Source: Chloroflexota bacterium (GTDB lineage Bacteria; Chloroflexota; Anaerolineae; Promineifilales; Promineifilaceae). Taken from it: a stretch of 64,000 bases of DNA. The position numbers were made by a program, and so were the translations under genes. The stretch lies in contig JAJRVV010000087.1 of NCBI GenBank assembly GCA_024277135.1, positions 1-64,000 of the forward strand, given 5' to 3'. The notes under the pieces were generated by a model, which was not told where the DNA came from, made no database searches, and saw nothing but the letters and a program-made list of their open reading frames with translations. Positions 1-64,000 of this stretch are shown here, one piece after another. Positions within the stretch are counted from its first letter, which is position 1, and every line of letters starts with the position of its first letter.

Positions 1-140
1 GGTGCTAATAGCCCATTTGACGGCTGTTTTTCATCGTCGGGACGTTATTTTCGAGCGGCGGCCTCTTTTTCAAGCCAATGCCGCCTAATTATGTCATTTC
101 TCAACCAATTGACGGTTGAGGCTTTTTTCGGAAGAGTCAA

Positions 141-196
141 CAATGAGCAATGAACAATGAATAATGAACAATGAATAATGAACAATGAATAATGAG
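141..196. repeat. Heptanucleotide tandem array, consensus YAATGAR, 8 units in register
   Basis: caatgag caatgaa caatgaa taatgaa caatgaa taatgaa ... read directly; exactly 56 bp. Confidence 0.95.
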
Positions 197-293
197 TCCG
201 CCGAAAAAAGCCACCACGGAGACACAGAGGGCGCGGAGTTTCTCTGGTAAATTTCTCTGTGTCCTCCGTGTCTCCGTGTTTTTTCGGAAGGGT
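197..293. repeat. Foldback of about 8-bp units (CACGGAGA/CACAGAGG versus CCTCCGTG/TCTCCGTG) flanked by ccgaaaaaa/ttttttcgg
   Basis: ccaccacggagacacagagg...ctctgtgtcctccgtgtctccgtg read directly. Confidence 0.85.
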
Positions 294-296
294 CAA

Positions 297-494
297 TAAT
301 GAACAATGAATAATGAACAATGAGCAATGAACAATGAATAATGAACAATGAGCAATGAACAATGAATAATGAACAATGAGCAATGAATAATGAGCAATGA
401 ACAATGAGCAATGAACAATGAGCAATGAATAATGAGCAATGAATAATGAGCAATGAACAATGAGCAATGAATAATGAGCAATGAATAATGAGCA
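297..494. repeat. Second heptanucleotide YAATGAR array, about 28 units
   Basis: Continuous in-register 7-bp units; the same SLFIxHx heptad appears in several minus-strand frames of the ORF track. Confidence 0.95.
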
Positions 495-524
495 AATGAG
501 GCATCACGTTTCACGGAGTTTCTC

Positions 525-1040
525 ATGATTGAACTACTTGGCATTACCCTGTTGACCATCGTCACTTATTTTGCTTTGATAGCCTTGCTAACCACATTGG
601 TGTATCTCATCCCGGAAAAGGCGCGGCAAACCCAGCAAACGCTAACCGCCCGGCCCGGCCGTTCCTTCCTGATTGGGTTGGTCAACCTGCTCTTTTTTGG
701 GATTTTGGCCGCTTTTATGAGTCAGGGCGGGGAATTGTTGAGCATGATGGCGGTGGCTGTTCTGCTGGCTTTGCTGGCGTTGGCTTTCGTTGGGTTAGCA
801 GGGTTAGCGCTCATGCTCCGGCCCCGCTTTTTTCCGCCGCACGAGGAAACGGCGCATTCTTCACTGGCAGTGACCATGCGCACGGCCGTTTTGCTGGTAA
901 CAGCCATCCTGGCCCCCATTATCGGCTGGTTTGTGCTGGGGCCAATCTTGCTAATCGCCGGATTAGGGGCCGGGATTATGACGGTGGTGCGGCGCGGGGG
1001 GACGGCCGTTGCCTTTCCCGCAATCCCCAAAGAGCCGTAA
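525..1040 (+). CDS. Hypothetical polytopic membrane protein
   Basis: 171 aa, mostly hydrophobic segments; ORF directly after the repeat array. Confidence 0.6.
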   Translation: MIELLGITLLTIVTYFALIALLTTLVYLIPEKARQTQQTLTARPGRSFLIGLVNLLFFGILAAFMSQGGELLSMMAVAVLLALLALAFVGLAGLALMLRPRFFPPHEETAHSSLAVTMRTAVLLVTAILAPIIGWFVLGPILLIAGLGAGIMTVVRRGGTAVAFPAIPKEP

Positions 1041-1177
1041 AATGGTTGTAACGACACAGCATCGCGGCAAGACATCCGATTTCTTTTACTCATAACGTTG
1101 GCGTACTCAACAGCGAGAAATCGGATGTCTGTTGCAAATGGTTGGCGCACGGACGTTTTCCGTCTAACATTGTCCCC

Positions 1178-2641
1178 ATGAGCGATATACCCCCCAATGA
1201 ATTAAACGGACTGGATGCGCTGGCGCTAGCTGATTTGGTGCGCCGGAAAAAGGCAACGCCGCTAGAACTGGTTGAGGCGACCATCGCCCGGATTGAAGCG
1301 TTAAATCCACAGTTAAACGCGGTCGTCACGCCGGCATTTGATAGAGCGCGGGCGGCGGCTAAAGTCGCGTTACCGGACGGCCCGCTAGCCGGGGTTCCTT
1401 TTTTGTTAAAGGAGTCGTTGGCGGTAGCCGGGTGGCGGCAAAGTAATGGCGCCCGTATCCTGGCAAATTTGATAGCGGCGGAAGACAGTGAGTTAGCGCT
1501 CCGTTACCAACGAGCCGGGCTGCTGGCGGTGGGCAAGACCAATATGTCTGAATTTGGCCTGCTGCCCACCACTGAATCGCAGCTCTTTGGCCCCTGCCGT
1601 AATCCGTGGGATAGTTCGCGGATGCCGGGCGGCTCCAGCGGCGGCTCGGCGGCGGCGGTTGCCGCCGGCATCGTACCTGCCGCGCATGGCGCCGACGGCG
1701 GCGGCTCTATTCGCATTCCGGCCTCCTGCTGCGGCCTGTTTGGCCTAAAGCCGACGCGGGCGCGTACGCCCAAAGGGCCAAGCGTGGGCGATTCGATCAG
1801 CGGGCTGGTGATTGACCATATCCTCAGCCGGTCGGTGCGGGACAGCGCCGCGCTGCTGGATGCGACGGCCGGCGCGGCCATTGGCGATCCTTAGTGGGCG
1901 CCGCCGCAGGCACGGCCGTTTCTGGATGAGGTCAGCGCCGCGCCGGGACATCTGCGGATTGCATTTTCCACAGCGGCTATCACCGGAACCCCGGTTCATG
2001 CGGATTGTGTGACGGCGGTGCGGGAGACGGCCGTGTTGTGCGAGCAGTTGGGGCATACCGTCATCGAAGCCGCTCCGGCCATTGACGCCGAACAGTTTAG
2101 CGACGCCTTTATCGCCATGTGGGCCGCCGGATGCGCCTGGGGCGTGACCAGCATCGCCCGCCTGTCCGGGTTCCCGCCCCAGCCGGAAATGTATGAGCCG
2201 GTCACGTGGGGATTGTATGAACAGGCGCAGCGAATGACGGCCGCCGATTATCTGCTGGCCGTTCAGACCGTCCAGCGTATCGCGCGGCAGGCAGCCTGCT
2301 TCCATGAGCAATTTGACCTGTTTTTAACGCCTACCGTCGCCGATCCGCCGCTGCTGTTGGGGTCATTCGATAGTACGCCTGATAATCCGATGGCCGGGTT
2401 TGAGCGCGCCATCGCCTTTGCCGCCTTTACGCCGCAGGCCAACGCTACCGGGCAACCGGCGATGTCGGTTCCTCTCTATTGGAACGATGAGAATTTGCCG
2501 ATTGGGGTTCAGTTTACCGGCCGTTTTAGCGATGAGGCGACGCTGTTTCGGCTGGCGGGGCAGCTTGAAGCGGCACGGCCGTGGCAACATCGCCAACCGC
2601 CGCTATCCATCTGGGCCGCGAGAGGGGAAAGCGAGAGATAG
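1178..2641 (+). pseudogene. Amidase (amidase signature / GatA-like) interrupted by in-frame TAG at 1892-1894
   Basis: ORFs 1142-1894 and 2009-2641 are in the same frame; [14 protein letters not shown] signature; context GDP*WAPP where Tyr is typical. Confidence 0.85.
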
Positions 2642-2818
2642 GGGAACCGGCCGGTATTTTACCAGCATCCTGATTGGCACAACCGCCAGCAAACCGCCAA
2701 CGCATTGCCTGGAGCTATTGAGTTGCGGCCGTCATCGGGTATACTTAATCATAGATAGAAGGCGGAAACTCTTTCACCATGCCAACCGGCTATCCACCAA
2801 CCAACGACCCATCAATCC

Positions 2819-5800
2819 ATGAGCGATCTTGTCAACCAAACCCTCGGCAAATATAAAATCGTGTCCCGGCTGGGACGGGGCGGCATGGCCGATGTGTACA
2901 AGGCATACAACCCCAACTTGCAGCGGCACGTAGCCATCAAGGCGCTGCACGGCTATCCGGCCGAGCGGGAAATTGGCCGCTTTGAGCAGGAAGCGGCGGC
3001 CGTGGCCCGGCTGCGCCACCCCAACATCGTCCGCATTTTCGATTTTGACGTACATGACGGCTTGCATTACATGGTGATGGAGCTGATTGACGGCCCCACC
3101 CTGGAAGCAAAGCTGAAAGCAGATATGCAAAAAGGGCAGCGAAACTTGGAGGAAATCGCCCGCATTTTCGGCGACCTGGCCAACGCCATTGATTATGCCC
3201 ACAGCCGGGGTATGGTGCATCACGACTTGAAACCGGCTAACATTATGTTCACCAGTGAGGGGGAAGTGGCGCTGATGGACTTTGGCATCGCCCGCATTGT
3301 GGGCGAGCGCAGTCAGCACACCGCCACCGGTTCCATCACCGGCACCCCTGCCTACATGTCCCCGGAGCAGTGCAAAGGCTTGCGCGGCGACACTCGTTCC
3401 GACATTTATTCGCTGGGGGTGATTTTGTATGAGATGGCGTGCGGGCGTCCCCCTTTTCAAGCGGAAAACGTGTATGGTTACATCAAAGCTCACATCGGCG
3501 ACCGGCCGCCGCTGCCCAGCCAATTCGACCCGGAATTAACGCCGCCGGTGGAGAATGTCATCCTCAAATCTCTGCAAAAGAACCCGGCGGCGCGCTACCA
3601 GACGGCCGGGGAGATGGCGGCGGAACTGCGGGCGGCGCTGGGATTGAGCGCCGAGCCATCGGTGGCCCGCATCTCCACCATCGAGCGGAGCCAAATTGAT
3701 TGGGACGCCATCGAATCGTACATCAGTACCCGGCGGCGGGCGGCGGCGCCTTTCCAAGCGCCGCGTGACGTGGGCGCGTTTGTGGGACGGGAAAGTTTGT
3801 TGACGGCCGTCAAAGCCCAGCTAACCGGCGGCGGCCCGGCCATCGTGGCGCTGATTGGCATGGGCGGCATTGGCAAAACGGCGCTGGCGGTGCGGCTGGC
3901 GTATGCGCTGCGCGATTTGTTTGTGGACGGCGTGCTGTGGGCCAATCTGTCGGCCAGCGATCCACTGGCGGTGCTGGACAGTTGGGCGCGGGCGTTTGGC
4001 TTCGATTTCAGCAGCCTGCCCGACCTGGCCAGCCGGGCGGCGGCGCTGCGCGGCGAATTGGCCGGCAAGCGGGTGTTGTTGGTGCTGGACGACGCGCGGC
4101 AGGTGGATGCGGTACGGCCGCTCCTGCCCGGCGGCGATCAAAATGGGGTCATCCTCACTACCCGCGACCAGGAACTGCCGGTGGCGTTAGCAGCCAAAGC
4201 GATTGCGCTGCCGGTGTTGGCCGAAGCGGAAAGCGTGGCGCTGCTCACCCGGATTGTGGGTGAAGAACGAGTGGCGGCGGGAACGGCCGTGGCTGCCGAG
4301 ATCGGCAATTTGCTGGGCCATTTGCCGCTGGCGGTGGAGATCGCCGCCCGACTGCTGCTCAGCCGCCGCCGCTGGCGGTTGAGCGACCTGGCGGAAAGAT
4401 TGCAAGATGCGGACGGCCGTCTGGCGGCGTTGAAATTGCAAGACCGGGCGGTGCGGGCTTCCTTTGGCGTCAGTTTTGACCAGTTGACGGAGGAACAACA
4501 GCGGTTGTTTGGCTGGCTGGCGTTGTTCGGCGGACGGCCGTTCACGCCGGAAGCGTTGGCCGCCATCGCCGGAATTTCGCTGATGGCCGCTGAAGACCAT
4601 CTGTACCATTTGGCGGCGTTGTCGCTGGCGGCGGAAGCGGGCGCGGCACACTTTCGCCAACATCCGCTGTTGGCTGATTTTGCCCGGGAGCAGTTGGGAG
4701 AAAAGGAATGGGGGGCGGGGAACGGCCGTTTGGCCCGTTATTTCCTCGTGTTTGCCAGCAAGCATTTGGAAGATTACGCCGCGCTCAATCAGGAGCGGGA
4801 CAATTTGCTGGCCGGGATGCGGGCGGCGCGCCTACAGGAACAATGGGAGATGGTGCGCGACTACGCCGAGGCGCTGACGCCTTACTGGTTTGCCCAGGGG
4901 CATTTCAGTCAGGCGCGGCAGGGGTGCGGCTGGGCCGTGGCCGCCGCCGAAGCGCTGGCCGACCCGCTGTCCCGCATCGCCAACCTGACGCTGTGGGGGC
5001 AGGCGTGCGTTGAGCAGGGGGCCTATGCTGAAGCCCGCGTCCACCTGGACGCCGGTTTGCAGTTAGCGACGGAGGCCGGTCATAAATTGGGTCGAGCGCA
5101 AGCGCTTTACCATTGGGGCCGTATTGCTGTGGAACAGGGTGAATTCAAAGAGGCACAGCAATTTCTGGAAAACAGCCAGCGGCAGTTTGAAGAACTATCT
5201 GATTTGACGGGCGTCGCCATCGCGCTTTATCAACAGGCAAACGCGCAATATTATCTCCGTCATTATCCAGAAGCGGAACTGCTGGCCCGACAGTCATTAA
5301 GTATGCAACCAGCCAAACAAGCCTCGCACGGTCGTATACAAACTCTCCGTTTGTTGGCTGATTTGGCGCTTCACGGCAATGATGATTTGATCAAGTCCGA
5401 GGCATATTTGCATCGGGCCGTCAATCTAAGCCGGACACACCAAGATGAAGGGGAAATGGCGGTTTGTCTGTATGCGCTCGCCGAAATTTGCCGGCGGCAG
5501 GGTAATTTGGATGACGCCCTGGCGCAGGCAACTCAAGCGTTGGAACTGCTTGAAAAGATGGGGGATCGCAAATCAAAATCCCAGGTGTTGTACCGTATCA
5601 GCCTAATTTACGCAGACCAAAACGAGTATTCGCTGGCGCTAACTGCCGGGTTAGAAAGCCTGGAGATATGCCGAATGCTGCAAGATAATCAAGGCATGAT
5701 TTATGTGTTGACCCATTTAGGGGATGTCAGTCAAAATCTAGGTTATGCGGAGCGGGCGCAGGAAACATGGACCAAAGCGCTATCCCTTGCCAAAGCTGAA

Positions 5801-5845
5801 AATCACTCTTTGGCAGCTTCGTTGCAGGAAAAATTGGGGTTGTAG
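2819..5845 (+). CDS. Serine/threonine protein kinase fused to NB-ARC-type NTPase and TPR repeats
   Basis: GRGGMADVYKA, HHDLKPAN, MDFGIAR; P-loop GMGGIGKT, LLVLDD; C-terminal TPR-like repeats. Confidence 0.92.
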   Translation: MSDLVNQTLGKYKIVSRLGRGGMADVYKAYNPNLQRHVAIKALHGYPAEREIGRFEQEAAAVARLRHPNIVRIFDFDVHDGLHYMVMELIDGPTLEAKLKADMQKGQRNLEEIARIFGDLANAIDYAHSRGMVHHDLKPANIMFTSEGEVALMDFGIARIVGERSQHTATGSITGTPAYMSPEQCKGLRGDTRSDIYSLGVILYEMACGRPPFQAENVYGYIKAHIGDRPPLPSQFDPELTPPVENVILKSLQKNPAARYQTAGEMAAELRAALGLSAEPSVARISTIERSQIDWDAIESYISTRRRAAAPFQAPRDVGAFVGRESLLTAVKAQLTGGGPAIVALIGMGGIGKTALAVRLAYALRDLFVDGVLWANLSASDPLAVLDSWARAFGFDFSSLPDLASRAAALRGELAGKRVLLVLDDARQVDAVRPLLPGGDQNGVILTTRDQELPVALAAKAIALPVLAEAESVALLTRIVGEERVAAGTAVAAEIGNLLGHLPLAVEIAARLLLSRRRWRLSDLAERLQDADGRLAALKLQDRAVRASFGVSFDQLTEEQQRLFGWLALFGGRPFTPEALAAIAGISLMAAEDHLYHLAALSLAAEAGAAHFRQHPLLADFAREQLGEKEWGAGNGRLARYFLVFASKHLEDYAALNQERDNLLAGMRAARLQEQWEMVRDYAEALTPYWFAQGHFSQARQGCGWAVAAAEALADPLSRIANLTLWGQACVEQGAYAEARVHLDAGLQLATEAGHKLGRAQALYHWGRIAVEQGEFKEAQQFLENSQRQFEELSDLTGVAIALYQQANAQYYLRHYPEAELLARQSLSMQPAKQASHGRIQTLRLLADLALHGNDDLIKSEAYLHRAVNLSRTHQDEGEMAVCLYALAEICRRQGNLDDALAQATQALELLEKMGDRKSKSQVLYRISLIYADQNEYSLALTAGLESLEICRMLQDNQGMIYVLTHLGDVSQNLGYAERAQETWTKALSLAKAENHSLAASLQEKLGL

Positions 5846-5854
5846 GGGCGTTTT

Positions 5855-5943
5855 CAGTGTTCAGTCGGCAGTATTCAGTTATCAGTGGAGCCTGTCTCCC
5901 CCTCGCGCCTACCGAAAACTGAATACCAAATACTGAATACTGG
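5855..5943. repeat. Foldback heptamer array (CAGTNNN)5 ... (ACYRAAN)n between convergent genes
   Basis: cagtgtt cagtcgg cagtatt cagttat cagtgga ... accgaaa actgaat accaaat actgaat. Confidence 0.85.
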
Positions 5944-5950
5944 CTTCCAG

Positions 5951-7342
5951 CTACGGCCAGCGGGCTTGCGGCCCTTTGGTGGCCCAGCCGTCGGCGATCC
6001 AGATGGGCAGCCAGGACAAATTCAGCGCCGTATTGGAACGGCCGCCGGGGGGCAGCATGACGTTGTTCACCGGGGCGACGCCGCTGCGCCAATCTTCCCA
6101 GATGCCGTCTGCGCCGCAATCTTTGGCAATTGGATACCGCTCGTCGCTTTGCGGTTCCAGTTCGTTCACGTAGTCGGTAAAAATCTCAAACAACGCTTCC
6201 ACTTTGCCGGTGCGTTCGGCCATGGGGGCGGTTTCGCCGTACACGAATTCGCCCCACCAGTTGGCGCTGAAGTCCAACTCCTTGAGAAACTGGTAGCAAA
6301 TGTTGACCATCGCTTGTTCGGCGCGGCGGGCTTCGGTCACGGAGACGCGGGTAAAGCCAAACAGGTCAATCATGCCTTCCATGACGCCGGAGAGGAGGCC
6401 GGTGAGGGGAGGACGCTGTAATAAAATTTGGCCGGGGTTGTTGAATTCGGCGTTGACTTTTTCGCGCCATCTGGCCCGAAGACGGCCGTTCCACGTCTCC
6501 AATCCCGCCTGATCCAACGCAGCCGCATACACATCCGGCCGTACCGCCGGCGCTGGGTGTGCCCCATCATCCTGAATAAACCGCTCCGCCGATTCCGTGA
6601 GTTGTAAATCCTGAAAATTGAGGGCAATAGACGGCCCGGCCACCAGCCCGCCGTACACATCGGCGAAAATCTCTTCCAGCCAGGGCATGATCCAGCGGGG
6701 GACGTCGCTGCGCCAAACCGCCTGCCGCAGCAAAATCCAGAGCGGCGTCTCCTTGACCTTGCCATTCCAAAAGACAAAATGGCCCGCTTCATGCGGAATG
6801 GCCAGGAAATCTTGAGGCAAGGCGGCGCAGGTGAAGGGGATGCCGATCACCGCCATCGCGTCCCGGTCGTAGGGGATGACGCGAACGGCCGCCGACCGTT
6901 GAAAGTAGGCGATCGTTTTGGGGTTGTCCAGCCCCAGCCCGGCGGCCGGTTTGAGCGCCTCCAGCGCCAACCGATCCGCTTTGCGCAAGGTGGCGTATGT
7001 TACCCGATTGTTGGCGACAAATTCATCGGCCGCCGCCCGGCGATAGATGTCCAGATCGTCGGCGATTTGGTAGAGAACGGTGGAGAGGACGTGCTTGGGT
7101 GGATAGAGGCGGGAAGGGGACAGCGCGCCGCCGGGGTTAAAGCCTTCGTAAAAGTAGTAAAAATGGGATTGGGCAAAGGCGCGGAGCCGTTTGACCAGAC
7201 ATTCAATCATGGACAGCCGGGGAGATGGTTTCGTCTGGCTCCCCAACCAATTTTCATGAATCGCCAAGACTTTATCCAGCGCGTTCCAGCGCTCTTCAAG
7301 AACTGCCATATCTTGCGGAATTGCCATGAGAATGCCCTCCAC
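5951..7342 (-). CDS. Uncharacterised putative zinc metalloprotease-like protein
   Basis: 463 aa; IPHEAGHF followed by EEIFADVYGG, zincin-like. Confidence 0.6.
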   Translation of the reverse strand: MEGILMAIPQDMAVLEERWNALDKVLAIHENWLGSQTKPSPRLSMIECLVKRLRAFAQSHFYYFYEGFNPGGALSPSRLYPPKHVLSTVLYQIADDLDIYRRAAADEFVANNRVTYATLRKADRLALEALKPAAGLGLDNPKTIAYFQRSAAVRVIPYDRDAMAVIGIPFTCAALPQDFLAIPHEAGHFVFWNGKVKETPLWILLRQAVWRSDVPRWIMPWLEEIFADVYGGLVAGPSIALNFQDLQLTESAERFIQDDGAHPAPAVRPDVYAAALDQAGLETWNGRLRARWREKVNAEFNNPGQILLQRPPLTGLLSGVMEGMIDLFGFTRVSVTEARRAEQAMVNICYQFLKELDFSANWWGEFVYGETAPMAERTGKVEALFEIFTDYVNELEPQSDERYPIAKDCGADGIWEDWRSGVAPVNNVMLPPGGRSNTALNLSWLPIWIADGWATKGPQARWP

Positions 7343-7522
7343 TCATTATTTGGTTGATAACATCAGCATTGGTATCCCCTGCCAATTTGCATCATAGCAT
7401 GGGGGTTGAAGCGGGTCAAGCCTCTAGCAGCGCGAACGGAATTGCTTTCCGTCGAACACGTTGACAGGATGGCTTATGTAAAATCACATTGTCTATCTGT
7501 TGTCTGATGAGGGGGTAAAAGT

Positions 7523-8188
7523 TTAACTGCCCGGCATGATAAGTTTTTCCCCTATCTTGTGAAGATCATGAACAAACTGCGTTGGCGAAGGGGGCTTTAG
7601 CCAACGAATCACTTCCCAATCGGCCGTCGTTGCCGAGAGTAATACGCGCGCGAAATCTACGGAGAATATGCCCGCCGCTTTCCCCTGCGCGCCAATGATA
7701 GCGTCATGAATGGATAGTCTCATTTGGGTGCAAAACCCCCAAATATCAGCCAGGTCTTTGGGTTCTTCCCGGCCGAGGGCGGCATTGACTTTGTTGGCAA
7801 GGATGTTTTCGGCGGTATCTATCTTTCCCAAGATGGGGTTGATAGCGACTTCGCCCACGCGGAAGGGGATATCGTTCACGAATTCAAGTTTGAGCGTGGC
7901 ATCGGGACGGCGCAGCATCATGCGGACAAAACGGTGTTGTTTCGTTAACACATCGGTTTGCCACCGGTTTTGCTGTGAGAGGACGATAACGATCTGATGG
8001 ATCCATTCCTCAAAATGATCGTCGTAATTGACAAAAAAATCCAGGTTTTCTGAGAAACGGTGGTGGAGGTAACCGCGTGAAGCGGCCGTGCCGCCAGTAA
8101 GATAAAATCCTGTGTCCAGCGCGGTAATAATCTGTAATACCTGGTCTTGAAAAGGGTACAGCGTGTCCGCGAAAAATTGGCCGTCCAA
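7523..8188 (-). CDS. AbiEii-like nucleotidyltransferase
   Basis: GGTAASRGYLHHRFSENLDFF motif, 221 aa. Confidence 0.75.
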   Translation of the reverse strand: MDGQFFADTLYPFQDQVLQIITALDTGFYLTGGTAASRGYLHHRFSENLDFFVNYDDHFEEWIHQIVIVLSQQNRWQTDVLTKQHRFVRMMLRRPDATLKLEFVNDIPFRVGEVAINPILGKIDTAENILANKVNAALGREEPKDLADIWGFCTQMRLSIHDAIIGAQGKAAGIFSVDFARVLLSATTADWEVIRWLKPPSPTQFVHDLHKIGEKLIMPGS

Positions 8189-8215
8189 AATAATGCCTCT
8201 ACACGGTTTAGAAAT

Positions 8216-8512
8216 TCAACTTCTGAATAGCTCTGGATGGTGTTTGGGCAGCCATTCAACCAGAAAATCGAAGCCCCGTCTGCGATTATCAGCCCGAATT
8301 TTTTCCCGCCATACAGGCCACCCTTGTATGAGGGCGGGAAAGCCAAGCCTTTGGATGATTTCTTCATAAGGTGCGTATTCCAGCAAGCGCGCGGCCGCCC
8401 AATCCCGGCCCAAACGGCCGTTTGTCACCTTTCCCGCCAATATTGCCTGAAATTCGGGCTCGCTTATCTCATAATCCCACACATAGGGTAATCTTCTTTC
8501 GTCGGTTTTCAT
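8216..8512 (-). CDS. Small conserved-type partner protein upstream of the AbiEii-like nucleotidyltransferase
   Basis: ORF 8216-8536; probable start MKTDERRLPYVWDYEIS; 27-nt gap to the next gene. Confidence 0.6.
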   Translation of the reverse strand: MKTDERRLPYVWDYEISEPEFQAILAGKVTNGRLGRDWAAARLLEYAPYEEIIQRLGFPALIQGWPVWREKIRADNRRRGFDFLVEWLPKHHPELFRS

Positions 8513-8596
8513 CGTTTCATTATACCAGAGGTTCAACTTCTCGGAGAAGCTGAACCTCTACCGGCTCTCTGAGCAAAAGTCCGACAGCGAAGATCA

Positions 8597-10969
8597 TCAA
8601 GGGCTGGCCTGCCACCACATTACTTGTCCGTCTGTCGCCAGTTCAATCGTTCCCAGTTCATCGGTGCGTAAAACGGCCGCGCCCACATCGGCGGCGCGTT
8701 GCAATATTTCTGGGGTTGGATGGCCGAAATTGTTGTCCGCCCCCACCGAAATGATGATGATCTGCGGCCGCACCGCTGCCAGGAACGGCCGACTGCTGGA
8801 GGAATCGGAGCCGTGATGCCCGGCTTTGAACAGCAGCGCCGACAACGGCCGCCCCGAAGCCAGCATCGCCGCCTCGGCCGCCTGCTCCGCATCCCCCGTC
8901 AGCAGCAGCGAAAAACCCCCGTACACCAGCCGGAAGCTGACCGAGTTTTCGTTCCGGTTGGCGTCGTTTCGTTCCGGGCCGGGATGCAAAATTTCCAGCC
9001 GCACGCCGTCGTCAATGCGAATGATTTCCCCGGCCATTGCCCGATGGATGGGGGTTCCCGCCGCCTGAGCCGCCGATAACACGGCATCGTAGACGGCCGT
9101 GCCCCCCATCTGCGAACCATCCGTCAGCAGCCGGCCCACCCGATATCGGTCAAACAGCCCTGCCAGCCCGGCCGCGTGATCAGCGTCGGGGTGGGTGGCG
9201 ACGACCAGATCAATCTCTCGGTCCCAAAACGGCATCTGCCGCCCCAGCCGGTCGTTGAGCAGGCTGGGATAATTGCCGCCGTCCACCAGAATTTGGCGGC
9301 CGCTGGGGGTTTGGATGAAGATGGCGTCCCCCTGCCCCACATCGAGAAAGGCGACGTGGAGACGGCCGTCCGGCTGCGACGCGCCCCACATCACGATTAA
9401 AACCAGCCCCAAAAAACTGCCGCTCAATGCCGCCCGTTGGCTGAAATTGCGGCGCAAACGAGCTATAACTTCCCGTCGCTTCACCTGATCCTGTTTTGCC
9501 AGCCAGGTCAGCCCGGCGATGATGGCGTAGAGGACGAGGACGGCCGTCGGCGATACGCTGATCGGAACCGCCGCCCCCGGCACAGCGGCAAAGGCGCGCA
9601 CTAACCCAATCGTGTACGCCAAAAACAGCCAGGCGATCCAGGCGAAAACCTGGCCGATGGCGGGGACGACCATGCCTGTTAACGCCGCCAATCCGCCCCA
9701 AATCATCACCCCTGGCTGCGCCGGCAGGATCAGGGCGTTGGCCGGGAAGCTGATCAGCGATACCTGGCGGAAGTAGAACATCATCAACGGCAGCGTCAGG
9801 ATTTGCGCTGCCAGCGTCACCAGCGCCGCTTCCGACAACCAGCCCATGATTTGATTGGTCGTTCGCCGATCCAGGCGGCGTAGCAGCCGCGCCCGCGTCC
9901 ATTGGATGAATGGGTCGGCGTACAACATCAGCCCCAGGGTGGCGGCGAAGCTGAGTTGGAAGCCGACGTCCCACAGGGTGAAGGGGTTGACGGCCGTCAT
10001 CACCCATCCCGCCCAAAACAGCGACGAGTAGGCAAAAGTGGGCCGTCCCAGGTAGCGGCTGGCGATGAGGTACAGCCCGCCCATGATGGCGGCGCGCACT
10101 ACCGAGGCGTCGGCCCCTACCAGCAGCGTGTAGAGGGCGACGCCGACCAGGGCCAGGAGGACGGCCGGACGCCGGGGCAGAAACTTCTCGGCAAAACCGG
10201 TGAAGACGGCGATGAGGATGGCGATGTTGAAGCCGGAGATGGCGATGATGTGGGTCATGCCGGTGGCGCGGAAGGCGTCGGCCAGGTCGGGCGGCAGGCC
10301 GTTGTCGTCCCCCAGCAGGATGCCGCTGAGCAGGGCGGCCTGCGGGTCGGGGATGAGCCGGTTGATGGCCGCCTGCGCCCGGCTTTTGAAGGCGAAGATG
10401 GCGTGGTAAAGCGGCTGGCCCTGCCCTTCCGCCAGCACGGTGACGGCGGGCAGGTTCATCAGGCTGTACACCCCTTGCCGCGCCAGATAATTTTTGTAGC
10501 TGAAATCCTCGAATTCGGGCGGGGTTTCGACCCGGCCGGTCAGTTGCAGCCGCATCCCATACTCGATTTCGGGATAACGAAAAACGCGCGCTTGCACATC
10601 GCCGGCGACGGCCGTTTCCACGCCATCGGGCAGCGTGATGGTTTCGGCGCGCAGGCGCAGGTTGACGGAACGGTCGCGCACGTCTGGCTCGGCGATGACC
10701 AGACCGGTGAGGCTGATTTCGTCTCCGTCGTTGTAATGGGCGATGTGGGAGGGGGTGATGGCGGGGACGGCCGTGATGTACCGGGCGCCGCCGAATCCGA
10801 CGGCCGTGACGCTTATCAGCCCCAATCTAAGACCGATTCGATTTTGGGCGAACAGGCTCCCAACCAATCCCAGAATGCCGATGATAAACCAGGTGGAAAC
10901 AGGCCAATTAAAATTGGAAGCCAACCAGATACCTGCCAACCAGGCTGTTCCGAGATAGACGCCTGTCAT
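8597..10969 (-). CDS. comEC: ComEC/Rec2 DNA internalisation competence protein
   Basis: Competence-domain membrane segment (LSGILLGDDNGLP, GMTHIIAISGFNIAIL) plus MBL domain (LDVGQGDAIFIQTP, THPDADHAAGL). Confidence 0.93.
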   Translation of the reverse strand: MTGVYLGTAWLAGIWLASNFNWPVSTWFIIGILGLVGSLFAQNRIGLRLGLISVTAVGFGGARYITAVPAITPSHIAHYNDGDEISLTGLVIAEPDVRDRSVNLRLRAETITLPDGVETAVAGDVQARVFRYPEIEYGMRLQLTGRVETPPEFEDFSYKNYLARQGVYSLMNLPAVTVLAEGQGQPLYHAIFAFKSRAQAAINRLIPDPQAALLSGILLGDDNGLPPDLADAFRATGMTHIIAISGFNIAILIAVFTGFAEKFLPRRPAVLLALVGVALYTLLVGADASVVRAAIMGGLYLIASRYLGRPTFAYSSLFWAGWVMTAVNPFTLWDVGFQLSFAATLGLMLYADPFIQWTRARLLRRLDRRTTNQIMGWLSEAALVTLAAQILTLPLMMFYFRQVSLISFPANALILPAQPGVMIWGGLAALTGMVVPAIGQVFAWIAWLFLAYTIGLVRAFAAVPGAAVPISVSPTAVLVLYAIIAGLTWLAKQDQVKRREVIARLRRNFSQRAALSGSFLGLVLIVMWGASQPDGRLHVAFLDVGQGDAIFIQTPSGRQILVDGGNYPSLLNDRLGRQMPFWDREIDLVVATHPDADHAAGLAGLFDRYRVGRLLTDGSQMGGTAVYDAVLSAAQAAGTPIHRAMAGEIIRIDDGVRLEILHPGPERNDANRNENSVSFRLVYGGFSLLLTGDAEQAAEAAMLASGRPLSALLFKAGHHGSDSSSSRPFLAAVRPQIIIISVGADNNFGHPTPEILQRAADVGAAVLRTDELGTIELATDGQVMWWQASP

Positions 10970-11032
10970 ACTGGCAAAACATACCCCTTTGCTTGACTGT
11001 AGGCAAATCTAACTCTTTGGGATTTCGCGGGG

Positions 11033-11060
11033 TTGACATGAGCGGCGGGTGATGTATGCT
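11033..11060 (+). promoter_or_regulatory. Candidate sigma70-type promoter TTGACA-N16-TATGCT
   Basis: Hexamers and spacing read directly. Confidence 0.4.
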
Positions 11061-11120
11061 CAGAGAGAAGTACGCATCACGCCCAAACCCCATGAAGTCT
11101 CGTTAAACCTGGTTTTTCTG

Positions 11121-11150
11121 TTGACATGCTTTTGGGCTTCTGACTATACT
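11121..11150 (+). promoter_or_regulatory. Candidate sigma70-type promoter TTGACA-N18-TATACT
   Basis: Hexamers and spacing read directly. Confidence 0.5.
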
Positions 11151-11515
11151 GTACCTGGGATTGGGTCGCGTTTCGGGGTTAGTTTAGTCTGGAGAAAGTC
11201 TTAACCTAAATTTCGCACCTTTCCAATCGAATAGAGAGACAAAAAACGTACCAGTCTAACTGGTTGTATCAAGTTAACCTGCTCCCCGGCTGGTGAGCTT
11301 GGCTTGGCAGCCAGGTAAAATTGGGCGTCTGCTGCCTTGTCCGGCCAGCAGCGCCGCCATGTTGAGCAATAGCATGGAGGCAATCCGCTTATCCTGGTGC
11401 ATCACAGCATTATCATCGAGTTTGGGCGTGAGATTAAGAGTATGCGGATGGAGGAGGCGGCTAAACGGAGCCAACAGCCTCTGCCGGCGACGCAAAACGT
11501 AGGGTAACTTTTCCG

Positions 11516-11860
11516 ATGGAGAAAACAATGGCAAAAACGACTGCAAAAGTCCGCGACCGGCAACTGTTCTGCTATCCTGACCCAACGGCCGTTTGTACGG
11601 TGGATTCATCAGCCTGGTTTGTCTGGCTGGAGACGGCGACTGCTTTCCGCTATTTCAGCGGGCAGCGGCACAACTATTTTCACGGACACGGCCCGCTGTT
11701 CGCGCCTGTTTCGTTCCGCAAAGAGCGGCGGCGGGGCTGGCTGTGGTATGCGTATCGCCGTGTTTATGGGGTGTTGCATAAACGGTACGCGGGGAAGTCG
11801 GCTGGGTTGACAGCGGAGCGGTTGGAGGAAACGGCCGTTTTGCTTAACGATATTTGGTAA
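11516..11860 (+). CDS. Small protein resembling a short N-terminal module seen in MalT-like LuxR regulators; function unknown
   Basis: ORF of 114 aa, SSAWFVWLETATAFRYFSG..RRGWLWYAYRRVYGVLHKRYAGKSAGLTAERL; similarity recalled, not searched. Confidence 0.5.
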   Translation: MEKTMAKTTAKVRDRQLFCYPDPTAVCTVDSSAWFVWLETATAFRYFSGQRHNYFHGHGPLFAPVSFRKERRRGWLWYAYRRVYGVLHKRYAGKSAGLTAERLEETAVLLNDIW

Positions 11861-11863
11861 CGG

Positions 11864-12121
11864 ATGATATCTGAAAGGAGGGTTTATGGCGTGTGCCTGC
11901 AAGCTGGGTGTCGGCTTGTGGCGGTGTGTTTTTATAAGAAAGCTATGGGTATTTCTAATGGTACCAAACCTAAAAAAAGAAAATATGGTGCTAAAAGGCT
12001 TATCTGGGATCATCGACATGAACGAAGGAATGTTGAGCCTTATGAGTTCGATGATGCGGCACAGCTGCTTGAGGATTTCTGGGCTGATGTAGAAAGAATA
12101 CTGGCAGAAGCCAAAAGGTGA
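11864..12121 (+). CDS. TumE-like toxin, apparently short or truncated at the N-terminus
   Basis: HERRNVEPYEFDDAAQLLEDFWADVERIL; 4-nt overlap with a TumA-like gene. Confidence 0.5.
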   Translation: MISERRVYGVCLQAGCRLVAVCFYKKAMGISNGTKPKKRKYGAKRLIWDHRHERRNVEPYEFDDAAQLLEDFWADVERILAEAKR

Positions 12122-12495
12122 ATAAAATGAAAGTCATGAATGTAGGCATTATGTCACGCGAAGAGTACAAAAAACGAACTATAGCGATTGCGAGCGGCGC
12201 GTACCGTCCCAAAGAAAATGACCCCAAAGTATGGTTTGAATCTATAAAATCACTGTCTCAAGTTCTTAGTAGCGAAAATCAGGAGTTACTAAAACTCATT
12301 GTTGAATGCAAGCCACAGTCGCTTTCCGAACTCGAAAAAATCAGTCATCGGAGAAAATCCAATTTGTCAAGGACATTGAAAACGCTTGAAAATTATGGCA
12401 TCGTATCGTTGAAGAAAAGGAATGGAAGGGTAGTGCCTACAGTTGAGGCAACAGATTTCAAAGTCGAGTTTGGGTTGAATGCGTTGGCTTATTAG
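12118..12495 (+). CDS. TumA-like antitoxin / HVO_A0114-family winged-helix DNA-binding protein
   Basis: VGIMSREEYKKRTIAIASGAYRP..KVWFESIKSL..SNLSRTLKTLENYGIVSL. Confidence 0.8.
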   Translation: MNKMKVMNVGIMSREEYKKRTIAIASGAYRPKENDPKVWFESIKSLSQVLSSENQELLKLIVECKPQSLSELEKISHRRKSNLSRTLKTLENYGIVSLKKRNGRVVPTVEATDFKVEFGLNALAY

Positions 12496-12910
12496 CAAAA
12501 ATATTGCGTAAGGTGTTTTAATTAGTCAAACACGTTTTTCTTGGACAAGCTTTTGTGTGGGCAAGATGGTCAGGAAAAGTCAGTTTTAGGTAAAAATGCA
12601 AAGCCATAAATCGGTAAAAACAGGTTTCAAGGGCAAGGTATTGGTTAAAGCCACGCTAACGAATAAGCGTCAACCTGATTTGCGAGATCGGGCTTTTTTG
12701 CCTGAAAAATTTGTAGTTTTTGAAGGTGTCTCGCCCGCGTAGGTATTTCGTTTTCTCGCAAACTGGTTATGCAGGCGTTATTTCTATCTTAAGCGGGTAA
12801 CGGCCGTCCCCCCACACCAGATATGCAAAATAAAACCTCATCCCGCTAACACCGTCGCCAGCCCCCTCTCCGCTTCCGCAACCGTCATCCCCTCTTGCGC
12901 ATATGTCTGG

Positions 12911-12980
12911 CGAATGAATTCGCGGCCACAACGGCTAAACCGCCCTGCGCCGGTTAAACGGTAGTCGGCGCAGGCCGACT
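12911..12980. repeat. Composite dispersed repeat: GGCGAATGAATTCGCGGC module plus two GCAG/CTGC-loop palindromes
   Basis: cgaatgaattcgcggccacaa; aaccgccctgcgccggtt (12938-12955); agtcggcgcaggccgact (12963-12980). Confidence 0.7.
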
Positions 12981-13013
12981 TGGCAGGCGTAGCCGCAGAG
13001 TTGTCCGCGCTGG

Positions 13014-14396
13014 TTAAATCCGCTCAAAATATCGTTTTCGTTCCCAATCGGTCACGGCATTGTCAAACGCCTTTTGCTCGCTGCGGAAGAAGTGAACGTA
13101 ATGCGCCGCCACGTCCGCGCCCAATGTTTGGCGGACAAAGTGGCTGTCGGCGAATAGATCGGTTGCGTCGCGCAGGGTGTAGGGGACGCGGGGGAGATGC
13201 TGGGCAGCGTAGACGTCTCCGGCGAAGATGTCTGGCGGCTCAATCTGATTGGCGATGCCGTCCAGACCGGAGGCGAGGGCGGCGGTATAGACCAGGTACG
13301 GGTTGCAATCGGCGCCGGGGATGCGGCATTCGATGCGCAAGCTCTGGCCCTGCCCCACCACCCGGAATCCAGCGGTGCGGTTGTCGTAGCTCCAGGCCAG
13401 ACGGGTGGGCGCCCAGGAGCCGTCCTGATACCGTTTGTACGAGTTGACGGTGGGGGCGTAGAAGGGCATAAATTCTGGCGCATGTTTGATCCAGCCGCCC
13501 AGGAACCAGCGGAATATGTCAGAGCCTAGCGCCGGGCCAATTTGCTGCGCGCCGGGGAAGATGTTCTCCTCTCCTTGCCATAGGCTGAGGTGAATGTGGC
13601 AGCTTGAGCCGGCCTGGTCGGCGGCGGGCTTGGCCATGAAGGTGACGCTGACGCCTAGCTGCTCGGCCGTTTCTTTGAGACATTGTTTGTAGACGGCGTG
13701 CCGGTCGGCCATGGTCAGCGCGTCGGCGTAGCGGATGTTGATTTCATGCTGGCCCAGCCCCCATTCCCCTTTGGAGTTTTCCACGGGGACGCCGGACTGT
13801 TTCAGGTGGCGGCGGGCGGCGGCGGTGAATTTTTCTTCGCGCATCCCTTGCAGCATGTGATAATCTTCCAGATACCAGGCGGCCGTTTTCAGTCCGGCGT
13901 ACTCTTTCTCGTGGGCGGCGCGATAAGAGTCTTCAAAAATATAATACTCCAATTCGGAGGCGGCTTTGACGCTGTACCCCAGGGCGGCGGCCCGCGCCAG
14001 TTGGCGGCGCAGCAGGGAGCGGGGGGCGATGGCGACGGGCTGATGGGTTTTCGAGTCGGCCACGTCGCAGATGACCAGAGCGGTTTTGTCCAACCAACTG
14101 GCGCGGCGCAAGGCGCCCAGGTCGGGAACGAGATGGAAGTCGCCGTACCCTAATTCCCAGTTGGCGAATTGGTAGCCGGGGACGGGTTCCATCTCCATAT
14201 CCACCGTGAGCAGGTAGTTGCAACTGTGTGTGCCCTGGGCCGCGCCGTCGCTGAGAAAGAATTCGGCGTCGAACCGTTTGCCCATGAAACGGCCGTAATG
14301 GTCGGTAAATACCAGCGCCACCGTTTCAATTTCGCCTTGTTCCACCAGCGCGGTTAACTCGTCTATCGTCAACATGCCCAGAATCTTCGACATCAT
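13014..14396 (-). CDS. Glutamine synthetase family protein (gamma-glutamyl-amine ligase-like, PuuA/GlnT type)
   Basis: PAADQAGSSCHIHLSL, SWAPTRLAWSYDNRTAGFRVVGQGQSLRIECRIPGADCNPYL. Confidence 0.85.
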   Translation of the reverse strand: MMSKILGMLTIDELTALVEQGEIETVALVFTDHYGRFMGKRFDAEFFLSDGAAQGTHSCNYLLTVDMEMEPVPGYQFANWELGYGDFHLVPDLGALRRASWLDKTALVICDVADSKTHQPVAIAPRSLLRRQLARAAALGYSVKAASELEYYIFEDSYRAAHEKEYAGLKTAAWYLEDYHMLQGMREEKFTAAARRHLKQSGVPVENSKGEWGLGQHEINIRYADALTMADRHAVYKQCLKETAEQLGVSVTFMAKPAADQAGSSCHIHLSLWQGEENIFPGAQQIGPALGSDIFRWFLGGWIKHAPEFMPFYAPTVNSYKRYQDGSWAPTRLAWSYDNRTAGFRVVGQGQSLRIECRIPGADCNPYLVYTAALASGLDGIANQIEPPDIFAGDVYAAQHLPRVPYTLRDATDLFADSHFVRQTLGADVAAHYVHFFRSEQKAFDNAVTDWERKRYFERI

Positions 14397-14409
14397 ACCT
14401 TCCTTCTAA

Positions 14410-15663
14410 CTAATGGAATCGTTCTACTCTCAATGGCGCCAGATCAATAGATGGTCGTTCCTCCCCAATGATTTGCGACACTAGCTTACCGGTAATCAGC
14501 CCCTGCGTCATGCCCAGTGTTCCATGCCCGGTTGCCAGGATCAGATTCTCAAAGGCTTCGCTGCGCCCAATAATGGGCAGATCATCTGGCGTTGCTGGCC
14601 GATAACCCGACCAGACGGCCGTTTGCTCCAATTCTTCCATGCCGGGCAAGTATTCGTGAATGGCGCGGCGTATCGCCGCCAGCCGCCACTGGTTGATGGA
14701 TGGATCGTAGCCGGCCAACTCCAACGTGCTGGTGAAACGCAGCCTGTCTCCCATTGGCGTGACCGCAATTTTGCGTTCAGACAGAGAAAGCGGTAATCGG
14801 GGGCTGGCGAGCGGCCGTTTATACGTCACGCTGTATCCTTTGGCCGGTTGAATGGGGATTCTCAATTTTAGATGGCGGGCGATGACCGGCGACCAGGCTC
14901 CAGCGGCCAACACCACCTGATTGGGCGTAAACACGCCTTGTGACGTAATCAGTGACGAAATTTGTCGGCCAGTTGTCTCAAATCCGAGAACGGCCGTGCC
15001 CGTCTTGAAATTTACGCCCCGCTCCTTCGCCACACGCGCCAATTCATGCACAAAGCGGTCAGGGATCACATGCCCGTAATCGGCGGCGTAAATGCCATGG
15101 GTGACGGCCGGCTGCACATTCGGTTCTATCTGACGCGCGCCATCTGCATCCAACAGCGTCGAATCCACCCCATATTCGCGTAACAGGACGGTGTCGGGGA
15201 CGGCTTTCTCAAAAGCAGCCTCGCTGGTGAAAAGGATCAGACGCCCTTTACGCTCGTAGCCAAACTCCAGCTTTTCTTTATCCAGCAAGTCGTCAAACAA
15301 ATCAAAGCTGGCTTGGCCCAAAGACAACAAGACAGCGATGGATTGGCGCATCTTTTTCTCATTGCAGGCGCCGCGAAATTGCCACAGCCAGCGCATGAGA
15401 TCAAGATTCAGGCGCGGCTTGATATAAAAAGGGCTTTCGGCGTCCAACAGCCACTTCAGCCCCTGCCTGAGAACGCCGGGCGCAGCCATAGGGATGGCAA
15501 GCCCATTGGCGATCAACCCGGCATTGCCGTGTGAACTGCCGGCGCAAATGTCCTCTTTTTCAATGAGCGTTACCGGCCGTCCTTGTCCGGCCAAATAGTA
15601 AGCTGAAGCAACGCCAATCACGCCGCCGCCAATGATGAGAATACCTTCCTGTTGGTTCATCAA
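14410..15663 (-). CDS. FAD-dependent amino acid oxidoreductase (DadA-like)
   Basis: GGGVIGVASAYYLAGQGRPVTLIEKED; WSGYRPATPDDLPIIGR; ATGHGTLGMTQG. Confidence 0.85.
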   Translation of the reverse strand: MMNQQEGILIIGGGVIGVASAYYLAGQGRPVTLIEKEDICAGSSHGNAGLIANGLAIPMAAPGVLRQGLKWLLDAESPFYIKPRLNLDLMRWLWQFRGACNEKKMRQSIAVLLSLGQASFDLFDDLLDKEKLEFGYERKGRLILFTSEAAFEKAVPDTVLLREYGVDSTLLDADGARQIEPNVQPAVTHGIYAADYGHVIPDRFVHELARVAKERGVNFKTGTAVLGFETTGRQISSLITSQGVFTPNQVVLAAGAWSPVIARHLKLRIPIQPAKGYSVTYKRPLASPRLPLSLSERKIAVTPMGDRLRFTSTLELAGYDPSINQWRLAAIRRAIHEYLPGMEELEQTAVWSGYRPATPDDLPIIGRSEAFENLILATGHGTLGMTQGLITGKLVSQIIGEERPSIDLAPLRVERFH

Positions 15664-15683
15664 TCAAGGCTCCATATCCCCAT

Positions 15684-16499
15684 TTATTCATTTTGCGGCG
15701 GTTTGGGCACACCTTCGCTTAGACCATATAAATAAGAGCCGATGAAACTGATATGCGAGGTCAATCGGCCGTTATCCCACACAAACAGGCGGCATGTGGG
15801 CGGCTCAAACAGGGGATCTACATCGTCCACCGGATACAGGATCAGCCCGTTGGCAAAAGTGGCGCTACCGGTGACGTAGGCGGGGACGCCGCGCCAATAG
15901 GTGACGACGTCCCGGTGAACGTGGCCGCAGATGACGGCCTGAATTTGGGGATGGCGGGCCACGATGCCGCCGAAGGCGTCCCCGTTGCGGCACATCAGGC
16001 TGTCCGGGTAGGGCAGGCCGGTTTTGAAGGGGGGATGGTGCATGAAAACGGCCGTCGGCCTGTCCGCCGCCTCTTGCAAACGCGCTTCAAACCAGGCCAG
16101 CCGCTCCGCATCAAGCATCCCCTCATGCGATCCCGGCCACAAGGTGTCCAGGGCGATGATGCGCAACGGGTAATTTTCCAGCGTGTAGTGCAAAAAGCCT
16201 TCCTGGGGCCAATAATCGTGGCCGGCAAAGACGCGGCGCAGCGTTTGGCGGCGGTCGTGGTTGCCGGGAAGGATGTAGATGGGCGCGTCCAGCGTCCGCA
16301 ATGCCTGGCGCACACGAATATAATCCGCCTCGCTGCCATGATTGGACAGGTCGCCGGTGAACATGACCAGGTCGGGCTGCGGCTTTAACCCGCGCAGGTG
16401 GGCGATGGCATCCAGCATCCGGTCATGTAAATCCATGGGGCCGTCGGCCGTTTCAATGACACGGCCGACGTGGAAATCGGTGATGTGGGCGATGATCAT
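15684..16499 (-). CDS. Metallophosphodiesterase, GpdQ/CpdA-like
   Basis: MIIAHITDFHVGR, FTGDLSNHG, PGNHDRR, FMHHPPF, CGHVHR. Confidence 0.85.
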   Translation of the reverse strand: MIIAHITDFHVGRVIETADGPMDLHDRMLDAIAHLRGLKPQPDLVMFTGDLSNHGSEADYIRVRQALRTLDAPIYILPGNHDRRQTLRRVFAGHDYWPQEGFLHYTLENYPLRIIALDTLWPGSHEGMLDAERLAWFEARLQEAADRPTAVFMHHPPFKTGLPYPDSLMCRNGDAFGGIVARHPQIQAVICGHVHRDVVTYWRGVPAYVTGSATFANGLILYPVDDVDPLFEPPTCRLFVWDNGRLTSHISFIGSYLYGLSEGVPKPPQNE

Positions 16500-17317
16500 G
16501 GCGCGCCCTCCACCATCCCGGCAAATTTTGTACAGGTCGCCATCGCCTGCGCCAAAAAGTCAGACGCATCCTTGATGTTGATGCCGGAATGATGCACCGA
16601 AAGTTCCATGCTCAACGGCTTGTCGTAGGCGGAAGCAGCGATGATGCCGGCCATGCGCTTCCAATCAACCGTTGCTGAGAAGAGCAGTTTGTGTTGATCG
16701 GCCGCGCCGTCATTGTCATTGAGATGGAGGACGACCAGCCGATCCTTCACCGCTTCCAAAAAATCCAGCCCGTCGCCGACGATGTTGCCATGTCCCGGAT
16801 CGTAACAAATGCCGACCTGTTCGCGGCTGTATTTTGCCAATATCTGCTTTAAGGTCTCGTGATTGGTCGGGTAGAGATTTTCAAAAGCGATTTGCACGCC
16901 CCGCGCCTGGGCGTAGGGCAGCAAAACGTCCAGCGAACGCTGCAAGCGATCCCAAAATTCGGGCTGGGGATCATCATTGTACCCGTCCGGCTGGACGTGC
17001 AGCACAATGGCGTCGCCGCCGAGAACGGCCGTCATGTCCAGCCGATTTTTCACCAGTTCAACCCCAGCCAGACGGGCATATTCGGCGGTGGAAATCCAGA
17101 ATTTCTCGCTGCCTTCGCTGGCGTGCAGGTCGTTAAGCTGCAAGCCATACGTTTTCAACCAACGGCCGATTTGGTCAATCTCAGCGCGGTCATACAAAAA
17201 ATCCCCGCGCCAATGGTGTACCCAATGGACGTGGCTGAACCCGGCTTCAGCAATGCGGCGCAGGTACGGCTCCGGGCTGCCATGATCTTGAACGTAATCG
17301 GTGTTAATGGAGAACAT
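16496..17317 (-). CDS. Sugar phosphate isomerase/epimerase (AP endonuclease 2-like TIM barrel)
   Basis: IAFENLYPT, GICYDPGHGNIVGDG, VVLHLNDNDG; 4-nt overlap with next gene. Confidence 0.8.
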   Translation of the reverse strand: MFSINTDYVQDHGSPEPYLRRIAEAGFSHVHWVHHWRGDFLYDRAEIDQIGRWLKTYGLQLNDLHASEGSEKFWISTAEYARLAGVELVKNRLDMTAVLGGDAIVLHVQPDGYNDDPQPEFWDRLQRSLDVLLPYAQARGVQIAFENLYPTNHETLKQILAKYSREQVGICYDPGHGNIVGDGLDFLEAVKDRLVVLHLNDNDGAADQHKLLFSATVDWKRMAGIIAASAYDKPLSMELSVHHSGINIKDASDFLAQAMATCTKFAGMVEGAP

Positions 17318-17333
17318 GATTACCCCCGATGAA

Positions 17334-17412
17334 CAGTGGTCAGTGGTCAGTGGTCAGTAACCAGTAATCAGTGGTCAGTTAGTCGCTGAATACTGATTAC
17401 TGCCTACTGTTC
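17334..17412. repeat. Foldback heptamer array CAGTRRT family
   Basis: cagtggt cagtggt cagtggt cagtaac cagtaat cagtggt ... ctgaatactgattactgcctactgttc. Confidence 0.9.
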
Positions 17413-18266
17413 TTAGTGGGAATGACCAGATACTCGACCCAGTTATGGACTTCCCTCTGGCGAATATCGTCGTCCAAAATGTCGTCCCCAATGTTGAGTT
17501 TCTGGCGCAGTTCGGCATTGTCCGGCTGCTGAGACAGGGCGATCATGTTGTTGACCAGCGGCTCCATATCGCTTTCTTTCTCGAAAAAGCCTTCTTCGAC
17601 GATGTAATGTTTGCGGGCGCCGACGAGCTGCGCCATCTCGTAAAGGGTGAATTCGGGATGGTATTGGGTTGCCCAAAATTCACCGTTGGCGTACTGGACG
17701 GCGATGGCCTGCACATGGGTGTGTTCATTGGTGGCCAGGATGGCAGCTGATTCGGGGATGGCGCAAACTTCGTCCAGATGCATGATGAAACCGTCGAATT
17801 GGGGCTGCTTGCCGGTGTACATGGGGTGTTTTTTACCAGCTTCGGTGAGGGTGATGTCGCGGGCGATTGACCATTCACGGCCGTTCGGGTTTTTGCGACA
17901 CTCACCGCCGGATGCCATCGCCGCCATCTGCGCCGCCCAGCAACTGCCATACTGGGGCACGCCAGCCTCGAAAACGGCGCGGCAGTATTCGATCTGGCGG
18001 GTCACTTCCTCATCTTCGTGGTAGATGGTCAGGTTGGAGCCAGTCCAGATGATGCCGTCGTAGGCGGAGATTTCTTCGGCGGTGGGCATCTCCACTTCGG
18101 GATCGGCGATGAAAAGGAGGTCGAATTCGCTGTTGGGCAGCATTTTGCGTAAAAACATGAGGTAGAGGTCGTGCGCCTGGGTCACGTTGGTGGCGTCCAG
18201 CACGTCCCGGCTGCGCTTTGGGTAGCCGTTGACGATGCAAAATTTAAGGGGAGTTTCTATGGTCAT
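17397..18266 (-). CDS. Class I glutamine amidotransferase family protein
   Basis: YGSCWAAQMAAMASGG nucleophile region; FWATQYHPEF. Confidence 0.8.
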   Translation of the reverse strand: MTIETPLKFCIVNGYPKRSRDVLDATNVTQAHDLYLMFLRKMLPNSEFDLLFIADPEVEMPTAEEISAYDGIIWTGSNLTIYHEDEEVTRQIEYCRAVFEAGVPQYGSCWAAQMAAMASGGECRKNPNGREWSIARDITLTEAGKKHPMYTGKQPQFDGFIMHLDEVCAIPESAAILATNEHTHVQAIAVQYANGEFWATQYHPEFTLYEMAQLVGARKHYIVEEGFFEKESDMEPLVNNMIALSQQPDNAELRQKLNIGDDILDDDIRQREVHNWVEYLVIPTKNSRQ

Positions 18267-18286
18267 AAAAATTTCCTTTGAAAATA

Positions 18287-18355
18287 ATCCGCAGATTTCG
18301 CAGATGGCGCAGATTTAGGCTAAGAAATCTGCGTTAATCTGCGTAACCTGCGGAT
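18287..18355. repeat. Foldback nonamer array (CGCAGATTN)n ... (AATCTGCGT)n
   Basis: atccgcagatttcgcagatggcgcagattt...aaatctgcgttaatctgcgtaacctgcggat. Confidence 0.9.
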
Positions 18356-18375
18356 CATCATGTAATTCTCAATCT

Positions 18376-19134
18376 TTAAATTTGTTGAATGATGGTTGGT
18401 AAATCGCTGAATTGGGCGCAAACGGCCGTTGCCTTCGTATTTTTGCTGTCTCTGTCAACGGCGGCCGTGATCAGGATCGCCTTCATCCCCATCGCCAGCG
18501 GGCCGGCGATGTCGTTGCTCTCCCGGTCGCCGACGTGAACCAGTTCGTCATAGGCGACGCCCAGCCCGGCGGCCGCTTTTTCAAAGACGGCCGGGTCGGG
18601 TTTGGCCGCGCCCGCCTCGTCGGAAAAGAGCCAATGGCTAAAGTATGACAGCAATCCGGCTCGTTGCAAAATTTGACGCAAGCCGCGTCCCGGCGTGTGG
18701 ATGGTGTCGGAAATGATGCCCAGTTTGCAGCTCTGCGCCAGCGTCGCCAACGTTTCTGGCACGCCAGGCAAAAAGTCGGGCGAAATCTCCACTTCCATGA
18801 ACTCGACGGCGCGCACCAATTCGTGAAAACCGGGGGTCAAATCAATCCCCATCCAGGTGTACGCTTCGCTGAGGCGGGCGGCGACGCTGGGGGTGACGCG
18901 CAGATTCTTCCAGTAGTGATTGTAACGGCCGTTGGCATACGCAAAAGCTGCCGCCACCTGTTCCGGCGTGATGGCCGGGTGATGCTGCCGAATTTCGGCC
19001 GTGAGCAGTTGCAAGCGCGTCTCCGCCTTGCTGCCCAATCCCTGCGCGGCCCGTTTTGGCTCGTCGCTGTCGTCAAAAACCAGTGTGTCCCAAAAATCAA
19101 AGGTGATTGCTTTAATCATATTTATCTTATCCAA
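18376..19134 (-). CDS. HAD family hydrolase
   Basis: AITFDFWDTLVFDD, LGIISDT, KPDPAVFEKAA, HVGDRESNDIAGPLAMGM. Confidence 0.88.
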   Translation of the reverse strand: MDKINMIKAITFDFWDTLVFDDSDEPKRAAQGLGSKAETRLQLLTAEIRQHHPAITPEQVAAAFAYANGRYNHYWKNLRVTPSVAARLSEAYTWMGIDLTPGFHELVRAVEFMEVEISPDFLPGVPETLATLAQSCKLGIISDTIHTPGRGLRQILQRAGLLSYFSHWLFSDEAGAAKPDPAVFEKAAAGLGVAYDELVHVGDRESNDIAGPLAMGMKAILITAAVDRDSKNTKATAVCAQFSDLPTIIQQI

Positions 19135-19729
19135 AAGTTGTCTCTACCACATTGGGCAAGAGGTCATAAATTGAGCAGCCTATTTCTTGCTCAAACTGCT
19201 CCTTGATGGCAAACGTGGCCCGCCATTTGTCCAGGGTGAAGTCGTTAAATCCGTGCCGTAAAACGACGTCAATAAATCGTTTTTCCAGCAGGCAGCACCC
19301 CGCAGGCAAAGCGAGCGCATCACATAGTTGGAATAGCCTGTCGTAAGGTGTGTATTGTACCCGCGACAGGTAGTCGGCCACAAAATCATACTCTTTCTGA
19401 GTGCAATCCCATTTGCCAAAAGCCTCACGAATATCTTGAAGGGGGAAAGAGTGGGTCAGGCATATGCGGGCTGCATCTTCATAGCCCTGGGCAGCCAGAA
19501 GGTGGCAGCCGTCTATGATGTGGCGCATGTCTGTCCACCCTTCCCGACGGCCGATGTCGTGCAAACATCCCAAAATGCAGGCGGCTTCTGGCTCCAGTTC
19601 AGGATGGCGCTGGGCAATCTGCCGGGCGGCTTCGGCTACGTAGCGCGAGTGGGCCGCCCAGGGGCCAGGGTTGAGGGCGGCGGCTTCGTCAAGAAGGGCT
19701 TCCGCTTCTGATAGAGCGGGTATTTTCAA
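19127..19729 (-). CDS. HD domain-containing protein
   Basis: HSRYVAEAARQIA...CLHDIGR; 8-nt overlap with HAD gene. Confidence 0.75.
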   Translation of the reverse strand: MKIPALSEAEALLDEAAALNPGPWAAHSRYVAEAARQIAQRHPELEPEAACILGCLHDIGRREGWTDMRHIIDGCHLLAAQGYEDAARICLTHSFPLQDIREAFGKWDCTQKEYDFVADYLSRVQYTPYDRLFQLCDALALPAGCCLLEKRFIDVVLRHGFNDFTLDKWRATFAIKEQFEQEIGCSIYDLLPNVVETTFG

Positions 19730-19731
19730 AT

Positions 19732-20562
19732 TTACGGCCGTTCCCCCCGCGCCAATCGTCTGTTAATATCTTCCAGCGCCGCCGGAACGTCCCAGATGCC
19801 GTCCACCACGTAATGCGCGCCCGCTTTGGCCATGCGGTCATACGCTCTGTCCAGGCGGCGCTGCAACACGTCGGGGTCGAGGGCGTTGATTTCGGCTTCG
19901 TTCAGCCCGATTTCGTTGCCTGTCTTCGCCAGGCCAATCGTCCACATGCCCGCGTTTAGCCCCTCATCAATGCCGGGCAAGGTGTCGTCCACTTTGACGC
20001 ACGCTTCAAAAGGATAGATGTTCATGTCCATCACGTTTTGGACGCACATCCAGGGGGCGGGGCGGCCGGCGGGCACTTCTTCGGCGCAGACGGAATTGTC
20101 GGGCACGTACCCCCGTTTGGCGGCTTCATCTTTCAAAATGCTCATCATCGCCGTCATGTAGCCGGTAGTGGAACCGATTTTTAAGCCCATTTTGCGGAAT
20201 TCGGCGACGGCGTCAGTTGTGCCGGGGATGAGGTCGGCGTAGTCGGCCAATACTTCTAGCTGGCGCGGTATAAATTCGGCAAACATCGCTTCTACGTCTG
20301 ATTCGTTGGGGTAACGGCCATGCACCTCATGCCATCGTTCCCGCACCGCCTCCATTTGCGAAATCTGGCGGATATGCACCTTTTTATGCGCCCCCATCGG
20401 CACCCGCGCTTCCTCGATGCTGATGGGCACATTTTTGTTCTGATAGACCGCTTGAAATACAACGGCCGGGGCATAACAGCCATAATCCATCGTTGTGCCC
20501 GCCCAATCCAACAAAATCGCCTTCAGTGGACCACGATACGTGCGTTGAAATACAAATTCCAT
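19732..20562 (-). CDS. phnX: Phosphonoacetaldehyde hydrolase
   Basis: AILLDWAGTTMDYGCYAPAVVF, GAHKKVHIRQI, GSTTGYM, GRPAPWMC, VKVDDT. Confidence 0.92.
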   Translation of the reverse strand: MEFVFQRTYRGPLKAILLDWAGTTMDYGCYAPAVVFQAVYQNKNVPISIEEARVPMGAHKKVHIRQISQMEAVRERWHEVHGRYPNESDVEAMFAEFIPRQLEVLADYADLIPGTTDAVAEFRKMGLKIGSTTGYMTAMMSILKDEAAKRGYVPDNSVCAEEVPAGRPAPWMCVQNVMDMNIYPFEACVKVDDTLPGIDEGLNAGMWTIGLAKTGNEIGLNEAEINALDPDVLQRRLDRAYDRMAKAGAHYVVDGIWDVPAALEDINRRLARGERP

Positions 20563-20586
20563 TTCATGTTCTCCTTATTTTTGAAA

Positions 20587-21891
20587 TTAGAGATCGACGA
20601 TCTCCTTTAAGACTTGAAAAGCTACCCGGTGCATTCGGTCGATCTCCTCGTCCGAGTGCGCCAGGGAGACATATAACTTGGTAGACATGGGATTGAGAAA
20701 AACACCGCGTTCAAAAAGGCCCAGGGCAAAAGCGCGGCTTTGGACACTGTCGGCGCGGTGGGCGGACCGGTAATCGGTGACGGGTTGGTCGGTAAACGAC
20801 AGGGCGCACAGCGGCCCATCGCCCAATACCTGCGCTTTGATGTTCAGTTCGACCAGGATGTCGGCCAGGCCGTCGCGTAATTTTTGGCCGATGGCAAAGA
20901 ATCGTTGGTACGTCCCGGGACGGCGCAGTTCTTTCAAGGTAGCCAGGGCAGCCACGGCCGTGACCGGATTCCCCCCCACCGACGAGGCAAACCAGACGTA
21001 ATCCGGCCGGCCCATACGAGACTCGTCGCACAAATCCAGGATGTCGGCCCGGCCGGCGACGGCGCCAATGTGATAGCCGCCGCCCAGCCCTTTGCCGTAG
21101 GCGGCCAGGTCAGGGGTGACGCCATAGTATGCCTGCGCCCCGCCATAGGCCAGCCGGAAACCGGTCGCCACCTCGTCAAAAATGAGCAAGACGCCGTTTT
21201 CCTGGGTGAGGCGGCGCAGCCCTGCTAGAAAACCGGGCCGAGGGGGGGTGCAGCGATGGAGCGGCTCCACAATGACGGCCGCAATCTCATCCGCATATTG
21301 GCGCAGAATCGCCTCTGTGGTTGCCAGGTCGTTGTAAGGGGCGATGAGGACATCGGCGGCCGTACTGGGTGGAATCCCGGCCGAGGTGGGTTCCGCCTGC
21401 GGAAAATCGAGCAGCTTTTGCGGAAACAGGCTCATGGATCCGAATTCGTTGGCCCCGTGATACGCCCCTTCAAACTTGACGATCTTGCTGCGACCGGTGA
21501 AGGCGCGGGCAAAGCGGACGGCGTACATGGCAGCCTCTGTGCCGGAGGCGCAAAAGCGCACTTTCCCGGCGCAGGGGATGGCGCGCGCCATCTCTTCGGC
21601 CAGTTCGATGGCCGGTTGGCTGACGTAGGCGAAGTTGGAACCGAGGGCCGCCTGCCGGGTGACGGCTGCCACCACTGCCTCCGGCGCGTGCCCCAACAGC
21701 AGCGACCCCCAGCCCATCGTGTAATCTACATATTCCCGCGCGGCCGTGTCGTATACTTTGGAGCCTTTGCCGTGTGTCAACACCACCGACAGTTCAGGCG
21801 GCAGATTGTATTCTCCCAACGACCCACCGGGGAAAACAGTTTGAGAACGGGTTGACCAGTTTGTTAGTTGCATGTTATTTCTAGAGTCCAA
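20587..21891 (-). CDS. Class III aminotransferase (glutamate-1-semialdehyde aminotransferase-like)
   Basis: FCASGTEAAMYAVRFARAFTGRSKIVKFEGAYHGA; LIFDEVATGFR; YGKGLGGGYHIGA. Confidence 0.85.
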   Translation of the reverse strand: MDSRNNMQLTNWSTRSQTVFPGGSLGEYNLPPELSVVLTHGKGSKVYDTAAREYVDYTMGWGSLLLGHAPEAVVAAVTRQAALGSNFAYVSQPAIELAEEMARAIPCAGKVRFCASGTEAAMYAVRFARAFTGRSKIVKFEGAYHGANEFGSMSLFPQKLLDFPQAEPTSAGIPPSTAADVLIAPYNDLATTEAILRQYADEIAAVIVEPLHRCTPPRPGFLAGLRRLTQENGVLLIFDEVATGFRLAYGGAQAYYGVTPDLAAYGKGLGGGYHIGAVAGRADILDLCDESRMGRPDYVWFASSVGGNPVTAVAALATLKELRRPGTYQRFFAIGQKLRDGLADILVELNIKAQVLGDGPLCALSFTDQPVTDYRSAHRADSVQSRAFALGLFERGVFLNPMSTKLYVSLAHSDEEIDRMHRVAFQVLKEIVDL

Positions 21892-21906
21892 CCGGCGCAG
21901 GCCGGT
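21889..21906. repeat. Palindrome AACCGGC-GCAG-GCCGGTT
   Basis: Perfect 7-bp stem; same GCAG loop as 12963-12980 with a different stem sequence. Confidence 0.8.
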
Positions 21907-21927
21907 TTGGCATCTGTTGCAGTGAAT

Positions 21928-23280
21928 TCATTCGCCAGATTCTTCCAAAAGGCAAGTTTCGATAATATCCAGCGCCTCATCCATCTCTTTTTGGGTGATG
22001 GTCAGAGGCGGGAACAGGCCGATGATATTGCCCATCATCAGCTTGAAGCTCAATCCTTTGCGTAACGCGCTGTACATGATGCGTTCCGCCGCTTCTACCG
22101 CCCGTTCCCGCGTTTGCCGGTCGCGCACCAATTCGATGCCTAACATCAAACCGATGCCACGTACATCGCCGATGAGCGGGTGGGCGGCCATCATCGCCCG
22201 CAGCCGTTCCAGGGCATAGTCGCCCACCAGTTGGGCATTTCCCATCAATTGATGATCTTCGATGAAATTGAGCGTGGCTAAAGCGGCCGCGCACAGCACC
22301 GGATTCTTCTCGTGGGTGTAATGGCCTAACGCCCGTTCGGCGGCCACGTTCAACCCGTCACGGGCGATGATGGCCGCCAGGGGCAGGATGCCGCCGCCCA
22401 ACCCTTTGCCGATGACGAGAATGTCAGGCGTGACCCCAAAATGTTCGCAGGTGAACATGCGGCCGGTGCGCCCCAGGGCGTGCGGGATTTCGTCAAAGAT
22501 GAGCAGCGCCCCATACTGGTCGCAGGCGGCGCGGATGCGTTGCCAATATGCCGGCCGGGGGATGGTGGGACTGCTGCGCACGGGTTCGGCAATGACGGCC
22601 GCTACATCTCCTTCCTTTTCCAGCACATATTCGATGTAATTGGCGCATTTGAGATCGCAGCCGCCGCGGGTGTGGCAATCCCACAGGCAGCGATACTCAT
22701 CAGACGGAGGGACGTGTTCCGCGCCGGGCAGCAGCGGGCCGATGTGGCTCCGGAAAATCTGCTCGCCGCCGATGGAGATGGCGTCCAGCGTGGCGCCGTG
22801 GAATGAGTCCCACATGGAGATGGTTTTGTGACGGCCGGCGGCGACGCGGGCCAGTTTGAGCGCCATGCCGATGGCTTCGGCGCCGCCGGGGGCGAACAGG
22901 ACGCGGTTGAGATCGCCGGGGGCCAGTTCGACCAGTTTTTTAGCCAGGGCGACGGCCGTCTCGTTGGTATAACGGCGCACAGAAAAGGAGAGCGTCTGCA
23001 TTTGCCGGGTGATGGCCGCGATGACGTCAGGGTTGCCATAGCCCACCTGATGCACATAATTGCCATGAAAGTCCATGTAGCGACGCCCCTGCACATCTTC
23101 AATGTAGACGCCCTGGCAGCTTTGCAGCGCGTTGAGGCAGGGAGTGGAGAGGGATTGGTGCAGGAAGTATTGCGCATCCTCGTCTAAAAGCTGGCGGGCG
23201 TCGTCGTCCAGGTCGTGGTCGCGCCACGCCTGCCGCAAGGGGGAGAGGTTGATGTCGCCTTCGGATTTTAGGTTGTTCAT
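21928..23280 (-). CDS. pbfA: PLP-dependent class III enzyme, probable (R)-1-hydroxy-2-aminoethylphosphonate ammonia-lyase (PbfA-like)
   Basis: EGDINLSPLRQAW, QSLSTPCL, YMDFHGNYVHQVGYGNP, APGGAEAIGMALKLARVAAG; located beside phnW and phnX. Confidence 0.75.
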   Translation of the reverse strand: MNNLKSEGDINLSPLRQAWRDHDLDDDARQLLDEDAQYFLHQSLSTPCLNALQSCQGVYIEDVQGRRYMDFHGNYVHQVGYGNPDVIAAITRQMQTLSFSVRRYTNETAVALAKKLVELAPGDLNRVLFAPGGAEAIGMALKLARVAAGRHKTISMWDSFHGATLDAISIGGEQIFRSHIGPLLPGAEHVPPSDEYRCLWDCHTRGGCDLKCANYIEYVLEKEGDVAAVIAEPVRSSPTIPRPAYWQRIRAACDQYGALLIFDEIPHALGRTGRMFTCEHFGVTPDILVIGKGLGGGILPLAAIIARDGLNVAAERALGHYTHEKNPVLCAAALATLNFIEDHQLMGNAQLVGDYALERLRAMMAAHPLIGDVRGIGLMLGIELVRDRQTRERAVEAAERIMYSALRKGLSFKLMMGNIIGLFPPLTITQKEMDEALDIIETCLLEESGE

Positions 23281-23319
23281 GTTTCGTGCCTCATGGCGAT
23301 TAAAATCGTTGCCGCGAAT

Positions 23320-24456
23320 TCATTCGCCAAGAACGATGCCCATCTCATCCAGCACATCGGCGATGGCGGCTAACAAACTCCTGACATCCGCTTCAAAAAT
23401 ACGGCCGATGTTGCCGATGCGAAAACAATCAGCGTCACTCACTTTGCCTGGATAAATGACGAAGTCGCGGGCGTTGAGCGCCTCGTAAAAACGCTTGAAG
23501 TCAAAATTCGGATGGTCGGGATAATGGAATGAGGTGATGATGGGGCCTTGATCTTCCGGTTTGAGATACTCGGTAAAGCCCATTTTTCTCATGCCGGCGA
23601 CGAGGGTTTGGTAGTTGTGTTGGTAACGGCCGTACCGTCCCCTGACCCCCCCCTCCATCTTCAATTCAGCCAACGCCTGGGCAAAAGCCAACAAAGCGTG
23701 CGTGGGCGGGGTGAAGCGAAATTGCCCATTCGCCTCCAGCCCGCGCCACTGCGCCAGCAAATTGAGGCTGACGCTGCGGGCATAGCCATCTGCAGCCACG
23801 AGCGCCTCCCGTCGCGCCAGCACAAAGCTGAAGCCGGGGACGCCTTCGATACATTTGTTGGCGGAAGAGACGAGAAAGTCTATCTTAGCTTCGGCTACGT
23901 TGAGCGGAATTGCGCCAAAACTGCTCATGGCGTCTACGAAATAGACACGGCCGTGTCGCCGCGCTATCCCGCCTATCGCTTCCACCTGGTTGATGATGCC
24001 GGTAGTCGTTTCGCAGTGGACGACGCCGATGTGGGTGATGGCCGGGTCTTGAGCCAACGTCTCCTCAATTTCCAGCAGATTGGGTTTGCGGTTTTCGGGA
24101 TAGGCGAGGACGGCCGTTTCCAGCCCCAACACCCCGGCGATCAAGTTCATGCGACGGCCGTAAGCGCCGTTGATGATGAATAACCATTTGCCGTCCGGCG
24201 GGGTGATAGTGGAAAGCGTCGCCTCAATGCCAAACGTGCCGCTGCCTTGCATCAAAATCGCTTCGTACCCGGCATCCGCCACTCCCCCTAACGCCAACAG
24301 GTCGCGCCGAATCTGGCGCACCGTTTCAATGAATTTGAAATCCCGCGATCCTAAATCCTGCAACATGGCTTGTTTGACGGCGCGGCTGGTGGTCAAAGGG
24401 CCGGGCGTGAACAGGATTTTATCTTTCCAACCCGTTATCTTTTGTTTGCCATTCAT
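23320..24456 (-). CDS. phnW: 2-aminoethylphosphonate--pyruvate transaminase
   Basis: ILFTPGPLTTSRAVKQAMLQDLGSRD, QGSGTFGIEATLST, VDAMSSFGAIPL, SANKCIEGVPGFSFV; start trimmed to MNGKQK because the upstream ORF extension is repeat-encoded. Confidence 0.93.
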   Translation of the reverse strand: MNGKQKITGWKDKILFTPGPLTTSRAVKQAMLQDLGSRDFKFIETVRQIRRDLLALGGVADAGYEAILMQGSGTFGIEATLSTITPPDGKWLFIINGAYGRRMNLIAGVLGLETAVLAYPENRKPNLLEIEETLAQDPAITHIGVVHCETTTGIINQVEAIGGIARRHGRVYFVDAMSSFGAIPLNVAEAKIDFLVSSANKCIEGVPGFSFVLARREALVAADGYARSVSLNLLAQWRGLEANGQFRFTPPTHALLAFAQALAELKMEGGVRGRYGRYQHNYQTLVAGMRKMGFTEYLKPEDQGPIITSFHYPDHPNFDFKRFYEALNARDFVIYPGKVSDADCFRIGNIGRIFEADVRSLLAAIADVLDEMGIVLGE

Positions 24457-24476
24457 GTTTGTCTCCCTTGCCAAAA

Positions 24477-24561
24477 CAATCAACAACCAACAGTTAACAA
24501 TCAACGGTTAACGGCCGTCGTTGCCCGTTGGTTGTTTTTCGTTAATGGTTGATTGTTATTG
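24477..24561. repeat. Foldback heptamer array CAAYCAA/CRGTTAA family
   Basis: caatcaa caaccaa cagttaa caatcaa cggttaa cggccgt ... ttggttgtttttcgttaatggttgattgttattg. Confidence 0.85.
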
Positions 24562-25475
24562 CCCGCTTTTACGATGCCGCCGCTGGTTTGGTGGCCTTGC
24601 CCAATGACGACAAAGGCCGCTGGGTCAGCGTCCAGAACGACCGCGCGCAGCGAGTTAACTTCAGAACGGTTGATGGTGCAGAACAGAGTCATGTGCGTCG
24701 TCTGGGTGTACATCCACTGCGCTTGCCAGCCGGTGACGCCCACGCCCAGGCGCTCAAACAAGGCGTCGGTGATCTCTTGCGGTTTATCAGTGACGATGAA
24801 GGCGGTGCGCACCACGCTGGGGCCTTCCAGCGCGTAATCAGCCGCCAGTCCCCATATAAAAAGGGTCAGCAGCGAGTAGAGCGCGGCCGCCCAGCCGAAA
24901 GTCAATCCCAGGCCGATGAGGACGACGCCATCGGTGAAAATATACACTTGACTGATGGGCATTCCCGTCTTTAGCTGGACGATGCGGCTGATGATGCCAA
25001 ACCCGGCGGTGGTGCTGCGGCCGCGATAAACCAACCCCGTGCCCAGACCGCCAATGACGCCGCCGAACAGCGCGTTCAACATCAAATCATCGCTGACGGC
25101 CGTGATCCATTGTCCAAAAAAATCCACCCCTAAGTTGTAGATGGCGACCGCGTAGAGCGTGCGCGCCAAAAAATGGAATCGGCCTAAATAGCGGAAACCG
25201 ACGATGAGCAAGGGGATGTTCAAAACCAGCATCACGCGGCCAATCGGCCAGCCGGCGTAACGATTGATGATCAGCGAAAGCCCGGTCACGCCGCCGCCGG
25301 GGGAGATGTTGGCGGGGGCTAGGAAGGCGTCTATGCTGACGATGAGCATGAAGGCGCCGACGGTGATCGGCAGGAAATTTTTTAGTTCGGCGCGCCAATT
25401 CGGATTCGCTAGAAAAGTTGTTATTTTCTGTTTCATTTCTATACTCTGTGAGTGCTCATAAGGGTTCAATCGCAA
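24501..25475 (-). CDS. YitT family membrane protein (DUF161/DUF2179-like)
   Basis: ANISPGGGVTGLSLIINRYAGWPIG; multiple TM segments; likely start MKQKITTFL at 25436. Confidence 0.8.
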   Translation of the reverse strand: MRLNPYEHSQSIEMKQKITTFLANPNWRAELKNFLPITVGAFMLIVSIDAFLAPANISPGGGVTGLSLIINRYAGWPIGRVMLVLNIPLLIVGFRYLGRFHFLARTLYAVAIYNLGVDFFGQWITAVSDDLMLNALFGGVIGGLGTGLVYRGRSTTAGFGIISRIVQLKTGMPISQVYIFTDGVVLIGLGLTFGWAAALYSLLTLFIWGLAADYALEGPSVVRTAFIVTDKPQEITDALFERLGVGVTGWQAQWMYTQTTHMTLFCTINRSEVNSLRAVVLDADPAAFVVIGQGHQTSGGIVKAGNNNQPLTKNNQRATTAVNR

Positions 25476-25477
25476 AC

Positions 25478-25535
25478 AACCTTACTGTTTCGGGAATTGC
25501 AATTTCCGAAACATGCCGTCCGAAACAGGAAGGTT
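25478..25535. promoter_or_regulatory. Nested inverted repeats with three GTTTCGG half-sites; candidate operator for the AraC regulator / phosphonate cluster
   Basis: AACCTTACTGTTTCGG (25478-25493) versus CCGAAACAGGAAGGTT (25520-25535); GTTTCGGGAATTG/CAATTTCCGAAAC (25487-25512). Confidence 0.65.
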
Positions 25536-25621
25536 AAAAACGAGCGAACCCTTTGTTGAGTTTTTTGCAGCCTATTGTAAATGTCGCAGCACGATTGCAG
25601 GGGAATGAAACGACGATTTAG

Positions 25622-26515
25622 GTGACTGGAATGACGGCAAATCAGTTTCCAACACATCCTTTACGGCCGATGAGCGGCGGCACAAATGATGGGATACGGC
25701 CGTTACGTTACGATTATTGGCGCACTGGCTACGGCGTTGCCACCACCCCTCTGCCTGATTTATGGGTGGCGCAGGCAGGCGAGTATCATTGCAAACCGGG
25801 GTATACCACTGGCAATTTCGAGCATTCGCATCGCATTCAGATTTTTTATCATTTGCAGGGGAGGGCGGTGTGGGGCGACGGCCGTGCCGCCATCTCCGTT
25901 TCCAGAGGCGATTTGCTCATCTTTCCGCCCAGACATCAATTTATTTACCAGTCAGAAGGGGCGATGAAACATCATTGGATGGGGGTAGAAGGCGTTTGGC
26001 CGTCCTTGTTTATCCAGCCGGGGCAACATCATGTGTCGCTGGCGTATGACAGCGAAATTGAAGCGAAATTTGTGGCGATTCGGGAGGTGTTGATTTTACG
26101 CAAGCCGGGTCATGCGCTGCGATCCATTGGCTTGTTGTATGAGTTGATGGCGCGGGTGGTGGAATTGTTGGGCAGAACGGCCGTTTCCCACTCCACCTAT
26201 CCCGACACCGTGCAAAACGCCATCACCCATTTGCGCGAAAATTATGCGGCCAAATATGAAGCGCCGGCGACGGCGGCGGCGGCCGGGGTCAGCCAATCCC
26301 ATTTGCGCGCCTTGTTCGAGAAGTGGCTGGGCGAATCGCCGCGCCAATTTCACACCCGCTACCGGATCGAGCAGTCAGCGCGGCTGCTCAATGAACAGCG
26401 GTTGGGCGTGACGGAAGTGGCTTACCACCTGGGCTTTGCCGACACGCGCCACTTCTCGCGCACTTTTAAGCGGGTGATGGGTTTGTCGCCGGGAAAGTAC
26501 CGGAGCCAGGAGTAG
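25622..26515 (+). CDS. AraC family transcriptional regulator
   Basis: C-terminal ESPRQFHTRYRIEQSARLLNEQRLGVTEVAYHLGFADTRHFSRTFKRVMGLSPGKYR. Confidence 0.93.
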   Translation: MTGMTANQFPTHPLRPMSGGTNDGIRPLRYDYWRTGYGVATTPLPDLWVAQAGEYHCKPGYTTGNFEHSHRIQIFYHLQGRAVWGDGRAAISVSRGDLLIFPPRHQFIYQSEGAMKHHWMGVEGVWPSLFIQPGQHHVSLAYDSEIEAKFVAIREVLILRKPGHALRSIGLLYELMARVVELLGRTAVSHSTYPDTVQNAITHLRENYAAKYEAPATAAAAGVSQSHLRALFEKWLGESPRQFHTRYRIEQSARLLNEQRLGVTEVAYHLGFADTRHFSRTFKRVMGLSPGKYRSQE

Positions 26516-26517
26516 AC

Positions 26518-27570
26518 TCACCCGATTTGATGAACGGCCGTTACCATATTTTTCAACTTCGCCAACACAATCTCACGGGGCAGCATCCCTAACCCGCAAT
26601 CAGGGCCAACAATCAGCCGGTCGGCGTCAATGTGGGCCAACGCCTGCCGCAGTCGCGCTTCAATCTCTTCAACCGTTTCCACACGGGAACGGGCAATGCC
26701 GATGGCGCCAAAAATGACGGCCGTTTTCCTCAATTTCTCCAGTAAAGTCAAATCATTATGACGATGGGCGTCCTCAATCGAAACCGCCTGGATAGAAGAA
26801 GCGTCAATCGCATCCGCCAGCCGAAAATACGCCATCTGATCAGCTTTGGCAAAATCAGCCTGATCCAAATGGTCGGGATAGCCGCAGCACATATGCACGG
26901 CGCGGGTGACGCGGTCCGGCAGGCCGTCGAAACAGCGTTCCAGATTGTCGAAACCAAACGCCAATGCTTTGTCCGTGTTGCGGGCAAAAACCGGCTCGTC
27001 AATCTGAATCCAGGCACAGCCGGCGGCGGCCAGGGCTAACACTTCTTGATTGAGCGCTTGCGCCAGATCGGCGCCTAGTTTGGCTTCGTCGCGGTAATAG
27101 GCGTCGGCCGTGCTGCCGCTGATGGTCATCGGGCCGGGCAGGGTGATTTTAACCGGATGGTCGGTTGCAGCCTGGGCTGCGGCGTAATCGCGGGGCAAGA
27201 TGGGGTCGCGGGCGCGGATGGGGCCGGTGATGGTGGGCACTTCGGCCACCCAGGCGCCGTTACGCAGGCTTACTTTTGTTAGATTGGTAAAGTCAAACCC
27301 GTCAAAATTGCGACATTGGTAATGAATATAATTTTCGCGCCGGATTTCGCCGTCGGTGGGAATGTCAATACCCGCCTTGATTTGATCCTGAATGACCTCA
27401 TGCGTGGCGCGATCATGAATTTCATCAATGTCGTCCGGTAAATTTTTCAGGTATTTGTCAAAGGCTTTGGTGGGGGCCTGGCTGCCCGTTCCGCCTACGC
27501 GGAACCAGTCGGGGGTAGGGACGTAATCTGGTTTAGGATACGCGCCGATAGTTGTCGTCAGTAAGGACAT
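26518..27570 (-). CDS. MetE C-terminal-like methyltransferase (cobalamin-independent methionine synthase family)
   Basis: TTIGAYPKP, LPGPMTISGSTAD, WIQIDEPVFA, HMCCGYPDH, GPDCGLGMLPRE. Confidence 0.88.
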   Translation of the reverse strand: MSLLTTTIGAYPKPDYVPTPDWFRVGGTGSQAPTKAFDKYLKNLPDDIDEIHDRATHEVIQDQIKAGIDIPTDGEIRRENYIHYQCRNFDGFDFTNLTKVSLRNGAWVAEVPTITGPIRARDPILPRDYAAAQAATDHPVKITLPGPMTISGSTADAYYRDEAKLGADLAQALNQEVLALAAAGCAWIQIDEPVFARNTDKALAFGFDNLERCFDGLPDRVTRAVHMCCGYPDHLDQADFAKADQMAYFRLADAIDASSIQAVSIEDAHRHNDLTLLEKLRKTAVIFGAIGIARSRVETVEEIEARLRQALAHIDADRLIVGPDCGLGMLPREIVLAKLKNMVTAVHQIG

Positions 27571-27580
27571 GAAGCGCTCC

Positions 27581-27644
27581 GCAGGGTGACAAGGCGACAA
27601 GGTGAAGCCGCAAAGAAGCGATCAATCACCTTGCCACCCTGTCG
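27581..27644. repeat. Foldback of about 8-bp units (GGTGACAA/GGCGACAA ... TCACCTTGCCACCCTGTCG)
   Basis: gcagggtgacaaggcgacaaggtga / tcaccttgccaccctgtcg. Confidence 0.85.
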
Positions 27645-27648
27645 TAAA

Positions 27649-28422
27649 TTATTCAGGCGTTACGTAAGCGGCCGTGATCCCGCCATCGGCCAAGAAGGTA
27701 GCCCCGGTGGTAAAGGATGCGTCGTCAGAGGCCAAAAACAAGGCGGCTTTTGCCATCTCCTTCGCCTCCCCAAAACGTCCCATGGGGATATGAACCAGGC
27801 GTCGCTGCCGCTTCTCCTCCGTGTTCAGGAACTTCATCAGCAATTCAGTATGCAACGGCCCAGGGCATAGCGCATTGACGCGAATGTTTTCGCGAGCATG
27901 GATAGTGGCCAGCTCACGGGTCATGGACAACACCGCCCCTTTGCTGGCGGTGTACGCCAATTGGGGCGTGGCCGCGCCCAAAATGGCGACAAAGGAGGCG
28001 GTGTTGATGATGGAACCGCCGCCCGCCCGCCGCAATGCTGGAATGCCATATTTGCAGCCCAGGAATACTCCTTTGACATTAATGGCCATCGTCAAGTCCC
28101 ACACGTCTACGGCCGTGTTGATGGCGTCGTCATCCTGGGCATGGGAAATGCCGGCATTGTTAAACAGCACATTCAGTTTGCCAAATTTATCTTCGGCGGC
28201 GCGAACCATATTGTCGCAGTCGGTCTCTTGGGAGATGTCGGCATGGACATAAATGGCCTCGCCGCCAGCGTCGGCGATCATCTGTACCGTCTCTTCTCCG
28301 GCGGCATCGTTAATGTCCACGGCCGCGACTTTGGCGCCTTCTTTGGCAAACAACAACGCCGTTTCCCGACCAATACCACTGCCTGCCCCGGTAATCAAGG
28401 CAACTTTATCTTTTAATCGCAT
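27649..28422 (-). CDS. SDR family oxidoreductase
   Basis: ALITGAGSGIGRETALLFAKEGA, NNAGIS, YTASKGAVLSMTRELA. Confidence 0.93.
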   Translation of the reverse strand: MRLKDKVALITGAGSGIGRETALLFAKEGAKVAAVDINDAAGEETVQMIADAGGEAIYVHADISQETDCDNMVRAAEDKFGKLNVLFNNAGISHAQDDDAINTAVDVWDLTMAINVKGVFLGCKYGIPALRRAGGGSIINTASFVAILGAATPQLAYTASKGAVLSMTRELATIHARENIRVNALCPGPLHTELLMKFLNTEEKRQRRLVHIPMGRFGEAKEMAKAALFLASDDASFTTGATFLADGGITAAYVTPE

Positions 28423-28763
28423 AACTCTCTCCTTAACTTAAATTTTTCTTTTTGGCCTTTAGGATTTCATGGAGTTAACACGTGCAATCTAAACCCCCAT
28501 GACCTGCCAACGGCCGTTTTGTTTAATGTGGCAGCAAATCATCTAAATTCCCACGAGTTAAAAGCCGTTTGCGCGCTAATTTGCTGCCGGTTTGGAAAAC
28601 GGCAAAAGTGATGATTTGAGTTACATGGCTGTGTTTGTTAAAATATCGATACTTCGATGGGTTGGAAAATGACTCGCTAATAAACTGCCACTGTTGCCGC
28701 AATCTTCACCCATATCTTTTAATTTAACAGGAATTGAGACAAGACACCAGATGAAAATTCTCA

Positions 28764-29474
28764 ATGGTTAATTTTGATTCGGGATCATATCGTATTTTGG
28801 TGGTTGACGACAGCCGGTTGCTGCTACAAATGGTAGAAACAACGCTGGTGAATGCCGGATTTGAAGTGTCGACGGCCGTTTCCGGAGAGGAAGCCCTCGA
28901 TCTGATCCATAAGCGAGGTCTGCCCCACCTGGCCATCATAGACATCAACATGCCGCCGGGCATGGACGGCTTTGAATTATGTGCAACTATCCTCGAATTC
29001 AGCGACCTACCCATCATCATGCTCACCGCCATTGACGAAGAAAACACCATCATCGAAGCCATTGACAATTTTGCTGAGGATTACATCACCAAGCCATTCC
29101 ACCCCGGCGAACTGGTTGCCCGAGTCCGCCGCGTATTGCGCCGAATTGGCGATTTTGCTTACACACTCGCCCCCATCACTAAAGTGGATGACCAGTTGGC
29201 AGTAGACTTTCCCGGTTCTCGCGCCATCATCAATGGCGAATCCATTTCATTAACGCCCACCGAAACCAAACTACTTTACATTCTCATGCGCTCCGCGGGC
29301 CGGACCGTCACGGCAGATTTTTTACTGCGCCGACTCTGGCCGCGTGATATTCCCAACAGGGAACGACTACGGGTTTATGTTCACCGGCTGCGGCGCAAAA
29401 TTGAAGCGTCGCCAACCGATCGCCAATACATCACCTCTCATCGGGGTGTAGGGTACACGTTCCAAGCAAATTAA
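28764..29474 (+). CDS. OmpR-type response regulator
   Basis: REC (VVDDSRLLLQMVE, IIDINMPPGMDGFE) plus Trans_reg_C (RLRVYVHRLRRKIE, GVGYTFQ). Confidence 0.92.
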   Translation: MVNFDSGSYRILVVDDSRLLLQMVETTLVNAGFEVSTAVSGEEALDLIHKRGLPHLAIIDINMPPGMDGFELCATILEFSDLPIIMLTAIDEENTIIEAIDNFAEDYITKPFHPGELVARVRRVLRRIGDFAYTLAPITKVDDQLAVDFPGSRAIINGESISLTPTETKLLYILMRSAGRTVTADFLLRRLWPRDIPNRERLRVYVHRLRRKIEASPTDRQYITSHRGVGYTFQAN

Positions 29475-29589
29475 TTAAGGCGTGGGAGCTGCCAGAAGGC
29501 TCAAAAGTTTATCAGTAAAATAGGGCAACTCACCCATTTTTTGATGGCGGGAAAGTTTGTACAATGTAATGTGCATAGCGCGGTAAACC

Positions 29590-29622
29590 GCAAATGAGCA
29601 ATGAACAATGAGCAATGAACAA
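29590..29622. repeat. Short YAATGAR heptamer array between the tandem response regulator genes
   Basis: caaatgagcaatgaacaatgagcaatgaac. Confidence 0.85.
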
Positions 29623-29716
29623 ATAAATTGCGCGGTTAACGCAAATGTTGCAGAGGAATTCTATAAAAGGTTTGAAAAGAGATGGGGTTAACGGAAGATA
29701 ACAACGAGGCAGTAAC

Positions 29717-30433
29717 ATGAACAGTAAACAAACCATTCTGGTCGTTGACGACAACATGTATACTATCCGCATTGTCAAGCATGCGCTGGCGCAGGCAGAT
29801 TACACGGTTTTGTCGGCCGCATCTGGCGAAGAAGCGCTGAGCACGGTTATCGAGCGGGGGCTGCCCCATCTGGCGGTGGTGGATTTGCACATGCCGCCAG
29901 GCATGAGCGGTTTTGAGTTTTGCCGCCAGATTCATCAATTCAGCGATATGCCAGTTATCATGCTGACGGCCGTCAACGAAGAAAAAACCATCATCAACGC
30001 CCTGGAAGAACATGCCGAAGATTACATCATCAAACCATTCAGCCCTGGTGAACTGGTGGCTCGTGTGCGCCGGGTACTGCGGCGAATGGGCAGTTTTGCT
30101 TATGCGTTGCAGCCGCTCACCCAGGTTGATGATCGGTTAGCAATTGATTTCCCCAAACGGAAAGCGATCGTCAATGGCGAGTCCATCTCCCTCACGCCCA
30201 CTGAAACCCGCTTGCTATACATCCTCATGCGCAGTGCTGGTGAAACTGTCACCACCGAATTTATCATTCGCCGCTTGTGGCCGTTGGAACCCGCTTTTGA
30301 AGACCGGCTGCATGTCCATATGCACCGGCTGCGGCGCAAAATTGAGGAGAAGTCAAATCCGCGTTACATCGTTTCTGAACGAGGGTTGGGCTATATTTTC
30401 CAGCCCGGCTCGGAAATGATCACAGCCAATTAG
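29717..30433 (+). CDS. OmpR-type response regulator, tandem paralog
   Basis: VVDDNMYTIRIVKHAL, VVDLHMPPGMSGFE, LHVHMHRLRRKIE; strong similarity to the upstream gene. Confidence 0.92.
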   Translation: MNSKQTILVVDDNMYTIRIVKHALAQADYTVLSAASGEEALSTVIERGLPHLAVVDLHMPPGMSGFEFCRQIHQFSDMPVIMLTAVNEEKTIINALEEHAEDYIIKPFSPGELVARVRRVLRRMGSFAYALQPLTQVDDRLAIDFPKRKAIVNGESISLTPTETRLLYILMRSAGETVTTEFIIRRLWPLEPAFEDRLHVHMHRLRRKIEEKSNPRYIVSERGLGYIFQPGSEMITAN

Positions 30434-30449
30434 TTCCGCTTTCCCCGTT

Positions 30450-31115
30450 TTGATGCCCGACCAAATTACCATCGCGCGCGTGAAGCAAGCGCTGGCATTG
30501 CCCGGTTTTGACAGCATGTCCGCCCGCCGCCAGATGTCGCCGCTGGGGCGCCCCATCCGCCGGGAGCCAAACCAGCCGGGGCAGGCGCGGGTAGGCGGGG
30601 TACTCATCTTGCTTTTTTGCCGCGAGGGGGAAATGTACCTGGTCCTCACCCGGCGGCGGGAGGATTTGAATGCCCATGCCGGGCAAATCTCGTTTCCGGG
30701 CGGTCGGCAGGATGATGGAGAGTCCCTGGCGAATACGGCCGTGCGCGAAGCACATGAAGAAATCGGCGTTCCGCCTGACGCCATCACCCTTATCGGCCGC
30801 ATCGAACCGCTGTACATCCCTCCCTCCGACTTTGAAGTGCATCCGTTCGTGGGCTGGTATCACAATGGGGAACGGCCGTCCTTCATCCCCAGCGAAAGCG
30901 AAGTGGCTGAAGTGCTGGAAGTGTCGCTGCGCCACCTGCTAGACCCAGCCACGCGCGTTGTCGAACGCTGGAATCTGCGCGGAGCAGAGCTGGATGTGCC
31001 GTTTTACGACGTGTACGGTCACAAAGTTTGGGGCGCCACCGCCATCATGCTCAGCGATTTTTTGGCCCGGCTGCGGGCGGTGCGGAAACTTGCCCCGGCC
31101 GCCGGGCGATGGTAG
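30450..31115 (+). CDS. NUDIX hydrolase (CoA pyrophosphatase-like)
   Basis: GQISFPGGRQDDGESLANTAVREAHEEIGV. Confidence 0.9.
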   Translation: MMPDQITIARVKQALALPGFDSMSARRQMSPLGRPIRREPNQPGQARVGGVLILLFCREGEMYLVLTRRREDLNAHAGQISFPGGRQDDGESLANTAVREAHEEIGVPPDAITLIGRIEPLYIPPSDFEVHPFVGWYHNGERPSFIPSESEVAEVLEVSLRHLLDPATRVVERWNLRGAELDVPFYDVYGHKVWGATAIMLSDFLARLRAVRKLAPAAGRW

Positions 31116-32559
31116 AGCCTTCGGGAAGGTTGGTGATAGGCAGGCGGACGATGAACAGGCTGCCCTGTCCCTTCGCGCTGCGAGCCTGAATCAATCCCCC
31201 ATGCGCTTCCACCAATTCGCGCACAATGGCTAACCCCAACCCGGAACCGCGACGGCCGTCCCGCCGCGACCGTGATTTATCCACCTGGTAAAACCGCTCA
31301 AAAATCCGGGACAATTCCGTTTCCGCAATCCCTTTCCCCGTATCCTGCACCAACACCTCCACCGCTTTATCGCCATGCTGTTTTACCGTCAGGTGTACCC
31401 GGCCGCCAGATGGGGTATGAGTCAGCGCATTGTCCGTCAGATTGGTGAAAACCTGCATCAGCCGGTCATAATCGCCAATGACCGGCGGCACAGGCGCAGC
31501 ATCCAGCGTCAGGTGAATGTCCAGCGTTTGGGCGCGCAAGGCCAGATTATGCCGCACCTCGGTCAGCAGGTCGGCGATGTTGACCGGCTCCTGCGCCAGT
31601 TGCAGGGTTCCTGATTCGATGCGGGCCAGATCAAGCAGTTGGCTGACCATGCGCGACATGCGATCCGCTTCGTTGTGGATGATGCTGGCGGCCCGTTCTT
31701 GTTCTTCCGGGGAAACGGCCGTGCCATCCAGCAACGCCTGGCTCCATCCCTGAATCGAAGTCAGAGGCGTTTTTAGATCGTGCGACACATTGGCCACCAA
31801 ATCCCGTTGGGACTGGTGCGCCATGCGCACCCGCGCCGCCATGCTGTTGAAACTTTCCGCCACCCGCCGCACTTCTTCGGGGCCGCGCGGCCGGATTTGC
31901 TGGTCATAATTCCCTTCGGCGATCGCCGCCGCGCCATCGGCCAACTGCCGCAGCGGTTTAGCCACGGATCGGGCGATGATCAACGCCAAAATCACCGCTA
32001 AAAACAGGGTAGCGCTGCCAGCCCAAAACAAGGGGCGGAAGAAAGAGTCTCTGAAAAAGCCGAGAGCGGACGGTTCGGGCGCGGCATAAAAGAGGCGGGC
32101 GCGGGCGTTGAGCGGCAAGGTGATCCCTGGCCCGTAGATGAGCCAGCGGGAGCCATCGGGGGCTTGATACCGGCCAAAGATGGCGTTGGCTTCCAGGCCA
32201 GGAAAAAGTCTTTGGACGCGCTGATCAATGTCGTTGGCGGCGGTTCCAGCCCATTCGCCATCGCTGTCGTAGAGGATGCGGCCGCTGCCGGTGTTGGTCA
32301 GAATCACGCGCACGTCATTTTCGGCGGCGATGCGGGACAGCGTTTCTTCGATGGAACCGGGACGGGCATCCACCTCGCGCAGCCGGCCGATTTGGGTGCG
32401 GTTGCTGCGGCTGACGGCTGTTAACTGGGCCAATGTGGGCAAATAGCGCGCGACGGGCCGCGTTACCACCAGAAACAGGGTAACGGCCGTCACCAAGAGG
32501 ACGGCGCCGATCAACAAAAAGTAGGATGCCAGCAAACGGCTGCGCAAACTTTTGAACAT
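31051..32559 (-). CDS. HAMP-containing sensor histidine kinase
   Basis: NVSHDLKTPLTSIQGWSQALLDG; NLTDNALTHTPSGG; DTGKGIAETELSRIFERFYQ; GSGLGLAIVRELVEAHGG. Confidence 0.95.
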   Translation of the reverse strand: MFKSLRSRLLASYFLLIGAVLLVTAVTLFLVVTRPVARYLPTLAQLTAVSRSNRTQIGRLREVDARPGSIEETLSRIAAENDVRVILTNTGSGRILYDSDGEWAGTAANDIDQRVQRLFPGLEANAIFGRYQAPDGSRWLIYGPGITLPLNARARLFYAAPEPSALGFFRDSFFRPLFWAGSATLFLAVILALIIARSVAKPLRQLADGAAAIAEGNYDQQIRPRGPEEVRRVAESFNSMAARVRMAHQSQRDLVANVSHDLKTPLTSIQGWSQALLDGTAVSPEEQERAASIIHNEADRMSRMVSQLLDLARIESGTLQLAQEPVNIADLLTEVRHNLALRAQTLDIHLTLDAAPVPPVIGDYDRLMQVFTNLTDNALTHTPSGGRVHLTVKQHGDKAVEVLVQDTGKGIAETELSRIFERFYQVDKSRSRRDGRRGSGLGLAIVRELVEAHGGLIQARSAKGQGSLFIVRLPITNLPEGSTIARRPGQVSAPPAAGPKNR

Positions 32560-32644
32560 GGGTTTAGCCTAACGGGTGAACGTGAATTGGGTGTGAGGAA
32601 AATGTAACCAGACTGTAAATCATGCCGGATGGCGGGGACGGCCG

Positions 32645-33331
32645 TTACTCAATTACCGCCAGCTTATACCCCATCCCCCACACCGTTTCGATCTTCAAAG
32701 CGCTCCCGCTCAACTTGTCTCGCAAATGGGCGATATGCACATCCACCGTCCGCGTTTCGCCATAAAACTCATACCCCCACACCAGGTCGAGCAGCTGCTG
32801 GCGGGACAACACCCGGTTGACATGATCTACCAGCGTCAGCGCCAGATCGAACTCTTTGGCGCGCAGATTGACCCGCTGGCCCTGCACCTGCATCTCGCGG
32901 GCGGCGGGATCAATGAGGACATCCCCCAGGCGGCGTATCTGTTCGGGCGGCGGCATGGCGGCCGTTCCCACCCGGCGTAAAATGGCGCGGACGCGGGCCA
33001 CCAACTCGCGCGGGTTAAACGGCTTGGTCAAATAATCGTCCGCGCCCATTTCCAGCCCCACGATTTTATCTACGTCGTCATCGCGGGCGGTGAGCATGAG
33101 GATGGGCAGGTTGCCATCGGCGCGGACGCGGCGGCACACTTCCCACCCGTCCATTTCCGGCATCATCAAGTCCAGCACCAGTAAATCGGGCGGGGATTGT
33201 TTAATTTGGGCTATGGCTTGACGGCCGTCCGTCACCACCGCCACCTGATACCCCTCCTTTTCTAGGTACATGCGGGCCAGTTCGCGGATATTGGCTTCGT
33301 CGTCAGCGATCAGAATGGTTTGTTGGGCCAT
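32645..33331 (-). CDS. OmpR-family response regulator
   Basis: ILIADDEANIRELARMYLEKEGY, VLDLMMPEMDGWEVCR, GADDYLTKPFNPRELVARVRAILRR. Confidence 0.95.
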   Translation of the reverse strand: MAQQTILIADDEANIRELARMYLEKEGYQVAVVTDGRQAIAQIKQSPPDLLVLDLMMPEMDGWEVCRRVRADGNLPILMLTARDDDVDKIVGLEMGADDYLTKPFNPRELVARVRAILRRVGTAAMPPPEQIRRLGDVLIDPAAREMQVQGQRVNLRAKEFDLALTLVDHVNRVLSRQQLLDLVWGYEFYGETRTVDVHIAHLRDKLSGSALKIETVWGMGYKLAVIE

Positions 33332-33340
33332 TGGATGTGA

Positions 33341-33748
33341 TTACTTCTTCTTCACAATCGCCACCGCTTCAATTTCCACCTGCGCTCCCATCGGCAGAGC
33401 GGCCGCCTGCACCGCCGACCGGGCCGGCGGCTTGTTGGCGAAAAATTCGGCGTAAATGGCGTTCATGGTCTGAAAATCGCCCATGTCCTGCAAGAACACG
33501 GTGGTCTTCACCACGTTGTCCAAGCTGGAACCAGCCGCTTTCAACACGGCCTTCAGATTGGTCAACAGTTGCCGGGTTTGGGCTTGCACATCCCCATCCA
33601 CCATCTTACCTGTGGCCGGGTCTAGGGCAATTTGCCCGGCGGTGTAAACCAGTTCGCCCACGCGCACCGCCTGGGAGTAGGGACCGACGGCCGCCGGCGC
33701 CTGGTCGGTGTGGATGATTCGTTTTTTCATGGAGGGTCTCCTTTCCAT
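33341..33748 (-). CDS. RidA family protein
   Basis: GPYSQAVRVGELVYTAGQIALDPATG...TRQLLTNLKAVLKAAG. Confidence 0.92.
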   Translation of the reverse strand: MERRPSMKKRIIHTDQAPAAVGPYSQAVRVGELVYTAGQIALDPATGKMVDGDVQAQTRQLLTNLKAVLKAAGSSLDNVVKTTVFLQDMGDFQTMNAIYAEFFANKPPARSAVQAAALPMGAQVEIEAVAIVKKK

Positions 33749-33848
33749 TTGTCAACTTGCGAGGCATTGTAACATGCCGCCGTTTGGCCGGGCAAGGATT
33801 AAGGGAGGGATGGATGGGTATTGCAGTGCGTTTACGTTGGGGGAAGGG

Positions 33849-34649
33849 TTAGGAGAGTAAATGCCACAAACCAGCAGCGGCAAACCCGCCAATGAGCGAG
33901 GCCCACAGGTTGACGATATCGTTGTTAAGCCATGACCAACCGCGCCGCGACCGTGTCTCCTGCCCGCATTTGTGGATTTTGCGCTCGGTCTCTTTCTGGC
34001 ACACAGCGCAGTAATAAATTTGTTGGACGGTGGCTCCCAGAAAACTGTCGGACAGCGAACCCAGCAGGCCGCCTAATCCGCCGCCGGCCGTCAATACGCC
34101 CAGGCTGTGTCCGGGCATGAGCAGTCCCGCCGTCAGCCCGATGATGAGGCCGCCGATGAGGGAAACGGCCGTGCCCAACCACGACACTCCGCCCGATGTG
34201 CCGGCCTCTACCACACGGCCGTTGGTGATGAGGCGCGGCGGTTGGCGGCTGAGCGTGCCTAACTCTGTGGCCCAGGTGTCGGCGGTGACTGTGGCCATCA
34301 CCCCTGCAAATAAGGGAAACCAGACCCCGCTCGGCCAGATGGCGCTGGCCAATGCTAACAAAGCGCCCAGGCCGCCATTAGCCAACACCTGCCCGGCGTC
34401 CCGACGATGCCCTTTGTCAAATTTCTCGGCCGCCGTTTTTTTCTCTGGCTCTTTATAATGGGAAAGCAGGCTGGAACTGACGAAGAAAATGGCGAGGATA
34501 ACGCCCCACTGCCAGCCGCCCATGCCAAAAGTGAGCGTGCCCACCCCCAGGGCGCTGGCGCCGCCGGAGCGGGACAACGAGCCGCGCCAGTAAGCCAGCG
34601 CCACGATGATGAAACTGATGAGAAAAGCGGTGAAGAGTTGTTGAACCAT
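33849..34649 (-). CDS. DUF92 family membrane protein
   Basis: TADTWATELGTLSRQPPRLITNGRVVEAGTSGGVSWLGT. Confidence 0.88.
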   Translation of the reverse strand: MVQQLFTAFLISFIIVALAYWRGSLSRSGGASALGVGTLTFGMGGWQWGVILAIFFVSSSLLSHYKEPEKKTAAEKFDKGHRRDAGQVLANGGLGALLALASAIWPSGVWFPLFAGVMATVTADTWATELGTLSRQPPRLITNGRVVEAGTSGGVSWLGTAVSLIGGLIIGLTAGLLMPGHSLGVLTAGGGLGGLLGSLSDSFLGATVQQIYYCAVCQKETERKIHKCGQETRSRRGWSWLNNDIVNLWASLIGGFAAAGLWHLLS

Positions 34650-34754
34650 TGCCGGTGGTGGTCAGAATTGTGGAAATGTCGCGCATCGTGGAGTTTACCA
34701 AAGGCCGGCAGGTGTGACGAGAGATTACAAAAGTCTGGCGGATTTATGTAATCT

Positions 34755-34856
34755 CAGTAGATCGAGATTTTCGCCACGAATGCCACGAATTACACGAAAA
34801 ACACGTTCTTAATTCGTGAAATTTGTGCAAATTCGCGGCAGATTTTGGATCTACTG
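34755..34856. repeat. Foldback nonamer array (CCACGAATN)n ... AATTCGTGAAATTTGTGCAAATTCG bounded by CAGTAGATC/GATCTACTG
   Basis: Inverted ends and internal units read directly. Confidence 0.85.
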
Positions 34857-34920
34857 AATCTGTGCCCCCGTATTTACAGGCGGTAGCAGGATCATGTAAA
34901 ATAGCTTTGTATCTCCTCAA

Positions 34921-35136
34921 CGTTCGCTTAAATTTTGAGTTAAAAGCGAGATTCAAAAACCCATGTATATATGGGGGATCACAAGATAAATTTCATGTAT
35001 ATACGCATTGACATAAAGTATCTGTTCTAAATTTGTGATAATAAGCAATTGGAAACCATTGTTTATGTTAACCAAAGCCTTGTGTACCCCTGTATATGGG
35101 TTGAATTTGGAAATTGTTCAAAAATTTAAGCGAACG
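34921..35136. promoter_or_regulatory. AT-rich region bounded by a perfect 16-bp inverted repeat and containing three TGTATAT-cored sites
   Basis: cgttcgcttaaatttt (34921-34936) / aaaatttaagcgaacg (35121-35136); sites at 34960-34975, 34994-35005, 35087-35100. Confidence 0.7.
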
Positions 35137-35201
35137 CCCTGTATCTCTTTTCACAATTCCCGATTTTTTTACGACCTGTTTCCAAACAAAGGAGTATTCC
35201 C

Positions 35202-36452
35202 ATGTCAGAAAAACTGAATCCGTTTGCCATTGCCCAGACCCAGCTCGACAAAGCAGCCCAAGTGTTGCAGTTGCCGCCCGACATGCACGCTTTTTTGCGC
35301 CTGCCCATGCGCGAGCTTCATTTCACCATTCCCGTACGCATGGACGATGGCTCCACCCAGATTTTCCAGGGCTTTCGCGTTCAATACAACGACGCCCGCG
35401 GCCCGGCCAAGGGCGGCCTCCGCTTTCATTGGGAAGAGACCATTGACACCGTACGCGCTCTGGCAGCCTGGATGACGTGGAAAACGGCCGTGGTGGACAT
35501 CCCCCTCGGCGGCGGCAAAGGAGGCGTCATTTGTGACCCCCGCGCCCTCTCCCAGGGCGAACTGGAACGGCTCAGCCGCGGCTTCATGCGCGTCATCGCC
35601 CGCTCCATCGGCCTCACCAAAGACGTGCCCGCTCCCGACGTGTACACCCACCCCCAAATCATGGCCTGGATGATGGATGAATACGAAGTGCTGACCGGGC
35701 ATCACGAACCCGGCGTCATCACCGGAAAGCCATTGGAATTAGGCGGCTCCGCCGGCCGCGGCGACGCCACCGCCCGCGGCGGCATTTACACCGTGCGCGA
35801 AACTGCCAAAATCCTGGGCCTCGACCTCAAAGGGAAGACGGCCGCCGTTCAAGGGTATGGCAACGCCGGTACTTTTGCCCATCAGTTAGCCCAAGAAATC
35901 CTGGGGCTGAAAATCGTCGCCGTCAGCGATTCCAGAGGCGGTATCATCAACTGGGATGGACTGGACGCGGCCGAAACCATGGCGCATAAAGCCAACACTG
36001 GCGCCGTCCGCAACTTTCCCGGCGCTGAAGAAATCAGCAACGAAGCCTTGCTGGAACTGGAAGTGGATGTTTTGTTCCCGTCAGCTTTGGAAAACGTCAT
36101 CACCAAAAAGAATGCGGCCAACATCAAGGCCAAAATTGTGGCCGAGTTAGCCAACGGCCCCACCACCCCAGCCGCCGATGACATTCTTTACGAAAATGGC
36201 GTTTATGTCCTGCCCGACTTCCTGTGCAATGCCGGCGGCGTCACCGTTTCCTACTTCGAGATGGTGCAAAACGCATACCAATATTACTGGCCGCTAGAGA
36301 TGGTGCATGAACGGCTGGATCAAAAGATGACCGCCGCCTTCCACGCCGTAGACAAAATGGCGCGGCAGAAGAAAGTGAACAATCGGGTAGCGGCTTATTT
36401 GGTGGCGGTGGATCGGGTGGCCCAGGCGGTGCATCTGCGCGGCTGGGTGTAA
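35202..36452 (+). CDS. gdhA: Glu/Leu/Phe/Val dehydrogenase (glutamate dehydrogenase)
   Basis: [49 protein letters not shown]. Confidence 0.95.
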
Positions 36453-36558
36453 TTCCATTTCACTGACAACTGGCATGAAGAACGTATGACAATCATAACT
36501 TGCCAACCAATATAAATCCTATATAGTTTGGGTGGCTAAATTTAACAAGAAAGCGGTG

Positions 36559-36582
36559 AGGCGCATCAAATTTGATGCGCCT
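36559..36582. terminator. Perfect 24-bp palindrome between the gdh genes (terminator or operator)
   Basis: aggcgcatcaaatttgatgcgcct. Confidence 0.6.
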
Positions 36583-36628
36583 TATTGCTTCCTGGATTCC
36601 CAATATTTCTCGGAGTTAAGAAATTTCA

Positions 36629-37879
36629 ATGAACGAAAATTTGAACCCATTTGCCATCGCCCAGGCTCAACTAGATGAGGCTGCGGCCGTGTTGCAGCTT
36701 GATCCGGACATGCACGCCTTCCTGCGGGAACCGATGCGTGAATTTCACTTCACCATTCCGGTGCGGATGGACGATGGCACGACGAAAACCTTCCAGGGAT
36801 TTCGCGTGCAATATAATGACGCGCGCGGCCCGTCAAAAGGGGGCATCCGTTTCCACCCCGATGAAACCATTGACACGGTACGGGCGTTGGCGGCGTGGAT
36901 GACGTGGAAGACGGCCGTGGCCGACATCCCGTTAGGCGGCGCCAAAGGCGGCGTCATCTGCAACCCGCGCGAAATGTCGTCTGGCGAAATGGAGCGGCTC
37001 AGCCGGGGTTACATGCGTAATGTGGCCCGTTTCGTCGGTCTCACCCAAGACGTGCCGGCGCCCGATGTCAACACCAATCCCCAACTGATGGCCTGGATGC
37101 TCGATGAATATGAACTCATCATCGGCCATCGTGAACCGGGCGTCATCACCGGCAAGCCCCTGCCCCTGGGCGGCTCTGCCGGCCGCACCCCGGCCACCGC
37201 CATGGGCGGCATGTTTGCCATCCGGGAAGCGGCCAAAATTGTGGGCCTCAACCTGCAAGGAGCAACCGCCGCCATTCAAGGGTTTGGCAATGTTGGCTCG
37301 TTTGCCCACAAATTGGCCCAGGAGTTGTTTGGCATCAAAGTGGTCCCGGTCAGCGATGAATTTGGCGGCATTTACAATGCTCATGGTATGAACTATGCGG
37401 ATGTGAAAGCGCACCTGCAGCGGGCCGGTAAATTGGGTGGCTGTCCCAACACCGAGCCTGTTTCCAACAAAGATCTGCTGGAGATGGATGTGGATATCCT
37501 CATCCCGGCCGCCATCGAAAACCAGTTGACGGCGCAAAATGCAGACCATGTAAAAGCCAAAGTGGTGGCGGAATTGGCGAACGGCCCCACCACCCCTGAA
37601 GCGGATAATATCCTCAACGACAAGGGCATTTACATCATCCCCGACTTCTTGTGCAACGCCGGCGGCGTTATCGTCTCCTATTTCGAAATGGTGCAGAATT
37701 CGTACCAGTTCTATTGGGATGAGGCGATGGTGAATGAGCGGTTAGACCTGAACATGACCACCGCTTTTAAGGCGGTGCATGATATGTCTGTGACCCAAAA
37801 AGTGGATACGCGGGTGGCCGCTTATCTGGTGGCCGTCAATCGAGTGGCAGAAGCGGTTCGTTTGCGCGGCTGGGTTTAG
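36629..37879 (+). CDS. Glu/Leu/Phe/Val dehydrogenase, tandem paralog
   Basis: Same length (416 aa) and near-collinear with 35202-36452. Confidence 0.95.
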   Translation: MNENLNPFAIAQAQLDEAAAVLQLDPDMHAFLREPMREFHFTIPVRMDDGTTKTFQGFRVQYNDARGPSKGGIRFHPDETIDTVRALAAWMTWKTAVADIPLGGAKGGVICNPREMSSGEMERLSRGYMRNVARFVGLTQDVPAPDVNTNPQLMAWMLDEYELIIGHREPGVITGKPLPLGGSAGRTPATAMGGMFAIREAAKIVGLNLQGATAAIQGFGNVGSFAHKLAQELFGIKVVPVSDEFGGIYNAHGMNYADVKAHLQRAGKLGGCPNTEPVSNKDLLEMDVDILIPAAIENQLTAQNADHVKAKVVAELANGPTTPEADNILNDKGIYIIPDFLCNAGGVIVSYFEMVQNSYQFYWDEAMVNERLDLNMTTAFKAVHDMSVTQKVDTRVAAYLVAVNRVAEAVRLRGWV

Positions 37880-37924
37880 ATTTTAATGCGTATCGGCCGT
37901 AACCGGTCACTCCCCCCGACAGAT

Positions 37925-37979
37925 CCTCCCGGAGGTGTACGAGTTAGGCGGCATTTAACTCATCTCAACCTCCGGGAGG
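37925..37979 (+). terminator. Long hairpin after the second gdh
   Basis: cctcccggaggt / acctccgggagg 12-bp stem followed by a T-rich tract. Confidence 0.7.
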
Positions 37980-38167
37980 GTGAATGATTATTTTTTTGTT
38001 GATGATTTAGAACTTTTGTGCTATCATTTATGAACGGTTATTCAGTTTTCATAATGAGGCTGTCGGACGCTTGTGTACTCATAAAAACATGATACTATTT
38101 GATTGTTGTTCTGAGGAGTACAGGCTCAGATTTTATTTACCCGATTGAGTTGCAAGGAGTGGGCAAA

Positions 38168-38593
38168 ATGTACCAAAAAATTATTGTGGTGGGCAATTTG
38201 GGGCGAGACCCGGAAATGCGGTATATGCCGGATGGCACGGCCGTCACCAACTTTAGTATGGCTACCAGTCAGCGCTGGACGGATAAAGCGACCGGTGAGC
38301 CAAGAGAAGAAACAACTTGGTTTCGGGTTGCAGTATGGCGAAAACAAGCTGAAACAGTCAATGAATACTTAAGTAAAGGAAGTAAGGTTTTGGTTGAAGG
38401 CCGCATCAAGCCGGATCCAAATACAGGCAGCCCGCGCGTTTTTACCAGACAGGACGGAACTGTTGGGGCGTCGTTTGAAATTACGGCCGATACGGTGCGA
38501 TTCCTCAGCAGCCGCGACGAAGGCAGCTTTGCCGAAGGCGGCGAGGCTGGCGGCGGAGCGGCAGCCCAGGAAGAAGACGAAATTCCCTTCTGA
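38168..38593 (+). CDS. ssb: Single-stranded DNA-binding protein
   Basis: MYQKIIVVGNLGRDPEMRYMPDGTAVTNFSMAT; acidic C-terminus EEDEIPF. Confidence 0.96.
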   Translation: MYQKIIVVGNLGRDPEMRYMPDGTAVTNFSMATSQRWTDKATGEPREETTWFRVAVWRKQAETVNEYLSKGSKVLVEGRIKPDPNTGSPRVFTRQDGTVGASFEITADTVRFLSSRDEGSFAEGGEAGGGAAAQEEDEIPF

Positions 38594-38616
38594 AAACGAA
38601 AAAGGGACGAGAAACC

Positions 38617-38656
38617 AAAAGGACGGGGTGAATGTTACATTCCCCCGTCCTTTTTT
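38617..38656 (+). terminator. Rho-independent terminator of ssb
   Basis: aaaaggacgggg...ccccgtcctttttt. Confidence 0.88.
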
Positions 38657-38681
38657 GTTGGTTGTTAATCGTTGGCGGATT

Positions 38682-39509
38682 TCACACTAAAGACGATCTC
38701 CGTATGGAGACTCCGGGCTTGACGGCCGTCACCCGAGCGCTGAACACTTGGGGCGGGCCATCATGCGCCGTCAACTTGTCCAGTTCCACCTCTGGATGCG
38801 CCTTATCCCGCACCGAAATTTGAGTGAAGCCGGCGGCGCGAATGGCGGCCACATAATCGGCGGCATCTTCAGCGCCGGTGATGCAGCCCGTCCACTGCGC
38901 CATGTCGGCCCGCTGCTCCGGGGTGAAGCGGCCCTGCGTCACAATGTCGGAGACGGCGATTCTGCCGCCTGGTTTGAGCGCGCGGAAAGATTCGCGGAAA
39001 ACGGCCGCCTTATCCGGGCTGAGGTTAATCACGCAGTTGGAAATCACCACATCCACCGTCTCTGAATCCACCGGCAAATCCTCGATCTGCCCCTGGCGGA
39101 ATTCGACGTTGTCCAGCCCAACTTTGGCCTTGTTCCGGTTCGCTTTCTCTAGCATGGAGGGCGTCATATCCACGCCAATGACATGGCCGCCTGGCCCCAC
39201 CTGCCGCGCCGCTATGAAGCAGTCAATGCCGCCGCCGGAACCGAGGTCGAGGACGACTTGCCCCGCTTCCAAATTTGCCAGGGTGATGGGGTCGCCGCAG
39301 CCTAGCGACAGGCCGGTGACGTCTTCCGGCAGCCAACCGGTGTCTGCGTCGTAAAAGTCGGTGAACAAGGCGTCGTCATAAATGCTCACTTCGTCGGCAA
39401 CGGCCGTGTCGCAACAAGAACCGCTGACTTCTATCTTAAACTCATCGGCAATCCGGGCGTACCGTTCCTGTACCTCTTGATGAATTTTTTCCGGGGTTAA
39501 TTCTTTCAT
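38682..39509 (-). CDS. arsM: Arsenite methyltransferase
   Basis: [59 protein letters not shown]. Confidence 0.93.
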
Positions 39510-39584
39510 TTTCTCACCTCTTTGATATTGATATATATACATTCGTCTATTTGTTTATTCAAAAAAAGAGTCGAACTTGAATCT

Positions 39585-39875
39585 TTAATTTTCGATCACC
39601 AAATCCACTTCCGGCGCAAAAGTCTGCATCAACATACCGCAGCAGAGAGCCACCGAATCCTGATTAAGCGTGTAAAAAATCTGCTTCCCTTCTCGCCGGG
39701 TGTTCACCAGGCCGGCATCGCGCAAGATGCTGAGATGATGGGAGACGGTGGGTTGGGACACTTGTCCCAGCTTCTCCACCACATCGGAAACGCACAGCCA
39801 TTGGCAGCACAAGTGCCGCATGATTTTTTGCCGGGTTTCGTCGGCGATGGCTTTGCCGAACTGTACAGAGTTCAT
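39585..39875 (-). CDS. ArsR family transcriptional regulator
   Basis: ADETRQKIMRHL, LCVSDVVEKLGQVSQPTVSHHLSILRDAGLVNTRREGKQIFYTL. Confidence 0.93.
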   Translation of the reverse strand: MNSVQFGKAIADETRQKIMRHLCCQWLCVSDVVEKLGQVSQPTVSHHLSILRDAGLVNTRREGKQIFYTLNQDSVALCCGMLMQTFAPEVDLVIEN

Positions 39876-40069
39876 TGGGGAAGTGACTAAAGTGACAAGT
39901 GACTAAAATGCGGTTCGTATTGATATTTGTCTATATGTTGAGCTATTATAATCAAAAACGGCCGTCTGTCAACCCGCCCGTTTCTCAAAGCCGCCCCCTG
40001 TTTGACTAACCCCTTGCCCATGATAGAATCCGCCCACGAATTTTCTAGAGAGAGGTGTGCGAGAATTTC

Positions 40070-41059
40070 ATGCGAATTGCCGTTGACGCCATGGGCAGCG
40101 ACAACCATCCCCAACCGGACGTAACCGGGTCGGTGATGGCGGCGCGGGAATTTGGCGACGCTATCATTTTGGTGGGCGATCAGCCCCAAATTGAAGCGGA
40201 ACTGGCTAAACTGGACACGGCCGGATTATCGATGGAAATCGTCCATGCCAGCCAAAAGGTGACGATGACGGACAAGCCCTCCCAGGTGGTGAAGGGGAAG
40301 CCGGACTCCTCGATGCACGTGGGCGTGGGCTTGGTGCGCGACGGCCGTGCCGATGCTTTTGTGACGGCGGGCAACACCGGCGGCGCGTTGGGCATTGCCA
40401 TGCTGCGCCGGGTGGGGCTGGGCCGGATTCCCGGCGTCAAGCGGCCGGCGTTAGGCGTGATTTTCCCTACCGCTGAACGGCCGTTGATCATTGACAACGG
40501 CGCCAACGCCGACTGCAAACCGGAGTACCTGCTCCAATTCGGCGTCATGGGCAGTTTATACATCGAGCGGATGCTGGGCGTCCCCAACCCGCGCGTGGCG
40601 CTCATCTCCAACGGCGAGGAAGAGGGCAAAGGGAATGCGCTCATCAAGGAAACGATCCCCCTGCTGCGCGCCAGCGGCTTGAACTACATCGGCAACATCG
40701 AGCCGAAGGAGTTTGTGCTGGGGGCGGCGCATGTCGGCGTCACCGACGGTTTCACCGGCAATATCGTCATCAAAACGGCCGAAGCGATTGCCAGCTACAT
40801 GTCTAACCTCATCAAAACAGAGATTAAGGCCAGCCCGGTGACGGCCGTTGGCGGGCTTTTGGCAAAATCGGCATTTAAGCGGGTAGGCAGCCACCTGAAC
40901 CCGGACGAAGTAGGCGGCGCGCCGTTGCTGGGCGTGAATGGGGTAGTGATTGTGGCGCACGGCCGTTCCAACGCGTACGCCATCAAACAAGCCATCGGGC
41001 AAGCTCGCCGCATCGTCGCTCAAAAAGTGGTCGAAGCTATCACGGCCGGAATCGCGTGA
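40070..41059 (+). CDS. plsX: Phosphate acyltransferase PlsX
   Basis: MRIAVDAMGSDNHPQPDV; GADAFVTAGNTGGALG-type region. Confidence 0.95.
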   Translation: MRIAVDAMGSDNHPQPDVTGSVMAAREFGDAIILVGDQPQIEAELAKLDTAGLSMEIVHASQKVTMTDKPSQVVKGKPDSSMHVGVGLVRDGRADAFVTAGNTGGALGIAMLRRVGLGRIPGVKRPALGVIFPTAERPLIIDNGANADCKPEYLLQFGVMGSLYIERMLGVPNPRVALISNGEEEGKGNALIKETIPLLRASGLNYIGNIEPKEFVLGAAHVGVTDGFTGNIVIKTAEAIASYMSNLIKTEIKASPVTAVGGLLAKSAFKRVGSHLNPDEVGGAPLLGVNGVVIVAHGRSNAYAIKQAIGQARRIVAQKVVEAITAGIA

Positions 41060-41069
41060 AAGGTGTATT

Positions 41070-42353
41070 ATGAAGAATGAGTTGGTGAACCACCAGGGTC
41101 AGCCGCGGGTTGTCATCACCGGCATTGGCATGATCAGCCCATTGGGGCATACGGCCGCCGCCAGTTGGGAGAGTCTGTTGCGCGGCCGTTCCGGCATCGG
41201 CCCCATCACCCAATTCGATCCGACCCAGTTCGACTTTCCCTCTCGCATTGCCGGCGAGGTCAAAAACTTCAACCCCAAAGCGTACATGGACTTTAAAGAA
41301 GCGCGGCGCATGTCCCGCGCCTCTCAACTGGCGGTGGCGGCGACGCGCATGGCCCTGGCCGACGCCAACCTACCAGAACCCGTTCCCGACCCGGAGCGCG
41401 TCGGCGTGTTGGTGGGGACGGGCGTGGGCGGCTTTGAGGTGGCAGACCGCGCCTTGCAAACGCTGCGCGGCAAAGGGTTTAACCGGGTCAGCCCCTTTGC
41501 CATGACCGGCTTTTTGCCCAACATGCCCAGCCATCATGTCAGCTTGGTTTCCGGCGCGCTGGGGCCAATCAGCACCGTGGCAGCCGCCTGCGCCACCGGC
41601 ACCCAGGCTATCGGCGAAGCCGCCGAGTTCATCCGCCGGGGGACGGCCGATGTTGTCATCACCGGCGGTGCGGAAGGGCTGATTCATGAAGCCGCCATCG
41701 CCGGATTTGGCGCGATGCGGGCGCTCTCCACCCATTACAACGACCGGCCGGAAAAAGCCAGCCGCCCCTTCGACAAAGATCGGGACGGATTTGTGTTGAG
41801 CGAGGGCGCCGGCATTCTGGTGATGGAGAGTTTGGTGCATGCCCGGGCGCGGCAAGCCCGGATTTATGCCGAACTGTTGGGCCACGCTTCCTCATCAGAT
41901 GCGTTCCATGTGGCGGCGCCCGATCCACAGGGAGCGGGCGCCGCGCGGGCGATGGGTTGGACATTGGATGATGGCGGGGTGACGACGGATGACGTAGATT
42001 ACATCAACGCCCACGGCACCTCGACGCCGATGAATGACAAAACAGAGACGCTGGCGATTAAAAAGTTGTTTGGCGAACGGGCGTATGAGATTCCGATCAG
42101 CAGCAATAAATCGGTGTTGGGCCATGCCATGGGGGCGACGGGAGCGATTGAGGCGATATTTAGCGCGTTTACCATTCATCATGGAGTGATTCCGCCGACA
42201 TGGAATTATGAAACGCCTGATCTGGAGTGTGACCTGGATTATGTGCCCAACGCGCCGCGTCGAGCAGATGTGCGGGTGGTGTTGTCGAATTCGTTTGGCC
42301 TGGGTGGGCAAAATGCTTGCCTGACATTAGGGAGAATGAACAATGAGCAATGA
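41070..42353 (+). CDS. fabF: Beta-ketoacyl-ACP synthase II
   Basis: VVITGIGMISPLGHTAAASWESLLRGRSGI; AAACATGTQAIGEA; NAHGTSTPMNDKTE; SNKSVLGHAMGATGA. Confidence 0.96.
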   Translation: MKNELVNHQGQPRVVITGIGMISPLGHTAAASWESLLRGRSGIGPITQFDPTQFDFPSRIAGEVKNFNPKAYMDFKEARRMSRASQLAVAATRMALADANLPEPVPDPERVGVLVGTGVGGFEVADRALQTLRGKGFNRVSPFAMTGFLPNMPSHHVSLVSGALGPISTVAAACATGTQAIGEAAEFIRRGTADVVITGGAEGLIHEAAIAGFGAMRALSTHYNDRPEKASRPFDKDRDGFVLSEGAGILVMESLVHARARQARIYAELLGHASSSDAFHVAAPDPQGAGAARAMGWTLDDGGVTTDDVDYINAHGTSTPMNDKTETLAIKKLFGERAYEIPISSNKSVLGHAMGATGAIEAIFSAFTIHHGVIPPTWNYETPDLECDLDYVPNAPRRADVRVVLSNSFGLGGQNACLTLGRMNNEQ

Positions 42354-42400
42354 GTAATGAGCAAACTTTTATTTGTTCATTGTTCATTGCTCATTTCTAA
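42337..42400. repeat. Foldback YAATGAR heptamer array overlapping the fabF 3' end
   Basis: gaatgaacaatgagcaatgagtaatgagcaaac...tttgttcattgttcattgctcattt. Confidence 0.9.
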
Positions 42401-43123
42401 TTGATTATGGTTATTTTACGAGACGAAGCCCGAATTTACCGGCTGGCTAAAATCGGCCAGTATGCCAGTCTGATCGGCATGTTGATGCTGATTGGCGGTT
42501 TGATTATCGCTTTTACGAGTGTGGAGAATGCGTTTTTCTACCAACTGTTAGCGTTGACGGCCGGGTGGCTGATTTCGCAGGTGGGGATGTATTTGGCGCA
42601 GCGGTATTTGCGGGAACCGCGCCCGGATCAGGTGTTGGATGATGCGGTGAAGAAGGTGGCGAGAGACGGCCGTTTCTACCATTACCTGCTTCCGGCCCCC
42701 CATGTCCTGTTGACGCCGAATGGCATCGTCGTCTTTGCGCCCAAATTTCAGGGCGGCGTCATCAGCGCCGACGGCGATAAATGGACGCAAAAAGGGGTCG
42801 GCTTCCGCAAATACTTTGGACAGGAAGGGGTGGGCAATCCCAGCCGGGAGGCGGAAAAAATGGTGGCTGCGCTGGCTGATTTTTTGCGGAAAAATGCGCC
42901 ATCAGTAGCAGAAGCGCCCATCGGCGTCCTGATCGTGTTTACAAGCAAAGGGGTGAACCTGAACGTAGCCAAGTCGGACATTCCAGCGATGCACTTCACC
43001 AAAGTCAAGGGTTTTCTCAAACGACAGCGGCGGGCAGAATCATTGGCAGCGGCGGATTACAAAGCGATTCGGGCCGCTTTTGACCAGAAGGCGGCGCATT
43101 TGATACAGGCGGATGATGAGTGA
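42401..43123 (+). CDS. Membrane-anchored protein with a NERD-like domain
   Basis: Two N-terminal TM segments, then LLPAPHVLLTPNGIVVFAPKFQGG. Confidence 0.5.
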   Translation: MIMVILRDEARIYRLAKIGQYASLIGMLMLIGGLIIAFTSVENAFFYQLLALTAGWLISQVGMYLAQRYLREPRPDQVLDDAVKKVARDGRFYHYLLPAPHVLLTPNGIVVFAPKFQGGVISADGDKWTQKGVGFRKYFGQEGVGNPSREAEKMVAALADFLRKNAPSVAEAPIGVLIVFTSKGVNLNVAKSDIPAMHFTKVKGFLKRQRRAESLAAADYKAIRAAFDQKAAHLIQADDE

Positions 43124-43814
43124 GTTGTCTGAAATCGCTCCTGGCGTTTATTGGTTGACGAAGGGGTCGGTTAATTTTTATCTATGTGATGAACCGGACG
43201 GGTTGACGCTGGTGGATGCGGGGAATCCCAACCAGCAAGAGTTGGTTTGGCAGGCGCTAGAACAATTAGGGAAACGGCCGTCTGACCTGATCCGTATCCT
43301 CATCACCCACGCCGATGCAGACCACGCCGGCAGCGCCGCCGCCATCCAAAAGGAGACGGGGGCGACGGTGATCGCCAGCCCGGCCACAATTGAGTTGCTG
43401 AAACGCGGCGATTCGCCCCAACATTTGCCCCGCTTGATACAATTTGTGGTTGATCATTTTATGGGGTATCCACCGCTGCCGGAATTGGTGTTACGGCCGT
43501 GCCAGCCAGACGAAGAATTGCCGGTTTTGGGCGGCCTGCGCGTGATGGCGACGCCGGGCCATACGCTGGATCACATTTCCTACTTTAGCCCCGCCAGCGG
43601 TATCCTGTTTGCCGGAGACGCCTTGAACACGCGCCAGAACAAATTACAACTCACGCCCAAACGGATCACGGCCGACATGGAAGCGGCCGTGCGATCCGGC
43701 ATTAAATTGCTGGCGTGTACCCCGGCCGTCATCGCCTGCGGGCATGGCGTCCCCATGCAAAGTCACGGCAGCGACGACCTGATGGATTTGTTTAACCAGT
43801 TAAGAAATAAGTGA
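43113..43814 (+). CDS. MBL-fold metallohydrolase
   Basis: ILITHADADHAGSAAAIQ; TPGHTLDHISYF; LFAGDAL. Confidence 0.92.
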   Translation: MMSELSEIAPGVYWLTKGSVNFYLCDEPDGLTLVDAGNPNQQELVWQALEQLGKRPSDLIRILITHADADHAGSAAAIQKETGATVIASPATIELLKRGDSPQHLPRLIQFVVDHFMGYPPLPELVLRPCQPDEELPVLGGLRVMATPGHTLDHISYFSPASGILFAGDALNTRQNKLQLTPKRITADMEAAVRSGIKLLACTPAVIACGHGVPMQSHGSDDLMDLFNQLRNK

Positions 43815-44488
43815 GGGACATGATGCCGCGATCCGTCCTGGAAAATGAACTGACGCACATGCGCGACAACATCATCAAGCTGACCAGCCTGGTGAACAGC
43901 GCCATAGAAAAAGCGATGACGGCGTTGTATGAGCGCAATGTGGAATTGGCGCAGGAAATCGCCGCCGCCGATGAAGCGATCAATCTGCTTCGTTATGAGT
44001 TAGAGCAAGAGTGTCTGCGGGTGTTAGCCACCCAACAGCCGGCGGCGATTGATTTGCGTACGGTGGTAACAGCGATGCACTTGGCGGTAGAATTAGAGCG
44101 CATTGGCGATCACGCGGCCGGCATTGCCCGGCTGGTTGAGCGCATGGAAGATGAAGACGAGATTGAGTCGCTGCATAAATTACCTAAGATGGCGAAGCGC
44201 GCCCGCGCCATGATTCGTCAGGGGATTGATGCGTTTGTGCGAAATGATGCTGAGATGGCTTACGATTTACTGAACAAGGATGACAAAATTGACAAGCAAT
44301 ACAGCCGGTTATTCCGAGAGACGATTCAGGAAATGCGGGATGACGCTTATATCCGGCGGGCCACATTCCTGCTTTGGGTGGGTCACAATTTGGAACGGAT
44401 TGGTGATCGGGCCACCAACATCGCGGAACGGGTTATTTTCATGACAACGGGAGAGTATGTAGAGATTGCCTCTGATTTGATGGATTGA
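43811..44488 (+). CDS. phoU: Phosphate signalling complex protein PhoU
   Basis: AMHLAVELERIGDHAAGIARL; GHNLERIGDRATNIAERVIF; overlaps preceding gene by 4 nt. Confidence 0.95.
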   Translation: MRDMMPRSVLENELTHMRDNIIKLTSLVNSAIEKAMTALYERNVELAQEIAAADEAINLLRYELEQECLRVLATQQPAAIDLRTVVTAMHLAVELERIGDHAAGIARLVERMEDEDEIESLHKLPKMAKRARAMIRQGIDAFVRNDAEMAYDLLNKDDKIDKQYSRLFRETIQEMRDDAYIRRATFLLWVGHNLERIGDRATNIAERVIFMTTGEYVEIASDLMD

Positions 44489-44827
44489 TCGTTTGACGGC
44501 GGAAGTTGTGCAGTGTGACGGCCGTACCCGTACCACATAAAATTTCCATAAAAACGCGCCCCATTCGTTCTTTAAAGGTCAGGTCAAACGGAACAACCGT
44601 TTGACAATGCTCGATATTTCATTAGAATCTTAAAATTGTATGAGTAGCTCCAACCCGTAAAGAGGACAGACCCATATTTCTAGAAGAGGAGGTGGGGAAT
44701 GCCTTAGGATTGCGTTATCAAAACAGTTGGGGTTAGCTCCCCCATTGAACGGCAAAGAGATACGGCCGTTCCTGTTTTTGTTTCCTGAAATGTTGTTTTC
44801 AAGTTAGATATTTTGGAGGAGTGAAAG

Positions 44828-46027
44828 ATGAAGCGATTTGCGTTATTTGCAGTCCTTACGTTAGGTTTGTCTCTCATTTTGGCCGCTTGTGGTGCCTCGT
44901 CTTTCGAGTGTACTGATGACATCGGCTGTGTTACCTATGCTCCGGATGAACCCATTCGGATCGCGTCTGCACTCGTTATCACCGGTCCCAACACCGATCT
45001 GGGTATGGACTCCCAGCGCGGCATTGAGATAGCGATTGATATGCGCGGCGAAGTTGCCGGACATTCCGTTGAGTTGCAGGCGGAAGACGATGGTTGTAAC
45101 GCCGAAGGCGGCCAAACCTCAGCCACCAAGATCACTTCCGATCCCACCATTATCGGCATCATCGGCACCAGCTGTTCCGGCGCGGGCGTTCCCGCTTCGG
45201 CCGTGGTGGCCCAGCAGGGGTACGTCATGATTTCCCCGTCCAACACTGCCCCAGTTCTCACCGACCCCGAAACCCGTGAAGACGGCTACTTCCGCGTTGC
45301 CCATAACGACAAAATTCAGGGCGCGGCCATGGCCAACTTCGCTTATAACGAGTTGGGCGTTCGGGTGGCGGCGGCCATTCATGATGGCGACCCCTACACC
45401 GAAGGTCTGGCCAGCGTCTTCGCTGACAGCTTCCGTGAATTAGGCGGTGAAATTGTGGCCTTCGAAGCCGTTTCCCCGGATGCGGATGACATGCTGCCGG
45501 TGTTGAACACCATTGCCGCCGCTGGTCCGCCGGAAATGATCTACTATCCGGTCTTCACCTCCGCCGGCGCCAACATCACCAAACAGGCCAAAGATGTGGC
45601 CGACCTGCAAGGCGTCATTCTGGCCGGCGCTGATGGCATGCTCTCGCCTTCCTTCCTGGATGCGGCCGGCGACGCAGCCGAAGGCATGTACCTTTCCGGC
45701 CCCGATTTGAGCTTCTCCGGCAGCGCCTATGAGGATCTCCTGGCCCGCCACACCGAGAAGTATGGCATTGACCCCACATCGGTCTTCCATGCCCATGCCT
45801 TCGACGCCACCAACATGCTGTTCGACGCCATCGAGAAAGTGGCCGTGGTTGAGGATGATGGCACGATTCACGTCGGCCGGCAGGCTTTGCGCGATGCGGT
45901 GGCTGCAACTGCTAACTTCAATGGTATTACCGGCAACCTCACTTGCGATCAGTATGGTGACTGCGCCAATGCTCAGATTGCGGTGAACGAGGTTCAAGGC
46001 GGCGAATTCGTGCCGATCTGGCCCTAG
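44828..46027 (+). CDS. livK: Branched-chain amino acid-type ABC transporter substrate-binding lipoprotein
   Basis: Lipobox LILAACG; GIEIAIDMRG; IGIIGTSCSGAGVPAS; MISPSNTAPVLT. Confidence 0.92.
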   Translation: MKRFALFAVLTLGLSLILAACGASSFECTDDIGCVTYAPDEPIRIASALVITGPNTDLGMDSQRGIEIAIDMRGEVAGHSVELQAEDDGCNAEGGQTSATKITSDPTIIGIIGTSCSGAGVPASAVVAQQGYVMISPSNTAPVLTDPETREDGYFRVAHNDKIQGAAMANFAYNELGVRVAAAIHDGDPYTEGLASVFADSFRELGGEIVAFEAVSPDADDMLPVLNTIAAAGPPEMIYYPVFTSAGANITKQAKDVADLQGVILAGADGMLSPSFLDAAGDAAEGMYLSGPDLSFSGSAYEDLLARHTEKYGIDPTSVFHAHAFDATNMLFDAIEKVAVVEDDGTIHVGRQALRDAVAATANFNGITGNLTCDQYGDCANAQIAVNEVQGGEFVPIWP

Positions 46028-46126
46028 TCCTAATGATGGAGACCTGCGAGGCTTTTACGCATTGTCTGGTTAACATTCACGCTTGATGGAAACCACGCAG
46101 GTATTGGTAAATTCACACCAAATCAA

Positions 46127-46162
46127 GAGGATGGGTTCAAGGGAATCCTTGGGTCCATCCTC
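46127..46162 (+). promoter_or_regulatory. Two-tier hairpin in the livK-livH intergenic region
   Basis: GAGGATGG GTT CAAGG GAAT CCTTG GGT CCATCCTC; no T-tract follows. Confidence 0.75.
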
Positions 46163-46182
46163 CTCTGTGCGGAGAGCGCTAT

Positions 46183-47244
46183 ATGCTTCAAAAACTTCGT
46201 GATCTCAGCGTTTTAGATGCGATATTGTGGATCTTCAGGGCCGGCATTATTGTCCTGGTCATTTGGGGAACCGGCGCCACCATTCTCGACAATCCATATA
46301 CGGCCGCTAATTGGATAGATTTTGTCATCTTTGGCATTGCCCAGGGCAGTCTGTATGCGCTCATTGCTTTGGGTTACACTCTGGTTTACGGCATCTTGTT
46401 CATGATCAACTTTGCTCACGGTGAGTTTTTCATGTCGGGCACGCTGGTCGCCACTGTTTTTTTAGCGCAGCCGATGAAAGAATCCGGGTTTTTGGATGAG
46501 TACCCCATTCTTAGCTTACTTGTCATTATTTTGGTATCCATGTCAATTGCTGTCAGTGTGGCTTTGTTGACGGAGCGCATGGCTTATCGGCCGCTGCGGC
46601 GGGCGCCCCGGCTGGTGCCCTTGATTACGGCGATTGGCGCATCCTTTTTTTGGCAATACTTTTTCCGAGGGCTATTTGGTTCTCAGGTGATCCCTTATCC
46701 GGAAATGAACATTTTAAAAGGGACCTGGATGATTTTTGGCATTGAAATCCTGAGGCGGCAAGTGGTTGTGATCGTGGCCTCGATTTTGATGATGATTGGT
46801 CTGTATATTTTTGTGATGCGAACCAAAACGGGCCGGGCGATCCGGGCGGTGGCTGAAGACAAAGATGTGGCCGCCTTGATGGGTATTGACGTAGATCGAG
46901 CCATCTCGATCACTTTTGCCCTGGGCGCAGCGATGGCGGGGGCGGCCGGTATTTTGTATGCTATTATTTTCCAGCAAGTGGATTTTTTCATGGGATTTGT
47001 GCCGGGCATCAAGGCGTTTACGGCCGCTGTGCTGGGCGGTATTGGCAGCGTGCCGGGAGCAGCGTTAGGCGGATTGTTCTTAGGCGTTTTTGAATCGGTT
47101 GGGCCGCCTTTATTCTTGCAGGGTTTGGGCATTCCGGGCGCGCACCAACTCAAGGATGTGATCGCTTTTACGATGTTGGTATTGGTTTTGATTTTCCGAC
47201 CACAGGGTATCATTGGTGAACGCCTGAAAGAAGCAAAGGCGTAA
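46183..47244 (+). CDS. livH: Branched-chain amino acid ABC transporter permease (LivH-type)
   Basis: GSLYALIALGYTLVYGILFMINFAHGEFFM; RPLRRAPRLVPLI. Confidence 0.93.
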   Translation: MLQKLRDLSVLDAILWIFRAGIIVLVIWGTGATILDNPYTAANWIDFVIFGIAQGSLYALIALGYTLVYGILFMINFAHGEFFMSGTLVATVFLAQPMKESGFLDEYPILSLLVIILVSMSIAVSVALLTERMAYRPLRRAPRLVPLITAIGASFFWQYFFRGLFGSQVIPYPEMNILKGTWMIFGIEILRRQVVVIVASILMMIGLYIFVMRTKTGRAIRAVAEDKDVAALMGIDVDRAISITFALGAAMAGAAGILYAIIFQQVDFFMGFVPGIKAFTAAVLGGIGSVPGAALGGLFLGVFESVGPPLFLQGLGIPGAHQLKDVIAFTMLVLVLIFRPQGIIGERLKEAKA

Positions 47245-47257
47245 GGCAAGGTGCAGC

Positions 47258-48955
47258 ATGTTCGATAAACCGATAGATATCCAACAAACGATTAAGATTG
47301 GTTTGATTGCCGGCCTGGTGGCGCTGAGTACCAGCGCTATTGGCATGGTAGAAACATTCGCCCAGCGCGACCTGGTTTCCGGCGTGTTCACGTTGGGACA
47401 TTTACTGGTATTTCTGACGCCGGTGGGAGCGGGCTATCTGGCGACGCGGGAGACGGATGGGGCTGAGAGCGCGACCGTCTACGGACATGGCCTTTTGGCG
47501 GGCGCTATGTCTTCTTTACCGGTGGTGGGTTTGATCATTCTCACTATTTTAGCGCCCAATATCCGCGATTTTCTCATCAATGTCTCCCCGGCGCTGGTGG
47601 AGTTTTTGACATTTGGTCAGGGCAAAACGTTGGGCGCTTTGCTGCTCATCGGGTTGATGACGGCCGCCGGATTTGCCGGCGCCGCATTTTTCATGCTACC
47701 TGACCAGACGAAACAGCTGTGGCAAACCGCCATTATTTGGACGCTGGGCATCGGCACTTTCTCCGAGATTTTGCGCACCATCCTCGTCGGCGTAGCCGGC
47801 ACACAGATTTTGCGTATTTTCTTTGGCGCCAAAGGGGCTACCCCGTTGACGGCCGTACTCGTGTTTGTAATCAGCATTGGCATCAGCATTTGGTGGCGGC
47901 GTCGCGGCGCCGCCATACAAACCCGACTCAACGCCCCGGAACGGCAGCAGCAAGTCAGCCGCGCCAAAATTGGCTTGCTGGCCGTGGTTTTACTGGCGCT
48001 CCCCTTCATCCTGGGCACCTACCTCACCGAAGTTATTGACAACGTGGGCCTATACATTTTGATGGGATTGGGACTCAATATCGTGGTCGGCTTTGCCGGC
48101 CTGCTTGACCTGGGATATGTCGCCTTCTTCGCCATCGGCGCCTACACTATGGGATTGCTCACCTCTCAGGGCGACTTAGGCATTGCCAACATGTCGTTTT
48201 GGGCGGCCTTACCCATCAGCGTGGCCGTTTCCGTCATCGCCGGGGTTATTCTGGGCACGCCGGTGCTGCGTATGCGCGGCGACTACCTGGCGATTGTCAC
48301 CCTGGGCTTTGGCGAAATCATCCGCGTGTTAGCCACCTCCGACGTGCTTAAAGGGGTTATCGGCGGCGCGCAGGGCATTCTACGCATTCCCAAAGCGCAG
48401 GTTGCCAGCACCGCGTTGGTGCAGCCGGAACAAATTTATTATCTGATTTTGATAGGGGTCGCCATCGCCGCTTTCATTTCTACCCGGCTGCGGGATTCCC
48501 GCCTGGGCCGGCAATGGATGGCGATGCGGGAAGATGAAGATGTGGCGGAGGCTATGGGCATCAATTTGGTCAGCACCAAGTTGCTGGCCTTTGCCATCGG
48601 CGCCGCTTTCTCCGGGTTGTCCGGGGCAATTTTCGCCAGCAAATTAGGCTCGATATTCCCCAACAGTTTTAGTTTGCTCATTTCCATCAATGTGTTGAGC
48701 TTGATCATCGTCGGCGGCATCGGCAGTTTGCCCGGCGTGGTGGTTGGGGCGCTGGTTTTGGTGGGCTTGCCGGAACTACTGCGTGAGTTCGCCGAGTACC
48801 GCCAGTTGATGTTTGGCTTTTTGTTGATTGTGATGATGCTGGCCAAACCGGAAGGGTTGTGGCCGTCGGCCGTACTCCAGCGTGAACTTCATGCTGCCAT
48901 GGATGAGGAGATGCCAAACGGGCCGGAAATGGCTGTTTCTGGAGAAACCGGATAG
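47258..48955 (+). CDS. livM: Branched-chain amino acid ABC transporter permease (LivM-type) with an extra N-terminal membrane region
   Basis: LGLNIVVGFAGLLDLGYVAFFAIGAYTMGLL; RMRGDYLAIVTLGFGEIIR; 565 aa. Confidence 0.92.
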   Translation: MFDKPIDIQQTIKIGLIAGLVALSTSAIGMVETFAQRDLVSGVFTLGHLLVFLTPVGAGYLATRETDGAESATVYGHGLLAGAMSSLPVVGLIILTILAPNIRDFLINVSPALVEFLTFGQGKTLGALLLIGLMTAAGFAGAAFFMLPDQTKQLWQTAIIWTLGIGTFSEILRTILVGVAGTQILRIFFGAKGATPLTAVLVFVISIGISIWWRRRGAAIQTRLNAPERQQQVSRAKIGLLAVVLLALPFILGTYLTEVIDNVGLYILMGLGLNIVVGFAGLLDLGYVAFFAIGAYTMGLLTSQGDLGIANMSFWAALPISVAVSVIAGVILGTPVLRMRGDYLAIVTLGFGEIIRVLATSDVLKGVIGGAQGILRIPKAQVASTALVQPEQIYYLILIGVAIAAFISTRLRDSRLGRQWMAMREDEDVAEAMGINLVSTKLLAFAIGAAFSGLSGAIFASKLGSIFPNSFSLLISINVLSLIIVGGIGSLPGVVVGALVLVGLPELLREFAEYRQLMFGFLLIVMMLAKPEGLWPSAVLQRELHAAMDEEMPNGPEMAVSGETG

Positions 48956-48963
48956 AGGACTCT

Positions 48964-49776
<813 letters not shown>

Positions 49777-49792
49777 CGCGAGGACATCATCT

Positions 49793-50506
49793 ATGCCAAT
49801 GCTTGAAGTTAATGGTATTCACACCTACTACGGCAACATCCACGCGCTCAAAGGTGTGACCATCTCAGTAGAAAAAGGGGAGATCGTCACCCTGATTGGC
49901 GCTAATGGCGCCGGCAAAACCACCACATTGCGCACCATCAGCGGCCTGCTTAAACCGCGCCAGGGGGCAGTGATTTTGGAAGGCGAGGATTTAGCGCCTT
50001 ACAAAGCGCACAAAATCGTGTACAAAGGGGTTTCTATGGTTCCCGAAGGGCGGGGTGTGTTCGCCAAGCTCACGGTGGCCGAAAACCTGGATATGGGCGC
50101 ATTCACCCGCGATGACAAGAAGTCGATTCAGCAAGACCTGGAGTATGTGTTTGATTTGTTTCCCCGGTTAAGAGAGCGGCGCAGCCAGGTGGCGGGCACG
50201 CTGTCTGGCGGCGAGCAGCAGATGCTGGCCATGGGACGGGCGCTAATGGCTCGCCCCCGGCTGCTGTTGATGGATGAACCCTCTATGGGATTGGCGCCTA
50301 TCCTGGTGGACGGTATTTTTGAGACGATTCAAGCCATCAACAAAGAAGGCACCACCATCTTGTTGGTGGAGCAAAATGCGTTGATGGCGCTTTCGGTGGC
50401 GCACCGAGGATATGTGCTGCAAACGGGCGAGATTGTGCTGCACGACACGGCCGCCAACCTGCAACAAAACGAGATGGTACAAAAGGCTTACCTGGGCATC
50501 GAGTAA
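49793..50506 (+). CDS. livF: ABC transporter ATP-binding protein (LivF-type)
   Basis: LIGANGAGKTTTLRTISGLL; LSGGEQQMLAMGRALMARP; LLMDEPSMGLAP. Confidence 0.95.
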   Translation: MPMLEVNGIHTYYGNIHALKGVTISVEKGEIVTLIGANGAGKTTTLRTISGLLKPRQGAVILEGEDLAPYKAHKIVYKGVSMVPEGRGVFAKLTVAENLDMGAFTRDDKKSIQQDLEYVFDLFPRLRERRSQVAGTLSGGEQQMLAMGRALMARPRLLLMDEPSMGLAPILVDGIFETIQAINKEGTTILLVEQNALMALSVAHRGYVLQTGEIVLHDTAANLQQNEMVQKAYLGIE

Positions 50507-50507
50507 C

Positions 50508-51497
50508 ATGCTCATCTTAAATGCGGCGGATGTGCGCCGCGCATTGCCGATGAAGGCCGCTATCGCCGCGATGAAACGGGCGTACGCGGCCTTTTCTGTG
50601 GGCCGATCTGAAGCGCCGCTGCGGACGCATTTACCGGTGGCTCCCCAAGCAGCAGCGGCGTTGTTCATGCCCGCCTTTGTACAGGATGAGGAAGGGGGCG
50701 CGCTAGCGCTGAAGGCGGTGACGCTGTTTCCGGGCAATCCGGCGCGGGGGCTGCCTTTTATTCACGCGGCCGTTTTACTGTTGGATGCGGCGAACGGCCG
50801 TCCCCAGGCATTGTTAGAAGGCGGCGCATTGACGGCGATCCGCACTGGGGCGGGCGCCGGCGCGGCCACAGATTTGCTGGCCCGGCCCGACAGCCGGGTG
50901 GCCGCCATCTTCGGCGCGGGCGTGCAGTCCCGAACCCAGCTAGAGGCAATTTGCACCGTGCGCCCCATCCAGACCGCCTTCGTTTACGACCCCGATCCAG
51001 CCAAAGCGGCCCAGTTTGTTCAGGAAATGGCGGGCATCGGCCCCATTCCTACTGATGTTCGCGTTGTCGATTTGCCGGGCACGGCCGTGCGCCAGGCCGA
51101 CATCATTTGCTGCGCCACCACTTCCACCACGCCTGTTTTTGATGACGCCGATTTGAAACCGGGCGTCCACATCAACGGCGTCGGTTCCTACACGCCAGAG
51201 ATGCAGGAGATTCCGGCGGCAAGCGTGGCCCGCGCCCGCTTGGTGGTAGATTCACGCGCCGCGTGTCTGGCGGAGGCGGGCGATTTGATTCAGCCGATCC
51301 AGGCGGGATTGTTTACCGCCAATCATATTTGGGCTGAGTTGGGGGAGATTGTGTTGGGGGCGAGGGACGGCCGTGCCGCGCCCGACCAGATCACCTGCTT
51401 CAAATCCGTCGGCATCGCCGTACAAGACGCCATCGCCGCCCAGTCTGCCCTGCAAACCGCCCGCGAGTTGGGCCTGGGGCAAACCGTTGCCTGGTAA
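50508..51497 (+). CDS. Ornithine cyclodeaminase / mu-crystallin family protein
   Basis: MLILNAADVRRALPM; ALLEGGALTAIRTGAGAGAATDLLA; GAGVQSRTQLEA; GVGSYTPEMQEI. Confidence 0.9.
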   Translation: MLILNAADVRRALPMKAAIAAMKRAYAAFSVGRSEAPLRTHLPVAPQAAAALFMPAFVQDEEGGALALKAVTLFPGNPARGLPFIHAAVLLLDAANGRPQALLEGGALTAIRTGAGAGAATDLLARPDSRVAAIFGAGVQSRTQLEAICTVRPIQTAFVYDPDPAKAAQFVQEMAGIGPIPTDVRVVDLPGTAVRQADIICCATTSTTPVFDDADLKPGVHINGVGSYTPEMQEIPAASVARARLVVDSRAACLAEAGDLIQPIQAGLFTANHIWAELGEIVLGARDGRAAPDQITCFKSVGIAVQDAIAAQSALQTARELGLGQTVAW

Positions 51498-51571
51498 GTG
51501 CATGTTATATCTTCAAACCGAATGGCGCTTTACGACTTGACGGCGATACCAATAATGATACTATTTTAACG

Positions 51572-51826
51572 ATGGCTTCTGTTGAAAACATTTTGATACA
51601 AATGCGTCGCCATCCCAAAGGGATTCGCTTTAGTGACCTTTGTAAAGTTTGTGACCACTATTTTGGTAAGCCCCGGCAAAGCGGCAGCAGCCATCGTATT
51701 TATAAAACGCCCTGGCAAGGCGACCCTCGTGTGAATATCCAAAATCACAAAGGTAAAGCCAAAGCGTATCAGGTAAGACAGGTTTTGAAAGCTATTGATA
51801 AACTGGAAACGCAACATGATTCTTGA
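51572..51826 (+). CDS. hicA: HicA-like toxin
   Basis: SGSSHRIYKTPWQGDPRVNIQNHKGKAKAYQVRQVLKAI. Confidence 0.8.
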   Translation: MASVENILIQMRRHPKGIRFSDLCKVCDHYFGKPRQSGSSHRIYKTPWQGDPRVNIQNHKGKAKAYQVRQVLKAIDKLETQHDS

Positions 51827-52145
51827 ACAAGATCGTTACACTTATCGGGTAACTTGGTCGGAGGAAGACGATGAGCACCTTGGCCTCTGCGCCGAGTTTC
51901 CCAGCCTCAGTTGGTTGGCAAATAACCCAGAAGATGCGCTGCAAGGCATTCGCCAGGTGGTAGCCGAAGTGGTGGCCGACTTGGAAGCAAACAATGAATT
52001 TGTCCCTGAACCTATGGCTGTAAAGCAGTACAGCGGCAAATTCTTGATCCGAATACCACCTGAAATTCATCGCCGTTTAGCGCTGGAAGCGGCCGAAGCC
52101 GGTGTTAGCCTAAACCGACTGGCGAGCGCCAAGTTGAGTCAATAG
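51816..52145 (+). CDS. hicB: HicB-like antitoxin
   Basis: YRVTWSEEDDEHLGLCAEFPSLSWLANNPEDALQGI; RHH-like tail IPPEIHRRLALEAAEAGVSLNRLA; overlaps hicA. Confidence 0.85.
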   Translation: MILEQDRYTYRVTWSEEDDEHLGLCAEFPSLSWLANNPEDALQGIRQVVAEVVADLEANNEFVPEPMAVKQYSGKFLIRIPPEIHRRLALEAAEAGVSLNRLASAKLSQ

Positions 52146-52261
52146 GTGTTGTTATGGTTTGTAGTCACCGCTTTAGCGGTGTGCCGCCCATGAGTTAGCC
52201 TGGGGCAAACCGCTGCGTGACAAATGTATGTCAGGTTGCCGATATTTCCGAAGAAATGACC

Positions 52262-53137
52262 ATGACAGAAACACAAGACATTTGGAGTAAATGGTTGTTA
52301 CGCCGCCGATATGGTGGCGACCCGCAACGAATGAAAGCCACTATGGAATACTTGTATCCAGTGCGGGATAAGGTATTGAGTCATGCTAATCTGAAGGAGA
52401 ATGAAGTTCTGCTTGATGTTGGTTGCGGCGATGGGTTGATTGCCTCTGGCGCGCTCGAAAAATTAGCGTCAAGTAAAGTTATTTTCAGCGACATCTCACA
52501 AGATTTGTTGAATCATGCTCAATCTATTGCCAAAGAAATGGATGTGCTGCAATGCTGCCAATTCATAAACGCGCCCGCCGATGACTTGTCTGTATTGGAC
52601 AATGCCACCATTGATGCCGTAACAACTCGTTCTGTTCTGATTTATGTATCAGCAAAACAACAGGCGTTCAACGAGTTCTATCGCGTTCTCAAACCAGGAG
52701 GACGACTATCCATTTTCGAGCCGATAAATCGGTTTGCTTACCCACCGCCAGAGCATATCTTTTGGGGGTATGATGTGACCCCCGTAAAGGATTTGGCGCG
52801 AAAGGTCAAGGAAATTTACCGTCGTCAATCCCCGGATACCAATCCGATGCTAGATTTTGATGAGTATGATTTGATAGCATTTGCGGAACAGGCCGGATTT
52901 AATGAGATACATCTTGAATTGCATGTTGAGATAAAACCTAACACCGAGAGAATGGATTTTGAAACGACGTTGCGAACAGCGCCCAATCCCAAAGCGCCAA
53001 CAGTTGAAGAAGCCATCAATGAAGCTCTCACACCAGCCGAAGCGGAACGCTTTATTTCTTGCCTGCGGGCATTGGTTGAAGAACAACACGGGATAAGGAG
53101 GTCATCAGTTGCATATTTGTGGGCTATCAAGGAATAA
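52262..53137 (+). CDS. Class I SAM-dependent methyltransferase
   Basis: LLDVGCGDGLIASGAL; FYRVLKPGGRLSIFEPINR. Confidence 0.9.
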   Translation: MTETQDIWSKWLLRRRYGGDPQRMKATMEYLYPVRDKVLSHANLKENEVLLDVGCGDGLIASGALEKLASSKVIFSDISQDLLNHAQSIAKEMDVLQCCQFINAPADDLSVLDNATIDAVTTRSVLIYVSAKQQAFNEFYRVLKPGGRLSIFEPINRFAYPPPEHIFWGYDVTPVKDLARKVKEIYRRQSPDTNPMLDFDEYDLIAFAEQAGFNEIHLELHVEIKPNTERMDFETTLRTAPNPKAPTVEEAINEALTPAEAERFISCLRALVEEQHGIRRSSVAYLWAIKE

Positions 53138-53195
53138 AAACAACCCGACCTCGCTGGCGCTGAACGGGCGGCAGCTGTAGACATCAGGAGCAGCT

Positions 53196-54356
53196 ATGAC
53201 CCTTCCCCTTCCGGCCACGGCCGACATCGTCATCATCGGCGGCGGCGTTATGGGCGCCAGCATTGCCTACCATTTGGCCCAGCGCGGGCAAAAACATGTG
53301 TTGCTGCTGGAGCGAGATGAATTTTTTGGACAAGGGGCCACCGGCCGTTGCGCCGGCGGCGTCCGCTACCAGTTCGCCACCGAAGTTAACATTCGTCTGT
53401 CGCAGGCCAGCCTGCCCATGCTGGAGCGGTTTGAGGATGAGATTGGGCAAGCCATTGATTACCGGCAAATCGGTTATCTGTTTTTGTTGACCAACGAAGC
53501 GGACGTGGCCCGGTTTGAGCGCAACGTGGCTTTGCAGCGGCGGTTGGGCGCGCCCACCGAGTGGCTGAACGGCGACGAAATCCGCCGCCGTCTGCCGCAA
53601 ATGCGGCTGGATGATGTGTTGGCCGGGACGTTTTGCGCCAAAGATGGGCTGGTAGACCCGAATGGGGTGGTGATGGGCTACATCGGCGCAGCCAGGCGGC
53701 TGGGGGCGCAGGCGGTGACGGAGGCGGCGGTGACGGGAATTGAGGTGACAGCGGGGCGGGTGACGGCCGTTCACACCACCGCCGGAACCATCTCTACCCC
53801 CCTAGTCATCAACGCCGCCGGCCCCTGGGCCGCCCAAATCGGGGCGATGGCAGGCGTGGACATCCCCATCACCCCCATCCGCCGCCAGATGCTGACCACC
53901 ACCTCCCTGCCTCAAATTCCAGCCGATTTCCCCTTTGTCATTGATTTCGCCCAATCGCTCTATTTCCACCGGGAAGGGGAAGGGGTTTTAACCGGCATGT
54001 CCAACCCGGACGAGCCGCCCGGTTTTGACCAGCGGGTAGACCCTGACTGGGAACTGGTCGCCCTGGAAAAGGCCATTGAGCGGCTGCCCCTACTCGAAAA
54101 AGCGGGGTTGATAGCGCACTGGGCCGGTTTGTATGAGATGACACCGGACGCCCACCCCATTTACGGCCGTACCCCGGTAGACGGTTTCCTGGTTTGCGCC
54201 GGATTTTCGGGACATGGCTTTATGCACGGGCCGGTGTCCGGTTTGTTGATGGCCGAGATAGCGCTGGACGGCCGGGCGCAGACGGTGGATGTTTCCCTGT
54301 TGGATTACGGCCGTTTTGCCCAAAACCGCCTCATTCATGAATACAATGTGGTTTAA
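53196..54356 (+). CDS. FAD-dependent oxidoreductase (DAO family)
   Basis: DIVIIGGGVMGASIAYHLAQRG; TGRCAGGVRYQF; GLYEMTPDAHPIYGR; CAGFSGHGFMHGP. Confidence 0.92.
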   Translation: MTLPLPATADIVIIGGGVMGASIAYHLAQRGQKHVLLLERDEFFGQGATGRCAGGVRYQFATEVNIRLSQASLPMLERFEDEIGQAIDYRQIGYLFLLTNEADVARFERNVALQRRLGAPTEWLNGDEIRRRLPQMRLDDVLAGTFCAKDGLVDPNGVVMGYIGAARRLGAQAVTEAAVTGIEVTAGRVTAVHTTAGTISTPLVINAAGPWAAQIGAMAGVDIPITPIRRQMLTTTSLPQIPADFPFVIDFAQSLYFHREGEGVLTGMSNPDEPPGFDQRVDPDWELVALEKAIERLPLLEKAGLIAHWAGLYEMTPDAHPIYGRTPVDGFLVCAGFSGHGFMHGPVSGLLMAEIALDGRAQTVDVSLLDYGRFAQNRLIHEYNVV

Positions 54357-55587
54357 TCGGCGCCACGGGTTACTGCCTTTACTTTTGCTGTTGACGGTTG
54401 GCTTGACCGCCTGTTTGCGGACGGCGCTCACCTGCGACGATCCGCTGGGCTGCGTGGAAGCGCGCGCCAATCAAACCATCCGCATCGCCGCCTTGCTGCC
54501 CCTGAGCGGCAGCGGCGAATCGTTGGGCGAATTGGCGCGGAACGGCATTGATCTGGCGATTGCCGACCGCGGCGGCGGGCTGCTGAACCACCAGATTGAA
54601 CTGACGCTGTTTGATTCGGCTTGCCAGCCAGACACAGCCCAATCGGCCGCCGATGCCATCGTCGCCGACGCCCAAATTGTGGGGGTGGTGGGAACCATTT
54701 GCGCCAATGCCGCCCGCGCGGCCGTCGCCCAACTCAGCCCGGCCGGATTGACGATGATTTCTCCGGCCAATTCAGCCTCCAACCTGACCCGCCCTGACAG
54801 CCGTCAACCCGGTTATTTTCGCGCGGCCGTTTCACTGACCACACAAGGACAAATCGCCGCCCAATTCGCCTTCAATGAACTTTCGGCTCGGTCGGCGGCC
54901 ATCATCTACGATGACAGTGATTATGGAGACGAACTGCAAACGGCGTTTGCCGCCGCTTTTAAGGCGTTAGGCGGTCGCATCACCTTGCGCAGCCGCCGCC
55001 AAATTGAACTGACGACGGTGGAAGGCATTGTGAACAGCGTGGGACTGGGACGGCCAGATGTGCTGTACCTACCGCTGTTTGCGCCGGAAGCGGGCTTATT
55101 GGTGAATAAGCTGCGCCAGTCACCAGAGGTGGCGGTGACGGCCGTCCTGGGGACAGACAGCCTCTTTTTGCCAGAATTTGCCCTCAGCGCCGGGGCGGCG
55201 ACGGCCGGGGTGTATGTGTCGGGCACGGCCGTTTCCGGGCCGGATTATGAGGATTTTCTGGCGAGATGGGATGCGCGTTTTGACGAACGGCCGTCAGCCA
55301 CAGACGCGCTCATTCATCCCTTTGCCTATGACGCCGCCAACTTGCTGTTTGCCGCCGTGGAACAGGCAGCCCAGGTGGACAGCGGCGGACGGGCGCTGAT
55401 TGGCCGCTCCGCGCTGCGGCAGGCCATCGCCGATTTGGAACCGATGACCGGATTGACCGGGGCGGTGGCGTGTGACCCGTTTGGCGACTGTGCCTCCGCA
55501 ACGGCCGTCGGCATTTACCAGATCGCCGAGGCCGAGATTCGGGGTGAGCAGTGGCCGCCGCCGTTGGTGTGGCAGCCCGCCAATTAA
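54346..55587 (+). CDS. ABC transporter substrate-binding protein, paralog of the livK-type protein
   Basis: LLLTVGLTACL lipobox; RIAALLPLSGSGESLGELARNGIDLAI; overlaps DAO stop. Confidence 0.88.
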   Translation: MWFNRRHGLLPLLLLLTVGLTACLRTALTCDDPLGCVEARANQTIRIAALLPLSGSGESLGELARNGIDLAIADRGGGLLNHQIELTLFDSACQPDTAQSAADAIVADAQIVGVVGTICANAARAAVAQLSPAGLTMISPANSASNLTRPDSRQPGYFRAAVSLTTQGQIAAQFAFNELSARSAAIIYDDSDYGDELQTAFAAAFKALGGRITLRSRRQIELTTVEGIVNSVGLGRPDVLYLPLFAPEAGLLVNKLRQSPEVAVTAVLGTDSLFLPEFALSAGAATAGVYVSGTAVSGPDYEDFLARWDARFDERPSATDALIHPFAYDAANLLFAAVEQAAQVDSGGRALIGRSALRQAIADLEPMTGLTGAVACDPFGDCASATAVGIYQIAEAEIRGEQWPPPLVWQPAN

Positions 55588-55648
55588 ACTGCTTGCCAAC
55601 CGTTCCCGACTTGCTATACTCGCCCCACATTGTTTTGAAGGAACCCTT

Positions 55649-58069
55649 ATGTCAAGAATTTTGCGCCCTGTCTGGGTTTATTTGATGATGTTGCTGCTGG
55701 TTGCGGGTTGCGCCAATGATGGCCTGGAAACGGCCGCCACCCCCATTCCCTCTACCGTCACGCCTGCGGCCCAACCGACTGCGAGTACGGCCGTAGCCGC
55801 CCTCAACCGAGATTTCGTGGTGGTAGCTACCGACGCGCCCAACCTACCCTACACCGACTTCGACCAATTTGGCAGCGTCATCGGCTTTGACAACGATTTA
55901 ATGGCGCGACTGGCAGCCCTGGCCGAATTTGAGTATGAGTTTGTCGTCACACCCTATGAAGGGTTGCTGGACACCCTGGCCAGCCCGGCCAACACCGATT
56001 TCGACGCCGTTATTTCCAACCTGGTCATTCCCGATGATCCGCCCGAAAACATCACTTACACCAACCCGTATTTGGAGGTGGGGCAGGTGGTGGTGGTGCT
56101 GGCCGACGAGCAGGGCGTGCAAAGCTACCGCGACATCCAGCCCGGCATGGCCGTCGGCGTCGCCGCCAACAGCAGCGGTTCCGACGCGGCGCGGGATGTA
56201 TTGAATTTGTCGCCCACGGACATCGTGGAATTTGACACGACCACCGACGCCCTGCAAGCGCTCACCGACGGCCAGGTGAGCGCCGCCATTATTGACAGTT
56301 ACACCGCCGAACATTTCGTCAACGCCTTTCCCGAACAAATCAAAATTGCCGGCAGCGAAGCGGGGCGGGACGCCTGGATCACGCGCAAAGCGTATGGCAT
56401 CGCGGTGGCAAGCCACAATCAAGAACTGCTAGATAAACTAAACGACGCCATCGCCCAGTCGCAAAGCGACCAGACGATTGACCGGCTCATCGTGGCCTGG
56501 CTCATCCCGGAGGAGCGAATTGACCCCGGCGAACCCCGTCTGGGCACGCCGGCCAGCGAGTTGATCATCGGCATTTTGGCAACCCAGGTGGATATGGACC
56601 CGTCCAGCGACCCGGATTTGGTGGATTGGGAGCTAAAAATCAACACGATGAGCGGCTTGTTTATCGTGAATAGCGACAGCGAGATTGTGCCTATGCTGGC
56701 AGCGGATTTCCCCGAAATTTCTGAGGACAAGTTGGAGTATACCTTCCGGCTGCGGCCGGGCTTGCGTTTCCCCGATGGCAGCGAGTTTACGGCGGAGGAT
56801 GTGAAGTGGGCGATTGATCGCTCGGCCCGGCTGGGCAGCTTTTTGGTGAACAGCTATCTCAAGGACAGCAATGACAATAGTTTTGCCGATGAGGATGCGG
56901 TGCAGGTGATTGATTCGTTGACGGTGAAGATAGCGCTGCAAGAGCCGACCGGGTATTTTCTCAGCTTGTTGGCGACGCCGCCTTATTTCCCCATCAGCAG
57001 TGAATGTTATCTGGAAACGTGGGATCCGTTGAGCGCTTGCGGCGGCATTGGCCCGTACACAATCGCCACCTGGTCGCCAAATGACCGGATGCGGCTGAAG
57101 GCGAACCCGGAATGGCCGGGACGTCCGTCGCCCGCGTTTGAGAATATCCAGATTCGTTTTTATCAGGATGCGGAGAGTATGCGCCGCTCCCTGGCCGAAT
57201 TTCAATCCATTGATATGGCCTGGACGGGGCTGCCTTATGCGGACGTGGTGGAAATGCGCCGTCTCGATTTGGACGAAGATGGCGCCGTCGATTTCAAAAG
57301 TTGGCAGGGGACGGCCGCGTTTAAGAGCTACCTCATTTTTGAGCAGGACACCCCGCCCTGGAATGACGCGCGGGTGCGTCGGGCAGCGGCTTATGCGGTG
57401 GATCGGGAGGCGCTGGCGCAGGATGTGTTTGCCAACGGCCGTACCCCCTTGTTCAGCCCGGTACCCACCGGCGTGCCTGGTTCGGCCGCCGTGTTCCCGC
57501 AACGTGATTTGGACATGGCGCGTTCGTTGTTGCAGCAGGCGGGCTATTCGGAAGCACGGCCGTTAGCCATCACCCTTTGGTACAACAACGACGCCCACTA
57601 CACCCCGTTGGAAGCGGCCTACGCCGAAGCGATCAAAGCCCAGCTAGAGGAAACCGGCATTTTCCAGGTGACGTTGGCCAGCGAAGTCTGGGACACCTAC
57701 CGGGCGCAGTTGGGGCAATGCAACTACCCCGCCTACCTGTTAGGCTGGCCCACGCCCGGCCGTCCCGCCAGCTATCTGGATATAACCAGTTGGACGGATT
57801 TCTTCATCCAAAACACCAGTACCGGCTTTTGCTCTAATTATGAAAGCGCCCAAATGGATCAGTTAGCGGCGTTGGCGCTGGCAGAAACGGACACGGAACA
57901 GCGAAATACGCTGTATGCCCAAATTCAGACGCTTTGGGCCGAAGATTTACCCACCTTGGATTTGCTCCAGGAGCCGCGACACGCCCTTTCGCTGGACAAG
58001 GTGGACGGCGTTACCGTGGACGGCCTGGGCTTGATGCATTATGAGTTGCTGACAAAAAGCGGGGGATAG
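55649..58069 (+). CDS. Lipoprotein fusing an SBP_bac_3-like domain to an SBP_bac_5 (DppA/OppA)-like domain
   Basis: LLLVAGCAN lipobox; DFVVVATDAPNLPYTDFDQFGSVIGFDNDLM...; then YTFRLRPGLRFPDGSEFTAEDVKWAIDR. Confidence 0.88.
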   Translation: MSRILRPVWVYLMMLLLVAGCANDGLETAATPIPSTVTPAAQPTASTAVAALNRDFVVVATDAPNLPYTDFDQFGSVIGFDNDLMARLAALAEFEYEFVVTPYEGLLDTLASPANTDFDAVISNLVIPDDPPENITYTNPYLEVGQVVVVLADEQGVQSYRDIQPGMAVGVAANSSGSDAARDVLNLSPTDIVEFDTTTDALQALTDGQVSAAIIDSYTAEHFVNAFPEQIKIAGSEAGRDAWITRKAYGIAVASHNQELLDKLNDAIAQSQSDQTIDRLIVAWLIPEERIDPGEPRLGTPASELIIGILATQVDMDPSSDPDLVDWELKINTMSGLFIVNSDSEIVPMLAADFPEISEDKLEYTFRLRPGLRFPDGSEFTAEDVKWAIDRSARLGSFLVNSYLKDSNDNSFADEDAVQVIDSLTVKIALQEPTGYFLSLLATPPYFPISSECYLETWDPLSACGGIGPYTIATWSPNDRMRLKANPEWPGRPSPAFENIQIRFYQDAESMRRSLAEFQSIDMAWTGLPYADVVEMRRLDLDEDGAVDFKSWQGTAAFKSYLIFEQDTPPWNDARVRRAAAYAVDREALAQDVFANGRTPLFSPVPTGVPGSAAVFPQRDLDMARSLLQQAGYSEARPLAITLWYNNDAHYTPLEAAYAEAIKAQLEETGIFQVTLASEVWDTYRAQLGQCNYPAYLLGWPTPGRPASYLDITSWTDFFIQNTSTGFCSNYESAQMDQLAALALAETDTEQRNTLYAQIQTLWAEDLPTLDLLQEPRHALSLDKVDGVTVDGLGLMHYELLTKSGG

Positions 58070-58071
58070 CT

Positions 58072-58152
58072 GAGTGTTCAGTAAACAGTAATCAGTGTTC
58101 AGTCAGCGCATACTGAACACTGAATCACTGAACACCGAATACCGAATACTGA
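58072..58152. repeat. Foldback CAGTNNT heptamer array between convergent genes
   Basis: cagtaaacagtaatcagtgttcagtcag...tactgaacactgaatcactgaacaccgaataccgaatactgat. Confidence 0.9.
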
Positions 58153-58824
58153 TCATTTCTGCTGGCGGGCTTTGAGCCGCTTGGCGCGAGGGCCGACGAT
58201 GCGCTCCGTGCCATTTATGAGCCGTTTGATGTTGGGACGTAAGGCCCACACCACGATGGCGGCGGTGGCGATGCCGCCGATGATGTATGCCAGAGTGCCA
58301 TCATACTCACCTACCCCGGCAAAATATAAAACGGCAAAGCTGATGGGGATGATGGCGGCCATCGTCATGGAAGCGACGGAGGCCATGCCCAAACCGATCA
58401 ACATGGCGATCATAGTGAGGAAGCCGATGGGGAACATGGGCCACCAGATAGCGGTGGCCCAGCCTACGTTGGGGCCAGTGCCGGCGCCGCCTTTCCATTT
58501 GAGGAAGATGGACCAATTGTGGCCGATGACGGACATGACGCCGCAAATGATGAGCGCCCATGGCAGCAAAGAATCGCCCAAGGGGCCGCCAAGGATCCAG
58601 CGGGTGATCCAGATGCCGGCAAATCCTTTGAATACGTCGCTTAACCCGGTGAGGACACCGACGCTGACGCCGGCGGCGCGCAAGGAGTTGGTGCCGCCGG
58701 TACGGCCGCTACCGAATTCGGTCAGGTTGATGCCTTTTTTGATGCGGACATACAGGTAGCCGAAAGGAACAGCCCCGGCCAGGTAGCCGATTAATCCGGC
58801 GATGATGAAGTATATTGCGTTCAA
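58153..58824 (-). CDS. plsY: Glycerol-3-phosphate acyltransferase PlsY
   Basis: GYLAGAVPFGYLYVRIKKGINLTEFGSGRTGGTNSLRAAG; GHNWSIFLKWKGGAGTGPNVG. Confidence 0.92.
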   Translation of the reverse strand: MNAIYFIIAGLIGYLAGAVPFGYLYVRIKKGINLTEFGSGRTGGTNSLRAAGVSVGVLTGLSDVFKGFAGIWITRWILGGPLGDSLLPWALIICGVMSVIGHNWSIFLKWKGGAGTGPNVGWATAIWWPMFPIGFLTMIAMLIGLGMASVASMTMAAIIPISFAVLYFAGVGEYDGTLAYIIGGIATAAIVVWALRPNIKRLINGTERIVGPRAKRLKARQQK

Positions 58825-58904
58825 TGTGACCTTCCTTCGTTTGACTTGTGCGGGTTCAGTTTATTGCATCCTATAAAACACGCCAAACAGCTTGAGGTTG
58901 CTGA

Positions 58905-59351
58905 TCAGGTGATGGTTAGCTTGATTTCAGTGACACGGCCGTCTCTGATGGCAAAAGCGCGGGCAGTGGGAGCGTTACGTTTTTGCAGGGAGACGATGAT
59001 GGCAGCTGCATCAGGATAGTATGCCTGGGCGATGTCGGTGGCAGACGGATGTTCCGGCCCTTGCGGATGCGAATGAAAAAAGGCCGCTATCTCCTGTTCA
59101 CGATCTTCAATTTCCAGCATGGCCGCCAGTTGTTGCCGGGGATCCATCTCGTAGGCGGTCATGCTCTCCAGAATGTTGTCAATCGGGTAGAAAGCTGTCG
59201 CCTCACGGCCGCTTCCAGCCAGGATGCCACACGCTTCCAATGGGTAGTGGGTTTGTAAGTGGGCCAGCATTTGATCGTATAACGGCCGTGTCAGCCGAAT
59301 CTCGTGTTTGTGCAACATACCGGGCAAAATAATAAAAGCCGAATTGACCAA
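58905..59351 (-). CDS. M67 family (JAMM/Mov34) metallopeptidase
   Basis: PLEACGILAGSG; AFFHSHPQGPEHPSATDIAQA. Confidence 0.88.
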   Translation of the reverse strand: MVNSAFIILPGMLHKHEIRLTRPLYDQMLAHLQTHYPLEACGILAGSGREATAFYPIDNILESMTAYEMDPRQQLAAMLEIEDREQEIAAFFHSHPQGPEHPSATDIAQAYYPDAAAIIVSLQKRNAPTARAFAIRDGRVTEIKLTIT

Positions 59352-59370
59352 AAGCAGTCAATTCGGCTTT
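59335..59370 (-). terminator. Rho-independent terminator downstream of the ferredoxin gene
   Basis: Perfect 14-bp stem aaagccgaattgac/gtcaattcggcttt; T-rich tail on the minus strand. Confidence 0.88.
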
Positions 59371-59411
59371 ATGCGCGTCAATATCTCCCGAAAAAACGGG
59401 GGGACAAATGA

Positions 59412-59819
59412 TTAGTCGAGCGCGTCGTAGCCCGGCCCTTCCGAGAAGAACTCGTAATTCGGCGCAATATCTTCGGTGAGATCAAAAACCTCGCCGCCGG
59501 CCAACTGCTTGGCATTCAGCAATTTTACTTCGTGGCCGTCAATTTCACCGGCAAAAGGTTGGCCGTCGGCCAGCAGCTCTTTGGTGTTGGCGATCCAGAC
59601 ACCTTCTGGCGCTTCATAGTCAAACGGCACTTCTTCTTCGGGGAAGATAGCTTCGTAGGGACATTCGGGAACGCAAGCGCCACAATCAATGCAGGTGTCG
59701 GGATCGATGTACAGCCAGGGCCATTCCGTTTCGGGAATACCTAAAACCATGCATTCGACCGGGCAAACCTCAACACAAGCAGTGTCGCGCAAGCAAAGTC
59801 TGGTAACGATATGAGTCAT
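59412..59819 (-). CDS. 4Fe-4S ferredoxin-type protein
   Basis: CLRDTACVEVCPVECMV; DTCIDCGACVPECPYEAI. Confidence 0.94.
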   Translation of the reverse strand: MTHIVTRLCLRDTACVEVCPVECMVLGIPETEWPWLYIDPDTCIDCGACVPECPYEAIFPEEEVPFDYEAPEGVWIANTKELLADGQPFAGEIDGHEVKLLNAKQLAGGEVFDLTEDIAPNYEFFSEGPGYDALD

Positions 59820-60049
59820 GAGTGGTCTCCTTCACAATTTGAAAGCAGGTTGATTTGAAGCGGATTGACCATGCGCCGGTAGCTTGTTACCATTGGCACG
59901 ATGGTCGCTGACCACATTCTAGCCACACACTTTTGCTTTGTCAACATGATTTGCAGGGTCGCAATTGATGGGTCGAACTCGTGTGCGGGCAATTGGGAAA
60001 ACGGCCGTCTCCCATCATCCTTTTCGTCCCAGGCCAATGGTTGGTAAAC

Positions 60050-61015
60050 ATGGAACAAACACAACCTGAACCCCGCTTTTCCCCTGTTTTGGTGCTGACT
60101 TTTGGCGTTTTTGCCATCTCGTTCGGCTCCATCTTCATTCGACTGGCGTATAATGAAAATGTGCCGCCCTTGGTGATCGCCGTCTGGCGCACCGGGCTGG
60201 CCTCTCTCTTTTTGCTGCCGCTGGCGTTGGCGCGCAAGCGGGCAGAACTGGCGCAGTTAACCCGAACGGATTGGGGATGGGCTTTGCTGTCCGGCGGCAT
60301 GTTGGGGCTGCATTTTGGCAGTTGGGTGTCGTCCCTCTTGTACACCACCATCACCAGTTCGACGGTGTTGGTGACGACTTCGCCGCTGTGGGTGGCGGCC
60401 GCTTCCCCCTTTTTTCTGAAGGAGTCGCTGTCGCGCCCGCTGAAAATCGGCACGGCCATGGCGCTGGTGGGCAGTGTGGCAGTGGGGTTGGGCGATGTGT
60501 TGGCGGTGCCGGACGGCCGTCTCGCGTTCAACCTGGCGCAGCCCTCTGGAGCCAACCCCATGCTGGGCAACGGCCTGGCCTTGATTGGCGCGGCGGCAGC
60601 GGCGGCGTATCTGCTGATTGGCCGCCGGCTGCGCCCCAAACTCTCCTTGCTTAGCTACACGGCCGTCGTTTATGGCATGGCCGCCCTGACTTTGCTGGTC
60701 GCCACTCTGTCAGCAGGCGAACCGCTGTTTGCTTACAGCCCCAGAGCCTATCTGCTGTTCTTGCTGATGGCGATCTTCCCCCAACTCATCGGCCACTCCT
60801 CATTTAACTGGGCGCTGGGCTATCTGCCCGCCGCCTACGTGTCGGTAGCCGTCATCAGTGAGCCGGTGGGGGCCACCATTTTGGCGATTTTGCTGTTTCG
60901 GGAGATTCCAGGGCCGGTGGTGATTGCTGGCAGTTTGTTCATTTTGGCGGGCGTGGTCAAGGCGTCCCAACGAGAGGCAGAAGCATTAAGGGAGACGACT
61001 GGTAACGCGGCCTAA
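60050..61015 (+). CDS. DMT family (EamA) transporter
   Basis: FGSIFIRLAYNENVPPLVIAVWRTGLASLFLLPLAL; two repeated EamA-like halves. Confidence 0.9.
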   Translation: MEQTQPEPRFSPVLVLTFGVFAISFGSIFIRLAYNENVPPLVIAVWRTGLASLFLLPLALARKRAELAQLTRTDWGWALLSGGMLGLHFGSWVSSLLYTTITSSTVLVTTSPLWVAAASPFFLKESLSRPLKIGTAMALVGSVAVGLGDVLAVPDGRLAFNLAQPSGANPMLGNGLALIGAAAAAAYLLIGRRLRPKLSLLSYTAVVYGMAALTLLVATLSAGEPLFAYSPRAYLLFLLMAIFPQLIGHSSFNWALGYLPAAYVSVAVISEPVGATILAILLFREIPGPVVIAGSLFILAGVVKASQREAEALRETTGNAA

Positions 61016-61327
61016 AATTTTGTCGGGGAGGAAACGGCCGTAAACCCGACTGTCGCTGCTTTGGTCTGGATTATCGCCGATGAGGGAGAGACGGCCGTGC
61101 CCATCCACCTCTTGCACTCGTTTGATGATCCACAAATCAGGCTGATCGGGATGGCACGTCACCACCACATCCCCCGGCTGCGGCGATTGGCGGCGATACG
61201 CCCGCCGATCCACCAACACCTCATCCCCCGGCGCTAAACCCGGCAGCATAGAAACTCCGGTGACGCGCACGCGCCACCGGAGCCGCAATAACCAGAGTGC
61301 AAACTCTTTGATGTCGCTTTCTTTCAC
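60986..61327 (-). CDS. sodX: S26 signal peptidase-like nickel-SOD maturation protease
   Basis: GVSMLPGLAPGDEVLVDRRAYRRQSPQPGDVVV; directly downstream of sodN. Confidence 0.85.
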   Translation of the reverse strand: MKESDIKEFALWLLRLRWRVRVTGVSMLPGLAPGDEVLVDRRAYRRQSPQPGDVVVTCHPDQPDLWIIKRVQEVDGHGRLSLIGDNPDQSSDSRVYGRFLPDKILGRVTSRLP

Positions 61328-61333
61328 ATTCGC

Positions 61334-61792
61334 TTAGCTGGCCGTGTAATACGTCACATCCCGCCCTTTGGTGGCCCAGAAAATGTTGTGGATGTCTTGA
61401 ATGGCCGCCATCAACGCTTCCGCCTTCTCCAGGTTGGCCCCCACCTTGGCCGCCGAGCAGAGCTTGGCTGCCTGCCAGAACTTGTCGTGCAAATCCGGGT
61501 ATGCTTCCAGATGAACCGGCTTGAAATAATCCGTCCACAACACCAGCAGTTCCGTTTTGGCGATGTGCGCCTGCTCTTCCTTGATGGCGATGTAGCGGGA
61601 GAGGGTGTTAGCGGTGGCGTGGCTGCCATCGCCAGGGTCCAGCGCCAGGATTTTTTTGGTCATGGACAAAACCGCTTCGGCGGCGATGCGAGCCGAGGCG
61701 GGATCATAGACGCCGCAGGGACCGTCGCAGTGAGCGCTGACTGTATCCTGAGCTGGGAACCGATTCCGAATTTGAGTTAAGAGGGTTTTCAT
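61334..61792 (-). CDS. sodN: Nickel superoxide dismutase
   Basis: HCDGPCGVYDP nickel hook preceded by a short leader. Confidence 0.95.
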   Translation of the reverse strand: MKTLLTQIRNRFPAQDTVSAHCDGPCGVYDPASARIAAEAVLSMTKKILALDPGDGSHATANTLSRYIAIKEEQAHIAKTELLVLWTDYFKPVHLEAYPDLHDKFWQAAKLCSAAKVGANLEKAEALMAAIQDIHNIFWATKGRDVTYYTAS

Positions 61793-62155
61793 GACTACCT
61801 TCCTTTTTATGTGATTATGTGGCGAGGATTCGCCAAGTTTTTTAGACTTAACAGGTTTCGACTAAAGAGAGCGCCTGTCAGAATGCTTCAAAAAAACCTG
61901 TCAGGTCTTGTACGCACGTTGTTGACAATGTTTGTATCAGTAATACACCGGGCTGTCTAACGTTTCCTCAACTTCCCTCATCTGGTTTTAAGGCCGCTTT
62001 GTTAAAAGGTCGCTTTGTTAACGCGACGCATACGCGCCTTTTACTAAATTCTAACGGGATTGACTTACAGTAACTCTGTCCATTTTCGAGGATAAATTGC
62101 ATATATGAAACTGGCGGTAGTTTATTCATCAACACCGCCAGAGGGAGAGATACAG

Positions 62156-64000
62156 ATGAGCAAAATAGTTGGCATTGATTTAGGAACTACCAATTCTGTG
62201 GTAGCTGTGATGGAGGGGGGCGAAGCTGTTGTCATTTCTTCGGCCGAGGGCGGCCGTTTGACACCGTCTATGGTAGCCTTTAACAAAAATGGGGAGCGGC
62301 TGGTGGGCCAAACGGCCAAACGGCAGGCGACCATCAACCCGGAGAACACCATTTTCTCCGTGAAGCGGTTCATCGGCCGTCGCTTTGATGATCCAGAAGT
62401 GGCTGAGGAAAAAGCGCGTTTGCCCTATGCCCTGGAGAAAGGAGCGCAGGGAGATGTGCGGGTACGGATTCCACAAAACGGCCGCGCCTACACCCCCCAA
62501 GAAATCTCCGCCATGATTCTGAGCAAAATGAAACAGGACGCGGAAAATTACCTGGGCCAGCCGGTCACCAAAGCGGTCATCACCGTGCCCGCCTACTTTA
62601 ACGACAGCCAGCGGCAGGCCACCAAAGACGCCGGCAAAATCGCCGGGCTGGAAGTCCTGCGCATCATCAACGAACCCACTGCCGCTGCGCTGGCCTACGG
62701 GCTGGACAAGAAAAAAGATGAAACCATTCTCGTCTTCGATCTGGGCGGTGGCACGTTTGATGTCTCCGTGCTGGAAGTGAGCGAAGGATTGGTGGAAGTG
62801 GTTTCCACCCACGGCGACACCCACCTGGGCGGCGACGACTGGGATTTAGCCATTATGGATTGGGTGGTGGACGAATACCGGCGCGACCAGGGCATTGACC
62901 TTAAGCAAGACCGGCAGGCGTTACAGCGGGTGCGAGAAGCGGCCGAAAAAGCGAAGATCGAACTATCTACCACGATGCAGACGGAAATCAACCTGCCCTT
63001 CATCACCGCCGACGCCAGCGGCCCCAAACATCTGCAAATGACGCTGACCCGCGCCAAATTCGAGCAGATGACCCAGCATTTGCTGGAACGGATTAAAGAG
63101 CCTCTGCAAAAGGCGTTGCAAGACGCCAACCTGAGCGCTAGTCAGTTGGACGAGGTGGTGCTGGTCGGCGGCTCCACCCGGATGCCGGGAGTGCAGGCGT
63201 TGGTCAAGAAGTTGACCGGCAAAGAGTTGAACAAGAGCGTCAACCCGGACGAGGTGGTGGCGTTGGGCGCGGCTTTGCAGGGCGGCGTACTCACCGGCGA
63301 CGTGAATGATGTGTTGCTGCTGGATGTGACGCCGTTGAGCCTGGGTCTGGAGACGCTGGGCGGAGTGATGACGACGCTGATCCCGCGCAACACCACCATC
63401 CCCACCCGCAAATCAGAGGTGTTTAGCACGGCCGAAGACAATCAGACGGCCGTTGACATCCACATTTTGCAGGGCGAACGGCCGATGGCGGTAGACAACA
63501 GCGCTTTGGGCGTCTTCCGCCTGGAAGGGTTGCCGCCGGCGCCGCGTGGTATCCCCCAAATCGAAGTGACCTTCGATATTGACGCCAACGGCATCCTCAA
63601 CGTGACGGCCAAGGACAAGGCCACCGGCAAGAGCCAGGCCATCACCATCACCGCCAGCACCAATTTGAACGAGAGCGACGTGGAGCGGATGGTGCGCGAA
63701 GCGGAGCAAAACGCGGCAAACGACGCCAAACGACGGGAACTCATCGAAGCCCGGAACACGGCCGACCAGGTGATTTACCAGACGGAGAAAAGTTTGGAGG
63801 GCTTGAACGGTCAGGCTCCCGCCGAAGTGAAGTCGCAGGTTGAGTCCAAGATCGCGGAGTTGAAAGAGGCGGTCAAAGGAGACGATGCCGCCCGCATTCA
63901 GGCGTTGACCGGCGAGGCGCAGCAGTTGGCGATGAACATTGGTCAGGCGATGTACCAGAGCGGCGGCGGCCCCAATGCTAGCGTAGCGCCGAATCCTGAC
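62156..64000 (+). CDS. dnaK: Chaperone DnaK (3' end beyond window)
   Basis: [49 protein letters not shown]; open to the window end. Confidence 0.96.

What the first reader, a model, noticed from the sequence alone, without database searches (positions are those of the whole stretch)
882..63453. Highly iterated palindrome ACGGCCGT across the whole window, a HIP1-like signal
Reading by eye I count about 94 exact copies of the palindromic octamer ACGGCCGT, roughly one per 680 bp. Independent bases at 55-60% GC predict about 1-2 copies. Examples: 882, 1002, 1912, 2027, 3803, 4283, 4413, 4534, 4722, 9093, 9362, 9540, 9990, 10608, 10767, 10800, 24110, 24154, 55225, 55287, 55501, 61034, 61091. It lies in coding and intergenic DNA. 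In genes it is read in all three frames (TAV, NGR/DGR, xRP), so protein sequence does not drive it. Cyanobacterial HIP1 (GCGATCGC) is the named precedent. The motif contains CGGCCG/GGCC, so a methyltransferase, repair, segregation or uptake role is possible but unproven.
Basis: partly seen in the sequence, partly recalled or inferred. Interest (0 to 1): 0.93.

Follow-up and report, generated by a model that had tools for sequence, protein, structure and literature searches.

The report
HIP1-like iterated palindrome in Chloroflexota
An uncultured Chloroflexota family has a short DNA palindrome written into nearly every place in its genomes where the protein code allows it, at the same strength as the unexplained HIP1 repeat of cyanobacteria, so a 30-year-old puzzle now has a second, independent and comparable case.

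Summary
In detail: 94 exact ACGGCCGT in the window (1.4 expected), and 8,313 in the whole 4.98 Mb genome. It is a family-wide trait of an uncultured Chloroflexota family. The core CGGCCG is shared, but the outer base pair differs by lineage: A..T in 13 genera, T..A in two, G..C in one, none in a few. One basal genome carries TGCCGGCA instead and avoids GGCC. Several relatives and all outgroups lack any such octamer.

The motif saturates coding space. Thr-Ala-Val is spelled ACG GCC GTN in 420 of 440 cases. T-type genomes do this with Ser-Ala-Asp/Glu (42/47) and the G-type genome with Ala-Ala-Ala (16/17). One factor (odds roughly x100) fits all three reading frames and non-coding DNA. Cyanobacterial HIP1, measured the same way on a Trichormus plasmid, gives x104. 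Proteins are changed too: Thr-Ala-Val is 6.4 times commoner than composition predicts. Spacing is random and occupancy ignores neighbouring sites, which speaks against density-limited methyl-directed repair and DNA-uptake signals.

No cytosine-C5, N4/N6 or Dam-type methyltransferase family tracks the motif, nor does Vsr. Most likely mechanism: site-autonomous biased mismatch repair or conversion directed by an unidentified palindrome reader. Selection on each site is the main rival.

The parts
882..63453. 94 exact copies of the palindrome ACGGCCGT (all positions listed); mean spacing 673 bp, CV 0.95
2819..5845 (+). Ser/Thr protein kinase with NB-ARC and TPR domains; carries copies at 3803, 4283, 4413, 4534, 4722; two permissive sites are off by one base (4114 ACGGCCGC, 5328 ACGGTCGT)
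8597..10969 (-). ComEC-like competence protein (PF03772, DUF4131, metallo-beta-lactamase domain); copies at 9093, 9362, 9540, 9990, 10608, 10767, 10800; two permissive sites are off by one base (8785, 8845)
12800..12807 (.). copy outside predicted genes (others: 1912, 28510, 32638, 39958, 44518, 44762)
55472..58069 (+). extracellular solute-binding protein gene (PF00496/PF00497) carrying copies including 55501, 55787, 57435, 57556
2012..2019 (+). example of a permissive Thr-Ala-Val site that is NOT the palindrome (ACGGCGGT); only 3 such TAV sites in the window (2012, 32414, 49018)
54268..54275 (+). example of a permissive Asp-Gly-Arg site one outer base short of the palindrome (ACGGCCGG)

Best explanation
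This is a highly iterated palindrome (HIP) system of the same kind as cyanobacterial HIP1, established independently in one Chloroflexota family. SHOWN: every potential site, in any reading frame, in non-coding DNA and on mobile-element-like contigs, is pushed towards the palindrome with roughly the same odds factor (about 100-fold). The push ignores neighbouring copies. It is specific for the full 8 bp in most genomes: 7-mers gain only about 1- to 4.5-fold and the bare core about 1-fold. The outer base pair read by the process has changed between lineages while the CGGCCG core was kept. INFERRED: the push is a directional, sequence-specific DNA repair or conversion process. A protein that reads the palindrome (probably as a symmetric dimer, graded by half-site) makes mismatches in a near-palindrome resolve to the palindrome and protects existing copies from change. 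Each copy is therefore an attractor, and no function of the individual copies is required.
For: Permissive-site saturation: TAV 420/440 in A-type genomes, SA[DE] 42/47 in T-type, AAA 16/17 in the G-type. Odds factor K: A-type pooled 163 (frames 151, 101, 265); own genome 111 [71-173]; G007 72, G031 95, G013 87, G011 (TGCCGGCA) 43; cyanobacterial HIP1 104 [77-142] on a Trichormus plasmid and 60 on pSYSM. Non-coding: 21 copies against 0.24-0.32 expected, i.e. 65-87-fold. Spacing is exponential (CV 1.03, KS p 0.55), and occupied and empty permissive sites do not differ in distance to the nearest copy (p 0.92). Proteomes are altered: TAV 6.4 times expected with VAT at 1.0, NGR 4.5 times; SA[DE] 3.3 times in T-type, AAA 3.7 times in G-type. 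rpoB copies are retained in 86% of pairs with identical amino acids against 17% for other 8-mers (pairs are not independent). Mobile-element-like contigs L311 and L348 have K above 140 at the lower confidence bound. Inference: under site selection K would grow exponentially with effective population size, so similar K in many genera and in another phylum fits a biochemical ratio better. mutS1 matches in all 24 genomes tested, 22 over the curated cut-off, so mismatch repair exists to be biased.
Against: Biased repair and weak uniform selection give the same stationary distribution, and conservation between species cannot separate them. For cyanobacteria, statistical analyses were read as support for maintenance by selection (Xu, Lawrence and Durand 2018, as cited in PMC6604393; the paper itself is not held). 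No reader protein was found: no methyltransferase family and no Vsr tracks the motif. The confidence intervals on K within A-type genomes are wide (point values 50 to several hundred), so the claim of a narrow range is only approximate.
Confidence: 0.5

Rival explanations
1. Weak, uniform natural selection (about 2Ns = 5 per site) for each copy, for example because the palindrome is a binding site for a nucleoid or chromosome-organising protein.
For: Strong retention of copies at orthologous rpoB positions across genera; position-independent factor; statistical support for selection reported for cyanobacterial HIP1.
Against: Similar K in unrelated phyla and in mobile-element-like contigs needs nearly constant Ns; no spacing regularity at short range; some sister genera live without the motif; the outer base switched several times while the process kept its strength.
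Confidence: 0.3
2. Methylation-dependent drive as in Elhai's cyanobacterial model: a methyltransferase for CGGCCG or GGCC marks sites, and methyl-directed mismatch repair ratchets near-sites to the palindrome until about one per kilobase.
For: Near-misses are biased to outer positions, as in HIP1; G011 avoids GGCC/CGGCCG and has a different palindrome, which parallels Elhai's alternate HIPs (PMC4390886); mutS1 is present.
Against: C5 methyltransferases are absent from 8 palindrome-bearing genomes; no N4/N6 or other group is shared; the Dam-type enzyme is in genomes with and without the motif. Density is not capped: 1 per 195 bp core in G016, and occupancy ignores neighbours. Not excluded: unrelated enzymes of equal specificity, or genes missing from draft genomes.
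Confidence: 0.13
3. A DNA-uptake (self-recognition) sequence enriched by biased transformation.
For: A ComEC-like competence gene lies in the window; the density is of the order known for uptake sequences.
Against: An uptake signal should not profit from a second copy within the same fragment, yet occupancy within 100 bp of another copy is unchanged and spacing is exponential; the motif is a perfect 8-bp palindrome and is fully specified.
Confidence: 0.04
4. Codon or amino-acid usage, or a repetitive element, produces the count.
For: 87 of 94 copies are in genes.
Against: Independent codon usage predicts 14 copies where 135 are seen; all frames and non-coding DNA are affected; VAT, the reversed tripeptide, is not enriched; relatives with similar proteins lack it.
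Confidence: 0.01

Closest known systems
Cyanobacterial HIP1 (GCGATCGC)
   Same: Palindromic GC-rich octamer, genome-wide, in genes and between them, similar density (own genome 1,669 per Mb; HIP1 855-1,418 per Mb in two genomes, PMC3497702), near-misses at positions 1 and 8, lineages that lack it, and the same odds factor (104 on a Trichormus plasmid).
   Different: Different sequence and phylum; core CGGCCG instead of CGATCG; no shared candidate methyltransferase found, whereas HIP1 genomes generally carry GATC and CGATCG enzymes (PMC4390886).
Elhai's alternate HIPs (TCGATCGA, GGGATCCC, GGCGCC, rCCGGy, GCsGC)
   Same: Replacement of one palindrome by another in sister lineages, including change of only the outer base pair (GCGATCGC versus TCGATCGA).
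   Different: Here the outer pair takes three values (A..T, T..A, G..C) plus a relaxed form within one family, and most of the family carries the trait as clades rather than sporadically.
DNA uptake sequences (Neisseria, Pasteurellaceae)
   Same: Short, fully specified, very abundant, genome-wide.
   Different: Perfect palindrome; no dependence on distance between copies; nearly all permissive positions filled.
Very short patch repair (Vsr/Dcm)
   Same: A known way in which a sequence-specific repair enzyme changes the abundance of one short palindrome (general knowledge).
   Different: Vsr is found in only 8 of 52 family genomes and corrects only T:G (general knowledge); all positions of the octamer are enforced here.

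Membership tests
Highly iterated palindromes (HIP, sensu Elhai 2015) | GC-rich palindrome at about 500-2500 per Mb, far above expectation | tested here: met
   1,669 per Mb in the own genome; 94 versus 1.4 in the window
Highly iterated palindromes (HIP, sensu Elhai 2015) | Dispersed in coding and non-coding DNA, not tied to a reading frame | tested here: met
   three frames plus non-coding, similar factor
Highly iterated palindromes (HIP, sensu Elhai 2015) | One-base deviations biased to first and last positions | tested here: met
   outer variants 20-39 copies, core variants 0-6 in the window; K 1.2-4.5 versus 0.09-1.2
Highly iterated palindromes (HIP, sensu Elhai 2015) | Alternate palindromes or loss in sister lineages | tested here: met
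Highly iterated palindromes (HIP, sensu Elhai 2015) | Genome carries a methyltransferase able to modify the palindrome | tested here: inconclusive
   no C5, N4/N6 or Dam-type group tracks the motif; specificity cannot be read from sequence and genomes are drafts
Highly iterated palindromes (HIP, sensu Elhai 2015) | Copies retained at orthologous positions | tested here: met
   rpoB only: 86% versus 17% when amino acids are identical
Highly iterated palindromes (HIP, sensu Elhai 2015) | Density saturates near one per kilobase (a prediction of Elhai's model rather than part of the definition) | tested here: not met
   1 per 476-600 bp, 1 per 195 bp core in G016, no neighbour effect
HIP1 proper | Sequence GCGATCGC in a cyanobacterium | tested here: not met
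   different octamer; Chloroflexota relatives
DNA uptake sequence | Benefit per fragment, hence spaced rather than clustered copies | tested here: not met
   exponential spacing, no neighbour effect
DNA uptake sequence | Preferential uptake of DNA with the motif | not testable with these tools
   needs an assay; organism uncultured
REP / extragenic palindromes | Intergenic location, longer imperfect stem | tested here: not met
   87 of 94 in genes, 8 bp exact

The most novel reading that the evidence does not exclude
A methylation-independent, sequence-specific directional repair system, carried by ordinary chromosomal machinery, enforces one palindrome at essentially every permissible position of a genome, rewrites proteins to do so, and has re-targeted its outer base pair several times. 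Cyanobacterial HIP1 would be another product of the same class of process.
Probability: 0.35. Interest if true: 0.95.

Novelty: new variant of a known kind. Interest (0 to 1): 0.83.

Why it matters
HIP1 has been unexplained for about 30 years and was known to me only from cyanobacteria. A search of the held literature found no HIP outside them, and one author states that very few bacterial genomes have octamers as frequent (PMC3497702). A second, independent case with close relatives that carry, lack, relax or re-target the motif lets the cause be found by comparing genomes. The single odds factor of about 100 is a simple law that any mechanism must explain, and it applies to HIP1 as well. It also shows a DNA-level process strong enough to change the tripeptide content of whole proteomes, which matters for phylogenetics and for codon-usage work on these groups.

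Tried and rejected
Methyltransferases: C5 (PF00145) is missing from 8 palindrome-bearing genomes. The 316-aa N4/N6 enzyme of G017 is also in G011, which avoids CGGCCG. A well-conserved N4/N6 group (alignment A1) has full-strength matches in 14 of 52 genomes only. The Dam-type enzyme is near-universal but independent of the motif. Vsr is in 8 of 52. Named relatives: the single genome-contig scan used a window aminotransferase that proved widely transferred. It still gave three named palindrome-bearing records, and no other HIP-like octamer among the 80 loci. The viral scan returned many probable chance pairs. L311/L366 (one contig) and L348 are HIP-rich; L311/L366 is mobile-element-like (ParA, FtsK-like, anti-repressor, integrase, M23 peptidase), but I could not show that these are viruses. 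A search for cyanobacterial plasmids by HIP1 pattern failed, so accessions were fetched directly. Genes were predicted by a simple longest-ORF rule; a few wrong frames are possible but cannot create 90-95% occupancy.
Full report
1. The observation. ACGGCCGT occurs 94 times in the window, at the coordinates given, against a mean of 1.4 in dinucleotide shuffles and 1.5-4.5 under Markov orders 1-3. It is the most over-represented octamer by far. In the window, single changes of an outer base are common (20-39 copies), while changes in the core are rare (0-6). The whole genome (4.98 Mb, 251 contigs) has 8,313 copies against 182 of the reversed control.

2. What organism. The window belongs to an unnamed draft genome. 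The closest named loci with the same palindrome are 'Chloroflexi bacterium Dive96_bin3.68', 'Chloroflexi bacterium Dive96_bin1.73' and 'Ardenticatenaceae bacterium S146'. NCBI places Ardenticatenaceae in Chloroflexota, Ardenticatenia. The family name of the window's own genome is therefore an inference.

3. A family trait with changing outer bases. Of 34 other genomes of the family, most have about 3,000-13,700 copies, while 24 genomes of other families in the same order and class are at background. Sampled DNA shows what the exceptions do. Two lineages use TCGGCCGA (G007, G031). One uses GCGGCCGC (G013). G016 has CGGCCG with little outer preference, one per 195 bp genome-wide (21,019 copies); G005/G025 and G003/G023 are similar but weaker. 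G011 has TGCCGGCA (3,665 copies) and strongly avoids CGGCCG (447) and GGCC (58 seen, 154 expected). G009, G027 and G020 have nothing. On an rpoB/fusA protein tree G011, g20 and g10 branch first; the T, G and core types form one clade and the A type another, with the g4 genus relaxed inside the latter. So the core was kept while the outer pair was changed or lost.

4. Saturation. In the own genome 58 of 62 Thr-Ala-Val tripeptides are spelled ACGGCCGT, 38 of 46 [YHND]-Gly-Arg and 19 of 30 x-Arg-Pro-y, where codon usage predicts 10, 2 and 0.6. Across the family each genome type saturates its own tripeptide and no other: TAV 420/440 in A types, SA[DE] 42/47 in T types, AAA 16/17 in the G type, nearly all combinations in G016, and none in relatives without the motif. 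Solving for one odds factor K gives 163 for pooled A-type genomes with similar values in the three frames, 111 [71-173] for the own genome, 72-95 for T types, 87 for the G type, 43 for TGCCGGCA in G011, and 0-3 where the motif is absent. In non-coding DNA 21 copies stand against 0.24-0.32 expected. K is probably a slight underestimate because the codon table includes the copies themselves.

5. Same strength as HIP1. The same calculation on five 50-kb stretches of Trichormus variabilis plasmid A gives K = 104 [77-142] for GCGATCGC, and on Synechocystis pSYSM 60 [31-115]. Ala-Ile-Ala is 3.75 times expected there, with rearranged controls at 1.4-1.8. I know of no earlier statement of the occupancy law for HIP1, but the 2018 selection paper was not available to check.

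6. The proteome is changed. Thr-Ala-Val is 6.4 times commoner than composition predicts in A-type genomes, Val-Ala-Thr 1.0 times. TAV and NGR are the two most enriched tripeptides against relatives and outgroups without the motif. T types show SA[DE] at 3.3 times and TAV at 0.3; the G type shows AAA at 3.7 times.

7. Constraints on mechanism. Spacing between copies is exponential, and empty and occupied permissive sites are equally far from the next copy. The process therefore acts on each site by itself, which disagrees with a set density as in Elhai's model and with uptake signals. Seven-base half-matches have K of about 2-4.5, apart from ACGGCCGC and ACGGCCGG at 1.2-1.5; the core with both outer bases wrong has K about 1 (0.6-2.0). 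Recognition is graded towards a symmetric site. In rpoB, 74% of copies are shared between genomes at 70-75% nucleotide identity, where 10% of 8-mers are, and 86% against 17% when amino acids agree. Because the process fills most permissive sites, this may be repeated gain or retention. Mobile-element-like contigs are filled as well.

8. Candidate genes. DNA methyltransferases of the C5, N4/N6 and Dam types were sought in the family, and sequences of the hits fetched as loci were clustered. No group follows the motif. The nearly complete G018 and the well-assembled G017 have no plausible CGGCCG enzyme among these families. This is evidence against a universal, homologous methyltransferase, not against methylation as such, since genomes are drafts and specificity cannot be read from sequence. 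Vsr is rare. mutS1 is present throughout, with and without the motif.

9. Judgement. That this is a HIP system outside cyanobacteria I hold at about 0.95. For mechanism I prefer biased repair or conversion by an unidentified palindrome reader (0.5) over uniform selection (0.3). The argument is that an odds factor near 100 recurs across genera, across phyla and on mobile DNA. As general knowledge, loss of mismatch repair typically raises mutation rates by a factor of that order. The last step is inference.

Noticed in passing
window 139-197, 298-495, 29593-29622, 42335-42395: Arrays of the heptamer AATGARY (AATGAGC/AATGAAC/AATGAAT), intergenic or at gene ends, both orientations near 42.3 kb. 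They resemble the heptanucleotide tandem repeats of cyanobacteria; a few hits in G012 and G032.
   Followed up: partly
window 17334-17379 and 58110-58152: Two further short tandem arrays with 7-bp (CAGTGGT) and about 15-bp (ATACTGAACACTGA) units between genes.
   Followed up: no
L127-L146 and other genomes of the family: A Dam-type (TIGR00571) methyltransferase is nearly universal in the family irrespective of the palindrome, while GATC is under-represented in the window (205 versus 330 expected).
   Followed up: partly
genomes G013 and G016: GCCGGC, the mirror arrangement of the core, is almost absent genome-wide (51 and 132 copies in 8.0 and 4.1 Mb), suggesting restriction or a linked avoidance.
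   Followed up: no
genome G011: GGCC is avoided in sampled DNA, CGGCCG is rare genome-wide, and the iterated palindrome is TGCCGGCA; parallel to cyanobacteria in which a restriction enzyme was thought to have displaced HIP1.
   Followed up: partly
L311, L366 and L348 (IMG/VR contigs): Contigs with 2.8-3.7 copies per kb, denser than chromosomes, with ParA, FtsK-like, anti-repressor and integrase genes on L311/L366 (one contig); presumably from hosts of this family.
   Followed up: partly
outgroup genomes G035-G038 (e.g. L259-L262): The sister family shows a mild excess of CCGGCCGG (K 5.4) and CGGCCG (K 2.8), possibly a weak relative of the same process.
   Followed up: no
window 8597-10969: A ComEC-like competence gene, so natural transformation is possible in this organism.
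   Followed up: no
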